Part shown: in pieces, positions 1 to 64,000 of the stretch
How the letters are laid out: each line of letters starts with the position of its first letter
Position numbering within the stretch: position 1 is the stretch's first letter
Source of the DNA: Psychrobacillus sp. INOP01
GTDB lineage: Bacteria > Bacillota > Bacilli > Bacillales_A > Planococcaceae
Direction: 5' to 3'
Assembly (NCBI RefSeq): GCF_018140925.1
Contig: NZ_CP073315.1
Coordinates: 1,178,001 to 1,242,000 of the forward strand
DNA length: 64,000 nt
Translations under genes and position numbers: made by a program
Notes under the pieces: model-generated
Seen by the model: only the letters and a program-made list of their open reading frames with translations
What the model was told of the DNA's origin: nothing
Database searches by the model: none

Positions 1-70
1 TACAATAAGTATAATTAAAAGATGCATGAACTGTCAAATTTATAACACCTTAAGGAAAGAAATACATAGA

Positions 71-1012
71 TTAGTAGCCTTTCTCCAAGTCAATTTCATT
101 TTCCAACGGCTTCTGCTCCACCCAAGCGCATAAATTTCTGGAGAAGATTTCCAATGCTCGTACTACATACTGAGAAGAGTGACTAGAGACATGTGGGGAA
201 ACGACAACATTGTTCATGCTCCAAAATGGGTGACCCTCTGCAAGAGGTTCTTTCTCAAATACATCTAGAACAGCATATGCAAATTGCTCTTCTTCTAATG
301 CACGCAGTAAGAGCTCCTCTTTTACTACATCTCCACGTCCAAAATTCATAAAGATGGCTGTAGGTTTCATAGACTGTAAATGCTCGTATGTGATCAGGTA
401 TTTTGTATGTTCCGTGCTCGGTAGGATTGAAATGACAATATCTGCTTTTGGTAAAACGTCATTTAATTTATCAAAGGAAACTATTTCGTCCATATATGGA
501 GCTAGTCGTCCACTGCCATTACAACCGATTGTATGCACTCCAAAAGCTTGCAGTATTCGGCCTACTTCTCCGCCTATTGCACCCGGTCCTAGTATTATCG
601 CGGTTGAACCTAGTAATTCAGTAGGAAATACTCGCTTAGACCACTCCCCGTTACGTTGATTTTCATGAATCAATGGGAGTGACTTTTTGATAGAAAGTAT
701 ATGTGCTAAAATCGTTTCTGCCATAGGTGTTTTATGAATTCCTCGCACATTGGTAACGACAATACCTCGATTTGCAATTTCCTGTAACGGCATTTTTTCT
801 AGTCCAGCAGAAGCTACCATAATCCATTTTAGTTGTACGGCCGTTTCAAGATGACTAACAAGTAAGTCCTCTCCATACGTAACTAAGATTTGCGATGACT
901 TTAATACTTCTTCATTAATACCTTTTTGAAATACAAATTCTGCATCTGGAAACTTCTGAAATAATTCATCCTGTTGCTTCTGTTTTGGTAAAAAAGAAAA
1001 TAATATTTTCAT
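71..1012 (-). CDS. D-2-hydroxyacid dehydrogenase family protein
   Basis: Predicted NAD(P)-dependent D-2-hydroxyacid dehydrogenase (313 aa) that interconverts 2-keto acids and D-2-hydroxy acids in the cytoplasm; the substrate cannot be read from sequence. The Rossmann motif GPGAIGGEVG lies near residue 142. The family's catalytic Arg (in NFGRGD), Glu (in DVFEKEP) and His (in SPHVSSH) are all present. It starts 2 bp after the bcp stop, with a GAGGG ribosome site inside the end of bcp, so the two are probably co-transcribed. It lacks the C-terminal regulatory domains of SerA, which is encoded separately at 59930-61516. The family is sure; the specificity is open. Confidence 0.85.
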   Translation of the reverse strand: MKILFSFLPKQKQQDELFQKFPDAEFVFQKGINEEVLKSSQILVTYGEDLLVSHLETAVQLKWIMVASAGLEKMPLQEIANRGIVVTNVRGIHKTPMAETILAHILSIKKSLPLIHENQRNGEWSKRVFPTELLGSTAIILGPGAIGGEVGRILQAFGVHTIGCNGSGRLAPYMDEIVSFDKLNDVLPKADIVISILPSTEHTKYLITYEHLQSMKPTAIFMNFGRGDVVKEELLLRALEEEQFAYAVLDVFEKEPLAEGHPFWSMNNVVVSPHVSSHSSQYVVRALEIFSRNLCAWVEQKPLENEIDLEKGY

Positions 1013-1014
1013 AC

Positions 1015-1500
1015 TTATTTTCCCTCAGTCACTAATGATTTTAATGTTAATAGCGCTTCTTCGACATGTCCATCGACCTTTACTTTATTCCATTCTTTTA
1101 CGACCGTCCCTGTAGGATCGATTAAAAAAGTAGAACGTTCAATACCCATATATTCTTTCCCAAAATTCTTTTTCAGCTTCCAAACGCCATATGCTACGGA
1201 AACTTCATGCGTATCATCTACTAATAGAGAAAACGGCAGACCATGCTTGTCTATAAATTTGGTATGAGCCTTTTCATCATCTGCGCTAACTCCAAGAATA
1301 ACAGCATTTAACTCCGTAAAACTTGTATAGGCAGTTTTAAAATCACATGCTTCTGTTGTGCAACCTGGGGTAGCATCCTTTGGGTAAAAATACAAAACTA
1401 CATATTTCTTGCCTGCAAAATCCTTTAATGAAACAATTTCACCTTTTTCATTTTTCAATGAAAAGTTAGGTGCTATCATACCTTCTAATTTTTCCATCAT
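1015..1500 (-). CDS. bcp: Thioredoxin-dependent thiol peroxidase Bcp (peroxiredoxin Q)
   Basis: A 161-residue atypical 2-Cys peroxiredoxin that reduces hydrogen peroxide and organic hydroperoxides with electrons from thioredoxin. The motif TPGCTTEAC carries the peroxidatic Cys47 and the resolving Cys52 five residues later, the arrangement typical of the Bcp/PrxQ class. The length is normal. AGGAGGG lies just upstream of two consecutive ATG codons, so the start could be three bases downstream. It is the first gene of a two-gene unit with the hydroxyacid dehydrogenase and is divergent from gsaB, matching B. subtilis ygaF beside gsaB. Confidence 0.93.
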   Translation of the reverse strand: MMEKLEGMIAPNFSLKNEKGEIVSLKDFAGKKYVVLYFYPKDATPGCTTEACDFKTAYTSFTELNAVILGVSADDEKAHTKFIDKHGLPFSLLVDDTHEVSVAYGVWKLKKNFGKEYMGIERSTFLIDPTGTVVKEWNKVKVDGHVEEALLTLKSLVTEGK

Positions 1501-1610
1501 AATCCCTCCTATATATTATATCGTATCGAAGTTAGTCACTATGTTCAATTTTCTTAGCATTTCTCCTTACTATTGTCTACAATTAAGAAGTACTAACAGT
1601 AGAAATACAC

Positions 1611-1640
1611 TAGACAATAATTGGATAGTAACGGTATACT
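1611..1640 (+). promoter_or_regulatory. Probable sigma-A promoter of gsaB
   Basis: TAGACA (1611-1616) and TATACT (1635-1640) are separated by 18 bp and lie about 37 bp upstream of the gsaB TTG start. This is the best vegetative match in the bcp-gsaB divergent gap; it was read by eye. Confidence 0.45.
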
Positions 1641-1676
1641 TTCTATCTGCAAACAAACTGAGCGGAGGCTATTACA

Positions 1677-2963
1677 TTGAAACAAACACAATCAGAAATA
1701 ATACAAGTAGAGGCATTAGAACATATAGTTGGTGGTGTAAACAGTCCATCGAGATCGTATAAAGCTGTAGGCGGAGGAGCACCAATCGTTATGGAAAGAG
1801 CAGAAGGCGCTTATTTTTATGACGTAGATGGTAACAAATATATCGATTATTTAGCTGCATACGGTCCCATAATTACTGGTCATGCGCATCCTCATATTAC
1901 GGAAGCCATCACAAAAGCTGCACAAACTGGTCTATTATATGGTACCCCAACAAAACATGAAGTAACCTTTGCGAAAATGTTAAAGGATGCTATTCCTTCT
2001 ATGGATAAAGTTCGTTTTGTAAACTCGGGAACAGAGGCGGTCATGACAACAATTCGAGTTGCACGTGCCTACACTGGAAGAACAAAAGTTATGAAATTTG
2101 CAGGATGCTATCATGGACATTCCGATTTAGTATTAGTTGCAGCCGGCTCAGGACCAGCAACACTTGGTACACCAGATTCCGCGGGGGTACCTAAATCTAT
2201 TGCTAAAGAAGTAATCACTATTCCATTCAACGATCCAAAAGCTTATGAAGAAGCTATGGAGAAATGGGGAGAAGAACTAGCATGTATTTTAGTAGAACCA
2301 ATCGTTGGTAACTTCGGTATGGTAGAGCCAAATGAAGGTTTCCTTCCACTAGTTCACAAGATTGCAAAAGACAAAGGTGCACTAGTCATTTATGATGAAG
2401 TAATTACAGCCTTCCGCTTCCACTATGGCGCGGCATCTACCATGTTAGAACAAACGCCAGATTTAACAGCATTAGGTAAAATCATCGGCGGAGGACTTCC
2501 AATTGGTGCTTACGGCGGCAAAAAAGAAATTATGGAACAGGTTGCACCACTAGGACCTGCATACCAAGCGGGAACAATGGCAGGTAATCCAGCGTCAATG
2601 CAAGCAGGGATTGCTTGTTTAGAGGTTCTACAAACTCCAGGATTATATGATGAACTAGATAGATTAGGCGCACTTCTTGAAGCTGGAATTCTAGAAGCTG
2701 CCAAGAAAAATAATGTAACTATTACCATTAATCGTATTAAAGGAGCTCTATCCGTTTACTTTACAGAAGTAAGGGTAGAAAATTATGTGCAAGCAGAAGC
2801 AAGTGACGGTGAAATGTTTGCGAAATTCTTTAAGCTAATGCTAAACCAAGGTATTAACTTAGCACCTTCTAAATATGAAGCATGGTTTATAACAACTGCC
2901 CATACAGAAAGAGATATTCAAGAAACACTCAAAGCAGTTAATAATGCCTTTGCTGAACTCTAA
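1677..2963 (+). CDS. gsaB: Glutamate-1-semialdehyde 2,1-aminomutase (GsaB/HemL)
   Basis: A PLP enzyme converting glutamate-1-semialdehyde to 5-aminolevulinate, the C5-pathway precursor of heme. The 428 residues are full length. The Schiff-base lysine is Lys268 in GKIIGGGLP, and the NSGTEA and DEVITAFR motifs of class III aminotransferases are intact. The start is TTG at 1677, preceded by GCGGAGG. The neighbourhood (bcp divergent, YgaE-like protein downstream, ygaD nearby) matches the B. subtilis second copy gsaB rather than hemL of the hemAXCDBL operon, so that symbol is preferred; the two are not distinguishable from sequence alone. Confidence 0.92.
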
Positions 2964-3001
2964 TATCAGGTACACTGTTTCTTACGAAAGGATAGGATTT
3001 A

Positions 3002-4084
3002 ATGAAATTAGGAGCACGAATTTTTAAAACTGGGGTAGCTATTGTTTTCTCTTTATTCATAGCAGATTTACTTCAGCTTCCTAGTCCTGTTTTCGCAGGA
3101 ATAGCAGCTATTTTCGCCATTCAGCCTTCTATTTATAGGTCCTATTTAACAGTAACCGAGCAGATTCAAGGGAATTTAATAGGGGCTGTCATTGCGGTGG
3201 TTTTCACCTTAGTTTTCGGAAATGATTATATTGCTGTTGGATTTGCTGCAATTGTGGCAATTACACTAATGCTAAAATTAAAGCTAGAGAAAACTATCTC
3301 ACTCGCATTAGTAACTGTAATCGCGATTATGGAAATACAGGGTGACGACTTTTTAGTATTCGCTTTGTTACGATTTGCAGCAATGCTTGTTGGGGTAATC
3401 TCCGCATTTATTGTGAATTTGGTATTTTTACCTCCTAAGTTTGAAAAGAAGCTTTTCAATGCAATTCACTATACGCAGGATGAAATAATCCGTTGGCTAC
3501 GAATAGCAGTTAGACAGGCGTCAGATCATCAATCGACTAAACAAACAATTAATCAATTAAAGGATAGACTTGTTAGAGTCGATCAATTGTACTCTTTCTT
3601 TAAGGAAGAACGTGGGTATACGAAAAAAGCAAATCACACAAAGGGAAGAAAATTAGTCGTTTACCGCGAATTAATTTCCACTTCTTATAAAAGCTTAGAT
3701 GTACTCAAAAAATTACATCTTCATGAAAATGAATTGACTCAGCTACCAGAACATTTTCGGATGATGATAAAGGAAAGATTAGATGCTCTGTTAACCTATC
3801 ATGAACAGCTCCATTTGAAGTTTATAGGTAAGTTAAGACCCGAGCATATGGAATGGAACGATTCGGAGGCATTTCTTCAAAGGCAAGAGGTAATGGATAT
3901 TTTCGTCAAACAAATTACCATTACTCAAATGGAAGAGGAATTTTCGTCTTACCACCTTCTGCATTTACTGTCGTCTATTTTAAAATATGAGGAACAATTG
4001 GAGCATGTGGATAGACTGATCACGTCGTATCAAAACTTCCATAGTGAAGAACTGACTGTTCAAATTGAAGAAACGCCTTATTAA
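3002..4084 (+). CDS. Aromatic acid exporter family membrane protein (YgaE-like)
   Basis: A 360-residue integral membrane protein with several hydrophobic helices in the first 150 residues, followed by a charged, helical cytoplasmic half. This is the layout of the FUSC-like / ArAE (DUF939) family. B. subtilis YgaE has the same size and the same position beside gsaB. The transported substrate is unknown; the family name comes from distant aromatic-acid exporters. It lies 38 bp after gsaB, probably in the same transcript, and is followed by a strong terminator. Confidence 0.75.
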   Translation: MKLGARIFKTGVAIVFSLFIADLLQLPSPVFAGIAAIFAIQPSIYRSYLTVTEQIQGNLIGAVIAVVFTLVFGNDYIAVGFAAIVAITLMLKLKLEKTISLALVTVIAIMEIQGDDFLVFALLRFAAMLVGVISAFIVNLVFLPPKFEKKLFNAIHYTQDEIIRWLRIAVRQASDHQSTKQTINQLKDRLVRVDQLYSFFKEERGYTKKANHTKGRKLVVYRELISTSYKSLDVLKKLHLHENELTQLPEHFRMMIKERLDALLTYHEQLHLKFIGKLRPEHMEWNDSEAFLQRQEVMDIFVKQITITQMEEEFSSYHLLHLLSSILKYEEQLEHVDRLITSYQNFHSEELTVQIEETPY

Positions 4085-4128
4085 AAAAACAGGTTGATCG
4101 CGAGTTCCCTCGCGACCAACCTGTTTTT
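4084..4128 (+). terminator. Rho-independent terminator after the YgaE-like gene
   Basis: A long GC-rich stem (arms 4084-4104 and 4109-4128, loop TTCC, one G-U type mismatch) ends in TTTTT. The flanking A run would also let it work on the minus strand. Confidence 0.9.
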
Positions 4129-4154
4129 CATATAGACAGTTTTTGACTGTTCAA

Positions 4155-4259
4155 GTATTCGATCGATTTTTCATTGGATTCGACCGATTGTTAGTAGTAT
4201 TCAGCCGATTTTTCATTGTATTCGTCCGATTTTTACTAGTATTCAACCTATTCACTCTT
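4155..4259. repeat. Tandem array of five degenerate 21-bp units
   Basis: Five consecutive 21-bp units begin at 4155, 4176, 4197, 4218 and 4239. Each starts GTATTC or GGATTC, and four carry a CGATT core. There are no indels between units although about a third of the positions vary. It lies in the convergent gap between the YgaE-like gene and dppC, between two terminator hairpins. The period is seven codons and the plus frame is open as hydrophobic heptads, but there is no credible start or ribosome site, so I call it non-coding. Confidence 0.85.
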
Positions 4260-4267
4260 ATATAGAG

Positions 4268-4320
4268 CAACAAACAAAACATGCCACCCAGTAATAAAGT
4301 CACTAGGTGGCATGTTTGTT
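4268..4320 (-). terminator. Hairpin at the end of the dpp operon
   Basis: Inverted repeat ACATGCCACC / GGTGGCATGT, extended by AAC/GTT pairs, directly after the dppC stop. On the minus strand the stem is followed by a modest T-rich stretch, so it probably terminates the peptide transporter operon. Confidence 0.65.
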
Positions 4321-5218
4321 AATTTTTCATCTTAGGATCCAGTGCATCTCGGAGTCCATCGCCCATCAAGTTAAATCCTACTACTGTCAACATTATTGCA
4401 AGTCCTGGGAAAATCATCGTCCACGGAGCATTCCTTAAATACATACGGGCATCCGCTAGCATCTTTCCCCATTCAGGAGCAGGTGCCTGAGCACCCAGTC
4501 CTAAGAACCCTAGTGCGGCTGCTTCAATAATGGCCGATGCAATTGCAAGTGTACCTGCAACAATAACCGGTGCCATTGAATTAGGTAAAATATGAGAAAA
4601 CAAAATTCGAATATCTCTCATCCCAATAGCTTTAGCAGATGTTATGTACTCCTCTTCTTTAATACTTAGAACCTTCGAACGTATTAGTCGACCAAAGTTA
4701 GGGATATTAATAATTGCAATAGCGATCAAAGCATTTTGCAAAGACGGCCCTAAAACAGATACTACTGCTATTGCCAATAGTATACTTGGAAAAGCTAGCA
4801 TGATATCGAAAATTCTTGAAATAATCATGTCTATCCATTTACCATAGTAACCTGCAACAATACCTAAAATACTACCAACTACTACAGAACCAATAACAGA
4901 GAAAAATCCTACCACTAAGGAAATTCTTGCTCCATGAATAATTCGAGAAAATATATCTCGACCAAAATCATCTGTACCGAACCAATACTGACCAGATGGT
5001 GGTTTTAGTCGATCTGTTAAAAGCTGATCATTAATACCTTGTGGTGCAAGCCAAGGACCAAAAAATGCTAAAAATACGAAGAATAAGACAATCCCTGCTC
5101 CTGCAAGCGCTCCTTTATTTTTACGAAAGCTACGCCATGCATCTCGCCAAGGACCGGTCGACGTTTCTTTAGTTGCCATTACTTGATCATTTGTCGAATT
5201 CGGAACCATTTCGGACAT
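4319..5218 (-). CDS. dppC: Di/oligopeptide ABC transporter permease DppC/OppC type
   Basis: One of the two membrane subunits of a peptide importer, 299 residues. A hydrophilic N-terminal stretch is followed by a first helix and then the five-helix binding-protein-dependent permease domain. The EAA loop (EYITSAKAIGMRD), which docks the ATPase, is clear. AAGGAGG precedes the ATG. Last gene of the D-F-A-B-C operon, 14 bp after dppB. The C-type assignment rests on length, the extended N-terminus and gene order. Confidence 0.9.
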   Translation of the reverse strand: MSEMVPNSTNDQVMATKETSTGPWRDAWRSFRKNKGALAGAGIVLFFVFLAFFGPWLAPQGINDQLLTDRLKPPSGQYWFGTDDFGRDIFSRIIHGARISLVVGFFSVIGSVVVGSILGIVAGYYGKWIDMIISRIFDIMLAFPSILLAIAVVSVLGPSLQNALIAIAIINIPNFGRLIRSKVLSIKEEEYITSAKAIGMRDIRILFSHILPNSMAPVIVAGTLAIASAIIEAAALGFLGLGAQAPAPEWGKMLADARMYLRNAPWTMIFPGLAIMLTVVGFNLMGDGLRDALDPKMKN

Positions 5219-5232
5219 ATCTATTCCTCCTT

Positions 5233-6246
5233 TTAATCATATTTGATCCTCGGGTCTACTAACCCATACAAAATATCTACGAATAAATTAATCATTACAA
5301 ATATAAAAGCGACAACCAGTATACCAGACTGAATAACAGGATAATCACGGAACGAAATAGCTTCGTAAATATACCGTCCGATTCCCGGCCAGCCAAAGAT
5401 AGTCTCTGTTAAAATAGCGCCTCCAAGTAAAAGTCCTGTTTGAAGTCCAATTACAGTTAATACAGGAATAATTGCATTTTTTAAAGCATGTTTGTAAACA
5501 ACCCAAAACATTTTTTGACCTTTAGCTCTAGCTGTCCGAACATAGTCCGCTCTCATTACTTCGAGCATACTTGATCTAGTCATACGAGCAATAATCGCCA
5601 TTGGAATTGTCGCTAATGCAATACCTGGCAACACTAAATGCTTCAATACAGTACCAAGTTGATCGAATCTTCCCTGTATAATTGTATCTACAATATACAT
5701 GCTAGTAATGGAATTTACGGGATCTCGGACCTCTTCTCGACCAGTCGTTGGAAGCCACTGCAATTCAACACCAAAAATCCATTGTTCCATCAAACCTAAC
5801 CAAAAGATTGGCATAGATACACCTATTAAAGCTAAAACCATTGCCAAATAATCAAACCAAGAATTTTGGAACCAAGCGGATATAATACCTGCATTTACTC
5901 CAATAATCACTGCTATAATAATTGCAAAGAAAGCTAGCTCAATTGTTGCTGCTAAATATGGCCAAATCTCTTCAGCAACAGGTTGAACCGTTCGCATCGA
6001 TTCTCCTAAATCACCTTTTAAGAGACCAACTAAATAGTCGAAATATTGTGTATACCAAGGCTCATTTAAGCCTAGTTTAATCTCCAATGCTTCTATCGCT
6101 TCTTTAGATGCTAATTGTCCTAGAATTACTTGAGCTGGATTACCAGGAATTGCTCGTATGATCATGAATACAACAAATGTCATACCAAGTAATACTGGTA
6201 TCAACTGTAATAATCGTTTACCGATATAGTGAAGCATTTTCTTCAC
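5233..6246 (-). CDS. dppB: Di/oligopeptide ABC transporter permease DppB/OppB type
   Basis: The partner permease, 337 residues, with an N-terminal helix containing the typical RLLQLIPVLLGMTFVVF pattern. A large external loop between helices 1 and 2 and an EAA loop (DYVRTARAKGQ) follow. It forms a heterodimer with DppC and receives peptide from the lipoprotein DppA. It lies 59 bp downstream of dppA, behind an intercistronic hairpin. Length and motifs are normal for the family. Confidence 0.9.
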   Translation of the reverse strand: MKKMLHYIGKRLLQLIPVLLGMTFVVFMIIRAIPGNPAQVILGQLASKEAIEALEIKLGLNEPWYTQYFDYLVGLLKGDLGESMRTVQPVAEEIWPYLAATIELAFFAIIIAVIIGVNAGIISAWFQNSWFDYLAMVLALIGVSMPIFWLGLMEQWIFGVELQWLPTTGREEVRDPVNSITSMYIVDTIIQGRFDQLGTVLKHLVLPGIALATIPMAIIARMTRSSMLEVMRADYVRTARAKGQKMFWVVYKHALKNAIIPVLTVIGLQTGLLLGGAILTETIFGWPGIGRYIYEAISFRDYPVIQSGILVVAFIFVMINLFVDILYGLVDPRIKYD

Positions 6247-6265
6247 CTCTCTAATTTAAAATAAA

Positions 6266-6298
6266 GAAAGGGGAGAAATCACGAAGACCTCCCCCCTT
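6266..6298 (-). promoter_or_regulatory. Intercistronic hairpin between dppA and dppB
   Basis: AAGGGGAG (6268-6275) pairs with CTCCCCCCTT (6289-6298) around a 13-nt loop. Stems after the binding-protein gene often protect the 3' end or partly terminate, giving more DppA than permease. That role is inferred. Confidence 0.55.
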
Positions 6299-6305
6299 AA
6301 GCATA

Positions 6306-7934
6306 TTACTTAAAGTCGACCTTGTTTAATCGATCAGAACCAGTCGGATGTGGTTTGAAATTAATGATTTCTGCATCACCAGCTAGTAAAGGTGTTGAGT
6401 GTGCAAGTGGAACCCACGGAGCATCCTCAAAGATAATTTCTTGCGCTTGTTTATACAGTTCATTACGCTTCTCTTCATCTACTTCTGTTTGTGCTTCGAT
6501 TAAGATTTTATGTGTTTCAGGATTGCTGTAGTAGCTGTAGTTATTACTTCCGATATTATCTTCGTCAAGCAATACATAAATGAAGTTATCTGCATCTCCA
6601 TTATCACCTGTCCAGCCTAATAGGAATGCATCTGCTTCTCCGTTTTTAGCTTTTTCTAAATAAGTAGCCCACTCATAAGATACGATATTAGCAGTTATGC
6701 CAACATCAGCTAAGTTCTTTTGTATAGCTTCCGCTACTTTTGTGCCATCTGGCATATATGGGCGTGGAACAGGCATTGCCCATAGTTCCATTTCAAATCC
6801 GTCAGCAAAACCAGCTTCTGCTAATAATTGTTTCGCTTTTTCTGGATCATATTCGTATCCAGGAATATCATCATTGTATCCACTAATAGATGATGGCATA
6901 GGATTTTTCGCTACTTCTGCACGCCCTTCAAAGAATGCATCGACAATCGCTTGTTTATCAATTGCATAGTTTACGGCTTGACGAACTTTTTGGTTATCAA
7001 ATGGTGGACGAGTACTTGTTAAACCAAGGTATCCAACATTCATAGATGGACGTTCGAATAACTGTAGAGCCGCTTCTGATTCAACTGTACTACCATCTGA
7101 CGGATTTACACCATCAGCTAAATCTATTTCTCCATTTAAAAGTGAGTTCAAACGCGCAGAGTTATCTGGAATAGAACGGAAAACAACTTTATCCAATTTA
7201 GGCTCTTCTGAATTCCAATACTCTGCATTTTTTTCAATAGTAATAGAATCATTACGTTTCCATTCCACAAATTTGAATGGTCCAGTACCAACTGGGCTAT
7301 CACCAAATTTGTCGCCAGCTGCTTCAAATGCAGTCGGACTTGCAATTGCGAAAGGACTCATCGCGATATTTTTTAAGAAAGGTGCTTGTGCACGAGTAAG
7401 CTTAAATATTACTGTGTAATCTCCCTCAGCAGTAACTGATTCAATTACATGACCTTCGTCCCCATCATATCCACCGAACATTGATCCATAATACGGGAAT
7501 AGATCTTCGGAACCGCCAGCCCAACGTTCAAAGTTTTTCACTACTGCCTCTGCATTGAAGTCAGTTCCATCATGGAATTTTACACCTTCACGAAGTGTGA
7601 ACGTATACGTAAGTCCATCCTCAGATGGTTCCCATTTTGTAGCTAATCCTTCGTTGATCGTAGTATCTTGTTCACCAAAGTTTAATAACGTTTCTAACAC
7701 ATTTTGTGTAACTTTAAATGATTCACCGTCCGTAACTGCAGCTGGATCTAGTGAAACAGAGTCGCCTCCACGACCAAAGATTAATACTTTTTCTTCCGCA
7801 GTGTCTGTAGTGCCCTTGTCATTATCTTTTTCTGTATCGCCGTCTGATGAATCGTCAGATGAACACGCAGCAAGTACTACAGTAAGTGCAACGAACATCA
7901 GCAGCAAAAATGACCATATTTTCGATTTCCCCAT
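6306..7934 (-). CDS. dppA: Peptide-binding lipoprotein (DppA-like, SBP family 5)
   Basis: Extracellular solute-binding lipoprotein of a peptide importer, 542 residues. A basic and hydrophobic signal ends in the lipobox LAAC, followed by a Ser/Asp-rich linker. Family 5 binding-protein motifs follow, including PVGTGPFKF near the middle and LLGWTGDNGDADNF later, which resemble E. coli DppA more than OppA. The longest frame starts 22 codons earlier, but GGAGGGG sits directly before the ATG at 7932-7934, which gives a proper signal peptide. A dipeptide preference is inferred. Confidence 0.9.
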   Translation of the reverse strand: MGKSKIWSFLLLMFVALTVVLAACSSDDSSDGDTEKDNDKGTTDTAEEKVLIFGRGGDSVSLDPAAVTDGESFKVTQNVLETLLNFGEQDTTINEGLATKWEPSEDGLTYTFTLREGVKFHDGTDFNAEAVVKNFERWAGGSEDLFPYYGSMFGGYDGDEGHVIESVTAEGDYTVIFKLTRAQAPFLKNIAMSPFAIASPTAFEAAGDKFGDSPVGTGPFKFVEWKRNDSITIEKNAEYWNSEEPKLDKVVFRSIPDNSARLNSLLNGEIDLADGVNPSDGSTVESEAALQLFERPSMNVGYLGLTSTRPPFDNQKVRQAVNYAIDKQAIVDAFFEGRAEVAKNPMPSSISGYNDDIPGYEYDPEKAKQLLAEAGFADGFEMELWAMPVPRPYMPDGTKVAEAIQKNLADVGITANIVSYEWATYLEKAKNGEADAFLLGWTGDNGDADNFIYVLLDEDNIGSNNYSYYSNPETHKILIEAQTEVDEEKRNELYKQAQEIIFEDAPWVPLAHSTPLLAGDAEIINFKPHPTGSDRLNKVDFK

Positions 7935-7959
7935 TTGGACCCCTCCATAAAATTTATTA

Positions 7960-8943
7960 TCAATGTTGCAGTTGCTCATTGTATAAATGGCACGCAACAA
8001 AATGACCAGTTTTAGCTTCTTGTAATTGTGGAATTTCCTTCACACATATATCCATTTTAAAAGGACATCTTGTATGGAAGGTACACCCTGTAGGTGGATT
8101 AGAGGGACTTGGAATGTCTCCTTCTAGAATGATTTGTTCACGTTTAAATTCTGGATCCGGCACTGGTACCGCGGACAGCAAAGCTTTTGTATAAGGATGT
8201 AAAGGTTCAGCATACATAGATTCACTTGTAGCAAGCTCTACCATTCTACCTAAGTACATAACCCCTACACGGTCACTGATATGGCGAACTACTCCTAAAT
8301 CATGGGCGATAAAGATATAGGTTAGCTTTAGTTCTTTCTGTAAATCTTGCATGAGATTCAAAACTTGTGCCTGTATGGAAACGTCGAGAGCAGATACTGG
8401 TTCATCCGCTATTATTAACTTCGGATTAGTCATCAAAGCTCTTGCAATTCCTATACGTTGCCGCTGTCCTCCACTAAATTGATGTGGATAACGTTTTGCA
8501 TGATAGCTACTTAAACCAACAATTTCTAAAAAGTCATGTACTTTCTTTTTCCGACTCTTTGGGTCTCCAATATTATGAACAATTAAAGGCTCCATTAAAA
8601 TCTTTTCTACGGTATGCCGAGGATTCAAGGATGCGTATGGATCTTGAAATACCATTTGTATTTCACGTCTTGCCTTTCTCATTTCGTCATTGGAAATCTT
8701 CGTTAGCTCTTTTCCGTTAAATGTCACTTTTCCTTCAGTAGGCTCTAGTAATCTCATAAGCATTCTGCCAGTAGTAGATTTACCGCATCCAGATTCGCCA
8801 ACTATACCTAAAGTTTCTCCTTCATTAACAAAAAAAGAAATATCATCGACTGCCTTTACATTCCCCGTGTGCTTTCCTAACAGTCCAGTACGTATTGGAA
8901 AATATTTTTTTAAGCCTTCAACTTTTAACAACGGCTCTGTCAT
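7960..8943 (-). CDS. dppF: Peptide ABC transporter ATPase DppF/OppF type
   Basis: Second ATPase of the peptide importer, 327 residues. Walker [12 protein letters not shown], signature FSGGQRQR and Walker B LIIADEPVSALD are complete. The C-terminal oligopeptide-transporter extension has the Cys-containing GCTFHTRCPF motif. The frame is open for 53 more codons upstream, but that stretch only shadows the end of dppD. AAGGAGG stands before the ATG at 8941-8943, so the start lies inside dppD with a 26-bp overlap, suggesting coupled translation. Confidence 0.92.
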   Translation of the reverse strand: MTEPLLKVEGLKKYFPIRTGLLGKHTGNVKAVDDISFFVNEGETLGIVGESGCGKSTTGRMLMRLLEPTEGKVTFNGKELTKISNDEMRKARREIQMVFQDPYASLNPRHTVEKILMEPLIVHNIGDPKSRKKKVHDFLEIVGLSSYHAKRYPHQFSGGQRQRIGIARALMTNPKLIIADEPVSALDVSIQAQVLNLMQDLQKELKLTYIFIAHDLGVVRHISDRVGVMYLGRMVELATSESMYAEPLHPYTKALLSAVPVPDPEFKREQIILEGDIPSPSNPPTGCTFHTRCPFKMDICVKEIPQLQEAKTGHFVACHLYNEQLQH

Positions 8944-9937
8944 CTGCCAAAACCTCCTTCTCATCGAATAGGAAGCATCTTGTTTTATGACCTTCCGATG
9001 TTTCGTATAATGGAGGATTTTCTTCGCTACATCTTCCAAATACAAATTCACAGCGAGCGGCAAATCTGCAGCCCTGTTTAATCGAACCAGGTTTTGGAAC
9101 ACTTCCAGGAATAGAATAAAGTCGTTGTTTTTTATAACGCATATCTGGAACAGAAGCGATTAAGCCTCTCGTATAAGGATGTTGTGGGTTATTAAAAATC
9201 GTATCCACAGTACCCTCTTCCACTACTTTTCCTGCATACATTACTACTACTCTCTCACAAGTTTCCGCTACTACCCCTAAGTCATGTGTTATTAAAATTA
9301 CAGCTGTGTTTAGACGTTCATTTAGCTCGCGCATTAGTTTTAATATTTGAGCTTGAATTGTTACATCTAAAGCGGTAGTTGGCTCATCAGCTATTAAAAG
9401 CTTAGGATCACACACTAAAGCCATTGCAATCATTACACGTTGTCTCATTCCTCCGGAGAGCTGGTGTGGATAGTCTTTCATAAGCTCTTCTGCTCTAGGT
9501 AGTCCAACTAGTTTTAACATTTCCAGCGCTCTTGCATATGCTTTCTTTTTGTTCCAGTCTTTCTTATGTAAGGTAATTGCCTCAAGCAATTGATTTCCAA
9601 TAGTAAATAAAGGATTTAAAGATGTCATCGGCTCTTGGAAAATCATTGCAACATCGTTACCACGTACTTTACGCATTTCTTTCTCCGAAAACTTCGTTAA
9701 GTCTTTTCCTTCGAACATTATTTGACCACTAGTAATTTTTCCAGGTGGACTAGGAACTAGTCCCATAATAGAAAGAGATGTTACACTTTTTCCACATCCT
9801 GACTCCCCAACAATACCTAATATTTCCCCTTCTCTTACATGAAAATCAATATGGTCTACGGATGGAATAACACCATCATCTGTGAAAAAGGACGTTTGAA
9901 GATCTTTCACTTCCAAAATTGTTTGTCGTTCTCCCAT
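8918..9937 (-). CDS. dppD: Peptide ABC transporter ATPase DppD/OppD type
   Basis: First gene of the operon, 339 residues. Walker [12 protein letters not shown], signature LSGGMRQR and Walker [13 protein letters not shown] are intact, with the Q-loop in [11 protein letters not shown]. The C-terminal motif [10 protein letters not shown] marks the oligopeptide-transporter ATPase extension. D-F-A-B-C is also the order of the B. subtilis app operon. It pairs with DppF to drive uptake through DppB/DppC. Confidence 0.92.
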
Positions 9938-10065
9938 GATGTTCCCTCATTTCACAAAAATTGAAAATTTTCTAACTAATTTACTATTAATTTAATTTTA
10001 CACAAAAACTTTTCTTATGCAATACTTTTCTGAAAAGTCACACGACTCTGTTTTCTCATTAGGTT

Positions 10066-10108
10066 AGAAAAAAACACCTTATAAGCTTAAAAGCACTTAT
10101 AAGATGTT
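10066..10108 (-). terminator. Terminator of ygaD
   Basis: AACACCTTATAAG (10073-10085) pairs with CTTATAAGATGTT (10096-10108), with one G-U. On the minus strand it is followed by a run of seven T, directly after the ygaD stop. Confidence 0.85.
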
Positions 10109-10115
10109 TAAATTA

Positions 10116-11867
10116 CTATTCAATATCAAGTTGTTGGATTTGGAATAAATTATAATAAATATTTCTTTGATTCATCAATTGTACATGTGAACCGCTCTCC
10201 ATTACTTTACCATCTTCAATAACAAATATATTATCTGCATGGGTAATAGTAGATAGCCGGTGAGCTACAATAATAGTAGTACGATTTGAAGCTAGCTTCT
10301 CTAAAGAATCCTGTATTAAAGATTCACTCTCTAAATCTAATGCGGAAGTTGCCTCATCTAGAACTAATATAGGTGGATTTTTTAAAAATACTCGTGCGAT
10401 AGCAACGCGTTGCTTTTGACCTCCTGAAAGCTTCACTCCACGTTCTCCAACTTTTGTTTCATATCCCCCTGGTAGCTCCATGATAAAATCATGTGCATTT
10501 GCAGCTTTTGCAGCTTCCATTACTTCTTCGTCTGTAGCACCTGGTTTTCCCATTAATATATTGGATTTGACCGAATCACTAAAAAGAATATTATCCTGTA
10601 GCACTATACCAACTTGCTGTCTCAAAGATTCAATAGTGACATCCCGAACATCTTTTCCATCAATTAGTACTTGTCCAGTGGTGACATCATAAAACCTAGG
10701 AATTAAGCTTATAATAGTTGATTTACCGCCACCACTCATACCTACAAAAGCCACTGTTTCTCCAGCGTTAACACGGAAGTCGACATCCTCTAAAATCATA
10801 TGACCATCTTTTTCGTATTGAAAAGAAACGTTTGAAAATGTCACTTCACCGCTAGCAATACCTAAAGTAGAGGCACCTTTTTTATCGACAATATCATACT
10901 CTTCATCCATTAACTCAAATACACGGTCCATAGAAGCAAAAGACTGTGTTAATGTTGTGGATGAATTGACTAACCGTCTTAACGGGCTATATAAACGTTC
11001 AATATATGCTATAAATGCAGCCATCGTTCCTACAGAAAGTCTCCCATGGATAGCTTCATAACCAGCGTAAGCAATAACAAGTAAAGGTGCAATATCCGTA
11101 ATCGTGTTAACTACTGCAAATGCTTTTGCATTCCAAACTGTTTGTTTTACTGCTGCATCTAGAAATTCTCCATTTGTTTCATTAAAAAGTTTTTGTTCAT
11201 GCTTTTCTAATGTAAATGTTTTAATAATACTCATGCCTTGTACACGCTCATGTAAATAGCTTTGAACCCCAGCTAGTGCTTGTGAACGCTCCTTCGTTAA
11301 GTCCCGTAATCTTCCGAAGAAATATTTGACACTGAATGCGTAAAATGGAAAAGCCAATAGCGTTACTAAAGTAAGCTTTACATTCATCGTTAACATAATT
11401 CCGATAGCGATTAAAATAGTTGCTAAATCCAGCCAAACATTCATCAAACCAATCATGACAAAGTTTTTCGTCTGCTCCACATCATTTATTACACGTGAAA
11501 TAACCTCGCCAGCACGGGTGTTGGAATAATATTTCAAGCTTAGCTTTTGCAAGTGAATATACAGATTTTTACGTATATCAAACAAAATTTTATTACTCAC
11601 CAGCTGTGCTAAATATTGTCTATAATACTCTATTGGTGGACGGACGATTAAAAATACTAATGCAGTCCCTCCAAGCCAATAAACTAATTGAGTTATTTTT
11701 TCATCATTTGTTAAGGCTTCTGCTCCTATAATATCATCTATAACAATCTTGATAAGAATCGGTATAAATAATGGAATTGCAAATTTAATAATCCCGATCA
11801 AAATCGTTAAGAAAATTTGAAAGTTATATGGTTTTACAAATTGCATATATCTTTTCATCGAACTCAT
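10116..11867 (-). CDS. ygaD: ABC exporter, fused membrane and ATPase domains (YgaD-like)
   Basis: A 583-residue half-transporter: six-helix exporter domain (about residues 1-310) followed by an ATPase domain with Walker [10 protein letters not shown], signature LSGGQKQR and Walker [13 protein letters not shown]. It acts as a homodimer exporting lipids or drugs; the substrate is unknown. The frame extends 20 codons further upstream, but that part contains the hairpin ending ygaC. AAGGGAG precedes the ATG at 11865-11867, so this start is preferred. Position next to ygaC matches B. subtilis ygaD. Confidence 0.88.
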
Positions 11868-11888
11868 TTTAAAACTCCCTTCTACCAT

Positions 11889-11926
11889 GAGAAAAACCTG
11901 TTGCATATTTTCAACAGGTTTCTCCA
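11889..11926 (-). terminator. Terminator-like hairpin between ygaC and ygaD
   Basis: Perfect inverted repeat: GAGAAA-ACCTGTTG on one arm and CAACAGGTTTCTC on the other. The T run lies in the descending arm. It starts right after the ygaC stop and would reduce read-through into ygaD. Confidence 0.7.
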
Positions 11927-11927
11927 A

Positions 11928-12467
11928 CTACTCATTTAACTGTTTATGAAAATGATAACGACTTGTCCATGCCTCAATAAAATCCGGTGCAAATGGACCT
12001 CTTCTTTGTTTGATCCAGGAAATGAGCTTTTCTACATTACGATCTAGAATGCCATCAATTTCTTCTGGATACTTCATTTCCTTTTTGTGTTGTTCGTATT
12101 CGTCCTCATCTAGAATTGTGTAGGTCATATCAGGAAATACCTTCACATCCAAATCATAATCAATGTACTTAAGCATTCCATTGTTATAGACAAACGGAGA
12201 ACTCATGTTGATGTAATAGTATACACCATCTTCTCTCAGCATACAAATAATGTTAAACCAATATTCTGCATGAAAGTAGCAAATAGAAGGTTCTCTTGTA
12301 ATCCAAGTTCTACCATCTGATTCAATTACAAGTGTTCGTTCATTTGCACCAATTACAATATTTTTGGTTCCTTTTAAAACCATCGTTTCTTGCCAGACAC
12401 GGTGGATTCGGCCATTATGCTTGTAGCTGTGAATTTGAATAGTCTCTCCTTCGTTTGGAATCGCCAT
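11928..12467 (-). CDS. ygaC: Nucleoside tri/diphosphate phosphatase family protein (DUF402, YgaC)
   Basis: A 179-residue cytoplasmic protein of the DUF402/UPF0374 family, whose characterised Staphylococcus member hydrolyses nucleoside tri- and diphosphates. The family pattern is visible: basic aromatic N-terminus, the [10 protein letters not shown] stretch, the acidic segment with [13 protein letters not shown] and a helical C-terminus. AAAAGGTGG precedes the start. It is the promoter-proximal gene of ygaC-ygaD. Activity is by family analogy only. Confidence 0.85.
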
Positions 12468-12553
12468 GATTTAGCCACCTTTTCGTCAAGCGCAAATTTA
12501 GAATTTATATACTTATTTTCTTATTATAGCAATTCACTGTAAAAAACTATAGT

Positions 12554-12588
12554 AAAAAAATCAGCGAGGGTATTTTTACCCTCGCTGA
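12554..12588 (-). terminator. Terminator of sspE
   Basis: TCAGCGAGGGTA (12561-12572) pairs perfectly with TACCCTCGCTGA (12577-12588). On the minus strand the stem is followed by seven T. It lies 17 bp after the sspE stop. Confidence 0.92.
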
Positions 12589-12605
12589 CTTTTGGTGAAT
12601 CCATG

Positions 12606-12758
12606 TTATTTAGTTGGGTTAGAAGAACGATTTGCTTGTGGACCGCTAGCTTGTTGTTTTTTCAACTCTGCTTGACGATTTTGTTCTTTAACTTTTTGAA
12701 TATCAGTTTCAGAAGCAAACTCTTGGTTTGGGTTCTGCTGTTTTCTGTTATTCTTCAT
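12606..12758 (-). CDS. sspE: Gamma-type small acid-soluble spore protein
   Basis: A 50-residue, Gln/Asn/Lys-rich protein with the gamma-SASP signature (N)QEFASETDIQKVKEQN. These proteins do not coat DNA but serve as an amino-acid reserve in the spore core, degraded by Gpr at germination. The start at 12758 has GGAGGTG eight bases upstream; the longer frame adds an unlikely Cys-containing stretch. It carries only one copy of the EFASET repeat, whereas B. subtilis SspE (about 84 aa) has two. A sigma-G-type promoter precedes it. Its place between ygaC and fabL is conserved. Confidence 0.9.
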   Translation of the reverse strand: MKNNRKQQNPNQEFASETDIQKVKEQNRQAELKKQQASGPQANRSSNPTK

Positions 12759-12782
12759 GGATTTTTCACCTCCGCACATAGA

Positions 12783-12812
12783 TATCATGTGCAGATAGCA
12801 AAATATTATTCA
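12783..12812 (-). promoter_or_regulatory. Sigma-G-type (forespore) promoter of sspE
   Basis: On the minus strand TGAATA (12812-12807), a 17-bp spacer and CATGATA (12789-12783) match the sigma-G pattern of TGAATA and CATNNTA. Transcription would start about 18 bp before the ATG. Confidence 0.7.
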
Positions 12813-12850
12813 CTTTTTTGATTTTTAATTAAAGCACATCGCACAATTTA

Positions 12851-13062
12851 AGTTCTAAAGCTGTTTCTAGTATTTCCGAAGTGCTACTACCTATAAAATG
12901 ACAGCATCATATTCTCGTGTACCACTCATTTTATAAGATTGTAGTGGAAGGTGGCGACTCCAGCAGGATCAGTGAGACAGATGAAACTTCACAACGAACG
13001 CTAAGCGGCGGTGAAGGTTCATCGTTCACCCCGCGGAAAGCGTCCACCTGCAACGGAAATCT
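12851..13062 (+). repeat. Internally deleted copy of the long structured intergenic repeat
   Basis: Bases 12851-12885 resemble the 5' end of the long repeat (as at 48467), then the sequence jumps to the 3' module (about 12945-13062). The central covarying hairpin is missing. The 3' module keeps its ends (GTGGAAGGTGGCGACTCCAG and CGGAAATC). It also has its own hairpin, GATGAA-A-CTTCAC against GTGAAG-G-TTCATC. It fills most of the 361-bp gap between fabL and sspE. Confidence 0.8.
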
Positions 13063-13119
13063 GTAATATCGAGCATCTATTAATAATAGAAGTTATACTC
13101 GAATGTAGCATGCCAAATC

Positions 13120-14932
<1,813 letters not shown>

Positions 14933-15054
14933 TGTAAAATCCTTCCTTGCGATTATTGACATGAAATAATGGGTATATGAATAGTAGTAGCTTTGTTTTT
15001 TAAGTAATCTATTTTAAGATGTAGTTAGCTGTAATCCTAAAAGGAGCTGGTTTT

Positions 15055-16035
15055 ATGGACACAGGTACACATGTCGTTATGGGTATCGCACTGGGTGGTC
15101 TATCCCTTATTGACCCCGTAGTTGCAGGTAGTACTCTTACAACGACTGCAGTAATAGCAGGTACAATAATCGGCTCACAAGCCCCTGATATAGATACTGT
15201 TTTAAAATTACGTAATAATGCTGTTTATATTCGACATCATCGTGGGATTACCCACTCCATTCCTGCCGTTTTTTTATGGCCGATCTTGATAGCAGGAGTA
15301 TTATGGCTTATTTTACCAGAAGCCAATTTACTGCATTTATGGTTATGGACCTTTTTAGCGGTGTTTGTACATGTTTTTGTAGATATATTCAATTCTTATG
15401 GAACTCAAGCATTAAGGCCATTTTCAAGGAAATGGGTTGCCCTAGGCGTTATCAATACATTTGATCCGATTATCTTTGGCATTCATGTGGTTGGTATACT
15501 GTTTTGGATGTTCGGCTTAAATCCTGTTCCAACCTTTCTTACTATGTACGCCATTATTTTCGTCTATTATATTTTACGATTTGCCGTACAGCATGCCGTA
15601 AAAAATTCTGTAAAGCATACTATTCCCGATGCAGATGAAATTATCGTCGCACCAACGATGAAATTTCTACAATGGAGAGTAGCAGCAATTTCAAAAACAC
15701 ATCATTATGTCGGTCGGGCATATGGTAGGTCTATCACTATTTACGATAAGTTCGAACGTAATCCGCTGCCCGAATCTGATTTAGTAAGAGCGGCCTTGAA
15801 GGATAATAACTTAAGTGCCTTTACTTCTTTTTCTCCTATTTATCGCTGGGAGATTACTCAGTTTGAACATATTTATGAAGTAAGGCTTATTGATTTACGA
15901 TATCGTAGTAATGACTTTTATCCATTTGTAGCTGTAGCCCACTTAAATGAAGACCTAGAAATAGTCAATTCCTACACGGGTTGGATATTCAGCGAAGACA
16001 AGCTTAGAAAGAAATTAGATTTCATTTCGCATTAA
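15055..16035 (+). CDS. yfhP: Membrane-bound metal-dependent hydrolase (YfhP/YdjM family)
   Basis: A 326-residue DUF457 protein with about four membrane helices in the first 180 residues and a soluble C-terminal domain. The N-terminal His (MDTGTHVV), the APDID motif and HHRGITHS are the conserved putative metal ligands. E. coli YdjM belongs to the LexA regulon; B. subtilis YfhP has been linked to sporulation regulation. The catalytic role is unproven. AAAGGAG precedes the ATG. Divergent from mutY as in B. subtilis. Confidence 0.85.
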   Translation: MDTGTHVVMGIALGGLSLIDPVVAGSTLTTTAVIAGTIIGSQAPDIDTVLKLRNNAVYIRHHRGITHSIPAVFLWPILIAGVLWLILPEANLLHLWLWTFLAVFVHVFVDIFNSYGTQALRPFSRKWVALGVINTFDPIIFGIHVVGILFWMFGLNPVPTFLTMYAIIFVYYILRFAVQHAVKNSVKHTIPDADEIIVAPTMKFLQWRVAAISKTHHYVGRAYGRSITIYDKFERNPLPESDLVRAALKDNNLSAFTSFSPIYRWEITQFEHIYEVRLIDLRYRSNDFYPFVAVAHLNEDLEIVNSYTGWIFSEDKLRKKLDFISH

Positions 16036-16065
16036 CATAAGAAAAACCGGTCAAAAGACGTCCGG

Positions 16066-16617
16066 TTCTTTAAGATTAAAACCAGTTTCTATCATTTCCG
16101 AAGAGCTTTGAACAGACTTGTTGCTATATTATTACCGCGTGAATCTTTAGAGATGCTGGTTGGTCGTGACATCCGTCACAACCAACCAGCATCCTTTTTT
16201 CCCGTAATCTTATGGCGTTTGTCTATCCGTCGCCCTCCTATTCAATAAGTAAGCTCTCGAAGATGCAATTTCGTTAGCTATTTTGCTTCTTTATAAATCA
16301 AACACTTACTATTTCTCTTTATTTCCATTAGTAATAAAGAAAATCTACTTTCTTCCTTTATCATCGGATAATCGCATTTCTAATTCAAAAGCGATTACAA
16401 ATAATTTGAGCACTCTCTAAAATTTGAGCAATCTTATCATCTAAGCGATAAGCTATGCTAAATCTTATAGAGGAGTACTACACACTAATTGATTGCAGTG
16501 GAAGGTGGCAACTCCGGCAGGATTAGGGAGACAGATGAACCATCACAAGCGTACGCGGAGCGTCGGTGATGGTTCATCGCTCCCCCTGCGGAACGGGTCC
16601 ACCTGAAACGGAAATCA
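16066..16617 (+). repeat. Long structured intergenic repeat, copy A
   Basis: Non-coding element filling most of the 684-bp convergent gap after yfhP. Its parts run in the same order as in copies B-D. They are a 5' segment with CAGTTTCTATC and CCGAAGAGCTTT; a central hairpin (16152-16170 against 16175-16193, one C-A mismatch); GTAATCTTATGGCG; a shared AT-rich middle; and a GC-rich 3' module. The 3' module has a perfect 13-bp stem GATGAACCATCAC / GTGATGGTTCATC at 16534-16546 and 16566-16578. No reading frame is shared between copies. Confidence 0.9.
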
Positions 16618-16687
16618 TAGCACTATTCATTCTTTAAGTCCCATGAGCCAAGTATTCACGAAGCTTTTTTATACTTTCTATCTTTTA

Positions 16688-16720
16688 AGAAAAAACGCTA
16701 GGATGCATTTCCTAGCGTTT
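16688..16720 (-). terminator. Terminator of the recX-yfhH-yfhJ operon
   Basis: AAACGCTAGGA (16693-16703) pairs with TCCTAGCGTTT (16710-16720). The A run before it gives T on the minus strand. It abuts the yfhJ stop codon. Confidence 0.88.
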
Positions 16721-16986
16721 TAATTTATAAAGTCATCCGTTTCTAATAAATGCTTATACTTCTCGTTAGTGTTTGCAAATTCATGCAATTGTCCACCGTA
16801 GCCATCTATCCATTTTCGAATAACCATTTCCGTGACGGTTGCTCCTTTATAATCATAGCCTGCTCTTGCATAAGAGGATTCAAAGTCTGACCATAGAAGC
16901 TCTATCCACGCCCTTGCTTTTGCGGCGGATAATTTATCGTTTTTTTCAAGTAGTGCGAAAGTTAATTCATCTATTTTTGTTTGCAT
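16720..16986 (-). CDS. yfhJ: YfhJ family protein (WVELL family)
   Basis: A small 88-residue soluble protein of unknown function. The segment KARAWIELLWSDFESSYARAGYDYKG corresponds to the WVELL motif that names the family, with Ile replacing Val here. It is the last gene of the recX-yfhH-yfhJ unit, starting one base after the yfhH stop. The family is confined to Bacillales and usually sits in this position. No catalytic residues are recognisable. Confidence 0.82.
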   Translation of the reverse strand: MQTKIDELTFALLEKNDKLSAAKARAWIELLWSDFESSYARAGYDYKGATVTEMVIRKWIDGYGGQLHEFANTNEKYKHLLETDDFIN

Positions 16987-16987
16987 A

Positions 16988-17317
16988 TTATTTACCTTCC
17001 TCTAGAGATTCTAACATGGAAATAGGCAAGGCTTCCTCATATTTATCTCCGCCTAATCTATATCCCCATGCAAACCTTCCCTTTAAATATTCCACATGAA
17101 AGAATACACCTGGATCCCCAATAATACGATACATCTCTCCTGGTTTAATAGTAGCTGGATCTATCAGAAAGGCTTGTGCCATCAATGCTTTTCTTTCATA
17201 TACAGCATACTCATTTACTATACCCAGTTGCTCTGCTTTACGTGATTTTTCTTTCAGGTTCGCAATTTCTGTTCGTAGTTCCGGTACCGTCATATCACTA
17301 TATTTTTTTTCACTCAT
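16988..17317 (-). CDS. yfhH: YfhH family protein (DUF1811)
   Basis: A 109-residue cytoplasmic protein: a helical N-terminal half with a coiled-coil-like KEKSRKAEQLG stretch and a C-terminal beta domain (PGEMYRIIGDPG, FAWGYRLGG) typical of DUF1811. The start at 17317 overlaps the end of recX by 8 bp, implying coupled translation. The longer frame (13 extra codons) lies wholly in recX and is rejected. AAGGAG lies some distance upstream and GGAAGAG nearer. Function unknown. Confidence 0.82.
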   Translation of the reverse strand: MSEKKYSDMTVPELRTEIANLKEKSRKAEQLGIVNEYAVYERKALMAQAFLIDPATIKPGEMYRIIGDPGVFFHVEYLKGRFAWGYRLGGDKYEEALPISMLESLEEGK

Positions 17318-18122
17318 CTTGCTCTTCCAACTCCTTCTTTTCGATATAAAGATCAATTTGTTCAGCAGGGAATCCTTTTTGATACAATGCTGTCTTTATA
17401 CGCTTGCGCAAATCATTCCCTTTATATTTTGAGGCATGCTTCCGCCAAATTTTATCTCCCTGCGTAGCAATAATTTCAATCCATTCCTCCTCACTTTTTT
17501 CTAATTCAAAGGTGGAAAGGGCTTGGGAGATTATTGAAAAATTATATCCTTTTCTTTGGAGTGTATCTTGAACTTTTTGTTTAATTTGTCTTGGTGTTTT
17601 ATCTTGATTTTGATTGATGATCTTCTCTGCCAAAGTTTTCGCTATACCAACTTGCTCTTCTTCGGAATAGTTACCCAGCACTTCTTCTTGGAGGTCTTTT
17701 TCAATTCCCTTTTTCTTTAATTCCTGACGAATTGCAGCAGGTCCTTTTTTGCTGTTCTTCTTCTGAGTTTCAACTAAAGCCATTGTAAAACTTTCATCAT
17801 TAAGAAAGCCATACTCATATAGTTTTCGAATTGCTTCTAATATTACTGCTTCACCAAACTCATTTTGAAGAAGTTTTTGTTTTACCTCATGCTCACTTCT
17901 CATACGGTAGCTTAAAAAGTTAATTGCTTTATTAAACGCCTTCCTTACTTCATCATCAAAAACAATTTCATCTAATGTAAATGCCTCGATGACTTTTCCT
18001 TTGGATAATTGGTACTTAATCAGTACTGCTTCGTCTAAACTAAATGCATATTTTTCATCCAAATATAAATTATACCGCTCATTATTATTTTTTTGGCGAC
18101 CAATTCTTGTAATAACCGGCAT
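17310..18122 (-). CDS. recX: Recombination regulator RecX
   Basis: A 270-residue all-helical modulator of RecA filaments. The protein shows successive three-helix repeats, with the family marker LSYRMRSEHEVKQKL near residue 80 and further repeats of the YEYGFLND type. The start MPVITRIG matches B. subtilis RecX (MPYITKI) and has GGAGAG eight bases upstream; the ten-codon-longer frame is rejected. First gene of the recX-yfhH-yfhJ operon, divergent from yfhF. Confidence 0.92.
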   Translation of the reverse strand: MPVITRIGRQKNNNERYNLYLDEKYAFSLDEAVLIKYQLSKGKVIEAFTLDEIVFDDEVRKAFNKAINFLSYRMRSEHEVKQKLLQNEFGEAVILEAIRKLYEYGFLNDESFTMALVETQKKNSKKGPAAIRQELKKKGIEKDLQEEVLGNYSEEEQVGIAKTLAEKIINQNQDKTPRQIKQKVQDTLQRKGYNFSIISQALSTFELEKSEEEWIEIIATQGDKIWRKHASKYKGNDLRKRIKTALYQKGFPAEQIDLYIEKKELEEQDE

Positions 18123-18225
18123 GTATACTTCTCTCCATTCGTCTTTCTTCAATTATAACTTATAACTTGGTTGGTGATAAATGATTGAACTGTTATGATT
18201 ATTTTAAGAAGGAGGTTGGTGACAA

Positions 18226-19122
18226 ATGAAAATTGCAATTACTGGAGGAACTGGTTTCGTAGGAAGCGAACTTACAGATTTACTTTTGCAAAAAGGACAT
18301 GAAGTTTTTATATTATCTCGTTCAAAACAAGGTACAGAACGTGGCATAACTTATGTACAGTGGCTATCAGAAAATGCAAATCCCGAAAAACAGTTAGAAG
18401 GCGTTGATGCTTTTGTCAATCTAGCAGGTGAGTCTATAAATAATGGGCGATGGACGGAAAAGCAAAAACAAAAAATTTATGATAGTCGGATGAAAACGAC
18501 AGATGAAGTGCTCCGAATTTTACATACCTTAACTGTAAAGCCAAAAGTGCTAGTAAATGCGAGTGCAATTGGCATTTATCCACCCTCTAATAGCACAAGA
18601 TATACCGAGGAATCCAAAGTACTTGGAACGGACTTTTTGGCACGTACTGTTCGAGATTGGGAGATTAAAGCACAAAGTGCAGAAAAGCTTCAGATTCGTG
18701 TTGCTTGTGGCAGATTTGGCATTATTTTAGGAAAATCAGAAGGTGCACTCCCTTTAATGGCACTCCCGTATAAACTATTTGTTGGTGGACCTGTTGGAGC
18801 CGGTGAGAATTGGATGTCTTGGGTCCATGTTAAAGATGTTGCTGATGCCTTATTATTTGCGATAGAGCATCCTATTAATGGCCCCTTCAATGTGACTGCT
18901 CCTCACGCAAAAAAGATGAAGGATTTTGGAAAAACTTTAGCGACTATATTAAAAAGACCGCATTATTTTCCAGTTCCATCTTTTGCATTAAAGCTTGTAC
19001 TTGGAGAAAAAAGTCAGCTTGTTATAGAAGGCCAACATGTCATCCCACAGACGTTAATAGATGAAGGTTATTCTTTCCATTTCCCGAATTTGGAAAGTGC
19101 ATTACGAGATATTTACAAATGA
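18226..19122 (+). CDS. yfhF: TIGR01777 family NAD-dependent epimerase-like protein (YfhF)
   Basis: Extended SDR protein of 298 residues (SDR39U1 group). Rossmann motif GGTGFVGSEL at the N-terminus, NLAGESI and a C-terminal DUF1731-type end. In this group the catalytic Tyr-Lys pair is often missing; a region equivalent to IYPPSNS replaces it. The substrate is unknown. AAGGAGG precedes the ATG. Divergent from recX as in B. subtilis. It ends 51 bp before pdaA, at a hairpin. Confidence 0.88.
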   Translation: MKIAITGGTGFVGSELTDLLLQKGHEVFILSRSKQGTERGITYVQWLSENANPEKQLEGVDAFVNLAGESINNGRWTEKQKQKIYDSRMKTTDEVLRILHTLTVKPKVLVNASAIGIYPPSNSTRYTEESKVLGTDFLARTVRDWEIKAQSAEKLQIRVACGRFGIILGKSEGALPLMALPYKLFVGGPVGAGENWMSWVHVKDVADALLFAIEHPINGPFNVTAPHAKKMKDFGKTLATILKRPHYFPVPSFALKLVLGEKSQLVIEGQHVIPQTLIDEGYSFHFPNLESALRDIYK

Positions 19123-19140
19123 ATAACTAACTCTCATTGG

Positions 19141-19173
19141 CGCAACCTACTAAAAAAGAAAGGTTGCGTTTTT
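19141..19173 (+). terminator. Terminator-like hairpin abutting the pdaA start
   Basis: CGCAACCT (19141-19148) pairs with AGGTTGCG (19161-19168), and five T follow, immediately joined to the pdaA ATG at 19174. The right arm and loop carry GAAAGG, the only plausible pdaA ribosome site. The stem could both end yfhF transcripts and hide the pdaA site in read-through RNA. Confidence 0.7.
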
Positions 19174-19983
19174 ATGTGGAAATCTCATTTTGTAGGAATC
19201 GTTATTGCTACTATTATTTTAAGTATTGGATTAATGTATAAACCTTTCTCTGCACAAGCAGAGGAAATCCATTGGGGGTTAAAAAAAGCGACAAATGAGC
19301 AACAAGCAGAAGCAGGCGGAGAATTGGATGCTATGCTAAAGAAACATGGTGCAATATATAAAGGCTCTGCAGATAAAAAAATACTGTATTTTACATTCGA
19401 TAATGGCTATGAAAACGGCTATACCGAAAGTATTTTGGACACCCTAAAAGCGGAAGATATAAAAGCTACATTCTTTTTGACCGGCCATTATTTAGAAAGT
19501 GCAACCCCTCTAGTAAAACGAATGATTGCAGAGGGACATCAAATTGGCAACCACTCTTATGGGCACCCAAATTTAGCAAAGCTCTCAAAGGAAGGGGTTC
19601 AAAAAGAACTACAAAAGTTTGATACACGTTTAAGTGAATTAACTTCATTAACTCGAACAACAGTCACTCGCCCACCAGAAGGAATTTTTAATGAACAGGT
19701 ATTAGAGGCTGCTAATGACATTGGATATCAGCATATATTCTGGTCTGTAGCATTTATTGATTGGCATAAGGATCAGAAAAAAGGTGGCAAATATGCCTAT
19801 GATCAGTTAATGTCACAAATCCATCCTGGTGCCATTATATTAATGCATACCGTTTCTCCTGATAATGCAGAAGGGTTACCAATGTTCATCAAAGAGGCTA
19901 GAAAAATGGGGTATACATTTGGCACTCTAGACGAACTAGTCATAAATAATCTGGATATTCCGCTTACTTTGCTTCCTGAATAA
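19174..19983 (+). CDS. pdaA: Delta-lactam-biosynthetic de-N-acetylase PdaA
   Basis: Polysaccharide deacetylase that removes acetyl from N-acetylmuramic acid, needed for muramic delta-lactam of the spore cortex. 269 residues: a signal peptide ending near AQA, then NodB-domain motifs TFDNGYENG (catalytic Asp), GNHSYGHPN (metal-binding His pair), RPPEG and LMHTVS. Length and sequence match B. subtilis PdaA. It acts outside the inner forespore membrane, and its substrate requires prior stem-peptide removal by CwlD. Sporulation-specific expression is expected but no clear forespore promoter was found. Confidence 0.92.
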   Translation: MWKSHFVGIVIATIILSIGLMYKPFSAQAEEIHWGLKKATNEQQAEAGGELDAMLKKHGAIYKGSADKKILYFTFDNGYENGYTESILDTLKAEDIKATFFLTGHYLESATPLVKRMIAEGHQIGNHSYGHPNLAKLSKEGVQKELQKFDTRLSELTSLTRTTVTRPPEGIFNEQVLEAANDIGYQHIFWSVAFIDWHKDQKKGGKYAYDQLMSQIHPGAIILMHTVSPDNAEGLPMFIKEARKMGYTFGTLDELVINNLDIPLTLLPE

Positions 19984-20025
19984 ACTCCTTTATAATAGAA
20001 AGATGATTATAAAGGACGTGAAGGT

Positions 20026-21399
20026 ATGAGTGAAAAAACAGTTATAGAGGTCGGACAAGAATTCCCTCTTACGATTAAAAGACTTGGTATTAACGGAGAA
20101 GGTGTTGGATTTTTTAAACGCAATGTTGTTTTTGTAAAAGGAGCACTTCCAGGAGAGGTTGTAACTGCACAAGTGACAGTAGTAAATCCAAAATATGCCC
20201 AAGCAGAGATTAAAACAATTAGAGAAGCGTCTCCACATCGTGTCAACCCACCTTGCCCGGTATATGAAGCTTGCGGTGGATGCCAATTGCAACATATGAC
20301 ATATGAAAGTCAGTTACTTGTAAAAAGAGATTTAGTTTTACAAGCCCTTGAACGTTATGTGAAAGACTTGGCTTCGACAATTGATGTGAGACCTACAATC
20401 GGTATGGAAAACCCTTGGCATTATCGTAACAAAAGTCAATTCCAAGTGAGAGAATTAGGCGATAAAGTTATTGCTGGTTTATACGCAGAGGAATCCAATA
20501 TGTTAATTGATATTAACGATTGTTCGGTTCAACATCCTGCCACAACACATATAACTAATGAAATAAAAAGATTTCTTAAAGAGCTAAATATCTCCATATA
20601 TGATGGTAGAAACTCTAAAGGAATCGTCCGTACAATTGTCGTTCGTACTGGGATGAAAACTGGTCAGATTCAAGTTACACTTGTAACAACTCAAAAGAAA
20701 ATGCCACATAAGGAAGAACTAGTACAAAAAATACGAGCAATTGATCATAATATTGTGTCCATTAGTCAGAACATCAATGCAGAAGATACTTCGCTTGTAT
20801 TTGGAGACACGACATTTAACTTACATGGTAAAGAAACGATTCACGAAAAACTTGGAGAACTAGCTTTTGACTTATCGGCTCGTGCTTTCTTCCAATTGAA
20901 TCCTGAACAAACTGTACATTTATACAATGAAATTGAAAAAGCAGCCGCTCTTACAGGTGAAGAAACAATTGTAGATGCTTATTGTGGTGTTGGTACGATT
21001 GGATTGTGGCTGGCCAAAAACGCAAAAGAAGTTCGTGGTATGGATATCGTCGAGGAATCTATCCAAGATGCGAAAAAGAATGCGAAACGAAATGGCTTTA
21101 AAAACACCAAATACGTTCACGGTACTGCACAGCATTGGTTACAAAAGTGGAAAAGCGAAGGATTTGTTCCAGACGTATTAACAGTGGATCCCCCTCGAGC
21201 TGGTTTAGATGATGATCTTCTAAAAACAATATTAGATATTAAACCAAAACGTTTTGTTTACACTTCATGTAATCCATCGACACTTGCAAAGGATTTAGCA
21301 GCACTTAAAGAAGTTTACAATATCAAGTATATCCAACCTGTTGATATGTTTGCTCAAACTGCCCATGTAGAAGCAGTTACACTGTTGGAGTTAAAATAA
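20026..21399 (+). CDS. rlmCD: 23S rRNA (uracil-5-)-methyltransferase RlmCD
   Basis: S-adenosylmethionine-dependent m5U methyltransferase; the B. subtilis orthologue methylates both U747 and U1939 of 23S rRNA. 457 residues: TRAM domain at residues 5-65, the [10 protein letters not shown] iron-sulfur cysteines near 70-80, AdoMet motif [21 protein letters not shown], and the catalytic Cys in [12 protein letters not shown]. Complete and of normal length. It starts 42 bp after pdaA with GGACGTGAAGG upstream, and ends at a terminator. Confidence 0.93.
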
Positions 21400-21403
21400 A
21401 AAG

Positions 21404-21443
21404 AAGCTGTCGGAGATATGTAATTTATCCGGCAGCTTTTTTG
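21404..21443 (+). terminator. Terminator of rlmCD
   Basis: AGCTGTCGGA (21405-21414) pairs with TCCGGCAGCT (21428-21437) and six T follow; 5 bp after the stop codon. Confidence 0.88.
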
Positions 21444-21446
21444 GTT

Positions 21447-21899
21447 CTATAGCTTTAATGCTTCTCGATTCACCTTTTCCATAAATTCTTGGACCACTTT
21501 ATTATTACTTTTCTCACTACCAAGTTTCATCATTGCTCGTCCTACAAAATTTACTCCTTTATTTTGACCCTCGTAAATAAATTTTGTCTGATTGTCATCA
21601 ATATTATACAAAGTAAAACTAAACGTAATTTCAAACGCTTTCCCCAATACAAAGCTTATTTGTTTGTGCTTTTTATCTGGTCGGTCCTCATATGCCAATG
21701 TTTCCACGATATATGTCTCTACTCGCTTCCCTTCCCGGTAACTTTGTCTATGCTTCGCTCCTACCTCATTTTCCTGCTTTTCAATAAGAACGTGCTCCTC
21801 TACTTTGTCCATAATTTTATGAATGTTTTTATCCATAAATAAGCTCCATACTTTTTCGATGTTAACCTTTATTTCTAATTCTTCATTCCATTTAATCAT
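21447..21899 (-). CDS. SRPBCC (START-like) domain protein
   Basis: A 150-residue single-domain protein of the SRPBCC/polyketide-cyclase-like superfamily: an N-terminal beta strand with INIEKVWSLFMD, a long series of beta strands and a C-terminal helix with LGSEKSNNKVVQEFMEKV. Such domains bind hydrophobic ligands; no catalytic residues stand out. It overlaps the upstream MerR gene by four bases (ATGA), so it is the translationally coupled output of that regulator. Ligand unknown. Confidence 0.7.
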   Translation of the reverse strand: MIKWNEELEIKVNIEKVWSLFMDKNIHKIMDKVEEHVLIEKQENEVGAKHRQSYREGKRVETYIVETLAYEDRPDKKHKQISFVLGKAFEITFSFTLYNIDDNQTKFIYEGQNKGVNFVGRAMMKLGSEKSNNKVVQEFMEKVNREALKL

Positions 21900-22240
21900 T
21901 CCTCATTCTCCCTTCCTGATACTAAAAATTCATCTAACTCTGCCAATTTGGCTGTTAGATTATCTATTTGAAGCAATATAGTATTTCTTTTTTGCTGCAA
22001 TATCTTTTCAAGGTTAGCAAACGATTCATCCTCCATCACAGAAATCATTTCTTGTATAGTAAATCCAAAACCTCTCAGTTTCACTAAGAGAATGGCTAGA
22101 AAATAGCTACCATCATCGTAGTACCGGTATTTATTGACTGGATCAATGTAAGCTGGTTCGAGTAACTTAACTTCTGCATAGTATCGTAAGGTCTCTTTGC
22201 TTAACCCAGTTACATCAGCAAATTCACTAATTTTATACAT
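21896..22240 (-). CDS. MerR family transcriptional regulator
   Basis: A 114-residue regulator with an N-terminal winged helix (YKISEFADVTGLSKETLRYYAEVKLL), the family's Arg-Tyr pair and KYRYYDDG wing, then a coiled-coil dimer helix. There is no cysteine anywhere, so it is not a metal or thiol sensor of the CueR/AdhR type; the short C-terminus is also unlike large drug-binding members. GGAGG precedes the ATG at 22238-22240; the 105 upstream codons of open frame are spurious. Co-transcribed with the SRPBCC gene and divergent from adhB. Confidence 0.88.
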   Translation of the reverse strand: MYKISEFADVTGLSKETLRYYAEVKLLEPAYIDPVNKYRYYDDGSYFLAILLVKLRGFGFTIQEMISVMEDESFANLEKILQQKRNTILLQIDNLTAKLAELDEFLVSGRENEE

Positions 22241-22256
22241 TCTGCGCCTCCTTTTT

Positions 22257-22288
22257 ATTATAAACTGTGGGGTGCACCACAGAGTCAA
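22257..22288 (-). promoter_or_regulatory. MerR-type promoter with 20-bp spacer and dyad
   Basis: On the minus strand TTGACT (22288-22283) and TATAAT (22262-22257) are 20 bp apart, longer than the usual 17. The spacer holds the near-palindrome CTGTGGTGCACCCCACAG. This is the classic layout of MerR-activated promoters. The predicted start site lies close to the ribosome site of the regulator gene. Confidence 0.7.
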
Positions 22289-22378
22289 TCCATTTAACCT
22301 AAATATATCATGATACGTTTTGTTTGAAGGCCTTAAGGGAATCAATAATGTGAACATAGAATTGAAGGAGGAAATTAT

Positions 22379-23518
22379 GTGAAGGCAGTCACATTTCAAG
22401 GTGCCAAAGATATTCAAGTAAAAGAAGTTCCCGATGCAAAACTGGAGAAACAGGATGATATTATTGTTCGCATAACGACAACTGCTATTTGTGGGTCTGA
22501 CCTCCATATTTATAGAGGTGGCATACCTACTAGAAAAGACTTTGTTATTGGACATGAGCCGATGGGTATCGTAGAAGAGGTTGGTCCAGCAGTTACAAAG
22601 GTTAAAAAAGGAGACTGCGTTGTAATTCCTTTCAACGTATCATGTGGGGAATGTTTTTATTGCCAAAATGAGATGGAAAGCCAATGTGATAATTCAAATG
22701 ATAATCCTGCATTAGACTCTGGCGCTTATCTTGGTTATACAGAACGATATGGAAATTTTCCAGGTGGACAGGCTGAATATTTGCGAGTGCCTTATGGAAA
22801 TTACATGCCTTTTTTAATACCGGAATCATGTGAACTAGAGGATGAGTCATTGTTATTTCTCTCGGACGTTCTACCGACTGCCTATTGGAGTATTGAAAAC
22901 TCAGGCATGAAAGAGGGAGACACAGTTGCAGTTTTAGGAGCTGGTCCCATTGGTCTGATGGTACAGAAGTTTGCCTGGATGAAAGGTGCAAAACGGGTAA
23001 TCGCAGTCGATCACTTAGATTATCGTTTAAAGCACTCTGTGAAGATGAATAACGTAGAAGTCTATAATTTCGAGCAATATGATGATATGGGTTCACATAT
23101 TAAAGAAATTACTAATGGGGGAGTAGACGTCGTCATTGACTGTGTAGGTATGGATGGTAAAATGTCAATGGTCGAAAAAGTAGAGCAAAAACTAAAACTC
23201 CAAGGTGGAACTCTAAGTGCTATTGATATCAGTATAAACGCAGTAAGAAAATTTGGCACGATCCAATTGACCGGTGTTTACGGCTCCATATATAATATGT
23301 TCCCATTAGGTAATATTTTTGAACGCAATGTGTCACTAAAAATGGGACAGGCTCCTGTTATTCATTATATGCCTATATTATTTGATAAAATTACTAATGG
23401 TGAGTTCGATCCAAAGGAAATTATTACACATAGCGTACCACTAGACAAAGCAAGTGATGCTTATAAAACCTTCCATGATCATGAAGAGGAAAGTATTAAG
23501 TTTGTGTTGAAGCCTTAA
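22379..23518 (+). CDS. adhB: Zinc-dependent alcohol dehydrogenase, AdhB/GDH-like
   Basis: Medium-chain zinc dehydrogenase, 379 residues, very like B. subtilis AdhB. The catalytic zinc site includes Cys in AICGSDLH and His-Glu in GHEPMG. The structural zinc lobe CGECFYCQNEMESQC is complete. The NAD motif is VLGAGPIGL. GTG at 22379 is the start; an ATG two bases earlier is out of frame and stops at once. GAAGGAGG precedes it. It is divergent from the MerR gene and may share its control. The natural alcohol or aldehyde substrate is unknown. Confidence 0.85.
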   Translation: MKAVTFQGAKDIQVKEVPDAKLEKQDDIIVRITTTAICGSDLHIYRGGIPTRKDFVIGHEPMGIVEEVGPAVTKVKKGDCVVIPFNVSCGECFYCQNEMESQCDNSNDNPALDSGAYLGYTERYGNFPGGQAEYLRVPYGNYMPFLIPESCELEDESLLFLSDVLPTAYWSIENSGMKEGDTVAVLGAGPIGLMVQKFAWMKGAKRVIAVDHLDYRLKHSVKMNNVEVYNFEQYDDMGSHIKEITNGGVDVVIDCVGMDGKMSMVEKVEQKLKLQGGTLSAIDISINAVRKFGTIQLTGVYGSIYNMFPLGNIFERNVSLKMGQAPVIHYMPILFDKITNGEFDPKEIITHSVPLDKASDAYKTFHDHEEESIKFVLKP

Positions 23519-23554
23519 AAAATTTAAAGTGTAACTTTGGACAGACTTTCATGA

Positions 23555-23620
23555 CTTGTCTGTCCACTTTCTTATAATAACAAAGTCATTTTAAATTTCT
23601 TGTAGGCAGCTAGCTAAACT
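23555..23620. repeat. Duplicated tail segment, copy 1 (3' end of the DUF2785 gene)
   Basis: This stretch, covering the last codons and downstream flank of the DUF2785 gene, reappears in diverged form at 24695-24755. The alignment runs from CTTGTC through ATAATAACAAAGTC and AAATTTCT to GCTAGC. Confidence 0.65.
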
Positions 23621-24415
23621 TTTTTGTATTGGATATAAATTTGGTTTTCTTTGAACTTCAATCAGGAAGCTTTTTAAGAATCTCTTACAGTTTGCGTACA
23701 AGAACCAATACTCTTCTTCCCCAATTAAACTTTTTTGTTTTTCTAATTCATTCGGTATTTGCTGCAAAAGTATTTCTATTTCTTTTATTTCCAAACCTCT
23801 CTCGAGCACCTCCATTATCGGAACTAATATTCTTTCTTCCTCTTCATGGATATAAACACTGTTGCTAACAAAAATCTTGTTCCAAAGTGCGCGTAATATT
23901 TCTCCATAGAGTCCTTCGTCTACTTTTTTACTTTTTATAAGTTCATCAAAAGTATCTGCTACATGCGCAATACTATGAGCCCAACCTTTATCTGCAACAT
24001 AGCCTCTTAAATCCTTTTCCAAGTTCATATAATCTATTAATTTATCTTTTACTTGCAAAATCATATTTTGGTCAAGAAAGTCATCTTCGTTATCTCTAGA
24101 TAGAATAAGTGCTATCAAAAGAGAAGTAAAAGACCTCGTAAAAACAGTATCTGTTCCTTTTTCTCCGATTCCTTTCCATAACAAATCATTTAATGCCACT
24201 TCCAATAATCGCGTTAATAGTTCGGGCTCTAGTAAATTCTTTTCTACTATTAATTGATAAAATAAGCTATAAATTAAATGGTCCCTTAGTTCGCCATCAG
24301 TAGAACCTATATGTTCTAGCATGGAGTTTACAATAACAACTTTCTGCTCGTCTTCCCAAGTTCTTTCCCCACTTTTAATATCCGATAAAATCTTTTTAAG
24401 TTCAATTGCTTCCAT
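23591..24415 (-). CDS. DUF2785 domain-containing protein
   Basis: A 274-residue, almost entirely helical cytoplasmic protein of unknown function. The stretch DKGWAHSIAHVADTFDEL around residue 140 is the family hallmark, with a Trp-Ala-His-Ser-X2-His core that could bind a ligand or metal. No enzyme class can be assigned. It stands alone between adhB and the next minus-strand gene. A degenerate fragment of a second copy's 3' end lies downstream of the neighbouring gene at 24726-24773. Confidence 0.75.
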   Translation of the reverse strand: MEAIELKKILSDIKSGERTWEDEQKVVIVNSMLEHIGSTDGELRDHLIYSLFYQLIVEKNLLEPELLTRLLEVALNDLLWKGIGEKGTDTVFTRSFTSLLIALILSRDNEDDFLDQNMILQVKDKLIDYMNLEKDLRGYVADKGWAHSIAHVADTFDELIKSKKVDEGLYGEILRALWNKIFVSNSVYIHEEEERILVPIMEVLERGLEIKEIEILLQQIPNELEKQKSLIGEEEYWFLYANCKRFLKSFLIEVQRKPNLYPIQKSLASCLQEI

Positions 24416-24778
24416 TTGAAAATCTCATTTCCTTCCTTAATCTAGTTAATATCCATGTGATAAAGATTTAATATATATGTATACAAGTGAGTTTCTACCC
24501 TTTCTTTACAAAATATATTTCACAATATACAATTCCTACTTTTTATCTAAATGGTATATTCTTCTATTTATACGATAAATTCACTGAAAGTTCCACTACT
24601 TTTTCGTTTATCAAGAAATAAAGCACTAAGACTCACTTTTCTGAGCGCCTAGTGCTTCGTTAATATACATTAAATTTTGTACTGATATTCTTCACTTGTC
24701 CGTCCTTTTTATAATAACAAAGTCTTTAAATTTCTCGTAGACTGCTAGCAACTCTGTTTATTAATTTGTAATTTTTGT
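24416..24778. other. Intergenic region with duplicated tails
   Basis: A 363-bp AT-rich gap. It holds the upstream region of the DUF2785 gene, a hairpin with arms AAGCACTA (24621-24628) and TAGTGCTT (24650-24657), and the pseudogene fragment. The hairpin and its GTGCTTCGTTA flank resemble the terminator at 25302-25344, suggesting local duplication followed by loss. Confidence 0.6.
24726..24773 (-). pseudogene. Relic of the 3' end of a second DUF2785 gene
   Basis: Read on the minus strand the last codons give NYKLINRVASSLREI and a TAA stop, against LYPIQKSLASCLQEI and stop in the intact gene at 23591. The nucleotide similarity continues past the stop codon to about 24695. Upstream the similarity stops at the end of the next gene (24779), so most of the duplicate is gone. 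Confidence 0.55.
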
Positions 24779-25216
24779 TCAGACTACTAATCTCCCAATC
24801 ACTTCATTCATAAAATTTAACCTGTCTATATAGACAAAAGTGGCCACCACAAAAATTACAACATAAATAGCTGATATTAAAAGGGCTGGTTTGATTTTTT
24901 CTTGTTCAAGTAAAATGAAAAGGTTATTCAGCCATGTGCAGAATAACATTATACTCAGAAGCCAAAGACTTTTTATAACAGTAATCTCGTTATCTATCAA
25001 AAGAACTTTTAACATAGATATCTCTGTTTTATCAATCTTATATTGCTCTGAGTGAAGAATATCCTTCTTAGTTAATGTGAATGATTGCGCCTCACTATAA
25101 TAATCTAATTGATATCCACCTGGATATAAATCCAAGGAATATGTGACTATCCCAAAAGCTATGATAAGCAAGCATATAAGCAAATTTCTAAATTTTGTTT
25201 CGATAGTAAGTTTCAA
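24779..25216 (-). CDS. Hypothetical membrane protein
   Basis: A 145-residue protein I cannot assign to a family. It has one N-terminal hydrophobic helix (residues 10-30), a polar segment with YPGGYQLDYYSEAQSFTLTKKD facing outward, and two further helices around 80-100 and 108-128. The start is TTG at 25216 after GGGAGGGAG. It lies between the relic of a DUF2785 gene and the chemoreceptor. Composition is AT-rich and normal for the region. Confidence 0.6.
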   Translation of the reverse strand: MKLTIETKFRNLLICLLIIAFGIVTYSLDLYPGGYQLDYYSEAQSFTLTKKDILHSEQYKIDKTEISMLKVLLIDNEITVIKSLWLLSIMLFCTWLNNLFILLEQEKIKPALLISAIYVVIFVVATFVYIDRLNFMNEVIGRLVV

Positions 25217-25301
25217 AATCGCTCCCTCCCTATTTTTGTTTGAAGTCGTATGTTCTACTAGTTATACGCAGAATTATCAGTAAAGTTCCACTACTCTAAA
25301 A

Positions 25302-25344
25302 AAACACTAAGGCCCACTGTTCCAAGATCAGAACATGCCTTAGT
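25302..25344 (-). terminator. Terminator of the MFS-chemoreceptor operon
   Basis: CACTAAGGC pairs with GCCTTAGTG around a 21-base loop, with an A run on the plus side giving T on the minus strand, 10 bp after the chemoreceptor stop. Confidence 0.75.
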
Positions 25345-25353
25345 GCTTCGTTA

Positions 25354-27105
25354 TTATAGATTAAATTGGTTAATTGCTTTGTGAAGCTGATCAGCTGATT
25401 GTTGCAGTGTTTGAATCGTTTTATCTAAATTTTCGACGGTAGACACTTGGTAATCTGCTGAAACAGCCACGGTTTTCGTTTGCTCCACTGACTCATTTAC
25501 AATAGCTGCAACCTGCTCCATTGATGCAAGCACTTCTTCGGAGCTTGCAGACATTTGTTCTGTTACAGCTGAAACATCTTGTACTTCTTCATTTACATGA
25601 AGCACAGAATTGAGCACCTTATTTAAGTCGTTTCCGATTTCTTCCACAGCTACAGACCCACTTTGCACATCTGCAGCACTTTTAGCCATTTCTTCGAGTG
25701 CTTGGACGGTTACTGTTTGGAACCCTTGAATATGATTGCGAATTTCTTCTGCAGAGTTTCTTGACATTTCTGCAAGCTTTCTTACTTCGTCGGCGACAAC
25801 TGCAAAGCCTTTACCTGCTTCACCTGCTCGAGCTGCTTCAATTGCTGCATTCAATGCTAGGAGATTCGTTTGATCTGCAATACTAGTTATAACTGTAACC
25901 ATCTCTTCGATGGAATGATATTTTTCTCCTAGATCTTTTACATGCTTTTCAGTTGCAAGTACCGAGGCTTCCACGTTTTTAATTTGTTGAACGACTGACT
26001 TAGAATTTGCTGCACTTGTGGTAACAAGTTCTGTCATGTCACTGGATGATATGGCTACCGATGTAGAAGAATCTGCAATCCTCTGGATACCAATAGTCAT
26101 TTCTTCCATAGCAGTTACCGCTTCATCATTATTTGTTTTCTGTACTTCAGAACCAGAAGCTATTTTATAAATACTTTCTGATATTTCATCATTAGATGTT
26201 CTAACTGACTTCATTACTTCCTCTAGTTCATCGGATACTTTTAATAGCGAACCTGCTGTTCCATTCATATTTGTTAAAATAGAGGATAATTGTACAATAG
26301 ATTTTCGGAATGATTTAGCAAAATCGGATATTTCATTATTTTGTTTTAATGGTACAGTTTTTAATATTTCCTCAGCACCTCGGAGGTCTCCATTTGCAAA
26401 CTTATAAGAAGCATCCTGCATTTTTGAAAGTGGCTTCAATGCTGATCGAATATAACGGTAGAGTAGGAAAATAATGATTGCACTTAACAGAATAACCATA
26501 GTCATAGAAAAAGGAACAGATTCTTTTAAACTTTTTTGTTGAATTCCTTTGACATCTGCTGCAGAAATATCAACTCCAACGATTCCAATTATTTCTCCTG
26601 CTTCATTTTTTAAAGGAGCATACGATGACAAGTATTCCCCGTACACTTCATCCTCGACTATATCTGTGTAACTTCCACTTCCATTTAATGCACCTTCTAC
26701 ACCTTCATAATCCGTTCCTTCACTTATTTCTCCTGGTAAATAGACGTTATCATTACCTTTATCTGCAGCATCTACAATGATTGTCGCTTGTTCTCCTTCT
26801 TTCGGAATATCCGTGATATACGTATACATAACGCCATTTTGTATTAATAAATCATTTAACTCTTCTCTTAATTCCCAATATATTTCATTTTGCTCTGGTT
26901 TCTTTTTAAATTCTTCATAGGCTGGGACATCAACTAGCGTAGCTATATTTTGAGCTATATCTATACCATTTTTTCCTAATGTATCCTTCACTGTGTTATA
27001 CGTGTTATATACAAGGACAGAAATAAATAACGCCACAAGTAAAAGTATTCCAATGATAAAATAGAGTGTAATTTTATTGCCTAACTTAGAGGATTGTTGC
27101 TTCAT
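25354..27105 (-). CDS. Methyl-accepting chemotaxis protein
   Basis: Transmembrane chemoreceptor of 583 residues. Helix 1 is at about 12-32, an extracellular Cache-type sensor at 33-190 (with [13 protein letters not shown]), helix 2 at about 193-215, HAMP to about 270. The cytoplasmic signalling helices contain the conserved hairpin tip [30 protein letters not shown]. It signals through CheW/CheA to the flagella (motAB are in this window). Its start overlaps the stop of the upstream MFS gene by four bases, so the receptor and transporter are made together. Ligand unknown. Confidence 0.9.
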
Positions 27106-28280
27106 AGCAATCGACCTTTCTTCTGTGGATTTGAGATAAATATGAGAAATGACAATGAGCCTAACAAAAGCGCTATAAGAACTAAGAAGCTTACCCCATC
27201 AAATAGTTGAATAAAAAGACCACCTAAGAAAGGTCCCGACAAACTTCCTAAACTAAAAAAGATTCCACATAATAGATTGCCTGTTGGTAGTAATTCTTTT
27301 GGTGTTAAATCGGTCATATACGAAATGCCAAGCGAAAATGTGGAACCTACAAATGTACCTGCTATAAAAAACAAACTTCCTATCACTAGAGTGGAGGTTT
27401 CGAACATACTTGCTACCCCAAAGGTTACCGCGCCACAAGCTAATGCTAAAATAAGCACTTTTCGTCTGCCAATACGGTCACTTAATACTCCTAACGGCAA
27501 CTGTGATACGACGCCACCGATAGAGAAGGCCGCGAGTATATAAGATAGATCTTTAATATCCAGGGCGTTTCGAAGCCCATATACAGGGTAAATTGCGTTT
27601 AAAGATGATTCTAAAAAACCATAGCTAAACGGTGGAATAAATGCGATCCAAGAAACTGCAAATGCTGCACCAAAACGTTTCCATGTTCCAGCTAAGGACG
27701 CACTATCAGTAAAAACATCTGGCTTCTCGTTTTTAATGAAGAATACAAGAACCCAGGCACATAAACAAAGAATACTCGAAATGATGAACGGTAAACCTTC
27801 AAATACTTCGACCAATTGAACAAATAAAGGTCCTACCGCAAAACCTACTCCAAACGATAATCCATAAATAGCTATATTTCTACCTAATCGATGCTGTGGT
27901 GAAAAGCTAGTAATCCAAGTCTGTGTCGAAAAATGAAGTGCATGATCACCAATACCGATTAATAACCGTAAAACAAACCAAAAGGCAACACTTTTCCACA
28001 ATGGGAATAGCATTAAGGAAACAATTACAAGAAGTCCACCGATAATAATAATTGGCTTATACCCAAACTTTCGCAAAGGTGGTTCCATAAACGGAGATAT
28101 CAATAACGTACCTATGTATAATCCGGTTGCACTTAACCCATTTAAAGTAGCACTAACTCCATCTTGTTCAAAAATTACAGATATCAAAGGAAGTAACATC
28201 CCTTGTGAAAAACCAGATATAGAAACAATAATTACTAAAATACTAAAACGTTTTTTTTCTTCTTTAGTAAATTCATGCAT
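27102..28280 (-). CDS. MFS transporter
   Basis: A 392-residue, 12-helix major facilitator protein, probably an exporter. The loop 2-3 motif and its second-half equivalent [15 protein letters not shown] are recognisable, as is the [15 protein letters not shown] first helix. The substrate is not predictable. The ATG overlaps nothing upstream; AAAGAGG precedes it. It is translationally coupled to the chemoreceptor (ATGA overlap). A 5' leader of about 260 nt with a short ORF and an RNA hairpin precedes it, as in some drug-inducible efflux genes. Confidence 0.85.
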
Positions 28281-28365
28281 AATAATACCTCTTTTTATCC
28301 AAACTAATTACCTAATAGCATTAGTTTAGCAGAGAATATGTATTGTTAATATATAAATTTACACA

Positions 28366-28412
28366 ACAAAAGGCTCAGCCGATATCTCTGTAAGATAATG
28401 GACTGAACCTTT
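28366..28412 (-). terminator. Attenuator-like hairpin in the MFS leader
   Basis: Arms 28400-28412 and 28369-28380. As minus-strand RNA the arms pair over 12 bp when two U-G wobbles are allowed; the plus-strand RNA would have two C-A mismatches. A short U-rich stretch follows, about 85 nt before the MFS start. The strand asymmetry points to function in the MFS transcript. Confidence 0.55.
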
Positions 28413-28499
28413 ACATATAACTACTATTCACTTGTATATTCATAACTGCATTTTCGGCTTGTTTGCCGGTGAAATGTCTAAACACCCTCCTTCAACTGA

Positions 28500-28520
28500 T
28501 TAGAATGGTCGACTATTCAC
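28500..28520 (-). CDS. Possible six-codon leader peptide upstream of the MFS gene
   Basis: GTG-initiated frame encoding M-N-S-R-P-F and a stop, with GGGAGG five bases upstream (28526-28534). A second strong Shine-Dalgarno-like GAAGGAGG follows 8 bases after the stop with no good start at normal distance. Such tiny ORFs before a terminator hairpin are typical of ribosome-mediated attenuation; translation is untested. Confidence 0.35.
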   Translation of the reverse strand: MNSRPF

Positions 28521-28550
28521 TACGGCCTCCCTTCTATGTATCTTATTGAT

Positions 28551-28579
28551 ACTTTAACATATAAACAGAATATTGTAAA
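28551..28579 (-). promoter_or_regulatory. Probable promoter of the MFS-chemoreceptor operon
   Basis: Minus strand TTTACA (28579-28574), 17 bp, TAAAGT (28556-28551) with an extended TGT element before the -10. It places the start of a leader of about 260 nt upstream of the MFS ATG. Confidence 0.5.
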
Positions 28580-28674
28580 GATTGTAAATAAACGAATCAT
28601 TAAATTAACTCTTTAGACCTATCTTTTCTTTACAATTTCCTTTATCCTATACATATAAAGTGAGGTGTTTTTCT

Positions 28675-28860
28675 GTGGGTAAACATATTTCAAATCCAGA
28701 ACAACAAGTATCTTATTTAAAAGATCGACTACAAATGTTTTTAGAAGTATTAGACACAATAGAGCCTGAAACGACAAAACTTGAAGATATTGATCGTCTG
28801 ATTCAAATGATGGACGACCTTGAGTTAAAAATGGAGCAGTTTAAAAACACAAAAGAATAA
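28675..28860 (+). CDS. SE1561 family protein
   Basis: A 61-residue, highly charged helical protein of the SE1561 family, known only from Bacillales and staphylococci. The core YLKDRLQMFLEVLDTIEPETTKLEDIDRLI is coiled-coil-like with a short break. The start is GTG at 28675 with GTGAGGTG eight bases upstream; the five-codon-longer ATG frame has no ribosome site. No function is known. Single gene, divergent from the MFS leader and closed by a terminator. Confidence 0.8.
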   Translation: MGKHISNPEQQVSYLKDRLQMFLEVLDTIEPETTKLEDIDRLIQMMDDLELKMEQFKNTKE

Positions 28861-28865
28861 ACGAG

Positions 28866-28898
28866 AAGTTCGGAATGAATCCATTCCGAACTTTTTTT
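28866..28898 (+). terminator. Terminator of the SE1561 gene
   Basis: Perfect 12-bp stem AAGTTCGGAATG / CATTCCGAACTT, loop AATC, followed by seven T; 5 bp after the stop. Confidence 0.95.
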
Positions 28899-29075
28899 AT
28901 TTGGAAGGGGATGGCTGTTGCTCCCGGACAGAAGAATTCTTTTCCCAAAGACATAACCACTGCGTAAGCTAATTCCCAAGTATTTATTGCCTCAGCTACT
29001 CTTTTTTTCATGCTTATAAAATAGTATACTTGTAATGTTTGTTATCTATATACATATAAAAGGAGCGTTTGCATC

Positions 29076-30605
29076 ATGCAATTGGAGCAATTAGAGAAAA
29101 GTATTTATGATTTGATTACTGAAACTTCTACAAATTTACCGAAGGATGTTCGTCGCGCAATCAAAAAAGCAAAAGCGGCAGAAAATGCTGGTACGCGTGC
29201 AGCGATGAGTCTAGATACGATCACAAACAATATTCAAATGGCCGATGATAATGTTTCTCCTATTTGCCAAGATACTGGTTTACCAACGTTCAAGATTAAA
29301 ACACCTATTGGCGTAAACCAATTAGAAATTAAAGCTGCTATTAAGCGTGCTATTGCTTCAGCTACTAAGGATGCAAAGCTTCGTCCTAATGCAGTTGACT
29401 CTTTAACAGGCACTAATAGCGGAGATAACTTAGGAGATGGGCTTCCTGTCGTAAAGTTTGAGCAATGGGAAAACGACTATATTGAAATGAAGCTTATTTT
29501 AAAAGGTGGCGGCTGTGAAAATAAAAATATTCAATATAGCCTACCAACCGAATTAGAAGGATTAGGTCGTGCTGGGCGTGACTTAGATGGAATTCGTAAA
29601 TGCATTTTACATTCTGTTTATCAAGCACAGGGACAAGGCTGCTCAGCAGGATTCATCGGAGTAGGAATCGGTGGCGATCGTTCTTCTGGCTATGATTTAG
29701 CTAAAGAACAATTGTTCCGCCATGTGGAAGATACAAATCCAAATTCTGACCTAGCAAAATTAGAGCAATATATAGTGGAAAAAGCTAACACACTAGGTAT
29801 TGGTACAATGGGCTTCGGAGGAGAAGCTACTTTACTCGGCTGTAAAATTGGCGTAATGCATCGTATCCCTGCAAGTTTCTATGTTTCTGTTGCTTATAAC
29901 TGTTGGGCTTACCGTCGTATGGCGATTAATATCAACCCTGCTACTGGGGAAATTATCGAATGGCATTACCAAGATGGAGAGAAAATTGAGTTCAAGGACC
30001 AATCATCAGAAGAAGCTCCTAAAAAGGTTGTTGAATTACAAGCTCCTATTACGGAAGAACAAATTCGCGAGCTACAGGTGGGAGATGTCGTATCAATTAC
30101 TGGTCGTATGTATACTGGGCGGGACGCAATCCACCATCACTTGATGAGCCATGATGCACCAGTTGACTTAAATGGACAAATTATTTATCACTGTGGTCCA
30201 GTAATGCAAAAGGATGAAGCTGGAGACTGGCATGTCCGTGCTGCAGGTCCAACTACATCTATACGTGAAGAACCTTACCAAGGGGATATTATGAAAAAAT
30301 TCGGCATCCGTGCTGTTATCGGTAAAGGTGGTATGGGTCCAAAAACACTTGCTGCTCTTGCTGAACATGGCGGAGTTTACTTAAATGCAATCGGAGGTGC
30401 TGCTCAGTATTATGCAGATTGTATTAAAGGGGTTGAAGGTGTTGACCTGATGGAGTTCGGTATTCCAGAAGCAATGTGGCATCTTCGTGTTGAAAAATTC
30501 ACAGCAGTTGTAACCATGGATTCCCATGGCAACAGCCTACATGCAGATGTAGACAAGTCTTCATTAGAAAAGCTATCTGCTTATAAAGAAAAAGTTTTTA
30601 GCTAA
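29076..30605 (+). CDS. fumA: Class I fumarate hydratase (iron-sulfur)
   Basis: Oxygen-sensitive 4Fe-4S fumarase that interconverts fumarate and malate, 509 residues, with the N-terminal alpha part and C-terminal beta part fused in one chain as in E. coli FumA. Candidate cluster cysteines are in ICQDTGLP, GGGCENKN and the YHCGPVM segment. The C-terminal region carries GKGGMGPKTLAAL and GGAAQYYADCIKGVEGVDLMEFG. AAAGGAG precedes the ATG. B. subtilis has only the class II enzyme, so this is a clade difference. Monocistronic. Confidence 0.93.
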   Translation: MQLEQLEKSIYDLITETSTNLPKDVRRAIKKAKAAENAGTRAAMSLDTITNNIQMADDNVSPICQDTGLPTFKIKTPIGVNQLEIKAAIKRAIASATKDAKLRPNAVDSLTGTNSGDNLGDGLPVVKFEQWENDYIEMKLILKGGGCENKNIQYSLPTELEGLGRAGRDLDGIRKCILHSVYQAQGQGCSAGFIGVGIGGDRSSGYDLAKEQLFRHVEDTNPNSDLAKLEQYIVEKANTLGIGTMGFGGEATLLGCKIGVMHRIPASFYVSVAYNCWAYRRMAININPATGEIIEWHYQDGEKIEFKDQSSEEAPKKVVELQAPITEEQIRELQVGDVVSITGRMYTGRDAIHHHLMSHDAPVDLNGQIIYHCGPVMQKDEAGDWHVRAAGPTTSIREEPYQGDIMKKFGIRAVIGKGGMGPKTLAALAEHGGVYLNAIGGAAQYYADCIKGVEGVDLMEFGIPEAMWHLRVEKFTAVVTMDSHGNSLHADVDKSSLEKLSAYKEKVFS

Positions 30606-30662
30606 ATTAATTGAGTCAATTTCATAATTACTTGTTTCAATTTTTAAAAAAACGCTCTCGTT

Positions 30663-30786
30663 GATTGGAGTGAAAGGCGGCGACTCCAGCGGGAACAGTA
30701 GTAAGGCTAAGCCTCCTCGACTTGCATTTGCAAGTCGAGGAGGCTTAACTTCTGCCTGCGGAATGCGTCCGCTTGAAACGGAAATC
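30663..30786 (+). repeat. Short copy of the GC-rich 3' module of the long repeat
   Basis: Only the 3' module is present, from GATTGGAGTG to GGAAATCAAC, forming terminal inverted ends. Its interior is a perfect 18-bp stem (30708-30725 against 30730-30747, loop ATTT), different in sequence from the stems in the other copies. It lies between fumA and pfeT, both on the plus strand. Confidence 0.88.
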
Positions 30787-30840
30787 AACGTTATTCGGAT
30801 TTCACTATTTAGTAAGCTTTTATGAAATTAATTCATTCAG

Positions 30841-30877
30841 TTGACTTATAATAACTTCTAAATTATAATAATTATAA
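30841..30877 (+). promoter_or_regulatory. PerR-type operator and promoter of pfeT
   Basis: TTGACT (30841-30846), 17 bp, TATAAT (30864-30869). The sequence TTATAATAATTATAA (30863-30877) matches the PerR box consensus TTATAATNATTATAA at every position and overlaps the -10. Peroxide- and iron-dependent repression of pfeT is inferred. Confidence 0.88.
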
Positions 30878-30892
30878 ATTAGTAATAAATAT

Positions 30893-30922
30893 AAAATGGA
30901 TTTCCTATTGGAAGTCCATTTT
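30893..30922 (+). promoter_or_regulatory. Hairpin in the pfeT 5' leader
   Basis: AAAATGGATTTCC (30893-30905) pairs with GGAAGTCCATTTT (30910-30922), followed by TCTTCATTT. It lies between the promoter and the ribosome site and looks like a weak terminator or a 5' stabilising stem. Confidence 0.5.
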
Positions 30923-30975
30923 CTTCATTTATATGGACTATTAATATTGAAATTCATTATCAAGGAGGTTTTTAT

Positions 30976-32886
30976 ATGACAACGATTACCGAAAGGAAAT
31001 CTACCACAATTTTTCTTAAACCTATACTGGCCAATGCAGAATTGGTAGCAGCTCTTTTTTCTGGAATACTAATTCTAATAGCATGGCTTTTAGGTAATGC
31101 ACAGCAAGAAACAGCATCAATCATTTTCTACTTACTAGCATTTGTAATAGGTGGATATGCAAAAGCCAAAGAAGGTTTAATAGAAACTTTTAAAGAAAAA
31201 GAGTTAAACGTGGAGTTGTTAATGATATTAGCAGCAATAGGCTCTTCCATCATCGGCTATTGGACAGAAGGAGCAATCCTAATATTTATATTCGCAGTAA
31301 GTGGTGCACTAGAAACGTACACGATGAATAAAAGCAAAAAGGAAATTTCTTCTCTTATGGAGCTTCAGCCAGAAGAGGCATTGCGATTAAATAGTGATGG
31401 CACTACTTCACGCATCGCAGTGAGTGAGCTTGTTGTAGGTAATCAGCTTATTGTAAAACCAGGTGAACGTATTCCCGCAGATGGCAAAGTAATAAGCGGT
31501 ACAACTGCTATTGACGAATCCGCAATAAGTGGCGAATCCATTCCTGTAACTAAACAACTACATGATGAACTATTCGCAGGTACAGTTAATATGAGCGGTG
31601 CTATTACAATGGAAATGACGAAGGCAAACAAGGACTCACTTTTCCAAAAGATTATCAATCTTGTTCAAACAGCTCAGGATGAAAAATCACCTGCTCAGCA
31701 GTTTATTGAACGCTTTGAGAGTACTTATGTGAAAGTTGTTTTAATTACCGTAGCATTCATGCTGTTTCTCCCTCACTTTCTACTTGATTGGGACTGGAAC
31801 ACAACATTCTATCGCTCAATGGTTTTATTGGTAGTGGCATCACCATGCGCACTTGTAGCATCTATCATGCCTGCTACTTTAGCAGCGATTTCTAACGGTG
31901 CTAAAGTAGGTATATTATTTAAAGGTGGAGTACATTTAGAAAATGTCAGTGAAATGAGAGCAATTGCATTAGACAAAACAGGTACGCTAACAACTGGTAA
32001 ACCAGTCGTTACAGACTTTTTAGTTCGACCAGATTTAGATAGAATATTAACTTTAACAACGCTTGCAACTATCGAGGGGCAATCCAACCATCCGCTAGCC
32101 CAAGCAATTACAGCTTTCGCAAAATTAGAAGGTGTAGGACATCTCCCTCCAATCCATATTGAAGATAAACCTGGCTTTGGAGTCCAGGCTATAATTGACG
32201 GAGAAACAGTTTTAGTAGGAAAACCTGATTTTGTAATTAAAAACGATGCATTTACATTTCATAACGGGATTGCTTCCTCGCTTGCGGAAGAAGGAAAAAC
32301 AGTTATCTTTATGCGAGACGATAAAGGGATCGCTGCTGCTGTTGCGCTAAAAGATACGGTTCGAGAAGAGGCAAAAACTGCCATTAAGCAACTTCAATTA
32401 CTCGGTATTAAAACAGTAATGCTTACAGGAGACAATGAGAAAACGGCAAGCGTAATTGCCAAAGAGGCTGGAATTGATCAATATATTGCCGAATGTCTAC
32501 CAGAAACTAAAGTTAAGCATATGAAAGAATTACTTAAGGAACATAGATTTGTTGGGATGGTTGGAGATGGCATCAATGATGCTCCTGCACTTGCAACAGC
32601 AACAACAGGATTCGCCATGGGAGAGGGTACAGATGTAGCTCTAGAAACAGCAGATATCGTTCTTATGAAAAATGATTTGTCTAAAATTGCGTATGCAGTG
32701 AAAATGTCACGTAAAATGCGTCGGATCGTTAAGCAGAACATCGTATTTTCAATAACTGTAATCATGCTTTTAGTCGTCTCAAATTTCCTTCAAGTGGTAG
32801 ACCTGCCATTGGGAGTTATCGGTCATGAAGGCAGTACCATATTAGTTATATTAAATGGACTGCGAATGCTGAATAGAAATATTTAA
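30976..32886 (+). CDS. pfeT: P1B4-type metal efflux ATPase PfeT (formerly ZosA)
   Basis: Metal-exporting P-type ATPase, 636 residues, matching B. subtilis PfeT (ZosA) in size. There is no N-terminal metal-binding domain. Features in order: actuator loop SGESIP, SPCALV in helix 6, phosphorylation site DKTGTLTTG, GDGINDAP hinge, and HEGST in the last helix pair, which together define the P1B4 class. In B. subtilis this protein exports Fe(II) under PerR control; the perfect PerR box here supports the same role. AAGGAGG precedes the ATG. Confidence 0.93.
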   Translation: MTTITERKSTTIFLKPILANAELVAALFSGILILIAWLLGNAQQETASIIFYLLAFVIGGYAKAKEGLIETFKEKELNVELLMILAAIGSSIIGYWTEGAILIFIFAVSGALETYTMNKSKKEISSLMELQPEEALRLNSDGTTSRIAVSELVVGNQLIVKPGERIPADGKVISGTTAIDESAISGESIPVTKQLHDELFAGTVNMSGAITMEMTKANKDSLFQKIINLVQTAQDEKSPAQQFIERFESTYVKVVLITVAFMLFLPHFLLDWDWNTTFYRSMVLLVVASPCALVASIMPATLAAISNGAKVGILFKGGVHLENVSEMRAIALDKTGTLTTGKPVVTDFLVRPDLDRILTLTTLATIEGQSNHPLAQAITAFAKLEGVGHLPPIHIEDKPGFGVQAIIDGETVLVGKPDFVIKNDAFTFHNGIASSLAEEGKTVIFMRDDKGIAAAVALKDTVREEAKTAIKQLQLLGIKTVMLTGDNEKTASVIAKEAGIDQYIAECLPETKVKHMKELLKEHRFVGMVGDGINDAPALATATTGFAMGEGTDVALETADIVLMKNDLSKIAYAVKMSRKMRRIVKQNIVFSITVIMLLVVSNFLQVVDLPLGVIGHEGSTILVILNGLRMLNRNI

Positions 32887-32918
32887 GTGAACTATGAAAA
32901 ACCGGAAAAAAAGCAGCC

Positions 32919-33515
32919 GATCCTTCTAGGTTAAAACCTGTTTCGATCGTTTCCGAAGTGCTTTGGACCGACGTTTTGCCATAGGATTACCGAGTGAATT
33001 TGTAGTGAGTATTGGTTGTGACAGCCGTCACAACCAATACTCACTTTTTCGGTAATCTTATGGCGGTTGCCTGTCCCTCGTCCTTCTACAACTATTAGAA
33101 ACAGGTTAGTGCGTTATTGGATAACTAGAGAAAAGATACTTTCCTATTAATAGGTAAGCGCCAGAAGATACAATTTCTGGCGCCATTTCGCTTCTTTAGT
33201 AGGTAAACACTCACTATTTCTCTTTATTTCCACTAGTAAAAGAAAATTGTCTGCTTTCCTCTATCATCGAAAAATAGTATTTCTACTTCATCAGCGATTA
33301 CCAATCATTTTATCCCTACATTTGCTTTGACTAATCTTATCATCTAAGCGACATGCTTCGCCAAATCTTATAGTGGAGTACTACCCGCTATTTGATTGGA
33401 GTGCAAGGTGGCGACTTCAGCGGGAACAGCGAGAAAGTCGAGACCCCGCAAGTAGCGTAGCGAACGAGGAGGCTAGACCTCGCCCGCGGAAAGCGTCCAC
33501 CTGGAACGGAAATCA
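32919..33515 (+). repeat. Long structured intergenic repeat, copy B
   Basis: Begins 33 bp after the pfeT stop in a 725-bp convergent gap. The central stem is perfect over 19 bp (33004-33022 against 33027-33045, loop AGCC), enclosed by ATTACCGA (32986-32993) pairing with TCGGTAAT (33049-33056). The shared CTTATGGCG, the AT-rich middle and the 3' module (about 33393-33515) follow. This copy's 3' module has only a weak internal stem (GCGAG / CTCGC). Confidence 0.9.
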
Positions 33516-33591
33516 CAGCATTATTCATTCTCTCAAGTTCCATGAGCCCTGTATTCACGGGACCCTTTTATATACCTTCTTAATCTTTATA

Positions 33592-33632
33592 CAAAAACAA
33601 AAGGACCGCGGCTAGATGCGTCCTTCTGTTTC
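33592..33632 (-). terminator. Terminator overlapping the end of the YihY gene
   Basis: AAACAAAAGGAC pairs with GTCCTTCTGTTT (one bulge). It begins inside the last codons of the gene, with A-rich sequence giving T on the minus strand. Confidence 0.6.
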
Positions 33633-34583
33633 TTTTTTTTCTAATGCTATTTTACGTTCCTGCATAACTGCATTTATTTGACCACCAACCAACAAAATGA
33701 TTCCCGAAATATATAACCATAACATTAATACAATAATCCCACCGATACTTCCATAAGTAGAAGAATAGTTAGAGAAATTACTAACATAGAAAGAGAATCC
33801 TAATGATACGATAATCCAACCAAATGCTGCAAAAGCAGCTCCTGGTAGCACACTTCTTAAGAATAATTTTGTATTTGGAACTATCCAATACAAGGCGATC
33901 AATACAATAAACATAATTAACGGACTAATCGTCCATCTTAAACTATTCCAAAGCTTTACAAAGCTTTCTTCAAAACCAAAGTATGAAAATAGAATTGAAC
34001 CAATTTGTTGACCGAAGACCGGTAATACTAGCGCTACCATAAATAACATAATCATTAATAACGTAAATACGATAGATAATAGTCTGACGATGAAAAAGGG
34101 TCTTGTTTCTTCGAGTTCATATGAACGGTTTAACGATTTTACAATTGCATTCATCCCATTCGAAGCAGACCAAATCGTACCAATAATCCCGATGGATAGT
34201 AACCCACCGTTCCTATTTGCCAAAACTTCAGATAATGTTTCCTCAATTAGAATATATACGTCCTGTGGAGCATAGTTTTCTAAAAGACGAAAGACTTGTG
34301 CCTCGTCCAAGTTTAAGTACGGCAACAAGGTTATTATGAAAATTAATAACGGAAATAAAGATAATAGGAAGAAATAGGCTAATTGAGCTGCAAAGCCTGC
34401 AATATCCGTTTTCTGAATATGTAGTATTAAATGCTTTATGTAACCTGACCATGTAGTAAGATCATGATGCACTTCTTCCTTCTTTTCCTTCTTTTTTATA
34501 TTTAGAAATTTTAACTTCGCAAACCAGCTATTGTTTGAGGATGAAGTTTTATTATTTTCTTTTGTCTCATTAAATTCTTTCAC
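33612..34583 (-). CDS. yfkH: YihY/BrkB family membrane protein (YfkH-like)
   Basis: A 323-residue inner-membrane protein. A charged N-terminal region of about 50 residues is followed by six hydrophobic helices, with the family pattern TDIAGFAAQLAYFFLLSLFPLL in the first and YGSIGGIIVLMLWLYISG near the end. Once thought to be RNase BN; that assignment was withdrawn, and no function is agreed. Start is GTG at 34583 after AAAGGAGAGG. Probably co-transcribed with the YtxH gene 26 bp upstream. Confidence 0.85.
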   Translation of the reverse strand: MKEFNETKENNKTSSSNNSWFAKLKFLNIKKKEKKEEVHHDLTTWSGYIKHLILHIQKTDIAGFAAQLAYFFLLSLFPLLIFIITLLPYLNLDEAQVFRLLENYAPQDVYILIEETLSEVLANRNGGLLSIGIIGTIWSASNGMNAIVKSLNRSYELEETRPFFIVRLLSIVFTLLMIMLFMVALVLPVFGQQIGSILFSYFGFEESFVKLWNSLRWTISPLIMFIVLIALYWIVPNTKLFLRSVLPGAAFAAFGWIIVSLGFSFYVSNFSNYSSTYGSIGGIIVLMLWLYISGIILLVGGQINAVMQERKIALEKKETEGRI

Positions 34584-34609
34584 TCCATCCTCTCCTTTCT
34601 TAGCAAAGA

Positions 34610-34993
34610 TTACTTTTTTGGTTCAAAAATACTTTTTTCTTCCTTTTCGGGAACTACTATTGATTTGTACTCCTCTTTTGATTGGGAGAATGTATCTTTT
34701 GTATCAGTTAATATGGTTTTCACCTGTGGTGTAATTTCTTTAGCCTCTTTCACTTTTTCAGTTAAATACATTGCATCCGATGAAAACTGATCGTAGACAG
34801 ATTTCCATTTGGTTATTTGATGTTCGATATTTGTTTTTAATTCTTCCCTATTTTTGCTGTAATACTGAATTTCATTTCGAATGTATCTTGTTTTGTTCAT
34901 AACTGAATCTCTTGTTTTTCTATCGAGCATCGTTAAAGCACCACCAATAACAGCACCACATATAATTCCTTTTACAAATTTATTTTCACTCAT
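34610..34993 (-). CDS. YtxH domain-containing protein
   Basis: A 127-residue protein with one short N-terminal hydrophobic segment (VKGIICGAVIGGALTML) followed by a basic patch and a long coiled-coil-prone region, the usual YtxH plan. Members are often general-stress proteins attached to the membrane. The start at 34993 has GGAGG a few bases upstream; five extra codons are rejected. No sigma-B promoter could be read with confidence. Likely first gene of a two-gene unit with the YihY protein. Confidence 0.78.
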   Translation of the reverse strand: MSENKFVKGIICGAVIGGALTMLDRKTRDSVMNKTRYIRNEIQYYSKNREELKTNIEHQITKWKSVYDQFSSDAMYLTEKVKEAKEITPQVKTILTDTKDTFSQSKEEYKSIVVPEKEEKSIFEPKK

Positions 34994-35193
34994 CCAAATT
35001 ACCTCCAAATTTATCTATGTAGATGCTTTAATTATACCCTCACTAAAATAGAATCAAACAATATTTTCATTTATTTAAAAAATAGGCTTGACTAGTACTC
35101 GGAATTTTACGAATATTGTAACAAGGATAAATAATTTGAAAGGATGATAGATTTCATTTTGATAATGGATAAAAAACTTGGGGGTTATTGTCG

Positions 35194-36552
35194 ATGGAGA
35201 AATTGAATGAGTTTTTAGGGTCTGTTTCAACCTTTTTATGGGGTATTCCACTTCTGGTATTAATAGTAGGTACGGGTATTTATTTGACTGTTCGTTTAGG
35301 AGTTTTACAATTACGCTTGTTGCCTGCTGCGTTAAAGCAAGTTTTCTCCAAAAATCATGATAAGTCAGCAGAAGGCGATATTTCACAGTTTCAGGCTCTT
35401 ACGACAGCATTAGCTGCGACAGTGGGGACTGGTAATATTGTTGGGGTTGCCACTGCTGTAGTTTTGGGTGGACCAGGTGCAATATTCTGGATGTGGGTAT
35501 CCGCATTCTTCGGAATGGCAACAAAGTATGGAGAAGCGGTACTAGCCGTTAAGTATCGTGTGAAAGATGCTAATGGTGAAATGGCCGGCGGACCTATGTA
35601 TTATTTAGAGCATGGTTTAAAACAAAAGTGGCTAGCTGTCCTTTTCGCAATTTTTGGGGCAATTGCAGCATTCGGTATCGGTAATGGAACACAATCCAAT
35701 TCCGTTGCGGGAGTAGTTAACGCAACATTTGGTATTGAAACTTGGATTACTGGAATTGTGTTAACTGTTTTTGCTGCATTAGTTATTTTAGGTGGCATTA
35801 AATCAATCGGTAAGGTTACGGCAGTTTTTGTTCCTGTAATGGCGATATTCTATGTAGCTGCCGGACTAATTGTAATGATTATGAATGTTACTGCTATTCC
35901 TGAAGCATTTGCTACGATTTTCAAGATGGCATTTTCAGGTGAAGCGGCTGCAGGTGGTGCAATCGGTGCTGCCATAAGATACGGTATTGCTCGTGGGGTA
36001 TTCTCCAATGAGGCAGGTTTAGGATCTGCTCCTATTGCTGCGGCTGCTGCAAAAACAGATCTTGCAGGTCGACAAGGTCTTATCTCGATGACTCAGGTGT
36101 TCTTTGATACATTTATCATTTGTTCAATTACTGGTATCACAATTGTCATGTCAGGAATATATACGGATAAAAGTTTAGCTGCAAATGAACTAACAACAGG
36201 AGCATTCGGTCACTTCTTAGGTGACTTTGGACCAATTGTAGTAGCAATTGGATTGATCTTCTTTGCCTCATCCACGATAATTGGTTGGGCTTATTACGGA
36301 GAGAAATGTTTCCAATATTTATTTAAAAATCCTTCACTACTAATTGTGTATCGTATTGCATTCGTAGTGATGGTATTTGTTGGATCTGTTATTTCACTAG
36401 ATCTAATCTGGACTTTCTCTGATATTACCAATGCATTAATGGCAATTCCTAACTTAATCGGACTTCTCGGACTTTCTGGTGTAATTATTTATGAAACGAA
36501 AAAAATTCAGGAGAAGTTAAAGGAAGAAAAAAAGGTTGAAAAATCTATTTAG
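35194..36552 (+). CDS. alsT: Alanine/glycine:cation symporter (AgcS family, AlsT-like)
   Basis: Sodium- or proton-coupled amino-acid importer, 452 residues, about 11 helices. Family signatures include FQALTTALAATVGTGNIVGV, GPGAIFWMWVSAFFGMATKY and the FSNEAGLGSAPIAAA stretch. Alanine, glycine or glutamine are possible substrates. ATG at 35194 is preferred to TTG six bases earlier because the spacing from TGGGGGTT is better. Monocistronic or with the small DUF1128 gene 65 bp downstream. Confidence 0.9.
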   Translation: MEKLNEFLGSVSTFLWGIPLLVLIVGTGIYLTVRLGVLQLRLLPAALKQVFSKNHDKSAEGDISQFQALTTALAATVGTGNIVGVATAVVLGGPGAIFWMWVSAFFGMATKYGEAVLAVKYRVKDANGEMAGGPMYYLEHGLKQKWLAVLFAIFGAIAAFGIGNGTQSNSVAGVVNATFGIETWITGIVLTVFAALVILGGIKSIGKVTAVFVPVMAIFYVAAGLIVMIMNVTAIPEAFATIFKMAFSGEAAAGGAIGAAIRYGIARGVFSNEAGLGSAPIAAAAAKTDLAGRQGLISMTQVFFDTFIICSITGITIVMSGIYTDKSLAANELTTGAFGHFLGDFGPIVVAIGLIFFASSTIIGWAYYGEKCFQYLFKNPSLLIVYRIAFVVMVFVGSVISLDLIWTFSDITNALMAIPNLIGLLGLSGVIIYETKKIQEKLKEEKKVEKSI

Positions 36553-36617
36553 TGTTTGACATTGTAGGCGTAGAGTGAAATGATTAATTCTAATGTATGA
36601 AAGGCAGGTTACAACGG

Positions 36618-36839
36618 ATGAATCTATCACAACCCTCAGCAGAAAATGTAACGTATATGATTGAGACTATTAAAGAGAAACTTCGTATGGTCAACGTAGA
36701 TGCAATGAGATCAGAAGATTTTAATGCAACACAATACGAAGATCTTGTTTACTTATACGAAATGGTTAAAAAACGAGATACTTTCAGCCCAAGTGAAATG
36801 CAAGCAATTGCATCTGAGCTAGGAAACTTAAGAAAATAA
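36618..36839 (+). CDS. yfkK: DUF1128 / UPF0435 family protein (YfkK-like)
   Basis: A 73-residue helical protein of unknown function. The pattern [17 protein letters not shown] and [18 protein letters not shown] are typical of UPF0435. The start at 36618 follows AAAGGCAGG by about ten bases; seven upstream codons of open frame are discarded. It is followed by a strong terminator. Confidence 0.83.
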
Positions 36840-36859
36840 GAAACACAATTAGATTTATT

Positions 36860-36900
36860 AAAATGGTTGGTCATGATATATTTCATGACCAACCATTTTT
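36860..36900 (+). terminator. Terminator of yfkK
   Basis: Perfect 17-bp stem (36860-36876 against 36883-36899) containing TGGTTGGTCATGA / TCATGACCAACCA, with T7 following. Confidence 0.95.
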
Positions 36901-36970
36901 TTATATAAAATATAATGACTATATCTATGATGACTTTAGAAAGTCATCTACCCCTCACTAGCATTCACTA

Positions 36971-37121
36971 GGATGTGCGCCTTCCAAGCCGCATGAGCGC
37001 GAAGAATGAGACTTCAAAAGGGATGAAGGAGCGGGCCGCTTTTGCTGCGACGAGCTTTGCGCAGGAGCAATAGCGACACATCCTTGATGGCTCATGCGTA
37101 GCGTGCGGCAAGCGCACATCC
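36971..37121. repeat. GC-rich intergenic element with long inverted ends
   Basis: GGATGTGCGC (36971-36980) and GCGCACATCC (37112-37121) are perfect inverted ends. Inside, GCCGCATGAGC faces GCTCATGCGTAGC and GCGGC. The core includes GCGACGAG and CGCAGGAGCA, also found in copy C of the long repeat. The following 140 bp up to the psuG terminator hold nothing I can identify. Any reading frame here is a by-product of the repeat. Confidence 0.7.
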
Positions 37122-37267
37122 GTATAGAAAGGATCTATATAGAAAGAATACCTCTTCGTAGCTATTTACTTGCGATTATCAGACGTTTACATGCGGAACG
37201 GGAAATTTATCCACTTCTACTCATGCCCGTAGAAAGGATAACCTTGTCTACAATGGACCCGCACTAT

Positions 37268-37315
37268 ATAAAAAAGGGCTATTCATTGTCATCTTACTGA
37301 CAATGGATAGCCCTT
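37268..37315 (-). terminator. Terminator of psuK-psuG
   Basis: Perfect 18-bp stem AAGGGCTATTCATTGTCA / TGACAATGGATAGCCCTT (one wobble position), with six A before it giving T on the minus strand. Just after the psuG stop. Confidence 0.92.
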
Positions 37316-37319
37316 ACTA

Positions 37320-38231
37320 TTATAGATTATTTAATTCAACTGCAATTTTAGATCCAACTCGAGCATTATTATAAACAAGTTCGATATTAGCCTCTAAAGA
37401 TTTTCCTTCTGTTAGTTCTTTTACTTTTCCTAACAAGAATGGAGTTACATCTTTTCCTTTAATGCCATTCTCTTCAGCTTCTTGTAGAGCAGATTGGATG
37501 ATCGTATTAATATAAGAATCTTCCAATGAATGTTCTGTAGGAATAGGATTTGCAATTACTGCTCCACCATTTAAACCAAGATCCCATTTAGCTTTCAGCA
37601 TTTCTGCTACTTCTTTTTCGTTGTTTAAACGGAAATTCGCATTGAATTCACTTGTAGTTGTATAAAATGCTGGGAAAGAATCTGTTTGGTAGCCTACTAC
37701 TGGAACACCTTTAGTTTCTAAGTATTCTAATGTTAAACCAATATCTAAAATAGATTTTGCACCGGCACAAACTACAGCTACATTTGTATTTGATAGTTCT
37801 TCTAAATCTGCTGAGATGTCCATAGTCGTTTCTGCGCCTCTATGCACACCACCGATTCCACCTGTAACAAATAACTTAATGCCAGCCATTTCTGCACAAA
37901 TCATTGTTGTTGCTACTGTCGTTGCACCAATTTCTTTTGAAGATACAACATAAGCAAGATCTCTTCTAGAAGTTTTTCTAGCATCTTTGCTTGTTCCTAG
38001 CGTTTCTAACTCTTCATCGGATAAACCAATTTTAATCTTCCCGTCCATGATAGCAATAGTCGCTGGAACAGCACCATTGTCACGCACAATTTGTTCTACT
38101 TTTCTAGCCGTTTCAACATTTTGAGGGTATGGCATACCATGAGAGATAATCGTCGATTCTAACGCTACGATAGCTTTTCCTTCTTGCATTCCTTTTGCTA
38201 CTTCTTCTGAATAAGTGATGTATTGTTTCAT
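37320..38231 (-). CDS. psuG: Pseudouridine-5'-phosphate glycosidase
   Basis: Cleaves the C-glycosidic bond of pseudouridine 5'-phosphate to uracil and ribose 5-phosphate. 303 residues. The motifs [30 protein letters not shown] and the lysine-containing SRRDLAYV and GAKSILDIG segments are those of the PsuG fold. Its ATG overlaps the psuK stop by four bases, so the kinase and glycosidase are made together and form the complete two-step pathway. Ends at a strong terminator. Confidence 0.93.
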
Positions 38232-39328
38232 TTTATATTTTCCTCCATCTCATTAGTTAAATTATTTCGGGAAAGCTCTGTTCTTACTGTATCGCTTGAG
38301 CGAATAGTTTTACTTGCGTTCATCATACCTGTTTGTATGGTCATCGTAATATCCTCACCATTCAACCAAGCATATAAAGTAGCGGAAACAAATGCGTCCC
38401 CGGCACCAGTTACATCAATTACATCCTCTACCTGCATTGCTGGAAAATAGGACGTTTCCATGTCACTACCTGCGTACATTATACCCTCACTACCCCAGGT
38501 TATAACTACACGTGAAATACCCTTTTGCACAAATTGTCTTGTTGCTTCTTTCCACGATTCTTTATCCTCAACATTCATACCTAAATACGTTTCTGCTTCA
38601 TCTTTATTGGCGATTAACCATTCAATCCCCTCTAATGATTCAGGCATTCTATTCATTTTCGGGGAAGATACAGGTATTAATGCCAATGGTATGTTATGTC
38701 CAACTGAAACAGTTCGGATATATTCAATCACTTCTTTTGAGCAGTTCATATCTATAATGATGAGCTGAGCATTCGTCAAATGAGCTTCATGTTTTTTTAA
38801 ATAATCTACAGTCAACTGTTCATAGATATCCATATTTGCTAAAGCAAGAAGCATTTCGCCATTTGAATCTAGCACCGCAGAGTATGTTCCTGTTGTGTAA
38901 TTAGGTAGCTTTTCAATGGAAAATAAATTCATCCAATTACTAGAAGCTTTTTCAATAGCTTCATATTCCATATCTGTCCCTACAACAGATAACAAACGTA
39001 CAGCATGTCCTAGTCTACCTAAGTTTTCTGCAATATTCCTTGCAACCCCTCCTACGCTTTGTAAGCTTGATGTAGGATTAGATGTACCCATTTGGAGCCC
39101 ATTGATTAGCGTATATTTTCTGTCTACATTTGCTCCGCCAATGCAAATAATTTCTTTGTTCTCGGGTAAAATATAAGCTCTTCCTGTGATGTTCCCATTT
39201 TTTATTAATTGGGAAATAATATTAGCAACGGCTGGTCTAGACATGTTTAGTTCATTTGCTATTTCCATTTGGGATGCATATGGATTTTCCCGGAGATACT
39301 TTAAAATATTTATTTCTTTTGTATTCAT
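38228..39328 (-). CDS. psuK: Pseudouridine kinase with N-terminal winged helix
   Basis: PfkB-family kinase, 366 residues, with an additional helix-turn-helix domain at residues 1-55 ([22 protein letters not shown]). The kinase begins at [12 protein letters not shown] and ends with the PfkB signature DVTGAGDAF holding the catalytic Asp. With psuG it degrades pseudouridine. The DNA-binding domain suggests a self-contained regulator, and two direct repeats overlap its own promoter. Start at 39328 after AAGGAAGG. Confidence 0.88.
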
Positions 39329-39354
39329 TTTAAGTACACCTTCCTTCTAAACTG

Positions 39355-39395
39355 AACTTTTGTTTTAATTATAAACTTTTGTTTTAAAAAGTCAA
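39355..39395 (-). promoter_or_regulatory. psuK promoter with two 14-bp direct-repeat operators
   Basis: Minus strand TTGACT (39395-39390), 16 bp, TATAAT (39373-39368). TTAAAACAAAAGTT occurs exactly twice, at 39387-39374 (filling the spacer to within two bases) and at 39368-39355 (just past the -10), 19 bp apart. This layout suits repression by the winged helix of PsuK. Confidence 0.7.
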
Positions 39396-39428
39396 ATAAA
39401 AACTGACAACAATTATTCTGTTGTCAGC
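39396..39428 (-). terminator. Terminator of motA-motB
   Basis: CTGACAACA (39403-39411) pairs with TGTTGTCAG (39419-39427), and T5 follows on the minus strand. It stands between motB and the psuK promoter. Confidence 0.85.
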
Positions 39429-39436
39429 TTTCACTT

Positions 39437-40210
39437 TTATTCAGGTTGATCGTTTAAAGTACCATCTTCTAAAACACGTGGCTGAATTAGTACTTCAACT
39501 CTTCTATTTTTTGCTCGATTTGCTGGAGTATCATTCGAAGCTACCGGTCTAAATTCACCGTAACCTTTTGCACTAAAATATAGCGGATCTATTGTATTAT
39601 TTCCTGCTAATATTTTCAGGAAGTTCACTGAACGCATAACGCTTAACTCCCAGTTGGAAGAAAACTCACTACTAGAGATGGGAATATTATCGGTATGCCC
39701 AGTGATAACCACATTTCTAGGGGGATCAAACACAAGCAAATCAGAGATATCTTCCGCAATTTGACGATACTCCCCTTTTACTTCTGCTTCACCGGTATCG
39801 AATAATATACTATCTCTTATCGTAACAAGGAGGCCTTCATCCGTCAGTTTAGTAACGAATTGTTTTTCTAATGCATTAACTGCTATATACTCATCCACAC
39901 TGTCTTGGATTTCTGCAAGTGCTTGCTGATCCTCCATATATGCAGTGCTCTCACCATCCTCGCCCTGACCTGAATCGTTTGGGGCATCAGGCATTTCAAC
40001 AGGAGATGGCTGTTCAAAAATACCAGTCCCTCCTTCGAGCACTTGGTTAAATGCTTGTGACATTTGTTCCAACTTTTGCTGATCTACGGAACTTGAAGCA
40101 AACAATACGATAAATAAGGCTAACAATAAGGTTAAAACATCGGAATATGGAAGAAGCCATGCTTCACTTACTTCCTCTTCATGCTTATGTTTCTTACGCT
40201 TCTTTGCCAA
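39437..40210 (-). CDS. motB: Flagellar stator protein MotB
   Basis: Proton-channel stator subunit, 257 residues. One membrane helix holds the essential Asp24 (PYSDVLTLL). A Gln/Gly-rich linker follows, then the OmpA-like peptidoglycan-binding domain with VVITGHTDNIP and AKGYGEFRPVASND. Start is TTG at 40210 after GGGGAGG, inside motA (17-bp overlap). With MotA it drives flagellar rotation. Confidence 0.93.
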   Translation of the reverse strand: MAKKRKKHKHEEEVSEAWLLPYSDVLTLLLALFIVLFASSSVDQQKLEQMSQAFNQVLEGGTGIFEQPSPVEMPDAPNDSGQGEDGESTAYMEDQQALAEIQDSVDEYIAVNALEKQFVTKLTDEGLLVTIRDSILFDTGEAEVKGEYRQIAEDISDLLVFDPPRNVVITGHTDNIPISSSEFSSNWELSVMRSVNFLKILAGNNTIDPLYFSAKGYGEFRPVASNDTPANRAKNRRVEVLIQPRVLEDGTLNDQPE

Positions 40211-40997
40211 GGCCAGCCTCCCCGCTTTCCTCTAAGACTTTTTTGCGCTCTGACATAGATAAATAGGAAGCCAGTTTTTGTTCGATAACCCGAGGAGCAT
40301 CTCCCTCTAAAACAGAAAGTATCCCTTCAAGCATCATAGTTTTTTGTCTAACTTCTTGTTTAGATTTACGTTTTAGTTTATTCGCAAATGGATGCCATAA
40401 AACATAACCAGTGAAAATCCCTAGTAGTGTCGCTATAAATGCTGCAGAAATGGCATGTGCTAATTTATCGATATCACTCATATCACTTAAAGCTGCAATT
40501 AGTCCAACTACTGCACCAAGTACACCTAAAGTAGGTGCATATGTACCTGCTTGCGTAAAAATTTGGGCTCCTCCAGAATGTCTTTCCTCTAATGCGTCAA
40601 TTTCCTCTGTCAAGACATCACGAATATAATCTGCATTTTGCCCATCAATAGCCAATGTCAGGCCATTTTTTAAAAATGGATCTTCTACATCTGTTGTTTT
40701 ACTTTCTAACGCTAATAATCCTTCTCTACGCGCAAGATCTGCCCAACTTGAAAACATTTTAATTACTTCCACATCAGGTACTAGCTTTGACTCTTTAAAA
40801 ATAACTCCAAAAAGCTTAGGTATCCTTTTTAACTCATTTGTTGGGAACCCAATGACAATTGTTGCGATTGTTCCGAATATGATGATTAAAATTGCAGCAG
40901 GGTTTAATAAGCTTGCTAAACCTGCCCCTTTTAATATCATACCAACAGCTAATGAAACAACCCCTATTATTAAACCGAATACTGTAGACTTATCCAT
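40194..40997 (-). CDS. motA: Flagellar stator protein MotA
   Basis: Four-helix stator subunit, 267 residues. The cytoplasmic loop between helices 2 and 3 carries charged residues that touch the rotor, and AGTYAPTLGVLGAVVGLI contains the conserved Pro of helix 3. GGGGGAAG precedes the ATG at 40995-40997. It is the first gene of motA-motB and has a sigma-D-like promoter. MotA/MotB here resemble the proton-type pair of B. subtilis rather than the sodium-type MotPS. Confidence 0.93.
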   Translation of the reverse strand: MDKSTVFGLIIGVVSLAVGMILKGAGLASLLNPAAILIIIFGTIATIVIGFPTNELKRIPKLFGVIFKESKLVPDVEVIKMFSSWADLARREGLLALESKTTDVEDPFLKNGLTLAIDGQNADYIRDVLTEEIDALEERHSGGAQIFTQAGTYAPTLGVLGAVVGLIAALSDMSDIDKLAHAISAAFIATLLGIFTGYVLWHPFANKLKRKSKQEVRQKTMMLEGILSVLEGDAPRVIEQKLASYLSMSERKKVLEESGEAGLGKEA

Positions 40998-41029
40998 TCA
41001 ACTTCCCCCACATTCTATTTCTTTCCTTT

Positions 41030-41055
41030 ATTTCGGCTATATTAATAACTTTTTA
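41030..41055 (-). promoter_or_regulatory. Sigma-D (motility) promoter of motA
   Basis: Minus strand TAAA (41055-41052), 14 bp, GCCGAAAT (41037-41030), close to the sigma-D consensus TAAA-N15-GCCGATAT. It lies about 33 bp before the motA ATG. Confidence 0.7.
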
Positions 41056-41188
41056 ATAAAAATCGACCGAATGATTATATTAAATTTCTAAATTATGAAC
41101 AAAATTTAGCTTATAGACTTATTTGAATATTGATAATACAAGCTCAAAACTGATATTATGGAGATAATAATAGAAAGGAAGTATCCAT

Positions 41189-42421
41189 ATGACATCTTTT
41201 AATACAAAATTAGAAAACTATGCTTCTCTTGTTGTAGAAGTAGGAGTGAATATTCAACCAGGTCAAAATTTATTTATCGCCGCTTCCACTGATAGCGTGG
41301 AATTAGTACGATTGATAACGAAAAAAGCATATGTAGCCGGCGCTAAACAAGTATTCGTAGATTTTACAGATGATGAGATTACTCGCTTACGCTATGAGCT
41401 TGCACCTGGGGACTCATTTGATTTCTTCCCTTCTTGGAAAGCTCAAGAAAAAGAATTATTAGCTGAAGGTGGCGCTGCATTTATTAGCGTTGTAAGCCAA
41501 AGCCCCGACCTTTTGAAAGGCATGGATTCTTCTAAAATCTCAGCGTTCCAAAAGGCTGCTGGTCAAGCATTAAGTAAATATCGTCAATATGTACAATCGG
41601 ATAAAATTAGTTGGTCAGTAATTGCATCTCCATCTACAGAATGGGCTAAAAAGGTATTCCCTAAATTACCAGAGGAGGAACAAGTACCTGCCCTATGGGA
41701 GGCAATCTTCCAAGCTGTTCGTGCGGATGTACCAAATCCAACACAAGCATGGATTGAACATGATAATCTTTTACATACAAAGGTAGATTATCTAAACGAA
41801 AAAAATTATAAAAAACTACATTATACAGCTCCTGGAACGGATTTAACGATCGAATTACCAAAAGGACATTTATGGTGTGGAGCTGGTAGCATAAACGAAA
41901 AAGGATTTTCTTTCATGGCTAACATGCCAACGGAGGAAGTATTCTCTGTCCCATTAAAAACGGGCGTCAACGGTTATGTAGCAAGTACGAAGCCATTAAG
42001 CTACGGTGGTAATATTATTGATAACTTCACTATCACATTTGAAAATGGACGTATTGTAAAAGTTGAGGCTGAACAAGGCAAAGAAGTGCTAGAAAACTTA
42101 GTTGCAACGGATGAAGGGTCTCATTATTTAGGTGAAGTAGCACTTGTCCCACATGACTCACCAATATCTAACTCTAATCTATTGTTTTACAACACATTAT
42201 TCGACGAAAATGCTTCTAATCACTTAGCAATTGGTAGTGCTTATGCTTTCTGTTTAGAAGGCGGCAAGAAAATGAGTAGAGAAGAACTAGCAGATAATGG
42301 TTTAAACGAAAGTATTACTCACGTAGATTTCATGATAGGTTCAGACAAAATGGATATCGATGGTATTAGAGAAGATGGAACTTCAGAGCCAATATTCCGT
42401 AATGGGAACTGGGCATTTTAA
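41189..42421 (+). CDS. M29 family aminopeptidase (AmpS-like), paralogue 1
   Basis: Metal-dependent aminopeptidase of 410 residues. The metal-ligand segments of M29 enzymes are present: MPTEEVFSVPLKTGVNGYV, GEVALVPHDSPI and SNHLAIGSAYAFCLEGGK, with HVDFMIGS near the end. It is clearly paralogous, over its whole length, to 53672-54904 in this window. Monocistronic; AAAGGAAG before the ATG. Confidence 0.88.
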   Translation: MTSFNTKLENYASLVVEVGVNIQPGQNLFIAASTDSVELVRLITKKAYVAGAKQVFVDFTDDEITRLRYELAPGDSFDFFPSWKAQEKELLAEGGAAFISVVSQSPDLLKGMDSSKISAFQKAAGQALSKYRQYVQSDKISWSVIASPSTEWAKKVFPKLPEEEQVPALWEAIFQAVRADVPNPTQAWIEHDNLLHTKVDYLNEKNYKKLHYTAPGTDLTIELPKGHLWCGAGSINEKGFSFMANMPTEEVFSVPLKTGVNGYVASTKPLSYGGNIIDNFTITFENGRIVKVEAEQGKEVLENLVATDEGSHYLGEVALVPHDSPISNSNLLFYNTLFDENASNHLAIGSAYAFCLEGGKKMSREELADNGLNESITHVDFMIGSDKMDIDGIREDGTSEPIFRNGNWAF

Positions 42422-42512
42422 TCTTGTTAACTGAAATTCTATATATTTCTAGTTACAATTCACTCATTTTTACGTTATAATAAAAACAAGAAAACTAGTG
42501 AGGTGTTATAAA

Positions 42513-42647
42513 ATGGCTTTATACACAGTTACAGTGCTTGGTTTTACTGCAATTATGGGAATCGCAGGCTATGTGATTTTACATTACTTTGGAAAAGGTA
42601 TGAATTCAAAAGATGCATCTACAGTAGATCCAAAACCTTTTCAATAA
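42513..42647 (+). CDS. Small membrane protein, 44 aa
   Basis: A short unassigned ORF: one strong hydrophobic helix (LYTVTVLGFTAIMGIAGYVI) followed by HYFGKGMNSKD and a polar tail. GAGGTG lies nine bases before the ATG and a perfect terminator follows 8 bp after the stop, so it looks like a real single-gene unit. Function unknown. Confidence 0.6.
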   Translation: MALYTVTVLGFTAIMGIAGYVILHYFGKGMNSKDASTVDPKPFQ

Positions 42648-42654
42648 CACACAA

Positions 42655-42690
42655 AACAACCGTCGAGTAAGCTGACGGTTGTTTTTTTAT
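42655..42690 (+). terminator. Terminator of the 44-aa ORF
   Basis: AACAACCGTC (42655-42664) pairs with GACGGTTGTT (42674-42683), then T6. Confidence 0.9.
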
Positions 42691-42902
42691 ATGTTATCTC
42701 TTCTCTTTTTCTTCTCAAATCAGCTACAAATCAATTACATTTAGATGACAAATCAGTACTATTCATTCATTTTTTCTATCTATTCTATTTCAAATGACCT
42801 AAAAACCTCTGAAATATATGTAAACTTCCATTATGTTACAAATGGCAATGCCCTGTTTATCTATTATACTTACTTAGTATGATTGGAATAGGAGGAAGAC
42901 AA

Positions 42903-43910
42903 ATGTTTTCAAACTCACATATTGGAATAGATTTAGGTACAGCAAATACGTTAGTTTATACAAAAAGCAAAGGCTTATTAATAGATGAACCTACAGTAGT
43001 AGCAGTTAATACTAAAACTCGTGAAATCGTTGCTTTCGGCGAGGAAGCAAAAAAAATGATTGGCAAAACACCCACTTCTATCGAGGTAATACGTCCTTTG
43101 AAGGATGGAGTCATTGCCGATTTTGATATTACAACACAATTATTGAAACTAATCATGCAAAAAGCAGGAAAAAAACTTGGTACTTCATTAAGAAAACCGA
43201 CTGTAATTGTATGTACTCCATCTGGTGCAACTTCTGTTGAACGAAGAGCCATACAAGATGCAGTAAGACAAAGTGGAGCAAAGGAAGTACAGTTAATGGA
43301 AGAGCCCGTTGCCGCTGCAATCGGTGCTGGTCTACCAGTCGACGAGCCAGTAGCTAGTATGATTGTGGATATTGGTGGGGGTACTACAGAAGTAGGTATA
43401 ATTTCTTTTGGTGGAGTTGTAGCATCTAATACAGTAAAAGCTGCTGGAGATCGTATGGATGAAGCAATTATTCACTTTGTTCGAAAAGAGTATAATGTCA
43501 TAATTGGCGAACCTACAGCTGAGACTATAAAGATGACTGTTGGACATGCTTTAGTGCCTCATGCAGTAGAACAAATGCAAGTTACAGGAAGAGATGTTGT
43601 GAGTGGTTTACCGAAGACTATTCATCTATCTTCTACTCAAATTCAAGGTGTTTTAAAAGAATCGTTGGAAACAATTTTAGAAGCAATTCGCGCTACACTA
43701 GAAACCTGCCCACCTGAACTTGCAGGAGATATAGTCGACCATGGGGTAATATTAACTGGTGGCGGTGCATTACTAAAAGACATTTCTGAATGGTTAACTC
43801 AGGTCATTGAAGTACCGGTTCATCTTGCACCAGAGCCATTACAGTCTGTGGCTATTGGTACAGGAAAATCCTTTTTTATAACAGACAGAAAACAAAAACT
43901 AGCAAGATAA
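42903..43910 (+). CDS. mreBH: Rod-shape-determining protein MreBH
   Basis: Bacterial actin, 335 residues, which directs cell-wall enzymes along the cylinder. Nucleotide-binding motifs [30 protein letters not shown] and the [11 protein letters not shown] hinge are intact. Among the three Bacillus paralogues it resembles MreBH most, for example in [21 protein letters not shown] and in its length. The start MFSNSHIG follows AGGAGG; eight upstream codons are rejected. A stand-alone gene, as MreBH is in B. subtilis. Confidence 0.88.
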
Positions 43911-43911
43911 A

Positions 43912-44145
43912 GTGAAACTTCAATCAAGGGAGCTTTCCTCTGTTTGAACAAAACTCAGGCATATAAACGCTCCATTGTGCGGACGAAGCCACACGACGTG
44001 GCGCTTTTCGTCTATGTTCTATACCGTTTTTTTACGGGCAGTTACCTCCCACTGATGCTTTCTTGCTTGGGGCAAGCCCTGAAGTGGGAGTCTCACAACG
44101 TACATGACGTAGCGACTTTAACTGGCCGACCCGTTAATGCGGGGT
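43912..44145 (+). repeat. Second-family modular repeat, copy 1
   Basis: Begins one base after the mreBH stop with AGTGAAACTTCAATCA and ends CCCGTTAATGCG, both shared with 51952-52147. It contains the 15-bp palindromic module GCCACACGACGTGGC (43988-44002) and a stem TCCCACT / AGTGGGA (44047-44053, 44083-44089). It lies in a 649-bp gap. The open frame here has no homologue or ribosome site. Confidence 0.75.
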
Positions 44146-44221
44146 AAAATAGAATCTCCTCTAGAAATGAAAGCTGTTCGATATAATATTTGGAAGATAA
44201 TTCTATTTCTAAAAAACCAAT

Positions 44222-44270
44222 AAAAAAGCAAAATGTTACTCATCTGGTGAATAGCATTATTGCTTTTTTA
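44222..44270 (+). terminator. Hairpin with T run downstream of mreBH
   Basis: AAAAAGCAA and TTGCTTTTT form the base of an imperfect stem (with ATG / CAT inside), with T7 at the end. It probably ends read-through from mreBH and the repeat. Confidence 0.65.
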
Positions 44271-44409
44271 TATATTTATAAGATTGAAATACAAATGACA
44301 CTTAATTAGAAAGAAGTCAATTTTATAATTATTTGTTTCTATAAAAAACAAAAAATGTTTTACGAGATCCCAATATTTTACTCGTTTATTAAAGGCACAT
44401 CTCGTTTAT

Positions 44410-44445
44410 TTGAGTGGAAAGCCTCTGCCTGTAGCGGAAATCAAT
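44410..44445 (+). repeat. Collapsed remnant of the GC-rich 3' module
   Basis: Only about 36 bp: TTGAGTGGAAAG at one end and GTAGCGGAAATCAA at the other, joined by CCTCTGCCT. Both module ends remain while the whole interior is missing. The rest of 44271-44559 is AT-rich with no feature I can name. Confidence 0.7.
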
Positions 44446-44559
44446 TGAATAGAGCCTTCATTAAAGTATCAAAGATTATTTGGAAGGTACTAAGTAAAAA
44501 ACAAAGCAATTATTTTTCATTTCCTATAAAATATAATTACAACATAAAGGGGGAATTAG

Positions 44560-45129
44560 ATGCCAAGCTTGCATGAGATTTTAAAATACAATGATGACTT
44601 TGTGGAAAACAAACTATACGAACCATTTTTAACTACGAAATTTCCAAATAAACGAATTGTTATCTTAACTTGCATGGATACAAGGTTAACAGAGATGCTC
44701 CCAAAATCTATGAATTTTAAAAATGGTGATGTGAAAATTGTTAAAAGTGCTGGAGCAATCATCAACCATCCATTTGGTGGAATTATGCGTAGCCTTATCG
44801 TAGCTGTTTATGAGCTAAAGGCAGATGAGATTTATGTAATTGGTCATCATGATTGTGGAATGAGTGCTATAGAAACCGATAAAATTATGGATAAAATGAT
44901 TACTCGAGGAGTGGACCCTCGTGTATTAGATATCCTACAAAATTCTGGAGTGAACTTAGAAAAATGGTTGGAAGGTTTTTCCAACGTAGAAAGTAGTGTT
45001 TTACATAGTGTTGAGATGATACGAAATCACCCGCTTATGCTTCCATCAATTCCAGTTCACGGCCTAATTATTGATCCAGAAACTGGTCGCTTAGATTTAC
45101 TGACAGATGGTAATATCGACAAGAAATAA
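44560..45129 (+). CDS. Beta-class carbonic anhydrase (YtiB-like)
   Basis: Zinc enzyme hydrating CO2 to bicarbonate, 189 residues. The CMDTR motif supplies Cys38 plus the Asp40-Arg42 dyad; HHDCG (96-100) supplies the zinc His and Cys99. Size and sequence follow B. subtilis YtiB. GGGGGA precedes the ATG. Monocistronic, closed by a bidirectional terminator. Confidence 0.9.
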   Translation: MPSLHEILKYNDDFVENKLYEPFLTTKFPNKRIVILTCMDTRLTEMLPKSMNFKNGDVKIVKSAGAIINHPFGGIMRSLIVAVYELKADEIYVIGHHDCGMSAIETDKIMDKMITRGVDPRVLDILQNSGVNLEKWLEGFSNVESSVLHSVEMIRNHPLMLPSIPVHGLIIDPETGRLDLLTDGNIDKK

Positions 45130-45166
45130 ATTATTTCCTGGGAAATCGACATCGAAAATATGAAAG

Positions 45167-45205
45167 AAAACCCACTTATTCATTATTCATGAATAAGTGG
45201 GTTTT
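45167..45205. terminator. Bidirectional terminator
   Basis: Perfect 16-bp stem (45167-45182 against 45190-45205) with AAAACCCACTTATTCA / TGAATAAGTGGGTTTT. It serves the carbonic anhydrase gene and the convergent acetyltransferase. Confidence 0.92.
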
Positions 45206-45232
45206 TAGTTATTCAATTATACCCATGCTCTT

Positions 45233-45778
45233 TCAAAGCTCGTCAGTTAAGGATGCATATATAAAATGATCTTGCCATTTACCATTGATATAGAGCAACT
45301 TTCTTAATAGACCCTCTTTCTTGAAACCATTTTTTTCTAAGACTTTGATAGAGCCATTATTTTGCGGAGATACATATGCTTCGATACGATTTAATTGGAC
45401 ATGCTCAAATCCAAATATTTTCACTAAATGTACAGCTTCAGAAGCAATTCCTTTTCCAATATAAAATTCATCCATAGAATACCCAATAAGCCCACTTGAA
45501 AAAGGCATTCTTTTAATACTGTATAGCGATACACTACCAATCATTCTTTCTGTCTGATGTTCGAAAATACCGAAGCTATATTCTCTTTTTTCCTTAGACA
45601 ACGTGAGAGATTCTCGAATTTTCTCTCGTTGAACAGAAGTCGTGTAATAATCATCACGATGTAACGGTTCATAAACGGACCAATACATCTTATTGCGATA
45701 AGTCAGATCCGCTAGGGCTGGTGCATCTTTTGTATTTAATGTTCGTAAATAACATGTATCTCCTTCTAGATAAATCAA
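45233..45778 (-). CDS. GNAT family N-acetyltransferase (RimJ/RimL-like)
   Basis: Acetyl-CoA-dependent acetyltransferase, 181 residues. The C-terminal half shows IGYSMDEFYIGKGIASEAV (acetyl-CoA loop), LNRIEAYVSPQNNGSIKVLEKNGF, as in ribosomal-protein-alanine acetyltransferases. Start is TTG at 45778 after GAAGGTG. It lies 6 bp downstream of pepF in the same direction. The acceptor substrate is unknown. Confidence 0.85.
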   Translation of the reverse strand: MIYLEGDTCYLRTLNTKDAPALADLTYRNKMYWSVYEPLHRDDYYTTSVQREKIRESLTLSKEKREYSFGIFEHQTERMIGSVSLYSIKRMPFSSGLIGYSMDEFYIGKGIASEAVHLVKIFGFEHVQLNRIEAYVSPQNNGSIKVLEKNGFKKEGLLRKLLYINGKWQDHFIYASLTDEL

Positions 45779-45784
45779 ACACCT

Positions 45785-47587
45785 TCACCCTTTTGCGTTA
45801 GTTAATTGGATAAACTCCTTCACATCTTGAATACAAAGATCAATCCCTTTTATCCAAAATGATTCCTGAGTAATATCTTCGTTTAAATGCTTCATCGCTA
45901 AATCCTCCACTGACATTACTGCAGTGTCTTGCAATAAAGCAATGTATTTTTCCTCAAAGTTTGTCCCTTCGCTTATAGCTTTTGCATAAATACTTAAAGA
46001 GAATAAGTAACCAAATGTGTACGGGAAGTTATAAAATGGTACTTCTGTTATATAAAAATGCAATTTAGATGCCCAAAAATGCGGATGAGTTGTATCTAAT
46101 GCATCGCCATATGCTTCCTGTTGAGCTGTCTCCATTAAATCACTTAATCGAGCAGCAGATACGATTCCATTTTTACGCTCCTCATAGAATCTAGTTTCAA
46201 ATAAGAACCTAGCATGGATATTCATGAAAAATGCTACACTACGTTGAATTTTATCTTCAAGTAAAGCAATTTTTTCATCATCTGTTTTTGCTTCTTTTAC
46301 AGCAGCGTCTGCTACAATCATTTCTGCAAATGTGGAGGCGGTTTCAGCAACCCCCATTGCATATTGGCGATTCATCCAATGTACCGGTCTTAAAGCATAT
46401 GAATGGAAGGCATGACCTAATTCATGAGCCAGTGTAGAAACATTGGACATTGATCCACTATACGTCATGAATATACGTGATTCCTCTGATACAGGCATAC
46501 CTGTACAAAATCCTCCTGGACGTTTGTTTGGACGATCCTCTGCCTCAATCCAACCCTTTTCAAATGCATTTCTTGAAAATGATTCTAATTTTGGTCCAAA
46601 TTCTTTAAAATGTTTTAAGATAAACTCCGCGCCTTGTTGATAATCCATTTTCTCCGTAGAAGTACTTACTGGTGCTTCTAGGTCATACCAATGCATTTGT
46701 TTTTCGCCTAGCATTGCCGATTTTTTATTTAAGTATTCTACGAATGGAGCTTTATTTTTCGAGATAGCCCCCCACATTGCATTTAATGTTTCTTCTTTCA
46801 TGCGATTAATATGAAGGGGCTCCTCTAAAACGGAATTCCATCCTCTTTTTTCGTAAATTGCAAGACGGAAGCCTGCTATATGATTCAGTGTTTTGGCAAA
46901 GAACTCCTCTTTATCTGTCCAAGCAGCTTCTAGCGCTTCAAATGACTCTTTACGAATCGTAGCATCCTCGTGGGAACTGAGATTATTTGCTTGACCAACC
47001 GACATTTCTTTTTGTTCACCGTCAATTGTAAGTTTAATGCGAATATCACCGACTAGTAAATCATAAAGCTGCCCCCAAGAATGATAGCCATCCACTCCAA
47101 GCGTCGTAATCATGTCTTCCTCTTTTTCAGATAGCATTCGCTTTGCTTCATCTCTCCATTCATTTAACACAAAGGCAAATGGAGAAAGCCCAGCTGTTTC
47201 AAGTAGCTCCTTCCACACTGTTTCTTCCGTTTTACTTAGCACTTGTTGAATGGTTAGCATTTGAGAAGAGAACTTAGCATATAGCGATCCTACTTCCCCC
47301 TGTAATAATGCCGCTTGCTTATCCGTTGTATCCTGTGCCAAAAAACAACCTATTACTGCTCCACCTTCTGATAAATTGGTTGCTATATCTTTTAACTCAT
47401 TAATCGTTTGCTCGATATTTGAAACATCAGCAATGGATGTTGGTGATTCAAAGTTTTTTAGTTTAGTTTCAAAATTGCTTAGCTTTACTTTTACTTCATC
47501 CAAATGGCTTCTTAAAGATGGCGAGCTACTACCACCTTCAAAAAAGCGATCAAGATCCCAGACAACCGGATAAGTTTGTTCAATCAT
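45785..47587 (-). CDS. pepF: M3 family oligoendopeptidase (PepF type)
   Basis: Cytoplasmic zinc endopeptidase cutting medium-length peptides, 600 residues. The active-site motif HELGHAFH carries the two zinc histidines and the Glu, with a downstream Glu in the GVAETASTFAE segment as third ligand. The overall helical shell and the FNYP-like C-terminal FPYTFGYLFSL fit COG1164. The products would suit the peptide importer encoded at 4.3-9.9 kb, but no link is shown. Followed closely by the acetyltransferase. Confidence 0.9.
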   Translation of the reverse strand: MIEQTYPVVWDLDRFFEGGSSSPSLRSHLDEVKVKLSNFETKLKNFESPTSIADVSNIEQTINELKDIATNLSEGGAVIGCFLAQDTTDKQAALLQGEVGSLYAKFSSQMLTIQQVLSKTEETVWKELLETAGLSPFAFVLNEWRDEAKRMLSEKEEDMITTLGVDGYHSWGQLYDLLVGDIRIKLTIDGEQKEMSVGQANNLSSHEDATIRKESFEALEAAWTDKEEFFAKTLNHIAGFRLAIYEKRGWNSVLEEPLHINRMKEETLNAMWGAISKNKAPFVEYLNKKSAMLGEKQMHWYDLEAPVSTSTEKMDYQQGAEFILKHFKEFGPKLESFSRNAFEKGWIEAEDRPNKRPGGFCTGMPVSEESRIFMTYSGSMSNVSTLAHELGHAFHSYALRPVHWMNRQYAMGVAETASTFAEMIVADAAVKEAKTDDEKIALLEDKIQRSVAFFMNIHARFLFETRFYEERKNGIVSAARLSDLMETAQQEAYGDALDTTHPHFWASKLHFYITEVPFYNFPYTFGYLFSLSIYAKAISEGTNFEEKYIALLQDTAVMSVEDLAMKHLNEDITQESFWIKGIDLCIQDVKEFIQLTNAKG

Positions 47588-47744
47588 CTAAATATTCCTC
47601 CTATATTGACAATTATTTTAGAATTCTAGTATATCATGTTTTTCTAATGCAGATTGTTTGATTTTCGTCACATAACATTCATAATTCTAATTTGTTGTAG
47701 CTATATATCAAAGGTATACTTATTAAATAGAAGGAGGCAGCTGA

Positions 47745-48473
47745 ATGTTTAAAATAATCCTTTTAATGTTATTTTTTATATCTACTGTAATCGTTAAATT
47801 ACTATCTACTTTACTACCCATAAATGGTCAAACTAGTGGCGAGATATTCAATAGACTTCCCGTCTTTTTTACTCCAGCAAATTATGTATTTTATATATGG
47901 ATTGTTATTTTTATATTATTAGCTTGGTGGATTTGGAATATTATGAAGGACTACAAATCTTCTCGTCCTATACCTACGAAGCGCATTCTATTATTTGGAG
48001 CATCCTCTATTTTATATATTTTGTGCATATTTAGTTGGCATTATGAGCAGTTTGTATATTCTTTTGTTACTCTCACCGTCTTATTAAGCTGTTTGTTCAT
48101 GCTTTATATAACTTATCCTTTAGATGATATAAATCGAAAGAAACGTTTGCCAATTTCCTTAATTTTAGGCTGGACATTTATCAGTTTCTTCACAAATCTA
48201 TCTTATCTCCTTACGTTTTATGAATTTGATGGATTTGGTATGACAAAATCTCTTTGGGGAGTTATCTTCTTAACCATTGCGACAGCCATAGCTCTTCATT
48301 TTCGGTATCATTATTTCGACCGTCTTATGTCTGTTGTTTTTATCTGGACTTTCATTGGAGTTGCAATTCAACACAACTTTAGTCAACTACTCCTAACCGC
48401 AGCCTCTCTTTTCTTAAGCTGTGTCCTGATTGTAGGGATTATATTCCTTAAGAAAAGTGCAAGACCCCTTTAA
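47745..48473 (+). CDS. TspO/MBR-like integral membrane protein
   Basis: A 242-residue protein with about seven hydrophobic helices. FTPANYVFYIWIVIFILLAWW is like the FTPAGYVFxIWGxIY motif of the tryptophan-rich sensory (TspO-related) family. It is longer than canonical TspO (about 160 aa), as in the Bacillus-type relatives. Ligand unknown. GAAGGAGG before the ATG. The long repeat copy C begins at its stop codon. Confidence 0.65.
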   Translation: MFKIILLMLFFISTVIVKLLSTLLPINGQTSGEIFNRLPVFFTPANYVFYIWIVIFILLAWWIWNIMKDYKSSRPIPTKRILLFGASSILYILCIFSWHYEQFVYSFVTLTVLLSCLFMLYITYPLDDINRKKRLPISLILGWTFISFFTNLSYLLTFYEFDGFGMTKSLWGVIFLTIATAIALHFRYHYFDRLMSVVFIWTFIGVAIQHNFSQLLLTAASLFLSCVLIVGIIFLKKSARPL

Positions 48474-49118
48474 GTTCAAAACCTATTTCTAGCGTTTTGA
48501 AGGGCTTTAGACAGACGTATTGCTAAATTATTACCGAGTGAATTTTTAGTGATATTGGTTGTGACATCCCTCACAACCAATATCACTTTTTTCGGTAATC
48601 TTATGGCGTTTGCCTGTCCGTCGCCCTCCTACAACGCATAGAAACAGGTAAATGCATTTTTGGATAACTAGAGAAAAGCTACTTTCCTATTTATAGAAGA
48701 AGCTCTCGAAGATGCAATTTCGTTCGCTACTTCGTTTCTTTATGAGTCAAACACTTACTATTTTTCTTTATTTCCACTAGTAAAAAGAAAGTCTGATTCC
48801 TTCATCCATCATGAAATAATAGCATTTCTAATTCAACAGTGATTACAAATGCTTTTTCCCTACATTAACTTGGACTAATCTTAATATCTAAGCGATATGC
48901 TTTGCCAAATCTAATTATGGGGACTACTCAAATAATTGATTGTAGTGCAAGGTGGCGACTCCAGTGGGAAAAGCGTTATGCGAAGACCCCGCAGCGAAGA
49001 CATTGGCCAAACTTTGTTTGGGTAATGTCTTTGCGACGAGTAATCGCAGGAGCATATGTTTTCCGAACGAGGAGGCTGAGGCAACGCCCATGGAAAGCGT
49101 AAACCTGAAACGGAAATC
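48467..49118 (+). repeat. Long structured intergenic repeat, copy C
   Basis: Starts at the stop codon of the upstream gene and fills the 747-bp convergent gap before mapB. The central stem is perfect over 17 bp (48548-48564 against 48571-48587), enclosed by ATTACCGA (48530-48537) and TCGGTAAT (48592-48599). The 3' module (about 48940-49118) is longest here. It has a near-perfect 19-bp stem at 48994-49012 and 49016-49034 plus a GCGACGAG / CGCAGGAGCA segment shared with 36971-37121. Confidence 0.9.
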
Positions 49119-49171
49119 AGCAGTATCTATGAACACTGGTTTCGCAGTATGATAATCCATATACTTAATTT

Positions 49172-49212
49172 TAAAAAACGCCTTCGAAAGAGTAAAATTT
49201 CGAAGGCGTTTT
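49172..49212 (-). terminator. Terminator of mapB
   Basis: Perfect 15-bp stem AAAACGCCTTCGAAA / TTTCGAAGGCGTTTT (49175-49189, 49198-49212), A run before it, 9 bp after the mapB stop. Confidence 0.92.
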
Positions 49213-49220
49213 GTTTTATT

Positions 49221-49988
<768 letters not shown>

Positions 49989-50017
49989 TCACTAAATGTA
50001 TTCTAATCATATCATAT

Positions 50018-50599
50018 TTAGTGAGAATTCGGCAGTGCTAGGCGCGGAGCTTTAACAAATAAAACAGAACAAATGAAAGCAGCTATTAAAAATACTGGAA
50101 TCATATAAGTAGAATTATAGATTAATGAATACAAAATCACGTTTTGATCTCCAGCAAATTCTCCAAAAAATAGAATACCTGAAGTCACATGTGCTAAATA
50201 GCGAAGAAAACCTGCGATGAATGCACCCAAGACAACCGCTGTAATCATTTTCACTTTATCCTTTTGTTCAAATGCTTGTATAAATGCAGGTCTTAGAAAT
50301 CCAGCAAATCCTGCAACCATAAAGGCGATGAAATAATCGATTGCTACCTGCGCAATAACTATTTCAAATGATAATGGCGCTGCATAAAAACGACCTGTCA
50401 CTACTTGTAAAACGCCTATCAAAAAGCCAGTAGCAAGTCCCGCAACAACACCACGACGAAAGGCCATTAAAATAACAGGTACAAGAACGAATGTTACGGA
50501 CCCACCTTGTGGCATTCCAAAGCCAATCATATCTAAAACGTATCCTAACGCTGCAAAAATAGCGATTTCCATTAATATTACAACTCGTTGATTTTTCAT
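50018..50599 (-). CDS. thiT: Thiamine ECF transporter substrate-binding protein ThiT
   Basis: S-component of an energy-coupling-factor transporter for thiamine, 193 residues, six hydrophobic helices; the shared EcfA/A'/T module is not in this window. The family patterns GFGMPQGGSVTFVLVPV and an external FYAAPLSFEIV segment are present. ATG at 50597-50599 with GGGG upstream; the 27 extra codons lie in the riboswitch terminator and are rejected. Control by a TPP riboswitch directly upstream confirms the substrate. Confidence 0.92.
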   Translation of the reverse strand: MKNQRVVILMEIAIFAALGYVLDMIGFGMPQGGSVTFVLVPVILMAFRRGVVAGLATGFLIGVLQVVTGRFYAAPLSFEIVIAQVAIDYFIAFMVAGFAGFLRPAFIQAFEQKDKVKMITAVVLGAFIAGFLRYLAHVTSGILFFGEFAGDQNVILYSLIYNSTYMIPVFLIAAFICSVLFVKAPRLALPNSH

Positions 50600-50621
50600 G
50601 ACAATCCCCTTTTTTGACCAC

Positions 50622-50753
50622 AAAAAAACGACCCCTGGGATAGACCCAGACATCGCGCGATTGTCAGTTTCCATCCACATCCCTACGCAAGCATTAACTT
50701 ACAGGTTCGAAGGGTACTATCTCAGCCGCATCAGCGACGCCCCTTGTGGTTTG
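50622..50753 (-). promoter_or_regulatory. TPP (THI-box) riboswitch of thiT
   Basis: The aptamer spans about 50675-50750 on the minus strand. It has P1 (CCACA / TGTGG), GGGG, the CTGAGATAGTACCC core, GAACCTG and the ATGC-CGTAGGGA half that grips thiamine pyrophosphate. A terminator stem CTGGG / CCCAG (50622-50655) with seven T follows. Binding of TPP should favour the terminator and stop thiT. Confidence 0.93.
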
Positions 50754-50860
50754 AATTATTTAGTTCGAATTCATTGTAGCTGAATAGAATAAGTAATGCA
50801 ACCTTCTTTTGTTCATTTGTTATACTTGTAAAAATACTATATGCAAAAGGGGATGTATAC

Positions 50861-51925
50861 ATGATTGCTTTATTAAAAGATTTGGTACGTATGAAAAGTG
50901 ACTCAATCGATGGCGCAAATAGTGCTTTGTTATTCTGTGAAAGTTGGCTAGAGGAACGAGGGATTACTACTACTGTCTTAAAGCATGAGGATAAACTGAT
51001 GCTTGTGGCAGTAATTGGAGATGGTGATGAATGTATGATTTGGAATGGTCATGTAGATGTTGTTCCAGGAAACCCGGAACAATTCGAGCCATTTGTAGAA
51101 GGAGATTTGTTATATGGCCGCGGAACAGCTGATATGAAAGCAGGAGTTGCTGCGATGATGCAAGCCTTTTACGAGCTATCTAAGGAACCTAAAAGTCTTA
51201 CTAAAAAAATTCAATTACATATTGTGACTGATGAGGAAACAGACGGTCAAACGTCAAAATTTCTAGTAGATCAAGGATATACTGGTGACTTTGTTATATG
51301 TGGCGAGCCTACACACTTAAAGATTGGCCTACAAGCAAAAGGAATTATCCAGTTCGATGTGATTTTAAAAGGAAAACCTAGCCATGGAAGTCGTCCATGG
51401 GAAGGAAAAAATGCTATTGAACAAGCTTTTCTATTTGACCAACAGCTCCGCACACTTTCTTTTTTAACTGCAAGCAATGAGTTCTATGATTATCCTTCCT
51501 TAAACTTGGCGAAAATACAAGCAGGTGAACGCTATAACGTTGTACCCGACGAGTGCATAGTAAGCTATGACCTTCGTTTCGTTCCTGGACAGGATATGCA
51601 GAGTATTATCGAAGATATTACAAAGTTGGCTCAGGAATTTTCCAATAGTGAAATGAAGATTCAAACGACTGCTCCTGCAGTAACTACTGAGGCTATCAAC
51701 CCATATATCGAACGCATTGCTCATGTCACTTCACAGTTTATAGGAAAACCTGCTGAATTATTTGGGCAGCATGGAGCTGCAGATGCTCGCTTCTACGCAG
51801 AAACTGGAGCAGGGGCAATTGAGTTTGGACCAAGTGGCGGAGATTGGCATGGTGAAAAAGAATATGTATCTATTTCCTCTACGGAAACCTTCAAAAATAT
51901 ATTAGTTTCCTTAGTTAAGAACTGA
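50861..51925 (+). CDS. M20 family metallopeptidase (ArgE/DapE-like)
   Basis: Dizinc amidohydrolase of 354 residues that cleaves N-acyl amino acids or small peptides. Zinc and catalytic residues are visible in WNGHVDVVP, GRGTADMKAG, DEETDG (general base), CGEPTH and GQHGAADARF. The lid domain lies in the middle with GKPSHGSRPW. It cannot be assigned to ArgE, DapE or another branch from sequence alone. AAAGGGG before the ATG. Monocistronic. Confidence 0.85.
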   Translation: MIALLKDLVRMKSDSIDGANSALLFCESWLEERGITTTVLKHEDKLMLVAVIGDGDECMIWNGHVDVVPGNPEQFEPFVEGDLLYGRGTADMKAGVAAMMQAFYELSKEPKSLTKKIQLHIVTDEETDGQTSKFLVDQGYTGDFVICGEPTHLKIGLQAKGIIQFDVILKGKPSHGSRPWEGKNAIEQAFLFDQQLRTLSFLTASNEFYDYPSLNLAKIQAGERYNVVPDECIVSYDLRFVPGQDMQSIIEDITKLAQEFSNSEMKIQTTAPAVTTEAINPYIERIAHVTSQFIGKPAELFGQHGAADARFYAETGAGAIEFGPSGGDWHGEKEYVSISSTETFKNILVSLVKN

Positions 51926-51951
51926 AACATATAGCCTATCATTCCGTAAAT

Positions 51952-52147
51952 AGTGAAACTTCCATCAGTGGGATTTTCTTCAGCCCCACTGATTGTTAGT
52001 TGAACCTTTCGGGCTTTTACGGGCTATTTAATCTTATTTTATGAAGCTTTGACAAAACGTAAGTAGGAATTCTGCGACGTACGGGCCGTACAAGTGCCGA
52101 TGTTGCCACAGGACGTGGCGACTTTAATCTGCCCTCCCGTTAATGCG
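51952..52147 (+). repeat. Second-family modular repeat, copy 2
   Basis: Starts 26 bp after the M20 stop with AGTGAAACTTCCATCA and ends CCCGTTAATGCG, as in 43912-44145. It has the module GCCACAGGACGTGGC (52105-52119) and its own stem ATCAGTGGG / CCCACTGAT (51964-51972, 51985-51993). The middle differs from copy 1. Confidence 0.75.
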
Positions 52148-52183
52148 AGAAAAATATATTAGAAGGACAGGAGGTAGAATAGA

Positions 52184-52516
52184 CTGGATAATCCTAAAAT
52201 ATTATCAGCACTTTCCTATTTCAGTGTATTGTTTGCACCCTTTTTATTGCCGATTATCGTTTATTTTATATCACAGGATTCTGAAGTTAAATACCATGCA
52301 AGAAAATCATTAATCTCTCACATCATACCTGTTGTTTTATTAATAATTTTATTCATTAGTATTTTCTCAAGTTTTACCCCTATTGCTACGGGATTTAATG
52401 AACAACCTTCGTTATGGATGGCTGCAGGGCCGCTCATACTTATGGCTATTTACATGCTCGTGTATGTCATAGTAATGGTTTGGAATATCGTCCAAGGCAT
52501 TAAAGTTTTACGTTAA
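52184..52516 (+). CDS. DUF4870 domain protein with probable CTG start
   Basis: A 110-residue membrane protein of the DUF4870 family (three helices), reading (M)DNPKILSALSYFSVLFAPFLLPIIVYF. The normal N-terminal helix lies upstream of the first ATG or TTG of standard frame (TTG 52229). An in-frame stop lies at 52175-52177 and the only start at the right distance (nine bases) from AGGAGG is CTG at 52184. Either CTG is used or an ATG has mutated. Function unknown. A 32-codon ORF follows. Confidence 0.7.
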   Translation: MDNPKILSALSYFSVLFAPFLLPIIVYFISQDSEVKYHARKSLISHIIPVVLLIILFISIFSSFTPIATGFNEQPSLWMAAGPLILMAIYMLVYVIVMVWNIVQGIKVLR

Positions 52517-52586
52517 AGTGAAACGTTTATGCATAGGCTTTTGAGGGTATATAACTATTAATATCGAAAGCCAAGGAGCGATAACG

Positions 52587-52685
52587 ATGAAAGTAAAAAA
52601 CTTAGTCAAAACAGCAATTAAATGGGCACCAATTGTTTATCCAATTATACGCAAGGTAGTAAAATCTAAAAAAAGCACACGCTAA
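52587..52685 (+). CDS. Small basic protein, 32 aa
   Basis: ATG frame of 32 codons, MKVKNLVKTAIKWAPIVYPI plus a basic tail, with CAAGGAG eight bases upstream and a perfect terminator overlapping its end. About a third of residues are Lys or Arg around an amphipathic hydrophobic centre. It lies 70 bp after the DUF4870 gene and may share its transcript. No family recognised. Confidence 0.55.
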   Translation: MKVKNLVKTAIKWAPIVYPIIRKVVKSKKSTR

Positions 52686-52686
52686 G

Positions 52687-52720
52687 AAGCTGTCCTCCTG
52701 ATTCGGGGACAGCTTTTTTA
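52687..52720 (+). terminator. Terminator after the 32-aa ORF
   Basis: AAGCTGTCC (52687-52695) pairs with GGACAGCTT (52707-52715), then T5. Confidence 0.9.
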
Positions 52721-52788
52721 TTATTATTTCCTTAAATGGTTGTTCAATGTGCTTTACGGAACTAAGCATTAATAATGCCAAGACTATG

Positions 52789-53658
52789 CTAAATTAATGG
52801 CTTCAATTCTGTTAATGAATAGTATTGGTCCATTCCTTCTGATCTTGCCACAGGAGATTTCATCTGGTCTTTATCTGCATTCAGAATTTGCTCAAAAGTA
52901 AGTGGATTAGGTGCTGGCAATTCGTTTTGTCTAACTACTAATCGGTTGTTGTATTGCGAAAAAAATGCATTTGCCATAACACGATATCCTTCCATCGTTG
53001 GATGCACATCTGCAGGATTTGGTAATAATGTTGCAGCGTTTACACCGAACGATTCCTCTACTGATACATATGTCGCTCCATTAACCTCTGACTGCGTCTT
53101 TAAAATAGTATGCAATAGGTCTAATTCTTTTTTTATACCTTCCTTTTGGGACGCTCTCACATGAGGATAGGCAAAATAATAGCCCATTACATAAATTTTC
53201 GCTTTTGGTGCTGTTGCCTGTACTTCTGTAATAATTTGCTCTATATTTTTTCGAACATTATTTAACGCAAAATCAGCTGGGATTTGCTGATAAGCGATGG
53301 AACCACTTGTTGGATTCACTTGCACCATTTGCAGTAAATCATTTGCTCCCACAGATATCGTAACCAACGTAGCATTCTTCAACAATTCCTTGGCTTCATC
53401 CGTCTGAACCTTTTCAAGGACATCCGCTGTTGTATAACCAGGGAATGCCAATGCTTTCGAATAAAAAGCAAGTTGACCGTTCTTAGTTAGCTTCTGAGCT
53501 ATTAAGTCTGTGTAGCCAGTATCTATAGCACGATTCGGTGTTTGACCGGCCGCCAAGGAATCCCCAAGCGCAATATAAACTTCAGCTCCCTTGGCATCTA
53601 CGGTAGTGGATCCAAATAAAACAAATAGAATGATTAAAGTACAAAGCCATTTTTTCAA
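52789..53658 (-). CDS. Secreted SGNH/GDSL hydrolase
   Basis: An exported esterase/lipase-like protein of 289 residues. N-terminal signal peptide (KKWLCTLIILFVLFGSTTVDA), then the catalytic Ser in ALGDSLAAG, oxyanion Asn in SVGANDLL, and Asp-His in PADVHPTMEGY. Start is TTG at 53658, nine bases after AAGGAG; a TTG further up touches the ribosome site. It lies 13 bp after an aminopeptidase gene. Substrate unknown. Confidence 0.83.
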   Translation of the reverse strand: MKKWLCTLIILFVLFGSTTVDAKGAEVYIALGDSLAAGQTPNRAIDTGYTDLIAQKLTKNGQLAFYSKALAFPGYTTADVLEKVQTDEAKELLKNATLVTISVGANDLLQMVQVNPTSGSIAYQQIPADFALNNVRKNIEQIITEVQATAPKAKIYVMGYYFAYPHVRASQKEGIKKELDLLHTILKTQSEVNGATYVSVEESFGVNAATLLPNPADVHPTMEGYRVMANAFFSQYNNRLVVRQNELPAPNPLTFEQILNADKDQMKSPVARSEGMDQYYSLTELKPLI

Positions 53659-53671
53659 GCCTATCAACTCC

Positions 53672-54904
53672 TTAAAAAGCCCAAGTACCTTTTATGAATA
53701 TTGGCTGCATCGTTCCATCCGCTAGTTCACCCATAATATCCATCTCTCCGCTACCAATCATAAAGTCTTCATGAACAATAGATGTGTTAATACCCAGATC
53801 CTCTAATTCACTATGAGTCAAGCCTCGAGCACCCTCTACACAAGTAGGATATGCTTCTCCAATAGCGAAATGATTAGAAGCATTTTCATCAAATAACGTA
53901 TTAAAGAATAATACATTCGAAGCAGAAATAGGTGACTCATGCGGTACTAAAGCAATCTCTCCTAAATATTTTGCTCCTTCATCTGTTCCAATTAGTTCTT
54001 GTAAAAGTTTCTCACCAGTTCCAGCTGTAATAGAAGTAATCTTGCCATTTTCAAAGGTCAAGGTAAAATCATCTATTACATTTCCTTGATAGACGAATGG
54101 CTTCGTATTTTTCACATAACCATTCACACCTGTTTTAAGTGGTGCAGTATATACTTCTTCAGTTGGCATATTCGCTATGAACGGAACATTTTGACCGTTT
54201 TTACTTGATCCTGACAACCAAATATGTTCTTTCGGAAGTTCGACTTGAATATCTGTTCCTTCCGCTTTATAGTGCAGCTTCTTGAAGCGCTTATTATTTA
54301 GTAGTGCCGCTCTACTCTCAAGGTTATCAATATGTTCTTTCCATTTTTGAACTGCTGTTCCTTCCCCGATTCGCACAACTTGGAATATCAACTCCCAAAG
54401 TGCTTGCATTTGTTCCTCAGGCTTCAGGTTTGGAAATACCTTGGCAGCCCATTTTTCTGAAGGCATTGCAACGATTGACCATGTAATAACATCATTCATC
54501 ACTGCTTTACGATAGTTCTCTAACGCTTTGCCACTTGCCTTTTGAAAGCTTGAAATACGATCAATCGAAACACCTTCTAATAGGTCTGGGTTATCCGCAT
54601 CAATCCATAGTAATGCACCTTTATTGTCGATTAACTCATCACGCTGCTTAGCAGCCCATTTAGGAAATTCCTGGAAGGCTTCATCTGGAGCAAAATCATA
54701 AAATGCACGTGCGTTTACTTCATCTGTATAGTTTACGTCTACTCGTTTAGCACCTGCTTCATATGCCTTTTTCACAATTAAACGTGTAAATTCAATTGTG
54801 TCAGTCGTCGTATTTATAAGAAGTGGTTGGTTAGGCTGGATGTTCAGACCAACTTTTACTACTAATTCGGCATACTCTTCAAGCTTTTGTTGAAAATCCA
54901 TCAT
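53672..54904 (-). CDS. ampS: M29 family aminopeptidase (AmpS-like), paralogue 2
   Basis: A 410-residue metal-dependent aminopeptidase, the same length as paralogue 1 at 41189-42421 and similar throughout (for example MPTEEVYTAPLKTGVNGYV, GEIALVPHESPI, HFAIGEAYPTCVEG). Its start overlaps the yfmL stop by one base (TAATG), so it belongs to a yfmL-ampS-GDSL unit. Which copy corresponds to B. subtilis AmpS cannot be told without alignment. Confidence 0.87.
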   Translation of the reverse strand: MMDFQQKLEEYAELVVKVGLNIQPNQPLLINTTTDTIEFTRLIVKKAYEAGAKRVDVNYTDEVNARAFYDFAPDEAFQEFPKWAAKQRDELIDNKGALLWIDADNPDLLEGVSIDRISSFQKASGKALENYRKAVMNDVITWSIVAMPSEKWAAKVFPNLKPEEQMQALWELIFQVVRIGEGTAVQKWKEHIDNLESRAALLNNKRFKKLHYKAEGTDIQVELPKEHIWLSGSSKNGQNVPFIANMPTEEVYTAPLKTGVNGYVKNTKPFVYQGNVIDDFTLTFENGKITSITAGTGEKLLQELIGTDEGAKYLGEIALVPHESPISASNVLFFNTLFDENASNHFAIGEAYPTCVEGARGLTHSELEDLGINTSIVHEDFMIGSGEMDIMGELADGTMQPIFIKGTWAF

Positions 54905-56055
54905 TATTTCCCCTTTTGACTGATAGTTTTGGATGATCCTTCGATTAATTCACCACGGTACCATACTTTTTGAACTGGTTTTTTAGGAAGCTCTTTTGTC
55001 CATTTTTTAAAGGTCTTTTCATCGGCATAAGTTAATAATGTCATTACCTCACCATCTGCCCCCGCACGACCAGTACGTCCCGAACGATGTAGATACTGTT
55101 CAACTGAATGTGGTACATCTACATGGATAACATGAGTAAGCCCAGAAATATCTAAGCCTCTTGCTGCCACATCTGTAGCAATTAGTAAACTGACCTTACC
55201 GCTTTTAAAATCATCCAATGCTTTCTTTCGTTCGTCTTTTTTCATTTCAGAATGAAGAGAAACAATTGGTGCATCTCTGTATGCAAGTTTTGCATCCTTC
55301 ATTAATAGCTGATCTAGACTATTTACAAACGCAAGTCCTCGCATGCCTTTTAAATAAGAGATTTTACGTAGTAATTCGGTTTTATCACGAGGTTCTGTCT
55401 TCACAAAACTGTGTACAACTTCACCTTGCGAAGGAACATCCTCTGCTGATACCTGAATGCGCACAGGATTCTTCATCATACGTTCCGCAACTAATTCTAT
55501 TTCTTCTGTAATTGTTGCAGAAGTTACAATCAGCTGACTTTCCACAGTTGCGTCGACTAGACTTTTCACGGTTGTACGATGCTCTCTGCTTAGGAGTTGG
55601 TCTCCTTCGTCTAGAACAACGATGTTTATTTCATGCATTTTTAGTTTTTTAGTTTTCACTAGCTCTTGTAATCTACCTGGAGTTCCAACGACAATTGTCG
55701 GCTTCTTTTTAAGCACATCAATCTGTCTGTTAATATTTGCTCCACCGATCAATTGGGCAACTGAGATGTTTGTATCTTTCACCCATTCACGGAATACCTC
55801 CACAATTTGCATACCAAGTTCTTGAGAAGGAATGATTACCATAGCCTGTATTTGTTTCTTAGTCGGATCAACTTTCTGCAGGATTGGAAGTACGTAAGCA
55901 AGTGTTTTTCCAGTTCCTGTTGGAGATTCTGCCACTACGTCGGAGCCATCCAACATATGTGGGATTAATTTGGATTGTATCGGCATTGGAGAAGCAAAAT
56001 TTGCGTCTCCCCATTTTTTTTGTAATGATTCATTTAAATTAGTTATAAAAGTCAA
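54904..56055 (-). CDS. yfmL: DEAD-box-type RNA helicase (YfmL-like)
   Basis: ATP-dependent RNA helicase of 383 residues. Motifs in order: PMPIQ (Q), SPTGTGKT (I), GTPGRLQEL, VLDEGDQLL (II, DEGD instead of DEAD), SAT (III), ATDVAARGLDI and HRSGRTGRAG (VI). B. subtilis YfmL, linked to ribosome assembly in the cold, is similar and has DETD. Start is TTG at 56055 with GAGGTGG eight bases upstream; the 28-codon upstream extension is rejected. Confidence 0.88.
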   Translation of the reverse strand: MTFITNLNESLQKKWGDANFASPMPIQSKLIPHMLDGSDVVAESPTGTGKTLAYVLPILQKVDPTKKQIQAMVIIPSQELGMQIVEVFREWVKDTNISVAQLIGGANINRQIDVLKKKPTIVVGTPGRLQELVKTKKLKMHEINIVVLDEGDQLLSREHRTTVKSLVDATVESQLIVTSATITEEIELVAERMMKNPVRIQVSAEDVPSQGEVVHSFVKTEPRDKTELLRKISYLKGMRGLAFVNSLDQLLMKDAKLAYRDAPIVSLHSEMKKDERKKALDDFKSGKVSLLIATDVAARGLDISGLTHVIHVDVPHSVEQYLHRSGRTGRAGADGEVMTLLTYADEKTFKKWTKELPKKPVQKVWYRGELIEGSSKTISQKGK

Positions 56056-56148
56056 GTTTGTTTCCACCTCATCTGTATTTGAGTCAAGTGTACCATATTT
56101 TTTATATCGACTAATATTTATAGATAATAGATAGGACATACTTTTTTT

Positions 56149-56181
56149 CTCAAAAAAAGTGCCCTATAGAAAAGGCACTTA
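56149..56181 (-). terminator. Terminator at the end of the FbpA-like gene
   Basis: AAGTGCC and GGCACTT form a 7-9 bp stem with an AT loop; seven T on the minus strand. The stem begins in the stop codon of the small gene. Confidence 0.8.
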
Positions 56182-56337
56182 TCTACTTTCATCTTCAGTT
56201 GTATATTCCTTCATTAATTCATAAAAATTTAACTCATATAATTGTCTTCCATCAATTTTATATACGCCTTTGTTCACAAACTCTTCGATAATATCATCAC
56301 GTTTTTGCTCAGTTTTTGATTCTTTAATTTTCATCAT
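56179..56337 (-). CDS. Fur-regulated basic protein (FbpA-like), 52 aa
   Basis: A 52-residue peptide with the pattern IIEEFVNKGVYKIDGRQLYELNFYELMKEY, which resembles the FbpA family of small basic proteins that help iron-sparing RNA act in Bacillus. AAGGAG is nine bases before two consecutive ATG. I saw no Fur box nearby; it lies 48 bp after the VanZ gene and is likely read from that operon. The family call is from pattern memory. Confidence 0.6.
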   Translation of the reverse strand: MMKIKESKTEQKRDDIIEEFVNKGVYKIDGRQLYELNFYELMKEYTTEDESR

Positions 56338-56385
56338 GTTTAAAATCTCCTTGCAATATTAATACTCTCCTATGTCTACCCATTC

Positions 56386-56961
56386 TTAGTTTTCATAAAC
56401 TTTTTTAAAAGCAGCTGTAAATGCTGGGAAAGCTTTTCGAATAAAGTAATAGCACACATAGCCAAGAAATGCCCCAAGCGTATTCAGCCATAAATCATCG
56501 ACGTCACTGCTTCTGCTTTGCGGAATCTGCATAATTTCAATAAATAAAGATAGACACAATCCAGCAAATACTGGGAATATAAAAAGCTCCATCTTTTTAA
56601 ATAGTAAAGGTAGAAGAAACCCAATTGGCATGAATAGAATAATATTACCAAGAAAGTTAATATAGAATGGTTGCCAAAATCCTAGATATACAATGGCATT
56701 ATATGTTTCTTCTACCACACGAAATAATTCTAAATTAACGCCGGTGGTATAGGCTGGCACTTCACCTGGTTTAGGTATTATTGTTTGAGAAAATAGACCA
56801 ACAAGTACAGAGAAAAAGACTAAAATTCCGAGCTCATGTAATATCTCTTTTAGCTGAAATCCTCTCTTCTTCCAACGATACAGTCGCCAAATAACAATCA
56901 ATGGAAATGCAATCCCTATAAAAAATAACATATCATCTAAATAATTTATGATTACATACAT
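56386..56961 (-). CDS. VanZ family membrane protein
   Basis: A 191-residue protein with about five helices. The VanZ hallmark is the pattern NFLGNIILFMPIGFLLPLLF followed by EIMQIPQSRSSDVDDLWLNTLGAFLGY. VanZ in enterococci gives low teicoplanin resistance, but most chromosomal homologues have no known role. The start codon directly follows the stop of the AAA ATPase gene. Confidence 0.85.
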   Translation of the reverse strand: MYVIINYLDDMLFFIGIAFPLIVIWRLYRWKKRGFQLKEILHELGILVFFSVLVGLFSQTIIPKPGEVPAYTTGVNLELFRVVEETYNAIVYLGFWQPFYINFLGNIILFMPIGFLLPLLFKKMELFIFPVFAGLCLSLFIEIMQIPQSRSSDVDDLWLNTLGAFLGYVCYYFIRKAFPAFTAAFKKVYEN

Positions 56962-57696
56962 TTACTCACCTTCAAATATCTCTTCTAAAAATTTTTCCCG
57001 ATTGTCTAAAAAATATTTTGTAATTTGATAATGCCCTGTCATTTCATAGTCGATTTCCTCAATCTCTCCTTCATCAAAACTTAGGATGGTCGCTTCTGGG
57101 TACCCTAAAATTATGGGAGAGTGTGTCGCAATGATAAATTGGCAATTCTGTTCCTTGATCAAATCATGCATGATTCGTAAAAATGCCAATTGTCTCTGTG
57201 GTGATAATGCTGCTTCCGGCTCATCTAAAAGATAAATAGCCTGTCCATTAAAACGATTTAGAAACAAAGATAGAAAAGACTCTCCGTGTGATTGCTCGTG
57301 AAGGGATTTTCCACCATAACTATCTAGTACACCTCGGTTAGGATTTTCTCTTTCCTGTTCATCAATATGTGAAGCAAATTGATAAAAGGATTCTGCCCGT
57401 AAAAAGAAACCATTCATTACTTTTGGCATCCAGGAAAGTCTTAGATATTTCCCCAATGCACTTTCTGCAGCATCCACATCATATAAATTATTCCGACTTC
57501 CACCTGCTGTATTAAATTCACATTTATCTGCAATTCCTTCTAATAAAGTCGATTTCCCAGTCCCATTCTCTCCTACAAAAAAAGTTACAGGAGAGGTTAG
57601 CTCTAGCTCTCTAAAGTTACTAATTGTTGGAATCGTGAATGGATAATGACTTTCCAATTGTGGCTCTTTGAAAAGGGTCACTCTATTTAAAAACAT
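56962..57696 (-). CDS. AAA family ATPase (RecF/ABC-like, COG3910 type)
   Basis: A 244-residue soluble ATPase with Walker A GENGTGKSTLL, signature-like HEQSHGESFLSLF, Walker B AIYLLDEPEAALSP and switch His in ATHSPIIL. It is like the predicted ATPases related to RecF/SMC that act in the cytoplasm without a membrane partner. Function unknown. It is co-transcribed with VanZ (no gap) and divergent from the DUF3298 gene. Confidence 0.85.
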   Translation of the reverse strand: MFLNRVTLFKEPQLESHYPFTIPTISNFRELELTSPVTFFVGENGTGKSTLLEGIADKCEFNTAGGSRNNLYDVDAAESALGKYLRLSWMPKVMNGFFLRAESFYQFASHIDEQERENPNRGVLDSYGGKSLHEQSHGESFLSLFLNRFNGQAIYLLDEPEAALSPQRQLAFLRIMHDLIKEQNCQFIIATHSPIILGYPEATILSFDEGEIEEIDYEMTGHYQITKYFLDNREKFLEEIFEGE

Positions 57697-57750
57697 ATGA
57701 TTCCTCTCCCACTCATATTATTTATTATTACTTAAGAAAGGTTGTTTGCC

Positions 57751-58359
57751 TTGGATCTTCCTGTTCGTATAGAAACGAAATATATTAGGAAAAGTTCACC
57801 AAAGATTAACGTTTATTATCCTATTGTAACTAACTTACCTCATCCTGCAGTTGAAAAAAAGATAAATGCAGATATTATTCATGAACTGAACAAGCTTTTG
57901 ATCGAACAAGGATTTTACAGTGAGCATTTAGTAGAAATGGTCGGTACTTATGAGATCAAAACAAATGAGCGTGGTGTTCTAAGCTTAAGTTTAACTGTCT
58001 ATTCATTTACAGGAGGTGCGCACGGTCTTACAATTACGAAATCACTCACCTTCGACGTCAAGACAGGCAAGCAGTATGCACTAAGTGAACTGTTTAAGCC
58101 GGATAGTAATTATGTGAAAGTACTCTCTGAAATGATTGAAAAGAAAATGGTAGAGTGGGATGTGCCTCTATTAGAGGGTTTTACACAAATACGTAGTGAC
58201 CAAGACTTTTACATAGCCGATCACTCACTTGTCATATATTTTCAAGTGTATGAATTGACTCCATACGTGTACGGCTTCCCTTACTTTCCAATTATCATCA
58301 AAGATATAGAAGGAATTATTCGGGAAGGTGGAATTCTAGAAAAAATGATTCCTTTCTAG
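57751..58359 (+). CDS. DUF3298/DUF4163 domain protein
   Basis: A 202-residue protein combining the DUF4163-like N-terminal strand region and the DUF3298 C-terminal domain (SFTGGAHGLTITKSLTFDVKTGKQYALSELF). Such domains are found on RsiV and PdaC, where they sit outside the membrane; here there is no signal peptide or helix, which is unusual. The start is TTG at 57751, nine bases after AAAGG; a TTG nine bases upstream is too close to the ribosome site. Ligand unknown. Confidence 0.75.
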   Translation: MDLPVRIETKYIRKSSPKINVYYPIVTNLPHPAVEKKINADIIHELNKLLIEQGFYSEHLVEMVGTYEIKTNERGVLSLSLTVYSFTGGAHGLTITKSLTFDVKTGKQYALSELFKPDSNYVKVLSEMIEKKMVEWDVPLLEGFTQIRSDQDFYIADHSLVIYFQVYELTPYVYGFPYFPIIIKDIEGIIREGGILEKMIPF

Positions 58360-58419
58360 TGACACGGACTCTTTAGTACGGTAAAGTATTAAGTAAATAC
58401 GTGCTGGAGGTTACAAGGT

Positions 58420-59199
58420 ATGAAAAAAGCAATTTTTTTTGACTTAGATGATACTTTACTATGGGACAATAAAAGTGTGTCCGTTGCGTTTCACAAAACA
58501 TGTGCATTTGCTGCAACACATGTTAACATCGATCCACTTGAATTAGAACAAGCCGTACGTGCAGAAGCAAGTGCATTGTACGATACATATGAAACACGCA
58601 CATTCACTCAAATGATCGGTATTAATCCCTTTGAAGGATTATGGGGAACATTTGACGACCCTTCTGAGGATTTTCAAAAAATGAAAGTCATCGTACCAGA
58701 GTATCAACAATTAGCATGGACAAAGGGATTAGAGAAGCTAGGGATTGTTAATGAAGAATTAGGTAGAAAGTTAGCAGAATATTTTCCGAAAATGCGAAAA
58801 GAAAGCCCCTTTGTATATGAAGAAACCTATGAAGTGTTAGATCAATTAAAAGGAAAGTATACATTGCTATTAATGACAAATGGCTCGCCAAGTCTTCAAA
58901 ACATTAAATTGGAAATCACACCGGAGATTGCCACATACTTTGACCATATACTTATCTCTGGAGCATTTGGTAAAGGTAAGCCTGATCCATCCATCTTTGA
59001 GCATGCACTAGAAATTGTCGGAATGACGGCAGATGACGTATTGATGGTCGGTGATAATCTAATGACCGACATATTAGGCTCCTCTAAGGTCGGTATGCAA
59101 TCCGTGTGGATCAATCGCGAAGAAAAACCTGTTAGTGAAGAAGTAACGCCTACGTACACAATTGAGAACTTAAAAGAACTATTGACGCTGCTTGCATAA
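58420..59199 (+). CDS. HAD-family phosphatase (YsaA-like)
   Basis: A 259-residue haloacid dehalogenase-type hydrolase. Motif I FDLDDTLLW, motif II LLMTNGSP, motif III Lys in GKGKPDPSIF, motif IV MVGDNLMTDILGS. A long cap domain lies in residues 15-120. It resembles B. subtilis YsaA, a HAD enzyme able to act as phosphoserine phosphatase. Convergent with serA across one copy of the long repeat, which makes serine synthesis an attractive but unproven role. TGGAGG precedes the ATG. Confidence 0.8.
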   Translation: MKKAIFFDLDDTLLWDNKSVSVAFHKTCAFAATHVNIDPLELEQAVRAEASALYDTYETRTFTQMIGINPFEGLWGTFDDPSEDFQKMKVIVPEYQQLAWTKGLEKLGIVNEELGRKLAEYFPKMRKESPFVYEETYEVLDQLKGKYTLLLMTNGSPSLQNIKLEITPEIATYFDHILISGAFGKGKPDPSIFEHALEIVGMTADDVLMVGDNLMTDILGSSKVGMQSVWINREEKPVSEEVTPTYTIENLKELLTLLA

Positions 59200-59209
59200 G
59201 AAAAGCGTA

Positions 59210-59849
59210 AGGACTCTTTAAAGTAAAAACCTGTTTCTATCGTTTTCGGTTAGCTTTGAGCAGACTTAATGCAATATTATTAACCGGCTAATTTTTGAAG
59301 GGGTGGTCGTGACTAACGTCACGACCACCCCTTCTTTTTCCGGTAATCTTAATTATGGCATTTATCTGTCCGTCGCACTTCAACAACTTTTCGAAACAGG
59401 CTAATGCTTTTTTGGATAACTAGAGAAACGATGCTTTCCTACTCATAGAGGAAGCTCTCGAAGATACAATTTCGTTCGCTACTTCATTTCTTTAATTAGT
59501 AAACACTAACTATTTCTCATAATTTCCATAAGAAAAAAGAAAATATACTTTCTTCAACCTTCCTTACAGTATCCCTAATTCAACAGCCGGTCTTATCACT
59601 ACATTAACTTTGACTACTTATCATCTTAGCGATAGCCTATGCTCTATCTTTTAGTGGAGTACTACTCACTTAATTTTGATTGGAGTGAAAGGTGGCGACT
59701 CCAGTGGGATGAGTGAGACAGATGAGATATCACAGAGACGGTGATAGCTCATCGCTCACCCCACGGAGGCCAACAGGATGTTGGTCACGAAGGCGTTGCC
59801 ACACGAGGTGGCGCACTTAGCCTTTGTACCCCACCTGTAACGGAAATCA
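59210..59849 (+). repeat. Long structured intergenic repeat, copy D
   Basis: Starts 10 bp after the HAD gene stop in the convergent gap before serA. The central stem is perfect over 17 bp (59297-59313 against 59318-59334, loop TAAC), GC-richer than in copies A-C, and enclosed by TTAACCGG and CCGGTAA. The 3' module (about 59677-59849) has a stem GATGAG-A-TATCAC / GTGATA-G-CTCATC. It also holds the GCCACACGAGGTGGC module (59798-59812) found in the second repeat family. Confidence 0.9.
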
Positions 59850-59882
59850 CGGTAAAAAATTTTATACTTTCTCCTTCTATTA

Positions 59883-59920
59883 AAAAGTGGATCCATGACA
59901 TTTACTTGTCGTGAATCCAC
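59883..59920 (-). terminator. Terminator of serA
   Basis: GTGGATCCATGAC (59888-59900) pairs with GTCGTGAATCCAC (59908-59920), imperfect in the middle; A run on the plus side. 10 bp after the serA stop. Confidence 0.85.
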
Positions 59921-59929
59921 CCAATTTTA

Positions 59930-61516
59930 TTAAAGGTCAATCGGTGTTGCATCAAAGATGTCTTCTAATGCTTTAAGCTGGTCAACACCTGACTCTTCTA
60001 CGTGCTTATCAATGGAAAGCATCATAATCGCATCTCCACCTACTTCGGAACGACCTACTTGCATGGCTGCGATATTGATACCTTCAGACGCAAGCAATGT
60101 TCCTACGCGTCCAATAGCACCCGGTTGGTCTTTATGACGGATAAACAATAAGTACCCAGATGGAACAACGTCTACGATGAAGTCATCAACACGTACGATA
60201 CGGCCACCTAGGCCATTTAACAAAGTACCCGCAACTTTTCTTGTTCCGGCTGCAGTTTTCATTTCAAGCGTTATCAAGCTGGTAAATCCTTTTGATTTTG
60301 AAGTTTTTGATTCATTGACTGTTATACCTAAACGGTCTGCTAGGAATTTTGCATTTACATCATTAACTGATTCTCCTAGTTTGCTTTTTAGAAGACCTTT
60401 TACAGCATTACGAGATAATGGACGAGTATCGAAGTTTGCTAATTCTCCAGAATAAGTAATGTTTACCTCCTCTGGGACTCCTTCAACAAGATCGCTTAGG
60501 AATGAACCTAATTGCTCTACTAGATTAAAGAATGGCTCAATTTTAGCTAGGACATCTTTAGGTACTGAAGAAAGGTTTACTGGATTTTTCACTGTTCCAT
60601 TTTTCAGGAAGCTCACTACGTCATAAGATACATCGATTGCTACAATTTCTTGTGCCTCTACAGTACTAGCACCTAAGTGAGGTGTTGCAATAACCTGAGG
60701 AAGCGTTAATAATTTATGTTCTACAAACGGTTCTTCCTCAAAAACATCTAATGCAGCTCCTGCGACCTTACCTGACACGATTGCATCATACAATGCATCT
60801 TCATCGATAATTCCTCCACGAGCACAGTTAATAATTTGAACGCCGTCTTTCATCTTTTCAAAAGCTTCTTTATTTATTATGTGACGAGTTTCTTTTAATA
60901 GTGGTGTATGCACAGTTATAAAATCTGCGGCTTTGATAACATCCTCTACTGTTCCATATTGAACTCCTAATTTTTCTGCTTTTTCAGCTGTTAGGAATGG
61001 ATCGTACGCAATGACGTTCATACGTTGTCCTTTTGCACGAAAAGCGACCTCTTGTCCAATTCTTCCGAATCCTACGACACCTAACGTTTTGTTCTTCACT
61101 TCTACACCGATAAATGTTTTGCGATCCCATTTTTTATTTTTCAAAGAATGGAAGGCTTGAGGGATATTGCGAGCTAGAGACATAAGCATAGCGATAGAAT
61201 GCTCTGCTGCTGAGTTTGTATTTCCGTCAGGAGCATTAACAACGATGATCCCTCGTTCTGTTGCAGCAGTTAAGTCAATGTTATCTACCCCAACTCCAGC
61301 ACGACCAATAATTTTTAAATTAGTCCCTTTTTCAATAATCTCACGAGTAACCTGTGTTTGGCTACGAACTAATAATGCATCAAACTCACCAATTTTTTCG
61401 CCAAGCTGTTCTGGAGTTAACGTGGTATCTACAACGATATTAAATCCCTCTGCTTCTCTTAGTGGGAAAATACCATCTTCGCTTAGTGGATCGCTAATTA
61501 GAATATTGAATGTCAT
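59930..61516 (-). CDS. serA: D-3-phosphoglycerate dehydrogenase
   Basis: First enzyme of serine synthesis, 528 residues. Substrate- and NAD-binding domains hold [13 protein letters not shown] and the catalytic Arg, Glu, His set ([27 protein letters not shown]). An intervening ASB domain and a C-terminal ACT domain ([13 protein letters not shown]) mark the long SerA type. The longest frame adds 65 codons, but these lie in the T-box and its terminator; ATG at 61514-61516 with AAGGAG upstream is used. Controlled by a T-box. Confidence 0.95.
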
Positions 61517-61607
61517 ATTATTTTTTCTCCTTTTATAACTATATTTTTGTTGTATTGCTTTTCTTCTGCTGATCGAATTAATGATTCTCCTCCTTATTTT
61601 GGAAACA

Positions 61608-61880
61608 TAAAAAAGCCCTTCACTCCCTACAATTATGTAAGGGGCGAAGAGCTTATAATTGCTCACGCGGTACCACCCAAATTTTACTGCAATTATCTCG
61701 CAGATTCTCAATTAGTATGCTTAACGCGCATTCACGGATGAACCTAAATCCTCTGTTTTTAGTCCACCAATTCAAGAGTGCTACCCCACAAACGAAACCA
61801 CTGATTTGCACCAACCATCAGCTCTCTAAAGATTTCAACATGTAAAGCCTATCTCCGTCAAAATTGTTCACGCTTTATTG
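61608..61880 (-). promoter_or_regulatory. T-box leader of serA
   Basis: The T-box core GGGTGGTACCGCG lies at 61678-61666 on the minus strand. A terminator stem (61613-61630 against 61637-61654) with a T run of six to seven follows. Upstream, Stem I with its GAGAGCTGATGG-TTGGTGCAAATC distal part is readable at about 61800-61835. AGC at about 61780 (in GTAGCAC) is the most likely serine specifier codon. Uncharged tRNA-Ser should allow read-through. Confidence 0.88.
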
Positions 61881-61890
61881 AATTAAACCT

Positions 61891-61919
61891 ATCATACGCA
61901 CCAGCAAATTTATTGTCAA
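61891..61919 (-). promoter_or_regulatory. Sigma-A promoter of serA
   Basis: Minus strand TTGACA (61919-61914), 17-bp spacer, TATGAT (61896-61891). Perfect -35. Located just upstream of the T-box Stem I. Confidence 0.88.
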
Positions 61920-62077
61920 TATAGTTAAAAAATTTGAAACCGCTACCATTTTATTTTTAACTCCAAAAACACTGATTTCATGCAGTTTACTTATTCGAAA
62001 AAATATTTTTATTTTTTTATAATTCGTGTTCTAGTGACGAAACTATTAAAAATTAAATCAATGTATATCATCCAGTC

Positions 62078-62126
62078 AAAAAACACGAACTTTATTTTAA
62101 AAAATAACTATAAAGTTCGTGTTAAT
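62078..62126. terminator. Hairpin with T run on the minus strand, in the serA-thrD gap
   Basis: Perfect 13-bp stem AACACGAACTTTA / TAAAGTTCGTGTT (62082-62094, 62111-62123). T6 follows on the minus strand. No minus-strand gene lies upstream of it, so its transcript is unexplained. The rest of the 733-bp gap is AT-rich. Confidence 0.6.
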
Positions 62127-62158
62127 AAAATAAAGTTAAAGAAATAACTACAAAGTTA

Positions 62159-62187
62159 TTGACCTCTAATGATAATATTTGTACACT
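62159..62187 (+). promoter_or_regulatory. Probable promoter of thrD
   Basis: TTGACC (62159-62164), 17 bp, TACACT (62182-62187), about 63 bp before the ATG. The leader is too short for a lysine riboswitch. Confidence 0.5.
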
Positions 62188-62249
62188 GTATAAAACCATT
62201 TGTTTTTTCCATAAGTACAATCATATTAAAAAAGTAAGGATTTGATTAG

Positions 62250-63614
62250 ATGAAGGTAAGTAAATTTGGCGGAACATCTGTAGCAAGCGCAGTCCAAATC
62301 AGAAAAGTGGCTGCAATTGTTAAAGCAGATCCATCTCGTAAATTCGTTGTTGTGTCTGCACCGGGTAAACGCTTCGATGCCGATAAAAAAGTAACAGACT
62401 TACTAATCGAATTGGCAGTTGCCGCTATACATAATGAAAAAGTGGAAGAAAAACTCCACCAAGTAGTGGAGCGTTATAAAGAAATTGCACAGGGGCTAGC
62501 ATTAGACGAGACCATCTGTGACGTTATCGAAGAAGATCTACGAGCACGCATCAATGAAGATCAAAGTGAAGTTGAATTATTTGTAGACAATATTAAAGCA
62601 AGTGGAGAAGATAACAACGCAAAACTAATTTCTACTTATTTCACAAGCATTGGTCTTGACTCTCAATATATTAATCCCAAGACTGCTGGATTAGTCGTAA
62701 ATGATTTTCCTGAACGAGCTCAAGCATTGCCACAAGCATACGACAATCTAAATGCATTAAACAACCTTTCTGGCATTATTGTTTTCCCGGGCTTTTTTGG
62801 ATATACACCAAACGGAGTTCTTCGTACATTCGATCGTGGAGGATCGGACATCACTGGCTCTATACTAGCAGCTGCGGTAAAAGCTGATTTATATGAAAAC
62901 TTTACCGATGTCGACTCCGTATTTTCCGCTAATCCTAGAGTAGTTAATCATCCTGCGGAAATAGAAGAAATAACATATCGGGAAATGCGTGAGCTTTCCT
63001 ATGCAGGCTTCTCTGTTTTTCATGATGAAGCATTAATGCCTGTTTATAAAAGCGGTATCCCAGTATGTATTAAAAATACAAATAATCCATCAGCACCTGG
63101 CACGAATATAGTAGCTAAACGTAAAGCAAACAAACGTCCTGTCACTGGAATTTCTGCTGATAACGGATTTTCTATTTTATATGTCAGTAAATATTTGATG
63201 AACCGAGAAATTGGGTTTGGTCGTAAGCTACTTCAAATTTTAGAAGAAGAGCATATTTCATATGAACACACACCATCAGGATTAGACGACATTTCCGTTA
63301 TCATGCGTAGTCATCAATTGGATCCAGAAAAAGAAGTGCGTATAATGAATCGTGTATTAAACGAACTAAACGCAGATGATGTACATTTCCGTCATCATTT
63401 TTCTATGATTGTTATTGTAGGAGAAGGTATGAATAATAGTACTGGACTGGCAGCACGTGCTGCATCTGCTATTGCAAATACTGGTGCAAATATTGAAATG
63501 ATTAACCAAGGCTCTTCAGAGGTCAGCCTTTCATTTGGAGTACATGAAAGTAATGAGAACAAAATACTGCGTGCACTATACAGTGAATTTTTCTCTGCTG
63601 TAACAGTTGGATAA
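62250..63614 (+). CDS. thrD: Aspartate kinase III
   Basis: Phosphorylates aspartate at the head of the lysine, threonine and methionine pathway. 454 residues, the same length as B. subtilis ThrD (YclM). Kinase motifs KFGGTSVAS at the N-terminus and VVVSAPGK, TFDRGGSDITGS and YTDVD-like NFTDVDSVF are present, followed by two C-terminal ACT domains (one with VGEGMNNSTGLAARAASAIANTGANIEMI). Presumably feedback-inhibited through the ACT domains. Monocistronic. Confidence 0.93.
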   Translation: MKVSKFGGTSVASAVQIRKVAAIVKADPSRKFVVVSAPGKRFDADKKVTDLLIELAVAAIHNEKVEEKLHQVVERYKEIAQGLALDETICDVIEEDLRARINEDQSEVELFVDNIKASGEDNNAKLISTYFTSIGLDSQYINPKTAGLVVNDFPERAQALPQAYDNLNALNNLSGIIVFPGFFGYTPNGVLRTFDRGGSDITGSILAAAVKADLYENFTDVDSVFSANPRVVNHPAEIEEITYREMRELSYAGFSVFHDEALMPVYKSGIPVCIKNTNNPSAPGTNIVAKRKANKRPVTGISADNGFSILYVSKYLMNREIGFGRKLLQILEEEHISYEHTPSGLDDISVIMRSHQLDPEKEVRIMNRVLNELNADDVHFRHHFSMIVIVGEGMNNSTGLAARAASAIANTGANIEMINQGSSEVSLSFGVHESNENKILRALYSEFFSAVTVG

Positions 63615-63615
63615 T

Positions 63616-63657
63616 AAACCAGGCTACCTCAGATAGAGATAGCCTGGTTTGATGTTT
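63616..63657 (+). terminator. Terminator of thrD
   Basis: AAACCAGGCT (63616-63625) pairs with AGCCTGGTTT (63641-63650), followed by GATG and T5. Confidence 0.85.
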
Positions 63658-63738
63658 TTGGCAAAGTCAAATAGTATTAGTGAAAATTTAGTTCATCGGC
63701 TTTTCATGGTGATTATCTCTGCACGTCGCCCTTTTACT

Positions 63739-64000
63739 TTAATATCTAAATAACATAGTAATGAACTCGTGACCGCCACCGATTGTCCAAAATAATATTA
63801 GGTCTCCACGCTTTATCTTACCAGTTTCGATTCCTTCATGAAGGGCAATAAAAGGACTGCTCGTACCAGTATATCCGTACCTGTCTCCTACATAAATAAT
63901 TTTTTCTTCAGGTATATTAAAATGTTTTTGAATTTCATCCATATTTACTTTAGCAAATTGAGATAAGCAGAACACATCCACATCATCAATTTTAAGCTGA
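63739..64000 (-). CDS. 3-oxoacyl-ACP synthase III (FabH)-like protein, 3' part only
   Basis: The frame is open to the window edge, so only the last 86 codons are seen. The end IGGGHEFITMLFRY and the layout VDVFCLSQFAKVNMDEIQKHF followed by GDRYGYTGTSSPFIALHEG are those of the KAS III C-terminal half. The positions that are normally HQAN and GNT in FabH read SQFA and GYT here. The usual decarboxylation His and Asn are therefore absent, so this is probably not a standard FabH. The GTG at 63981 is internal. Confidence 0.75.
   Translation of the reverse strand, partial: QLKIDDVDVFCLSQFAKVNMDEIQKHFNIPEEKIIYVGDRYGYTGTSSPFIALHEGIETGKIKRGDLILFWTIGGGHEFITMLFRY

What the first reader, a model, noticed from the sequence alone, without database searches (positions are those of the whole stretch)
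16066..59849. Four long structured repeats, all in convergent gaps and all in one orientation
Copies at 16066-16617, 32919-33515, 48467-49118 and 59210-59849 share the same order of segments over about 550-650 bp. Each begins within about 35 bp of the stop codon of a plus-strand gene (one overlaps it). Each is followed by a minus-strand gene with its own terminator. All four lie on the plus strand. No protein frame is conserved. A repeat that recurs every 10-15 kb in exactly this context suggests a functional 3'-end or boundary element, or a mobile element with strong target and orientation bias. I know of similar GC-rich modules in Bacillales but not of a description of the whole unit.
Basis: partly seen in the sequence, partly recalled or inferred. 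Interest (0 to 1): 0.75.

Follow-up and report, generated by a model that had tools for sequence, protein, structure and literature searches.

The report
Mobile repeats sitting behind transcription terminators
The four repeats are copies of a small mobile DNA element, found at 61 or more places as full or partial copies in this Psychrobacillus genome, that sits in one orientation right behind the stop signal (terminator) of a gene and has a folded, RNA-like core shared with related genera.

Summary
The four copies are real and belong to a family with at least 61 places, full or partial, in this genome (merged in 14). They should be read on the minus strand: then a strong terminator hairpin ends 5-18 nt before the start in 42 of 55 starts, against 2 of 97 control windows behind other genes, and the gene upstream is co-oriented in 67 of 69 chained copies. 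Convergence is not the rule: 36 of 69. Of 19 loci comparable with a relative, 12 hold element there, 6 none, 1 is unclear. The core covaries as a hairpin; a covariance model finds it in 36 of 250 family genomes: the 19 Psychrobacillus, 9 of a genus taken as Sporosarcina, 7 of a third genus, one borderline. In Sporosarcina it forms two-armed, mostly 700-730-bp MITEs with 19-bp inverted ends and 9-bp target duplications. Best reading: a non-autonomous mobile element whose Psychrobacillus form is one-armed, shows no target duplication and occupies terminators, as group IIC introns do. Mobilising enzyme, transcription and host function are unknown. New variant of a known kind (bcr1/BOX/MITE-like repeats).

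The parts
16038..16686 (-). Element copy 1, full; in minus-strand sense it follows the terminator of the minus gene ending at about 16720 and runs towards the plus gene 15055-16035
   Evidence: Profile hits 2-181 and 235-628; hairpin ends 11 nt before the start motif; partial copy at the same place in G004
32894..33590 (-). Element copy 2, full
   Evidence: Profile hit 2-628; empty in G004, full in G008 at the same gap
48449..49172 (-). Element copy 3, full; overlaps the end of plus gene 47745-48473 by about 25 bp
   Evidence: Profile hit 3-622; no profile match in this gap in 16 of 19 genus genomes, fragments in G008 and G014
59200..59881 (-). Element copy 4, full; begins one base past the stop of plus gene 58420-59199
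   Evidence: Profile hit 2-619; in G004 the terminator's T-run joins the far flank directly and a CG-rich array lies on the gene side of the terminator
59770..59836 (-). Rfam Bacillaceae-1 module inside copy 4
   Evidence: cmscan 65.1 bits, gathering 35
59297..59334 (.). Top stem of the core hairpin in copy 4 (terminator-like when read on plus)
33004..33045 (.). Top stem of the core hairpin in copy 2 (terminator-like when read on plus)
48548..48587 (.). Top stem of the core hairpin in copy 3 (terminator-like when read on plus)
49175..49212 (-). Terminator of the minus gene 49221-49970 behind which copy 3 lies
12905..13070 (-). GC-rich module alone (5' domain of the element in minus sense), also present in G004
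   Evidence: Profile 460-622
30614..30839 (-). GC-rich module alone, an insertion that G004 lacks
   Evidence: Profile 480-621

Best explanation
The repeats are copies of one non-autonomous mobile element of about 650-720 bp. In its own sense (minus strand in this window) it runs: start motif AAAGATAAGAAAGTATATAAAAATG, a small hairpin, a GC-rich module, an A-rich stretch, a hairpin with the conserved loop GAAATTGYATCTTC, a covarying core hairpin of about 170 nt, and an end that reads as a terminator (..GCCCGGTTTTTCTTA) or a short variant of it. SHOWN: most copies lie directly behind intrinsic terminators and downstream of co-oriented genes; sites differ between species; the core structure covaries and is shared with the Sporosarcina group, where it forms inverted-repeat MITEs with 9-bp target duplications. 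INFERRED: the Psychrobacillus form is a one-armed relative moved in trans by an unknown enzyme that recognises terminator structure or the T-run, which fixes the orientation; this keeps insertions harmless, and the terminator at its own end makes a new landing site (tandem partial copies fit this). The core hairpin probably serves the element (enzyme binding, or blocking transcription that enters from the far side), not the neighbouring genes.
For: At least 61 places in the genome. Upstream gene co-oriented in 67 of 69, in 29 of 35 copies in four other Psychrobacillus genomes, and in 8 of 8 loci of the third genus with a called upstream gene (10 loci given, 2 without a call). Strong terminator ending 5-18 nt before the start in 42 of 55, against 2 of 97 windows behind genes without the element, 4 of 590 random windows and 1 of 275 shuffles. 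No element in G004 at copies 2, 3, 4 and three more of 19 comparable loci; copy 3 has no match in 16 of 19 genus genomes. In the other direction, a G004 copy (2282206-2282516) lies in DNA that aligns on both sides to L087, where this genome has no match. Covariation: 81.8% of cells paired against 33-48% when slid, 121 two-sided cells against 17-39. Core in 36 of 250 family genomes. Sporosarcina-group form with 19-bp TIR and 9-bp duplications: mean 6.28 of 9 matches in 25 units, 15 with 7 or more, against 3.12 for shuffled pairing. Four of four group II intron loci looked at in this genus start right behind a terminator and T-run, judged by eye.
Against: No mobilising enzyme found: no group II maturase match in this genome; its only RVT_1 match looks like a retron (by recall); no transposase with matching ends in the 12 stretches picked from TIR hits, judged by eye on frames of 130 aa or more with one frame sent to Pfam. 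No target duplication in Psychrobacillus (24 copies). 12 of 19 loci comparable with G004 share the element, so much of the set is old; median identity between full copies is 71.5% on filtered columns. Fragments of copy 3 in G008 and G014 with empty sites in nearer relatives need loss or exchange as well as gain. 13 of 55 starts lack a strong terminator (2 lack any call). In four other Psychrobacillus genomes only 17 of 35 copies gave both the start motif and some terminator call, and 9 of these were strong and near. 6 of those 35 had an upstream gene in the other direction (gene calls are simple and may miss short genes).
Confidence: 0.74

Rival explanations
1. A host-serving 3'-end or boundary RNA: the element stabilises the mRNA or insulates transcription at the end of its gene, and its position is kept by selection rather than set by insertion.
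For: Fixed orientation behind gene ends; conserved structure with covariation; in copies 2, 3 and 4 the core reads as a terminator on the strand of the opposing gene; 12 of 19 loci shared with G004.
Against: A terminator already precedes the element in 42 of 55 starts, so it is usually beyond the transcript end; no promoter-like site at a common place in the four copies by a sigma-70 scan; copies are absent in relatives that keep the gene; about half of the copies are not in convergent gaps; many are internally deleted.
Confidence: 0.13
2. Insertion is random, and the pattern behind terminators is what survives selection against inserts in genes, promoters and operons.
For: Gene-end gaps are the most tolerant places; a passage of PMC3049150 explains the pneumococcal repeats in this way.
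Against: Tolerance alone does not set a 5-18 nt spacing or one orientation (42 of 55 against 2 of 97; 67 of 69).
Confidence: 0.08
3. The element is a passenger of group IIC intron machinery: the intron protein or a group II-like reverse transcriptase inserts it behind terminators.
For: Same site class and orientation as four intron loci of this genus; no target duplication seen here.
Against: No group II maturase match in this genome, and matches in only 13 of 19 genus genomes although all 19 carry the element; no Rfam intron match in the window or in 8 element loci from this and three other Psychrobacillus genomes; the Sporosarcina-group relatives carry transposon-type ends.
Confidence: 0.1

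Closest known systems
bcr1-bcr18 repeats of the Bacillus cereus group (Okstad 2004; Kristoffersen 2011; seen only through passages of PMC3446304)
   Same: Intergenic, partly structured, high-copy repeats of one bacilli clade, some likened to MITEs; in two strains 84 of 165 and 62 of 155 were part of an mRNA.
   Different: No sequence link was tested. One-orientation residence behind terminators and a core shared by three genera are not mentioned in the passages read.
Pneumococcal BOX, RUP and SPRITE (PMC3049150, passages incl. part of the abstract)
   Same: Modular structured repeats; SPRITE is terminator-like and enriched close to gene 3' ends; repeats insert into one another.
   Different: Here the element lies behind another terminator with a fixed orientation to it; such targeting is not described in the passages read.
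Group IIC (bacterial class C) introns (PMC8919778 and PMC3240598, passages)
   Same: Insert immediately behind rho-independent terminators; four intron loci of this genus do so.
   Different: The element has no Rfam intron match and no reverse transcriptase frame.
MITEs in general (review PMC10969869, passages)
   Same: Sporosarcina-group form: no gene, 19-bp TIR, 9-bp duplication, palindromic arms.
   Different: Psychrobacillus form: one arm, no comparable TIR, no duplication.
Rfam Bacillaceae-1 RNA RF01690 (named in a table of PMC2864571)
   Same: 12 of 14 matches in 20 stretches around elements lie inside copies (overlap by my coordinate check), as does one of two in the window.
   Different: It spans about a tenth of the element; the core hairpin matches no Rfam family.

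Membership tests
MITE | Short, no transposase gene, many copies | tested here: met
   25 full copies, no frame beyond chance; at least 61 places
MITE | Terminal inverted repeats | tested here: inconclusive
   Sporosarcina group: 19 bp at both ends. Psychrobacillus: only a short TAAGAAA-like similarity by eye
MITE | Target site duplication | tested here: not met
   Psychrobacillus: no clear excess at any offset in 24 copies. Sporosarcina group: met, 9 bp, 15 of 25 with at least 7 matches
MITE | Parent IS with the same ends | tested here: inconclusive
   Not seen in 12 stretches picked from TIR hits; one IS1595-type transposase nearby has other ends
Group IIC intron | Sits immediately behind an intrinsic terminator in the same orientation | tested here: met
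   42 of 55 strong; orientation to the upstream gene 67 of 69
Group IIC intron | Domain V and intron core | tested here: not met
   No Rfam intron match in the window or in 8 element loci; introns of the genus do match
Group IIC intron | Encoded reverse transcriptase/maturase, or one in the genome | tested here: not met
   No frame beyond chance in the element; no PF08388 match in the own genome
bcr1-type repeat | Sequence relation to bcr1-bcr18 | not tested
   Original paper not held
Conserved structured RNA | Covariation beyond controls | tested here: met
   strand preference for G-U pairs weak (68 against 36 cells; per column 18 against 11, p 0.26)
Conserved structured RNA | Transcribed | not testable with these tools
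   No RNA-seq; a sigma-70 scan gives no site at a common place

The most novel reading that the evidence does not exclude
A bacterial SINE-like element: its transcript ends in its own terminator, the 3' U-run pairs with the A-run of another terminator where a nick primes copying by a reverse transcriptase in trans, so insertions land behind a terminator T-run, in the same orientation, with no target duplication beyond the T-run itself. A variant: a DNA circle closed at the T-run recombines with terminator T-runs.
Probability: 0.09. Interest if true: 0.9.

Novelty: new variant of a known kind. Interest (0 to 1): 0.62.

Why it matters
Class C group II introns and a few related intron types are the documented elements that land right behind intrinsic terminators (PMC8919778, passages). 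A small gene-less element with the same habit, in dozens of copies and with a covarying core shared by three genera, would be a second case from which the recognised feature (hairpin, T-run, paused polymerase or ssDNA) can be worked out. It also explains part of the intergenic DNA of these genomes, puts Rfam's Bacillaceae-1 'sRNA' into a mobile context, and points to a natural gene-neutral insertion address.

Tried and rejected
Convergent-gap rule: rejected (36 of 69). Replication-strand rule: weak; 61 of 70 copies against 319 of 426 genes, p 0.023, probably explained by gene orientation. Protein-coding element: rejected. tRNA genes: none in the window or in four loci. Known RNA family for the whole unit: none. 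Retron as mobiliser: no profile match to the element near the only RVT_1 gene. Autonomous Sporosarcina-group parent: not seen in 12 stretches; an IS1595-type gene has its own ends; two wider-spaced core pairs in G256 held no obvious transposase, judged by eye. Target duplication in Psychrobacillus: none clear. Literature: ten searches of open-licence PMC papers listed no paper that describes this element, judged from the titles and abstract starts shown; most subscription papers are not held.

Rows dropped or choices made: 7 of 62 motif starts were removed by eye as not being element starts (57 of all 62 had some terminator call). In one search a start counted only if a fuzzy downstream motif was present. 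In one search, opposite-strand profile hits overlapping better ones were dropped; some of the 70 'main' chains are fragments or second modules of one copy; one had no gene on one side. The alignment holds 32 of the 84 core stretches found; the model was built from 27 of those 32. Of 12 G004 copies, 4 had both flanks in the stretches fetched here, 7 neither, 1 a flank that does not reach the site; this is not proof of absence. Not every g3 genome matched the model (G020 and G062 had none).
Full report
1. Is the observation there? Yes. Direct repeats and the alignment show four copies in one order of segments. Their neighbours are as described: a plus gene ends near one end (in copy 3 it is overlapped), a minus gene with its own terminator faces the other. 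In the whole genome (one contig, 4,301,978 bp) three DNA searches merge into 61 places; this is a lower bound because each search scored only 40 candidates. Chaining an iterated profile of about 630 positions over the fetched stretches gives 70 copies or fragments plus 7 lone GC-rich modules. A short-pattern search for one end led to further, often decayed, copies.

2. Which strand, and what context? GC skew of the fetched stretches puts the origin near 2.1 Mb and the terminus near the contig start. Read on the other strand, the element follows a co-oriented gene. The far side is convergent in 36 and co-directional in 31.

3. The landing site. In this sense the element starts with the motif (A)AAAGATAAGAAAGTATATAAAAATG. 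Of 62 motif starts, 57 had some terminator call within 60 nt. After I removed 7 that are not element starts, 53 of 55 had some call and 42 a strong one, the hairpin ending 5-18 nt before the motif. The same detector gave 2 of 97 in random windows within 110 nt behind genes without the element (48 of these 97 have a strong terminator somewhere in the 110 nt), 4 of 590 random windows and 1 of 275 shuffles. The terminators differ from copy to copy, so they are host sequence. Four group II intron loci of the genus begin with GTGCG directly behind such terminators; papers describe that habit for class C introns and a few related types (PMC8919778, PMC3240598, passages).

4. Is it mobile? For copy 3, the gap in 19 genus genomes holds the full element only in this genome, fragments of what looks like the same insert in G008 and G014, and no profile match in 16. 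For copy 2 it is full here and in G008; G004, G005 and G014 hold an empty site; two contigs end too early to tell (L143, L149) and several others hold a fragment, GC-module matches or unrelated sequence. Against G004 (flanks 88-98% identical) 19 loci were comparable: 12 hold some part of the element, often with different internal deletions; 6 hold none (copies 2, 3, 4 and L080, L090, L099); one is unclear (L110). Of 12 G004 element stretches, 4 had both flanks in the stretches fetched here, 7 neither and 1 an uninformative flank; one of the four holds a second G004 copy (2282206-2282516) where this genome has no match. In copies 2-4 both junctions fall at or next to the T-run of the terminator, read by eye in A/T-rich sequence; L090 fits on the gene side only. 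No target duplication is detectable (24 copies). Partial copies in tandem fit landing behind the element's own terminal hairpin.

5. The core. In 32 copies from six genomes (chosen from 84) RNAalifold predicts 45 pairs, 18 with two-sided changes. A structure set by hand from one copy gives 81.8% paired cells against 33-48% when slid, and 121 two-sided cells against 17-39; 500 shuffles never reach either value. A second hairpin keeps the loop GAAATTGYATCTTC while its stem changes. G-U exceeds A-C in the minus sense (68 to 36 cells) but not clearly per column (18 to 11, p 0.26), so the strand of an RNA is only hinted. A sigma-70 scan finds no site at a common place.

6. Relatives. A DNA search finds the element in 19 of 19 genus genomes and none of 42 others. 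The genus is Psychrobacillus: an exact core pattern hits only P. soli among the named genomes shown (records near the own genome may be left out), and G010 of the same genus has the 4,332,095-bp chromosome printed for strain PB01 in PMC9728334 (passages). A covariance model of the core reaches further: 36 of 250 family genomes, namely 19 Psychrobacillus, 9 of genus g3, 7 of g11 and one borderline of g14; some g3 genomes have none. G228 of g3 has the 4,674,191-bp chromosome printed for Sporosarcina psychrophila in PMC10818898 (passages), so g3 is taken as Sporosarcina. There many cores come as outward-facing pairs within palindromic units (14 of 25 are 696-732 bp) with ends CACGTCTGTTGATTAACCA and a 9-bp duplication: mean 6.28 of 9 matches in 25 units, shuffled pairing 3.12 (largest of 2000 shuffles 4.24), a peak only at length 9. 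In the third genus several copies stand in tandem in one direction; the upstream gene is co-oriented in 8 of 8 loci with a called gene, 2 of 10 without. In four other Psychrobacillus genomes it is co-oriented in 29 of 35.

7. Mechanism. Shown: site, orientation, species differences, covarying core, transposon-type relatives. Inferred: movement in trans, and recognition of terminator structure. The enzyme is not known. Group II machinery is not supported for this genome (no PF08388 match; 13 of 19 genus genomes have one). Its one RVT_1 gene looks like a retron to me by recall of such loci. I therefore hold 'mobile, terminator-directed, non-autonomous' at 0.74 and leave the chemistry open; the SINE-like reading in the section on the most novel reading is the boldest that fits.

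8. Known or new? Structured interspersed repeats are a known kind (bcr, BOX, RUP, SPRITE; passages). Ten searches of open-licence papers listed no description of this element (calls named in Tried and rejected). The new points are the residence behind terminators in one orientation, and a core shared between a one-armed and a two-armed form. Rfam's Bacillaceae-1 motif is one of its modules: 12 of 14 matches in 20 stretches lie inside copies by my coordinate check, though these stretches were chosen around elements.

Noticed in passing
window 30614-30839: Lone GC-rich module as a ~226-bp insertion absent in G004, with approximate 16-bp inverted ends (TGA..AATTTCATAA) by eye; looks like a separate MITE family that also forms a domain of the large element.
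   Followed up: partly
window 52078-52143 (-): A second Bacillaceae-1 RNA match outside any element copy.
   Followed up: no
G004:C1:3169442-3170149 (L170) and G004:C1:3062999-3063925 (L191): At the copy 4 place G004 has a CG-rich tandem array between gene and terminator; at the L080 place a CTCTCGTATAG-type array lies behind the terminator. Gene-end gaps hold several repeat kinds.
   Followed up: partly
window 48449-48473: Copy 3 overlaps the end of the plus gene 47745-48473; in G004, G005 and G007 (no element) the protein aligns only to residue 238 of 242, in G008 and G014 (fragments) to 242 and 240.
   Followed up: partly
G000:C1:1470459-1471028 (-), L240: Retron-like reverse transcriptase (by recall) next to an ATPase-like gene; the only RVT_1 match of the genome.
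   Followed up: partly
window 61637-61870 (-), 50663-50754 (-): T-box leader and TPP riboswitch (ordinary).
   Followed up: no
window 42090-42261 and 53832-54003: 172-nt inverted pair, 70% complementary, inside two ~410-aa frames on opposite strands, probably paralogues.
   Followed up: no
L221 (G000:C1:3503130 and 3507369): Two element copies facing each other, starts about 4 kb apart.
   Followed up: no
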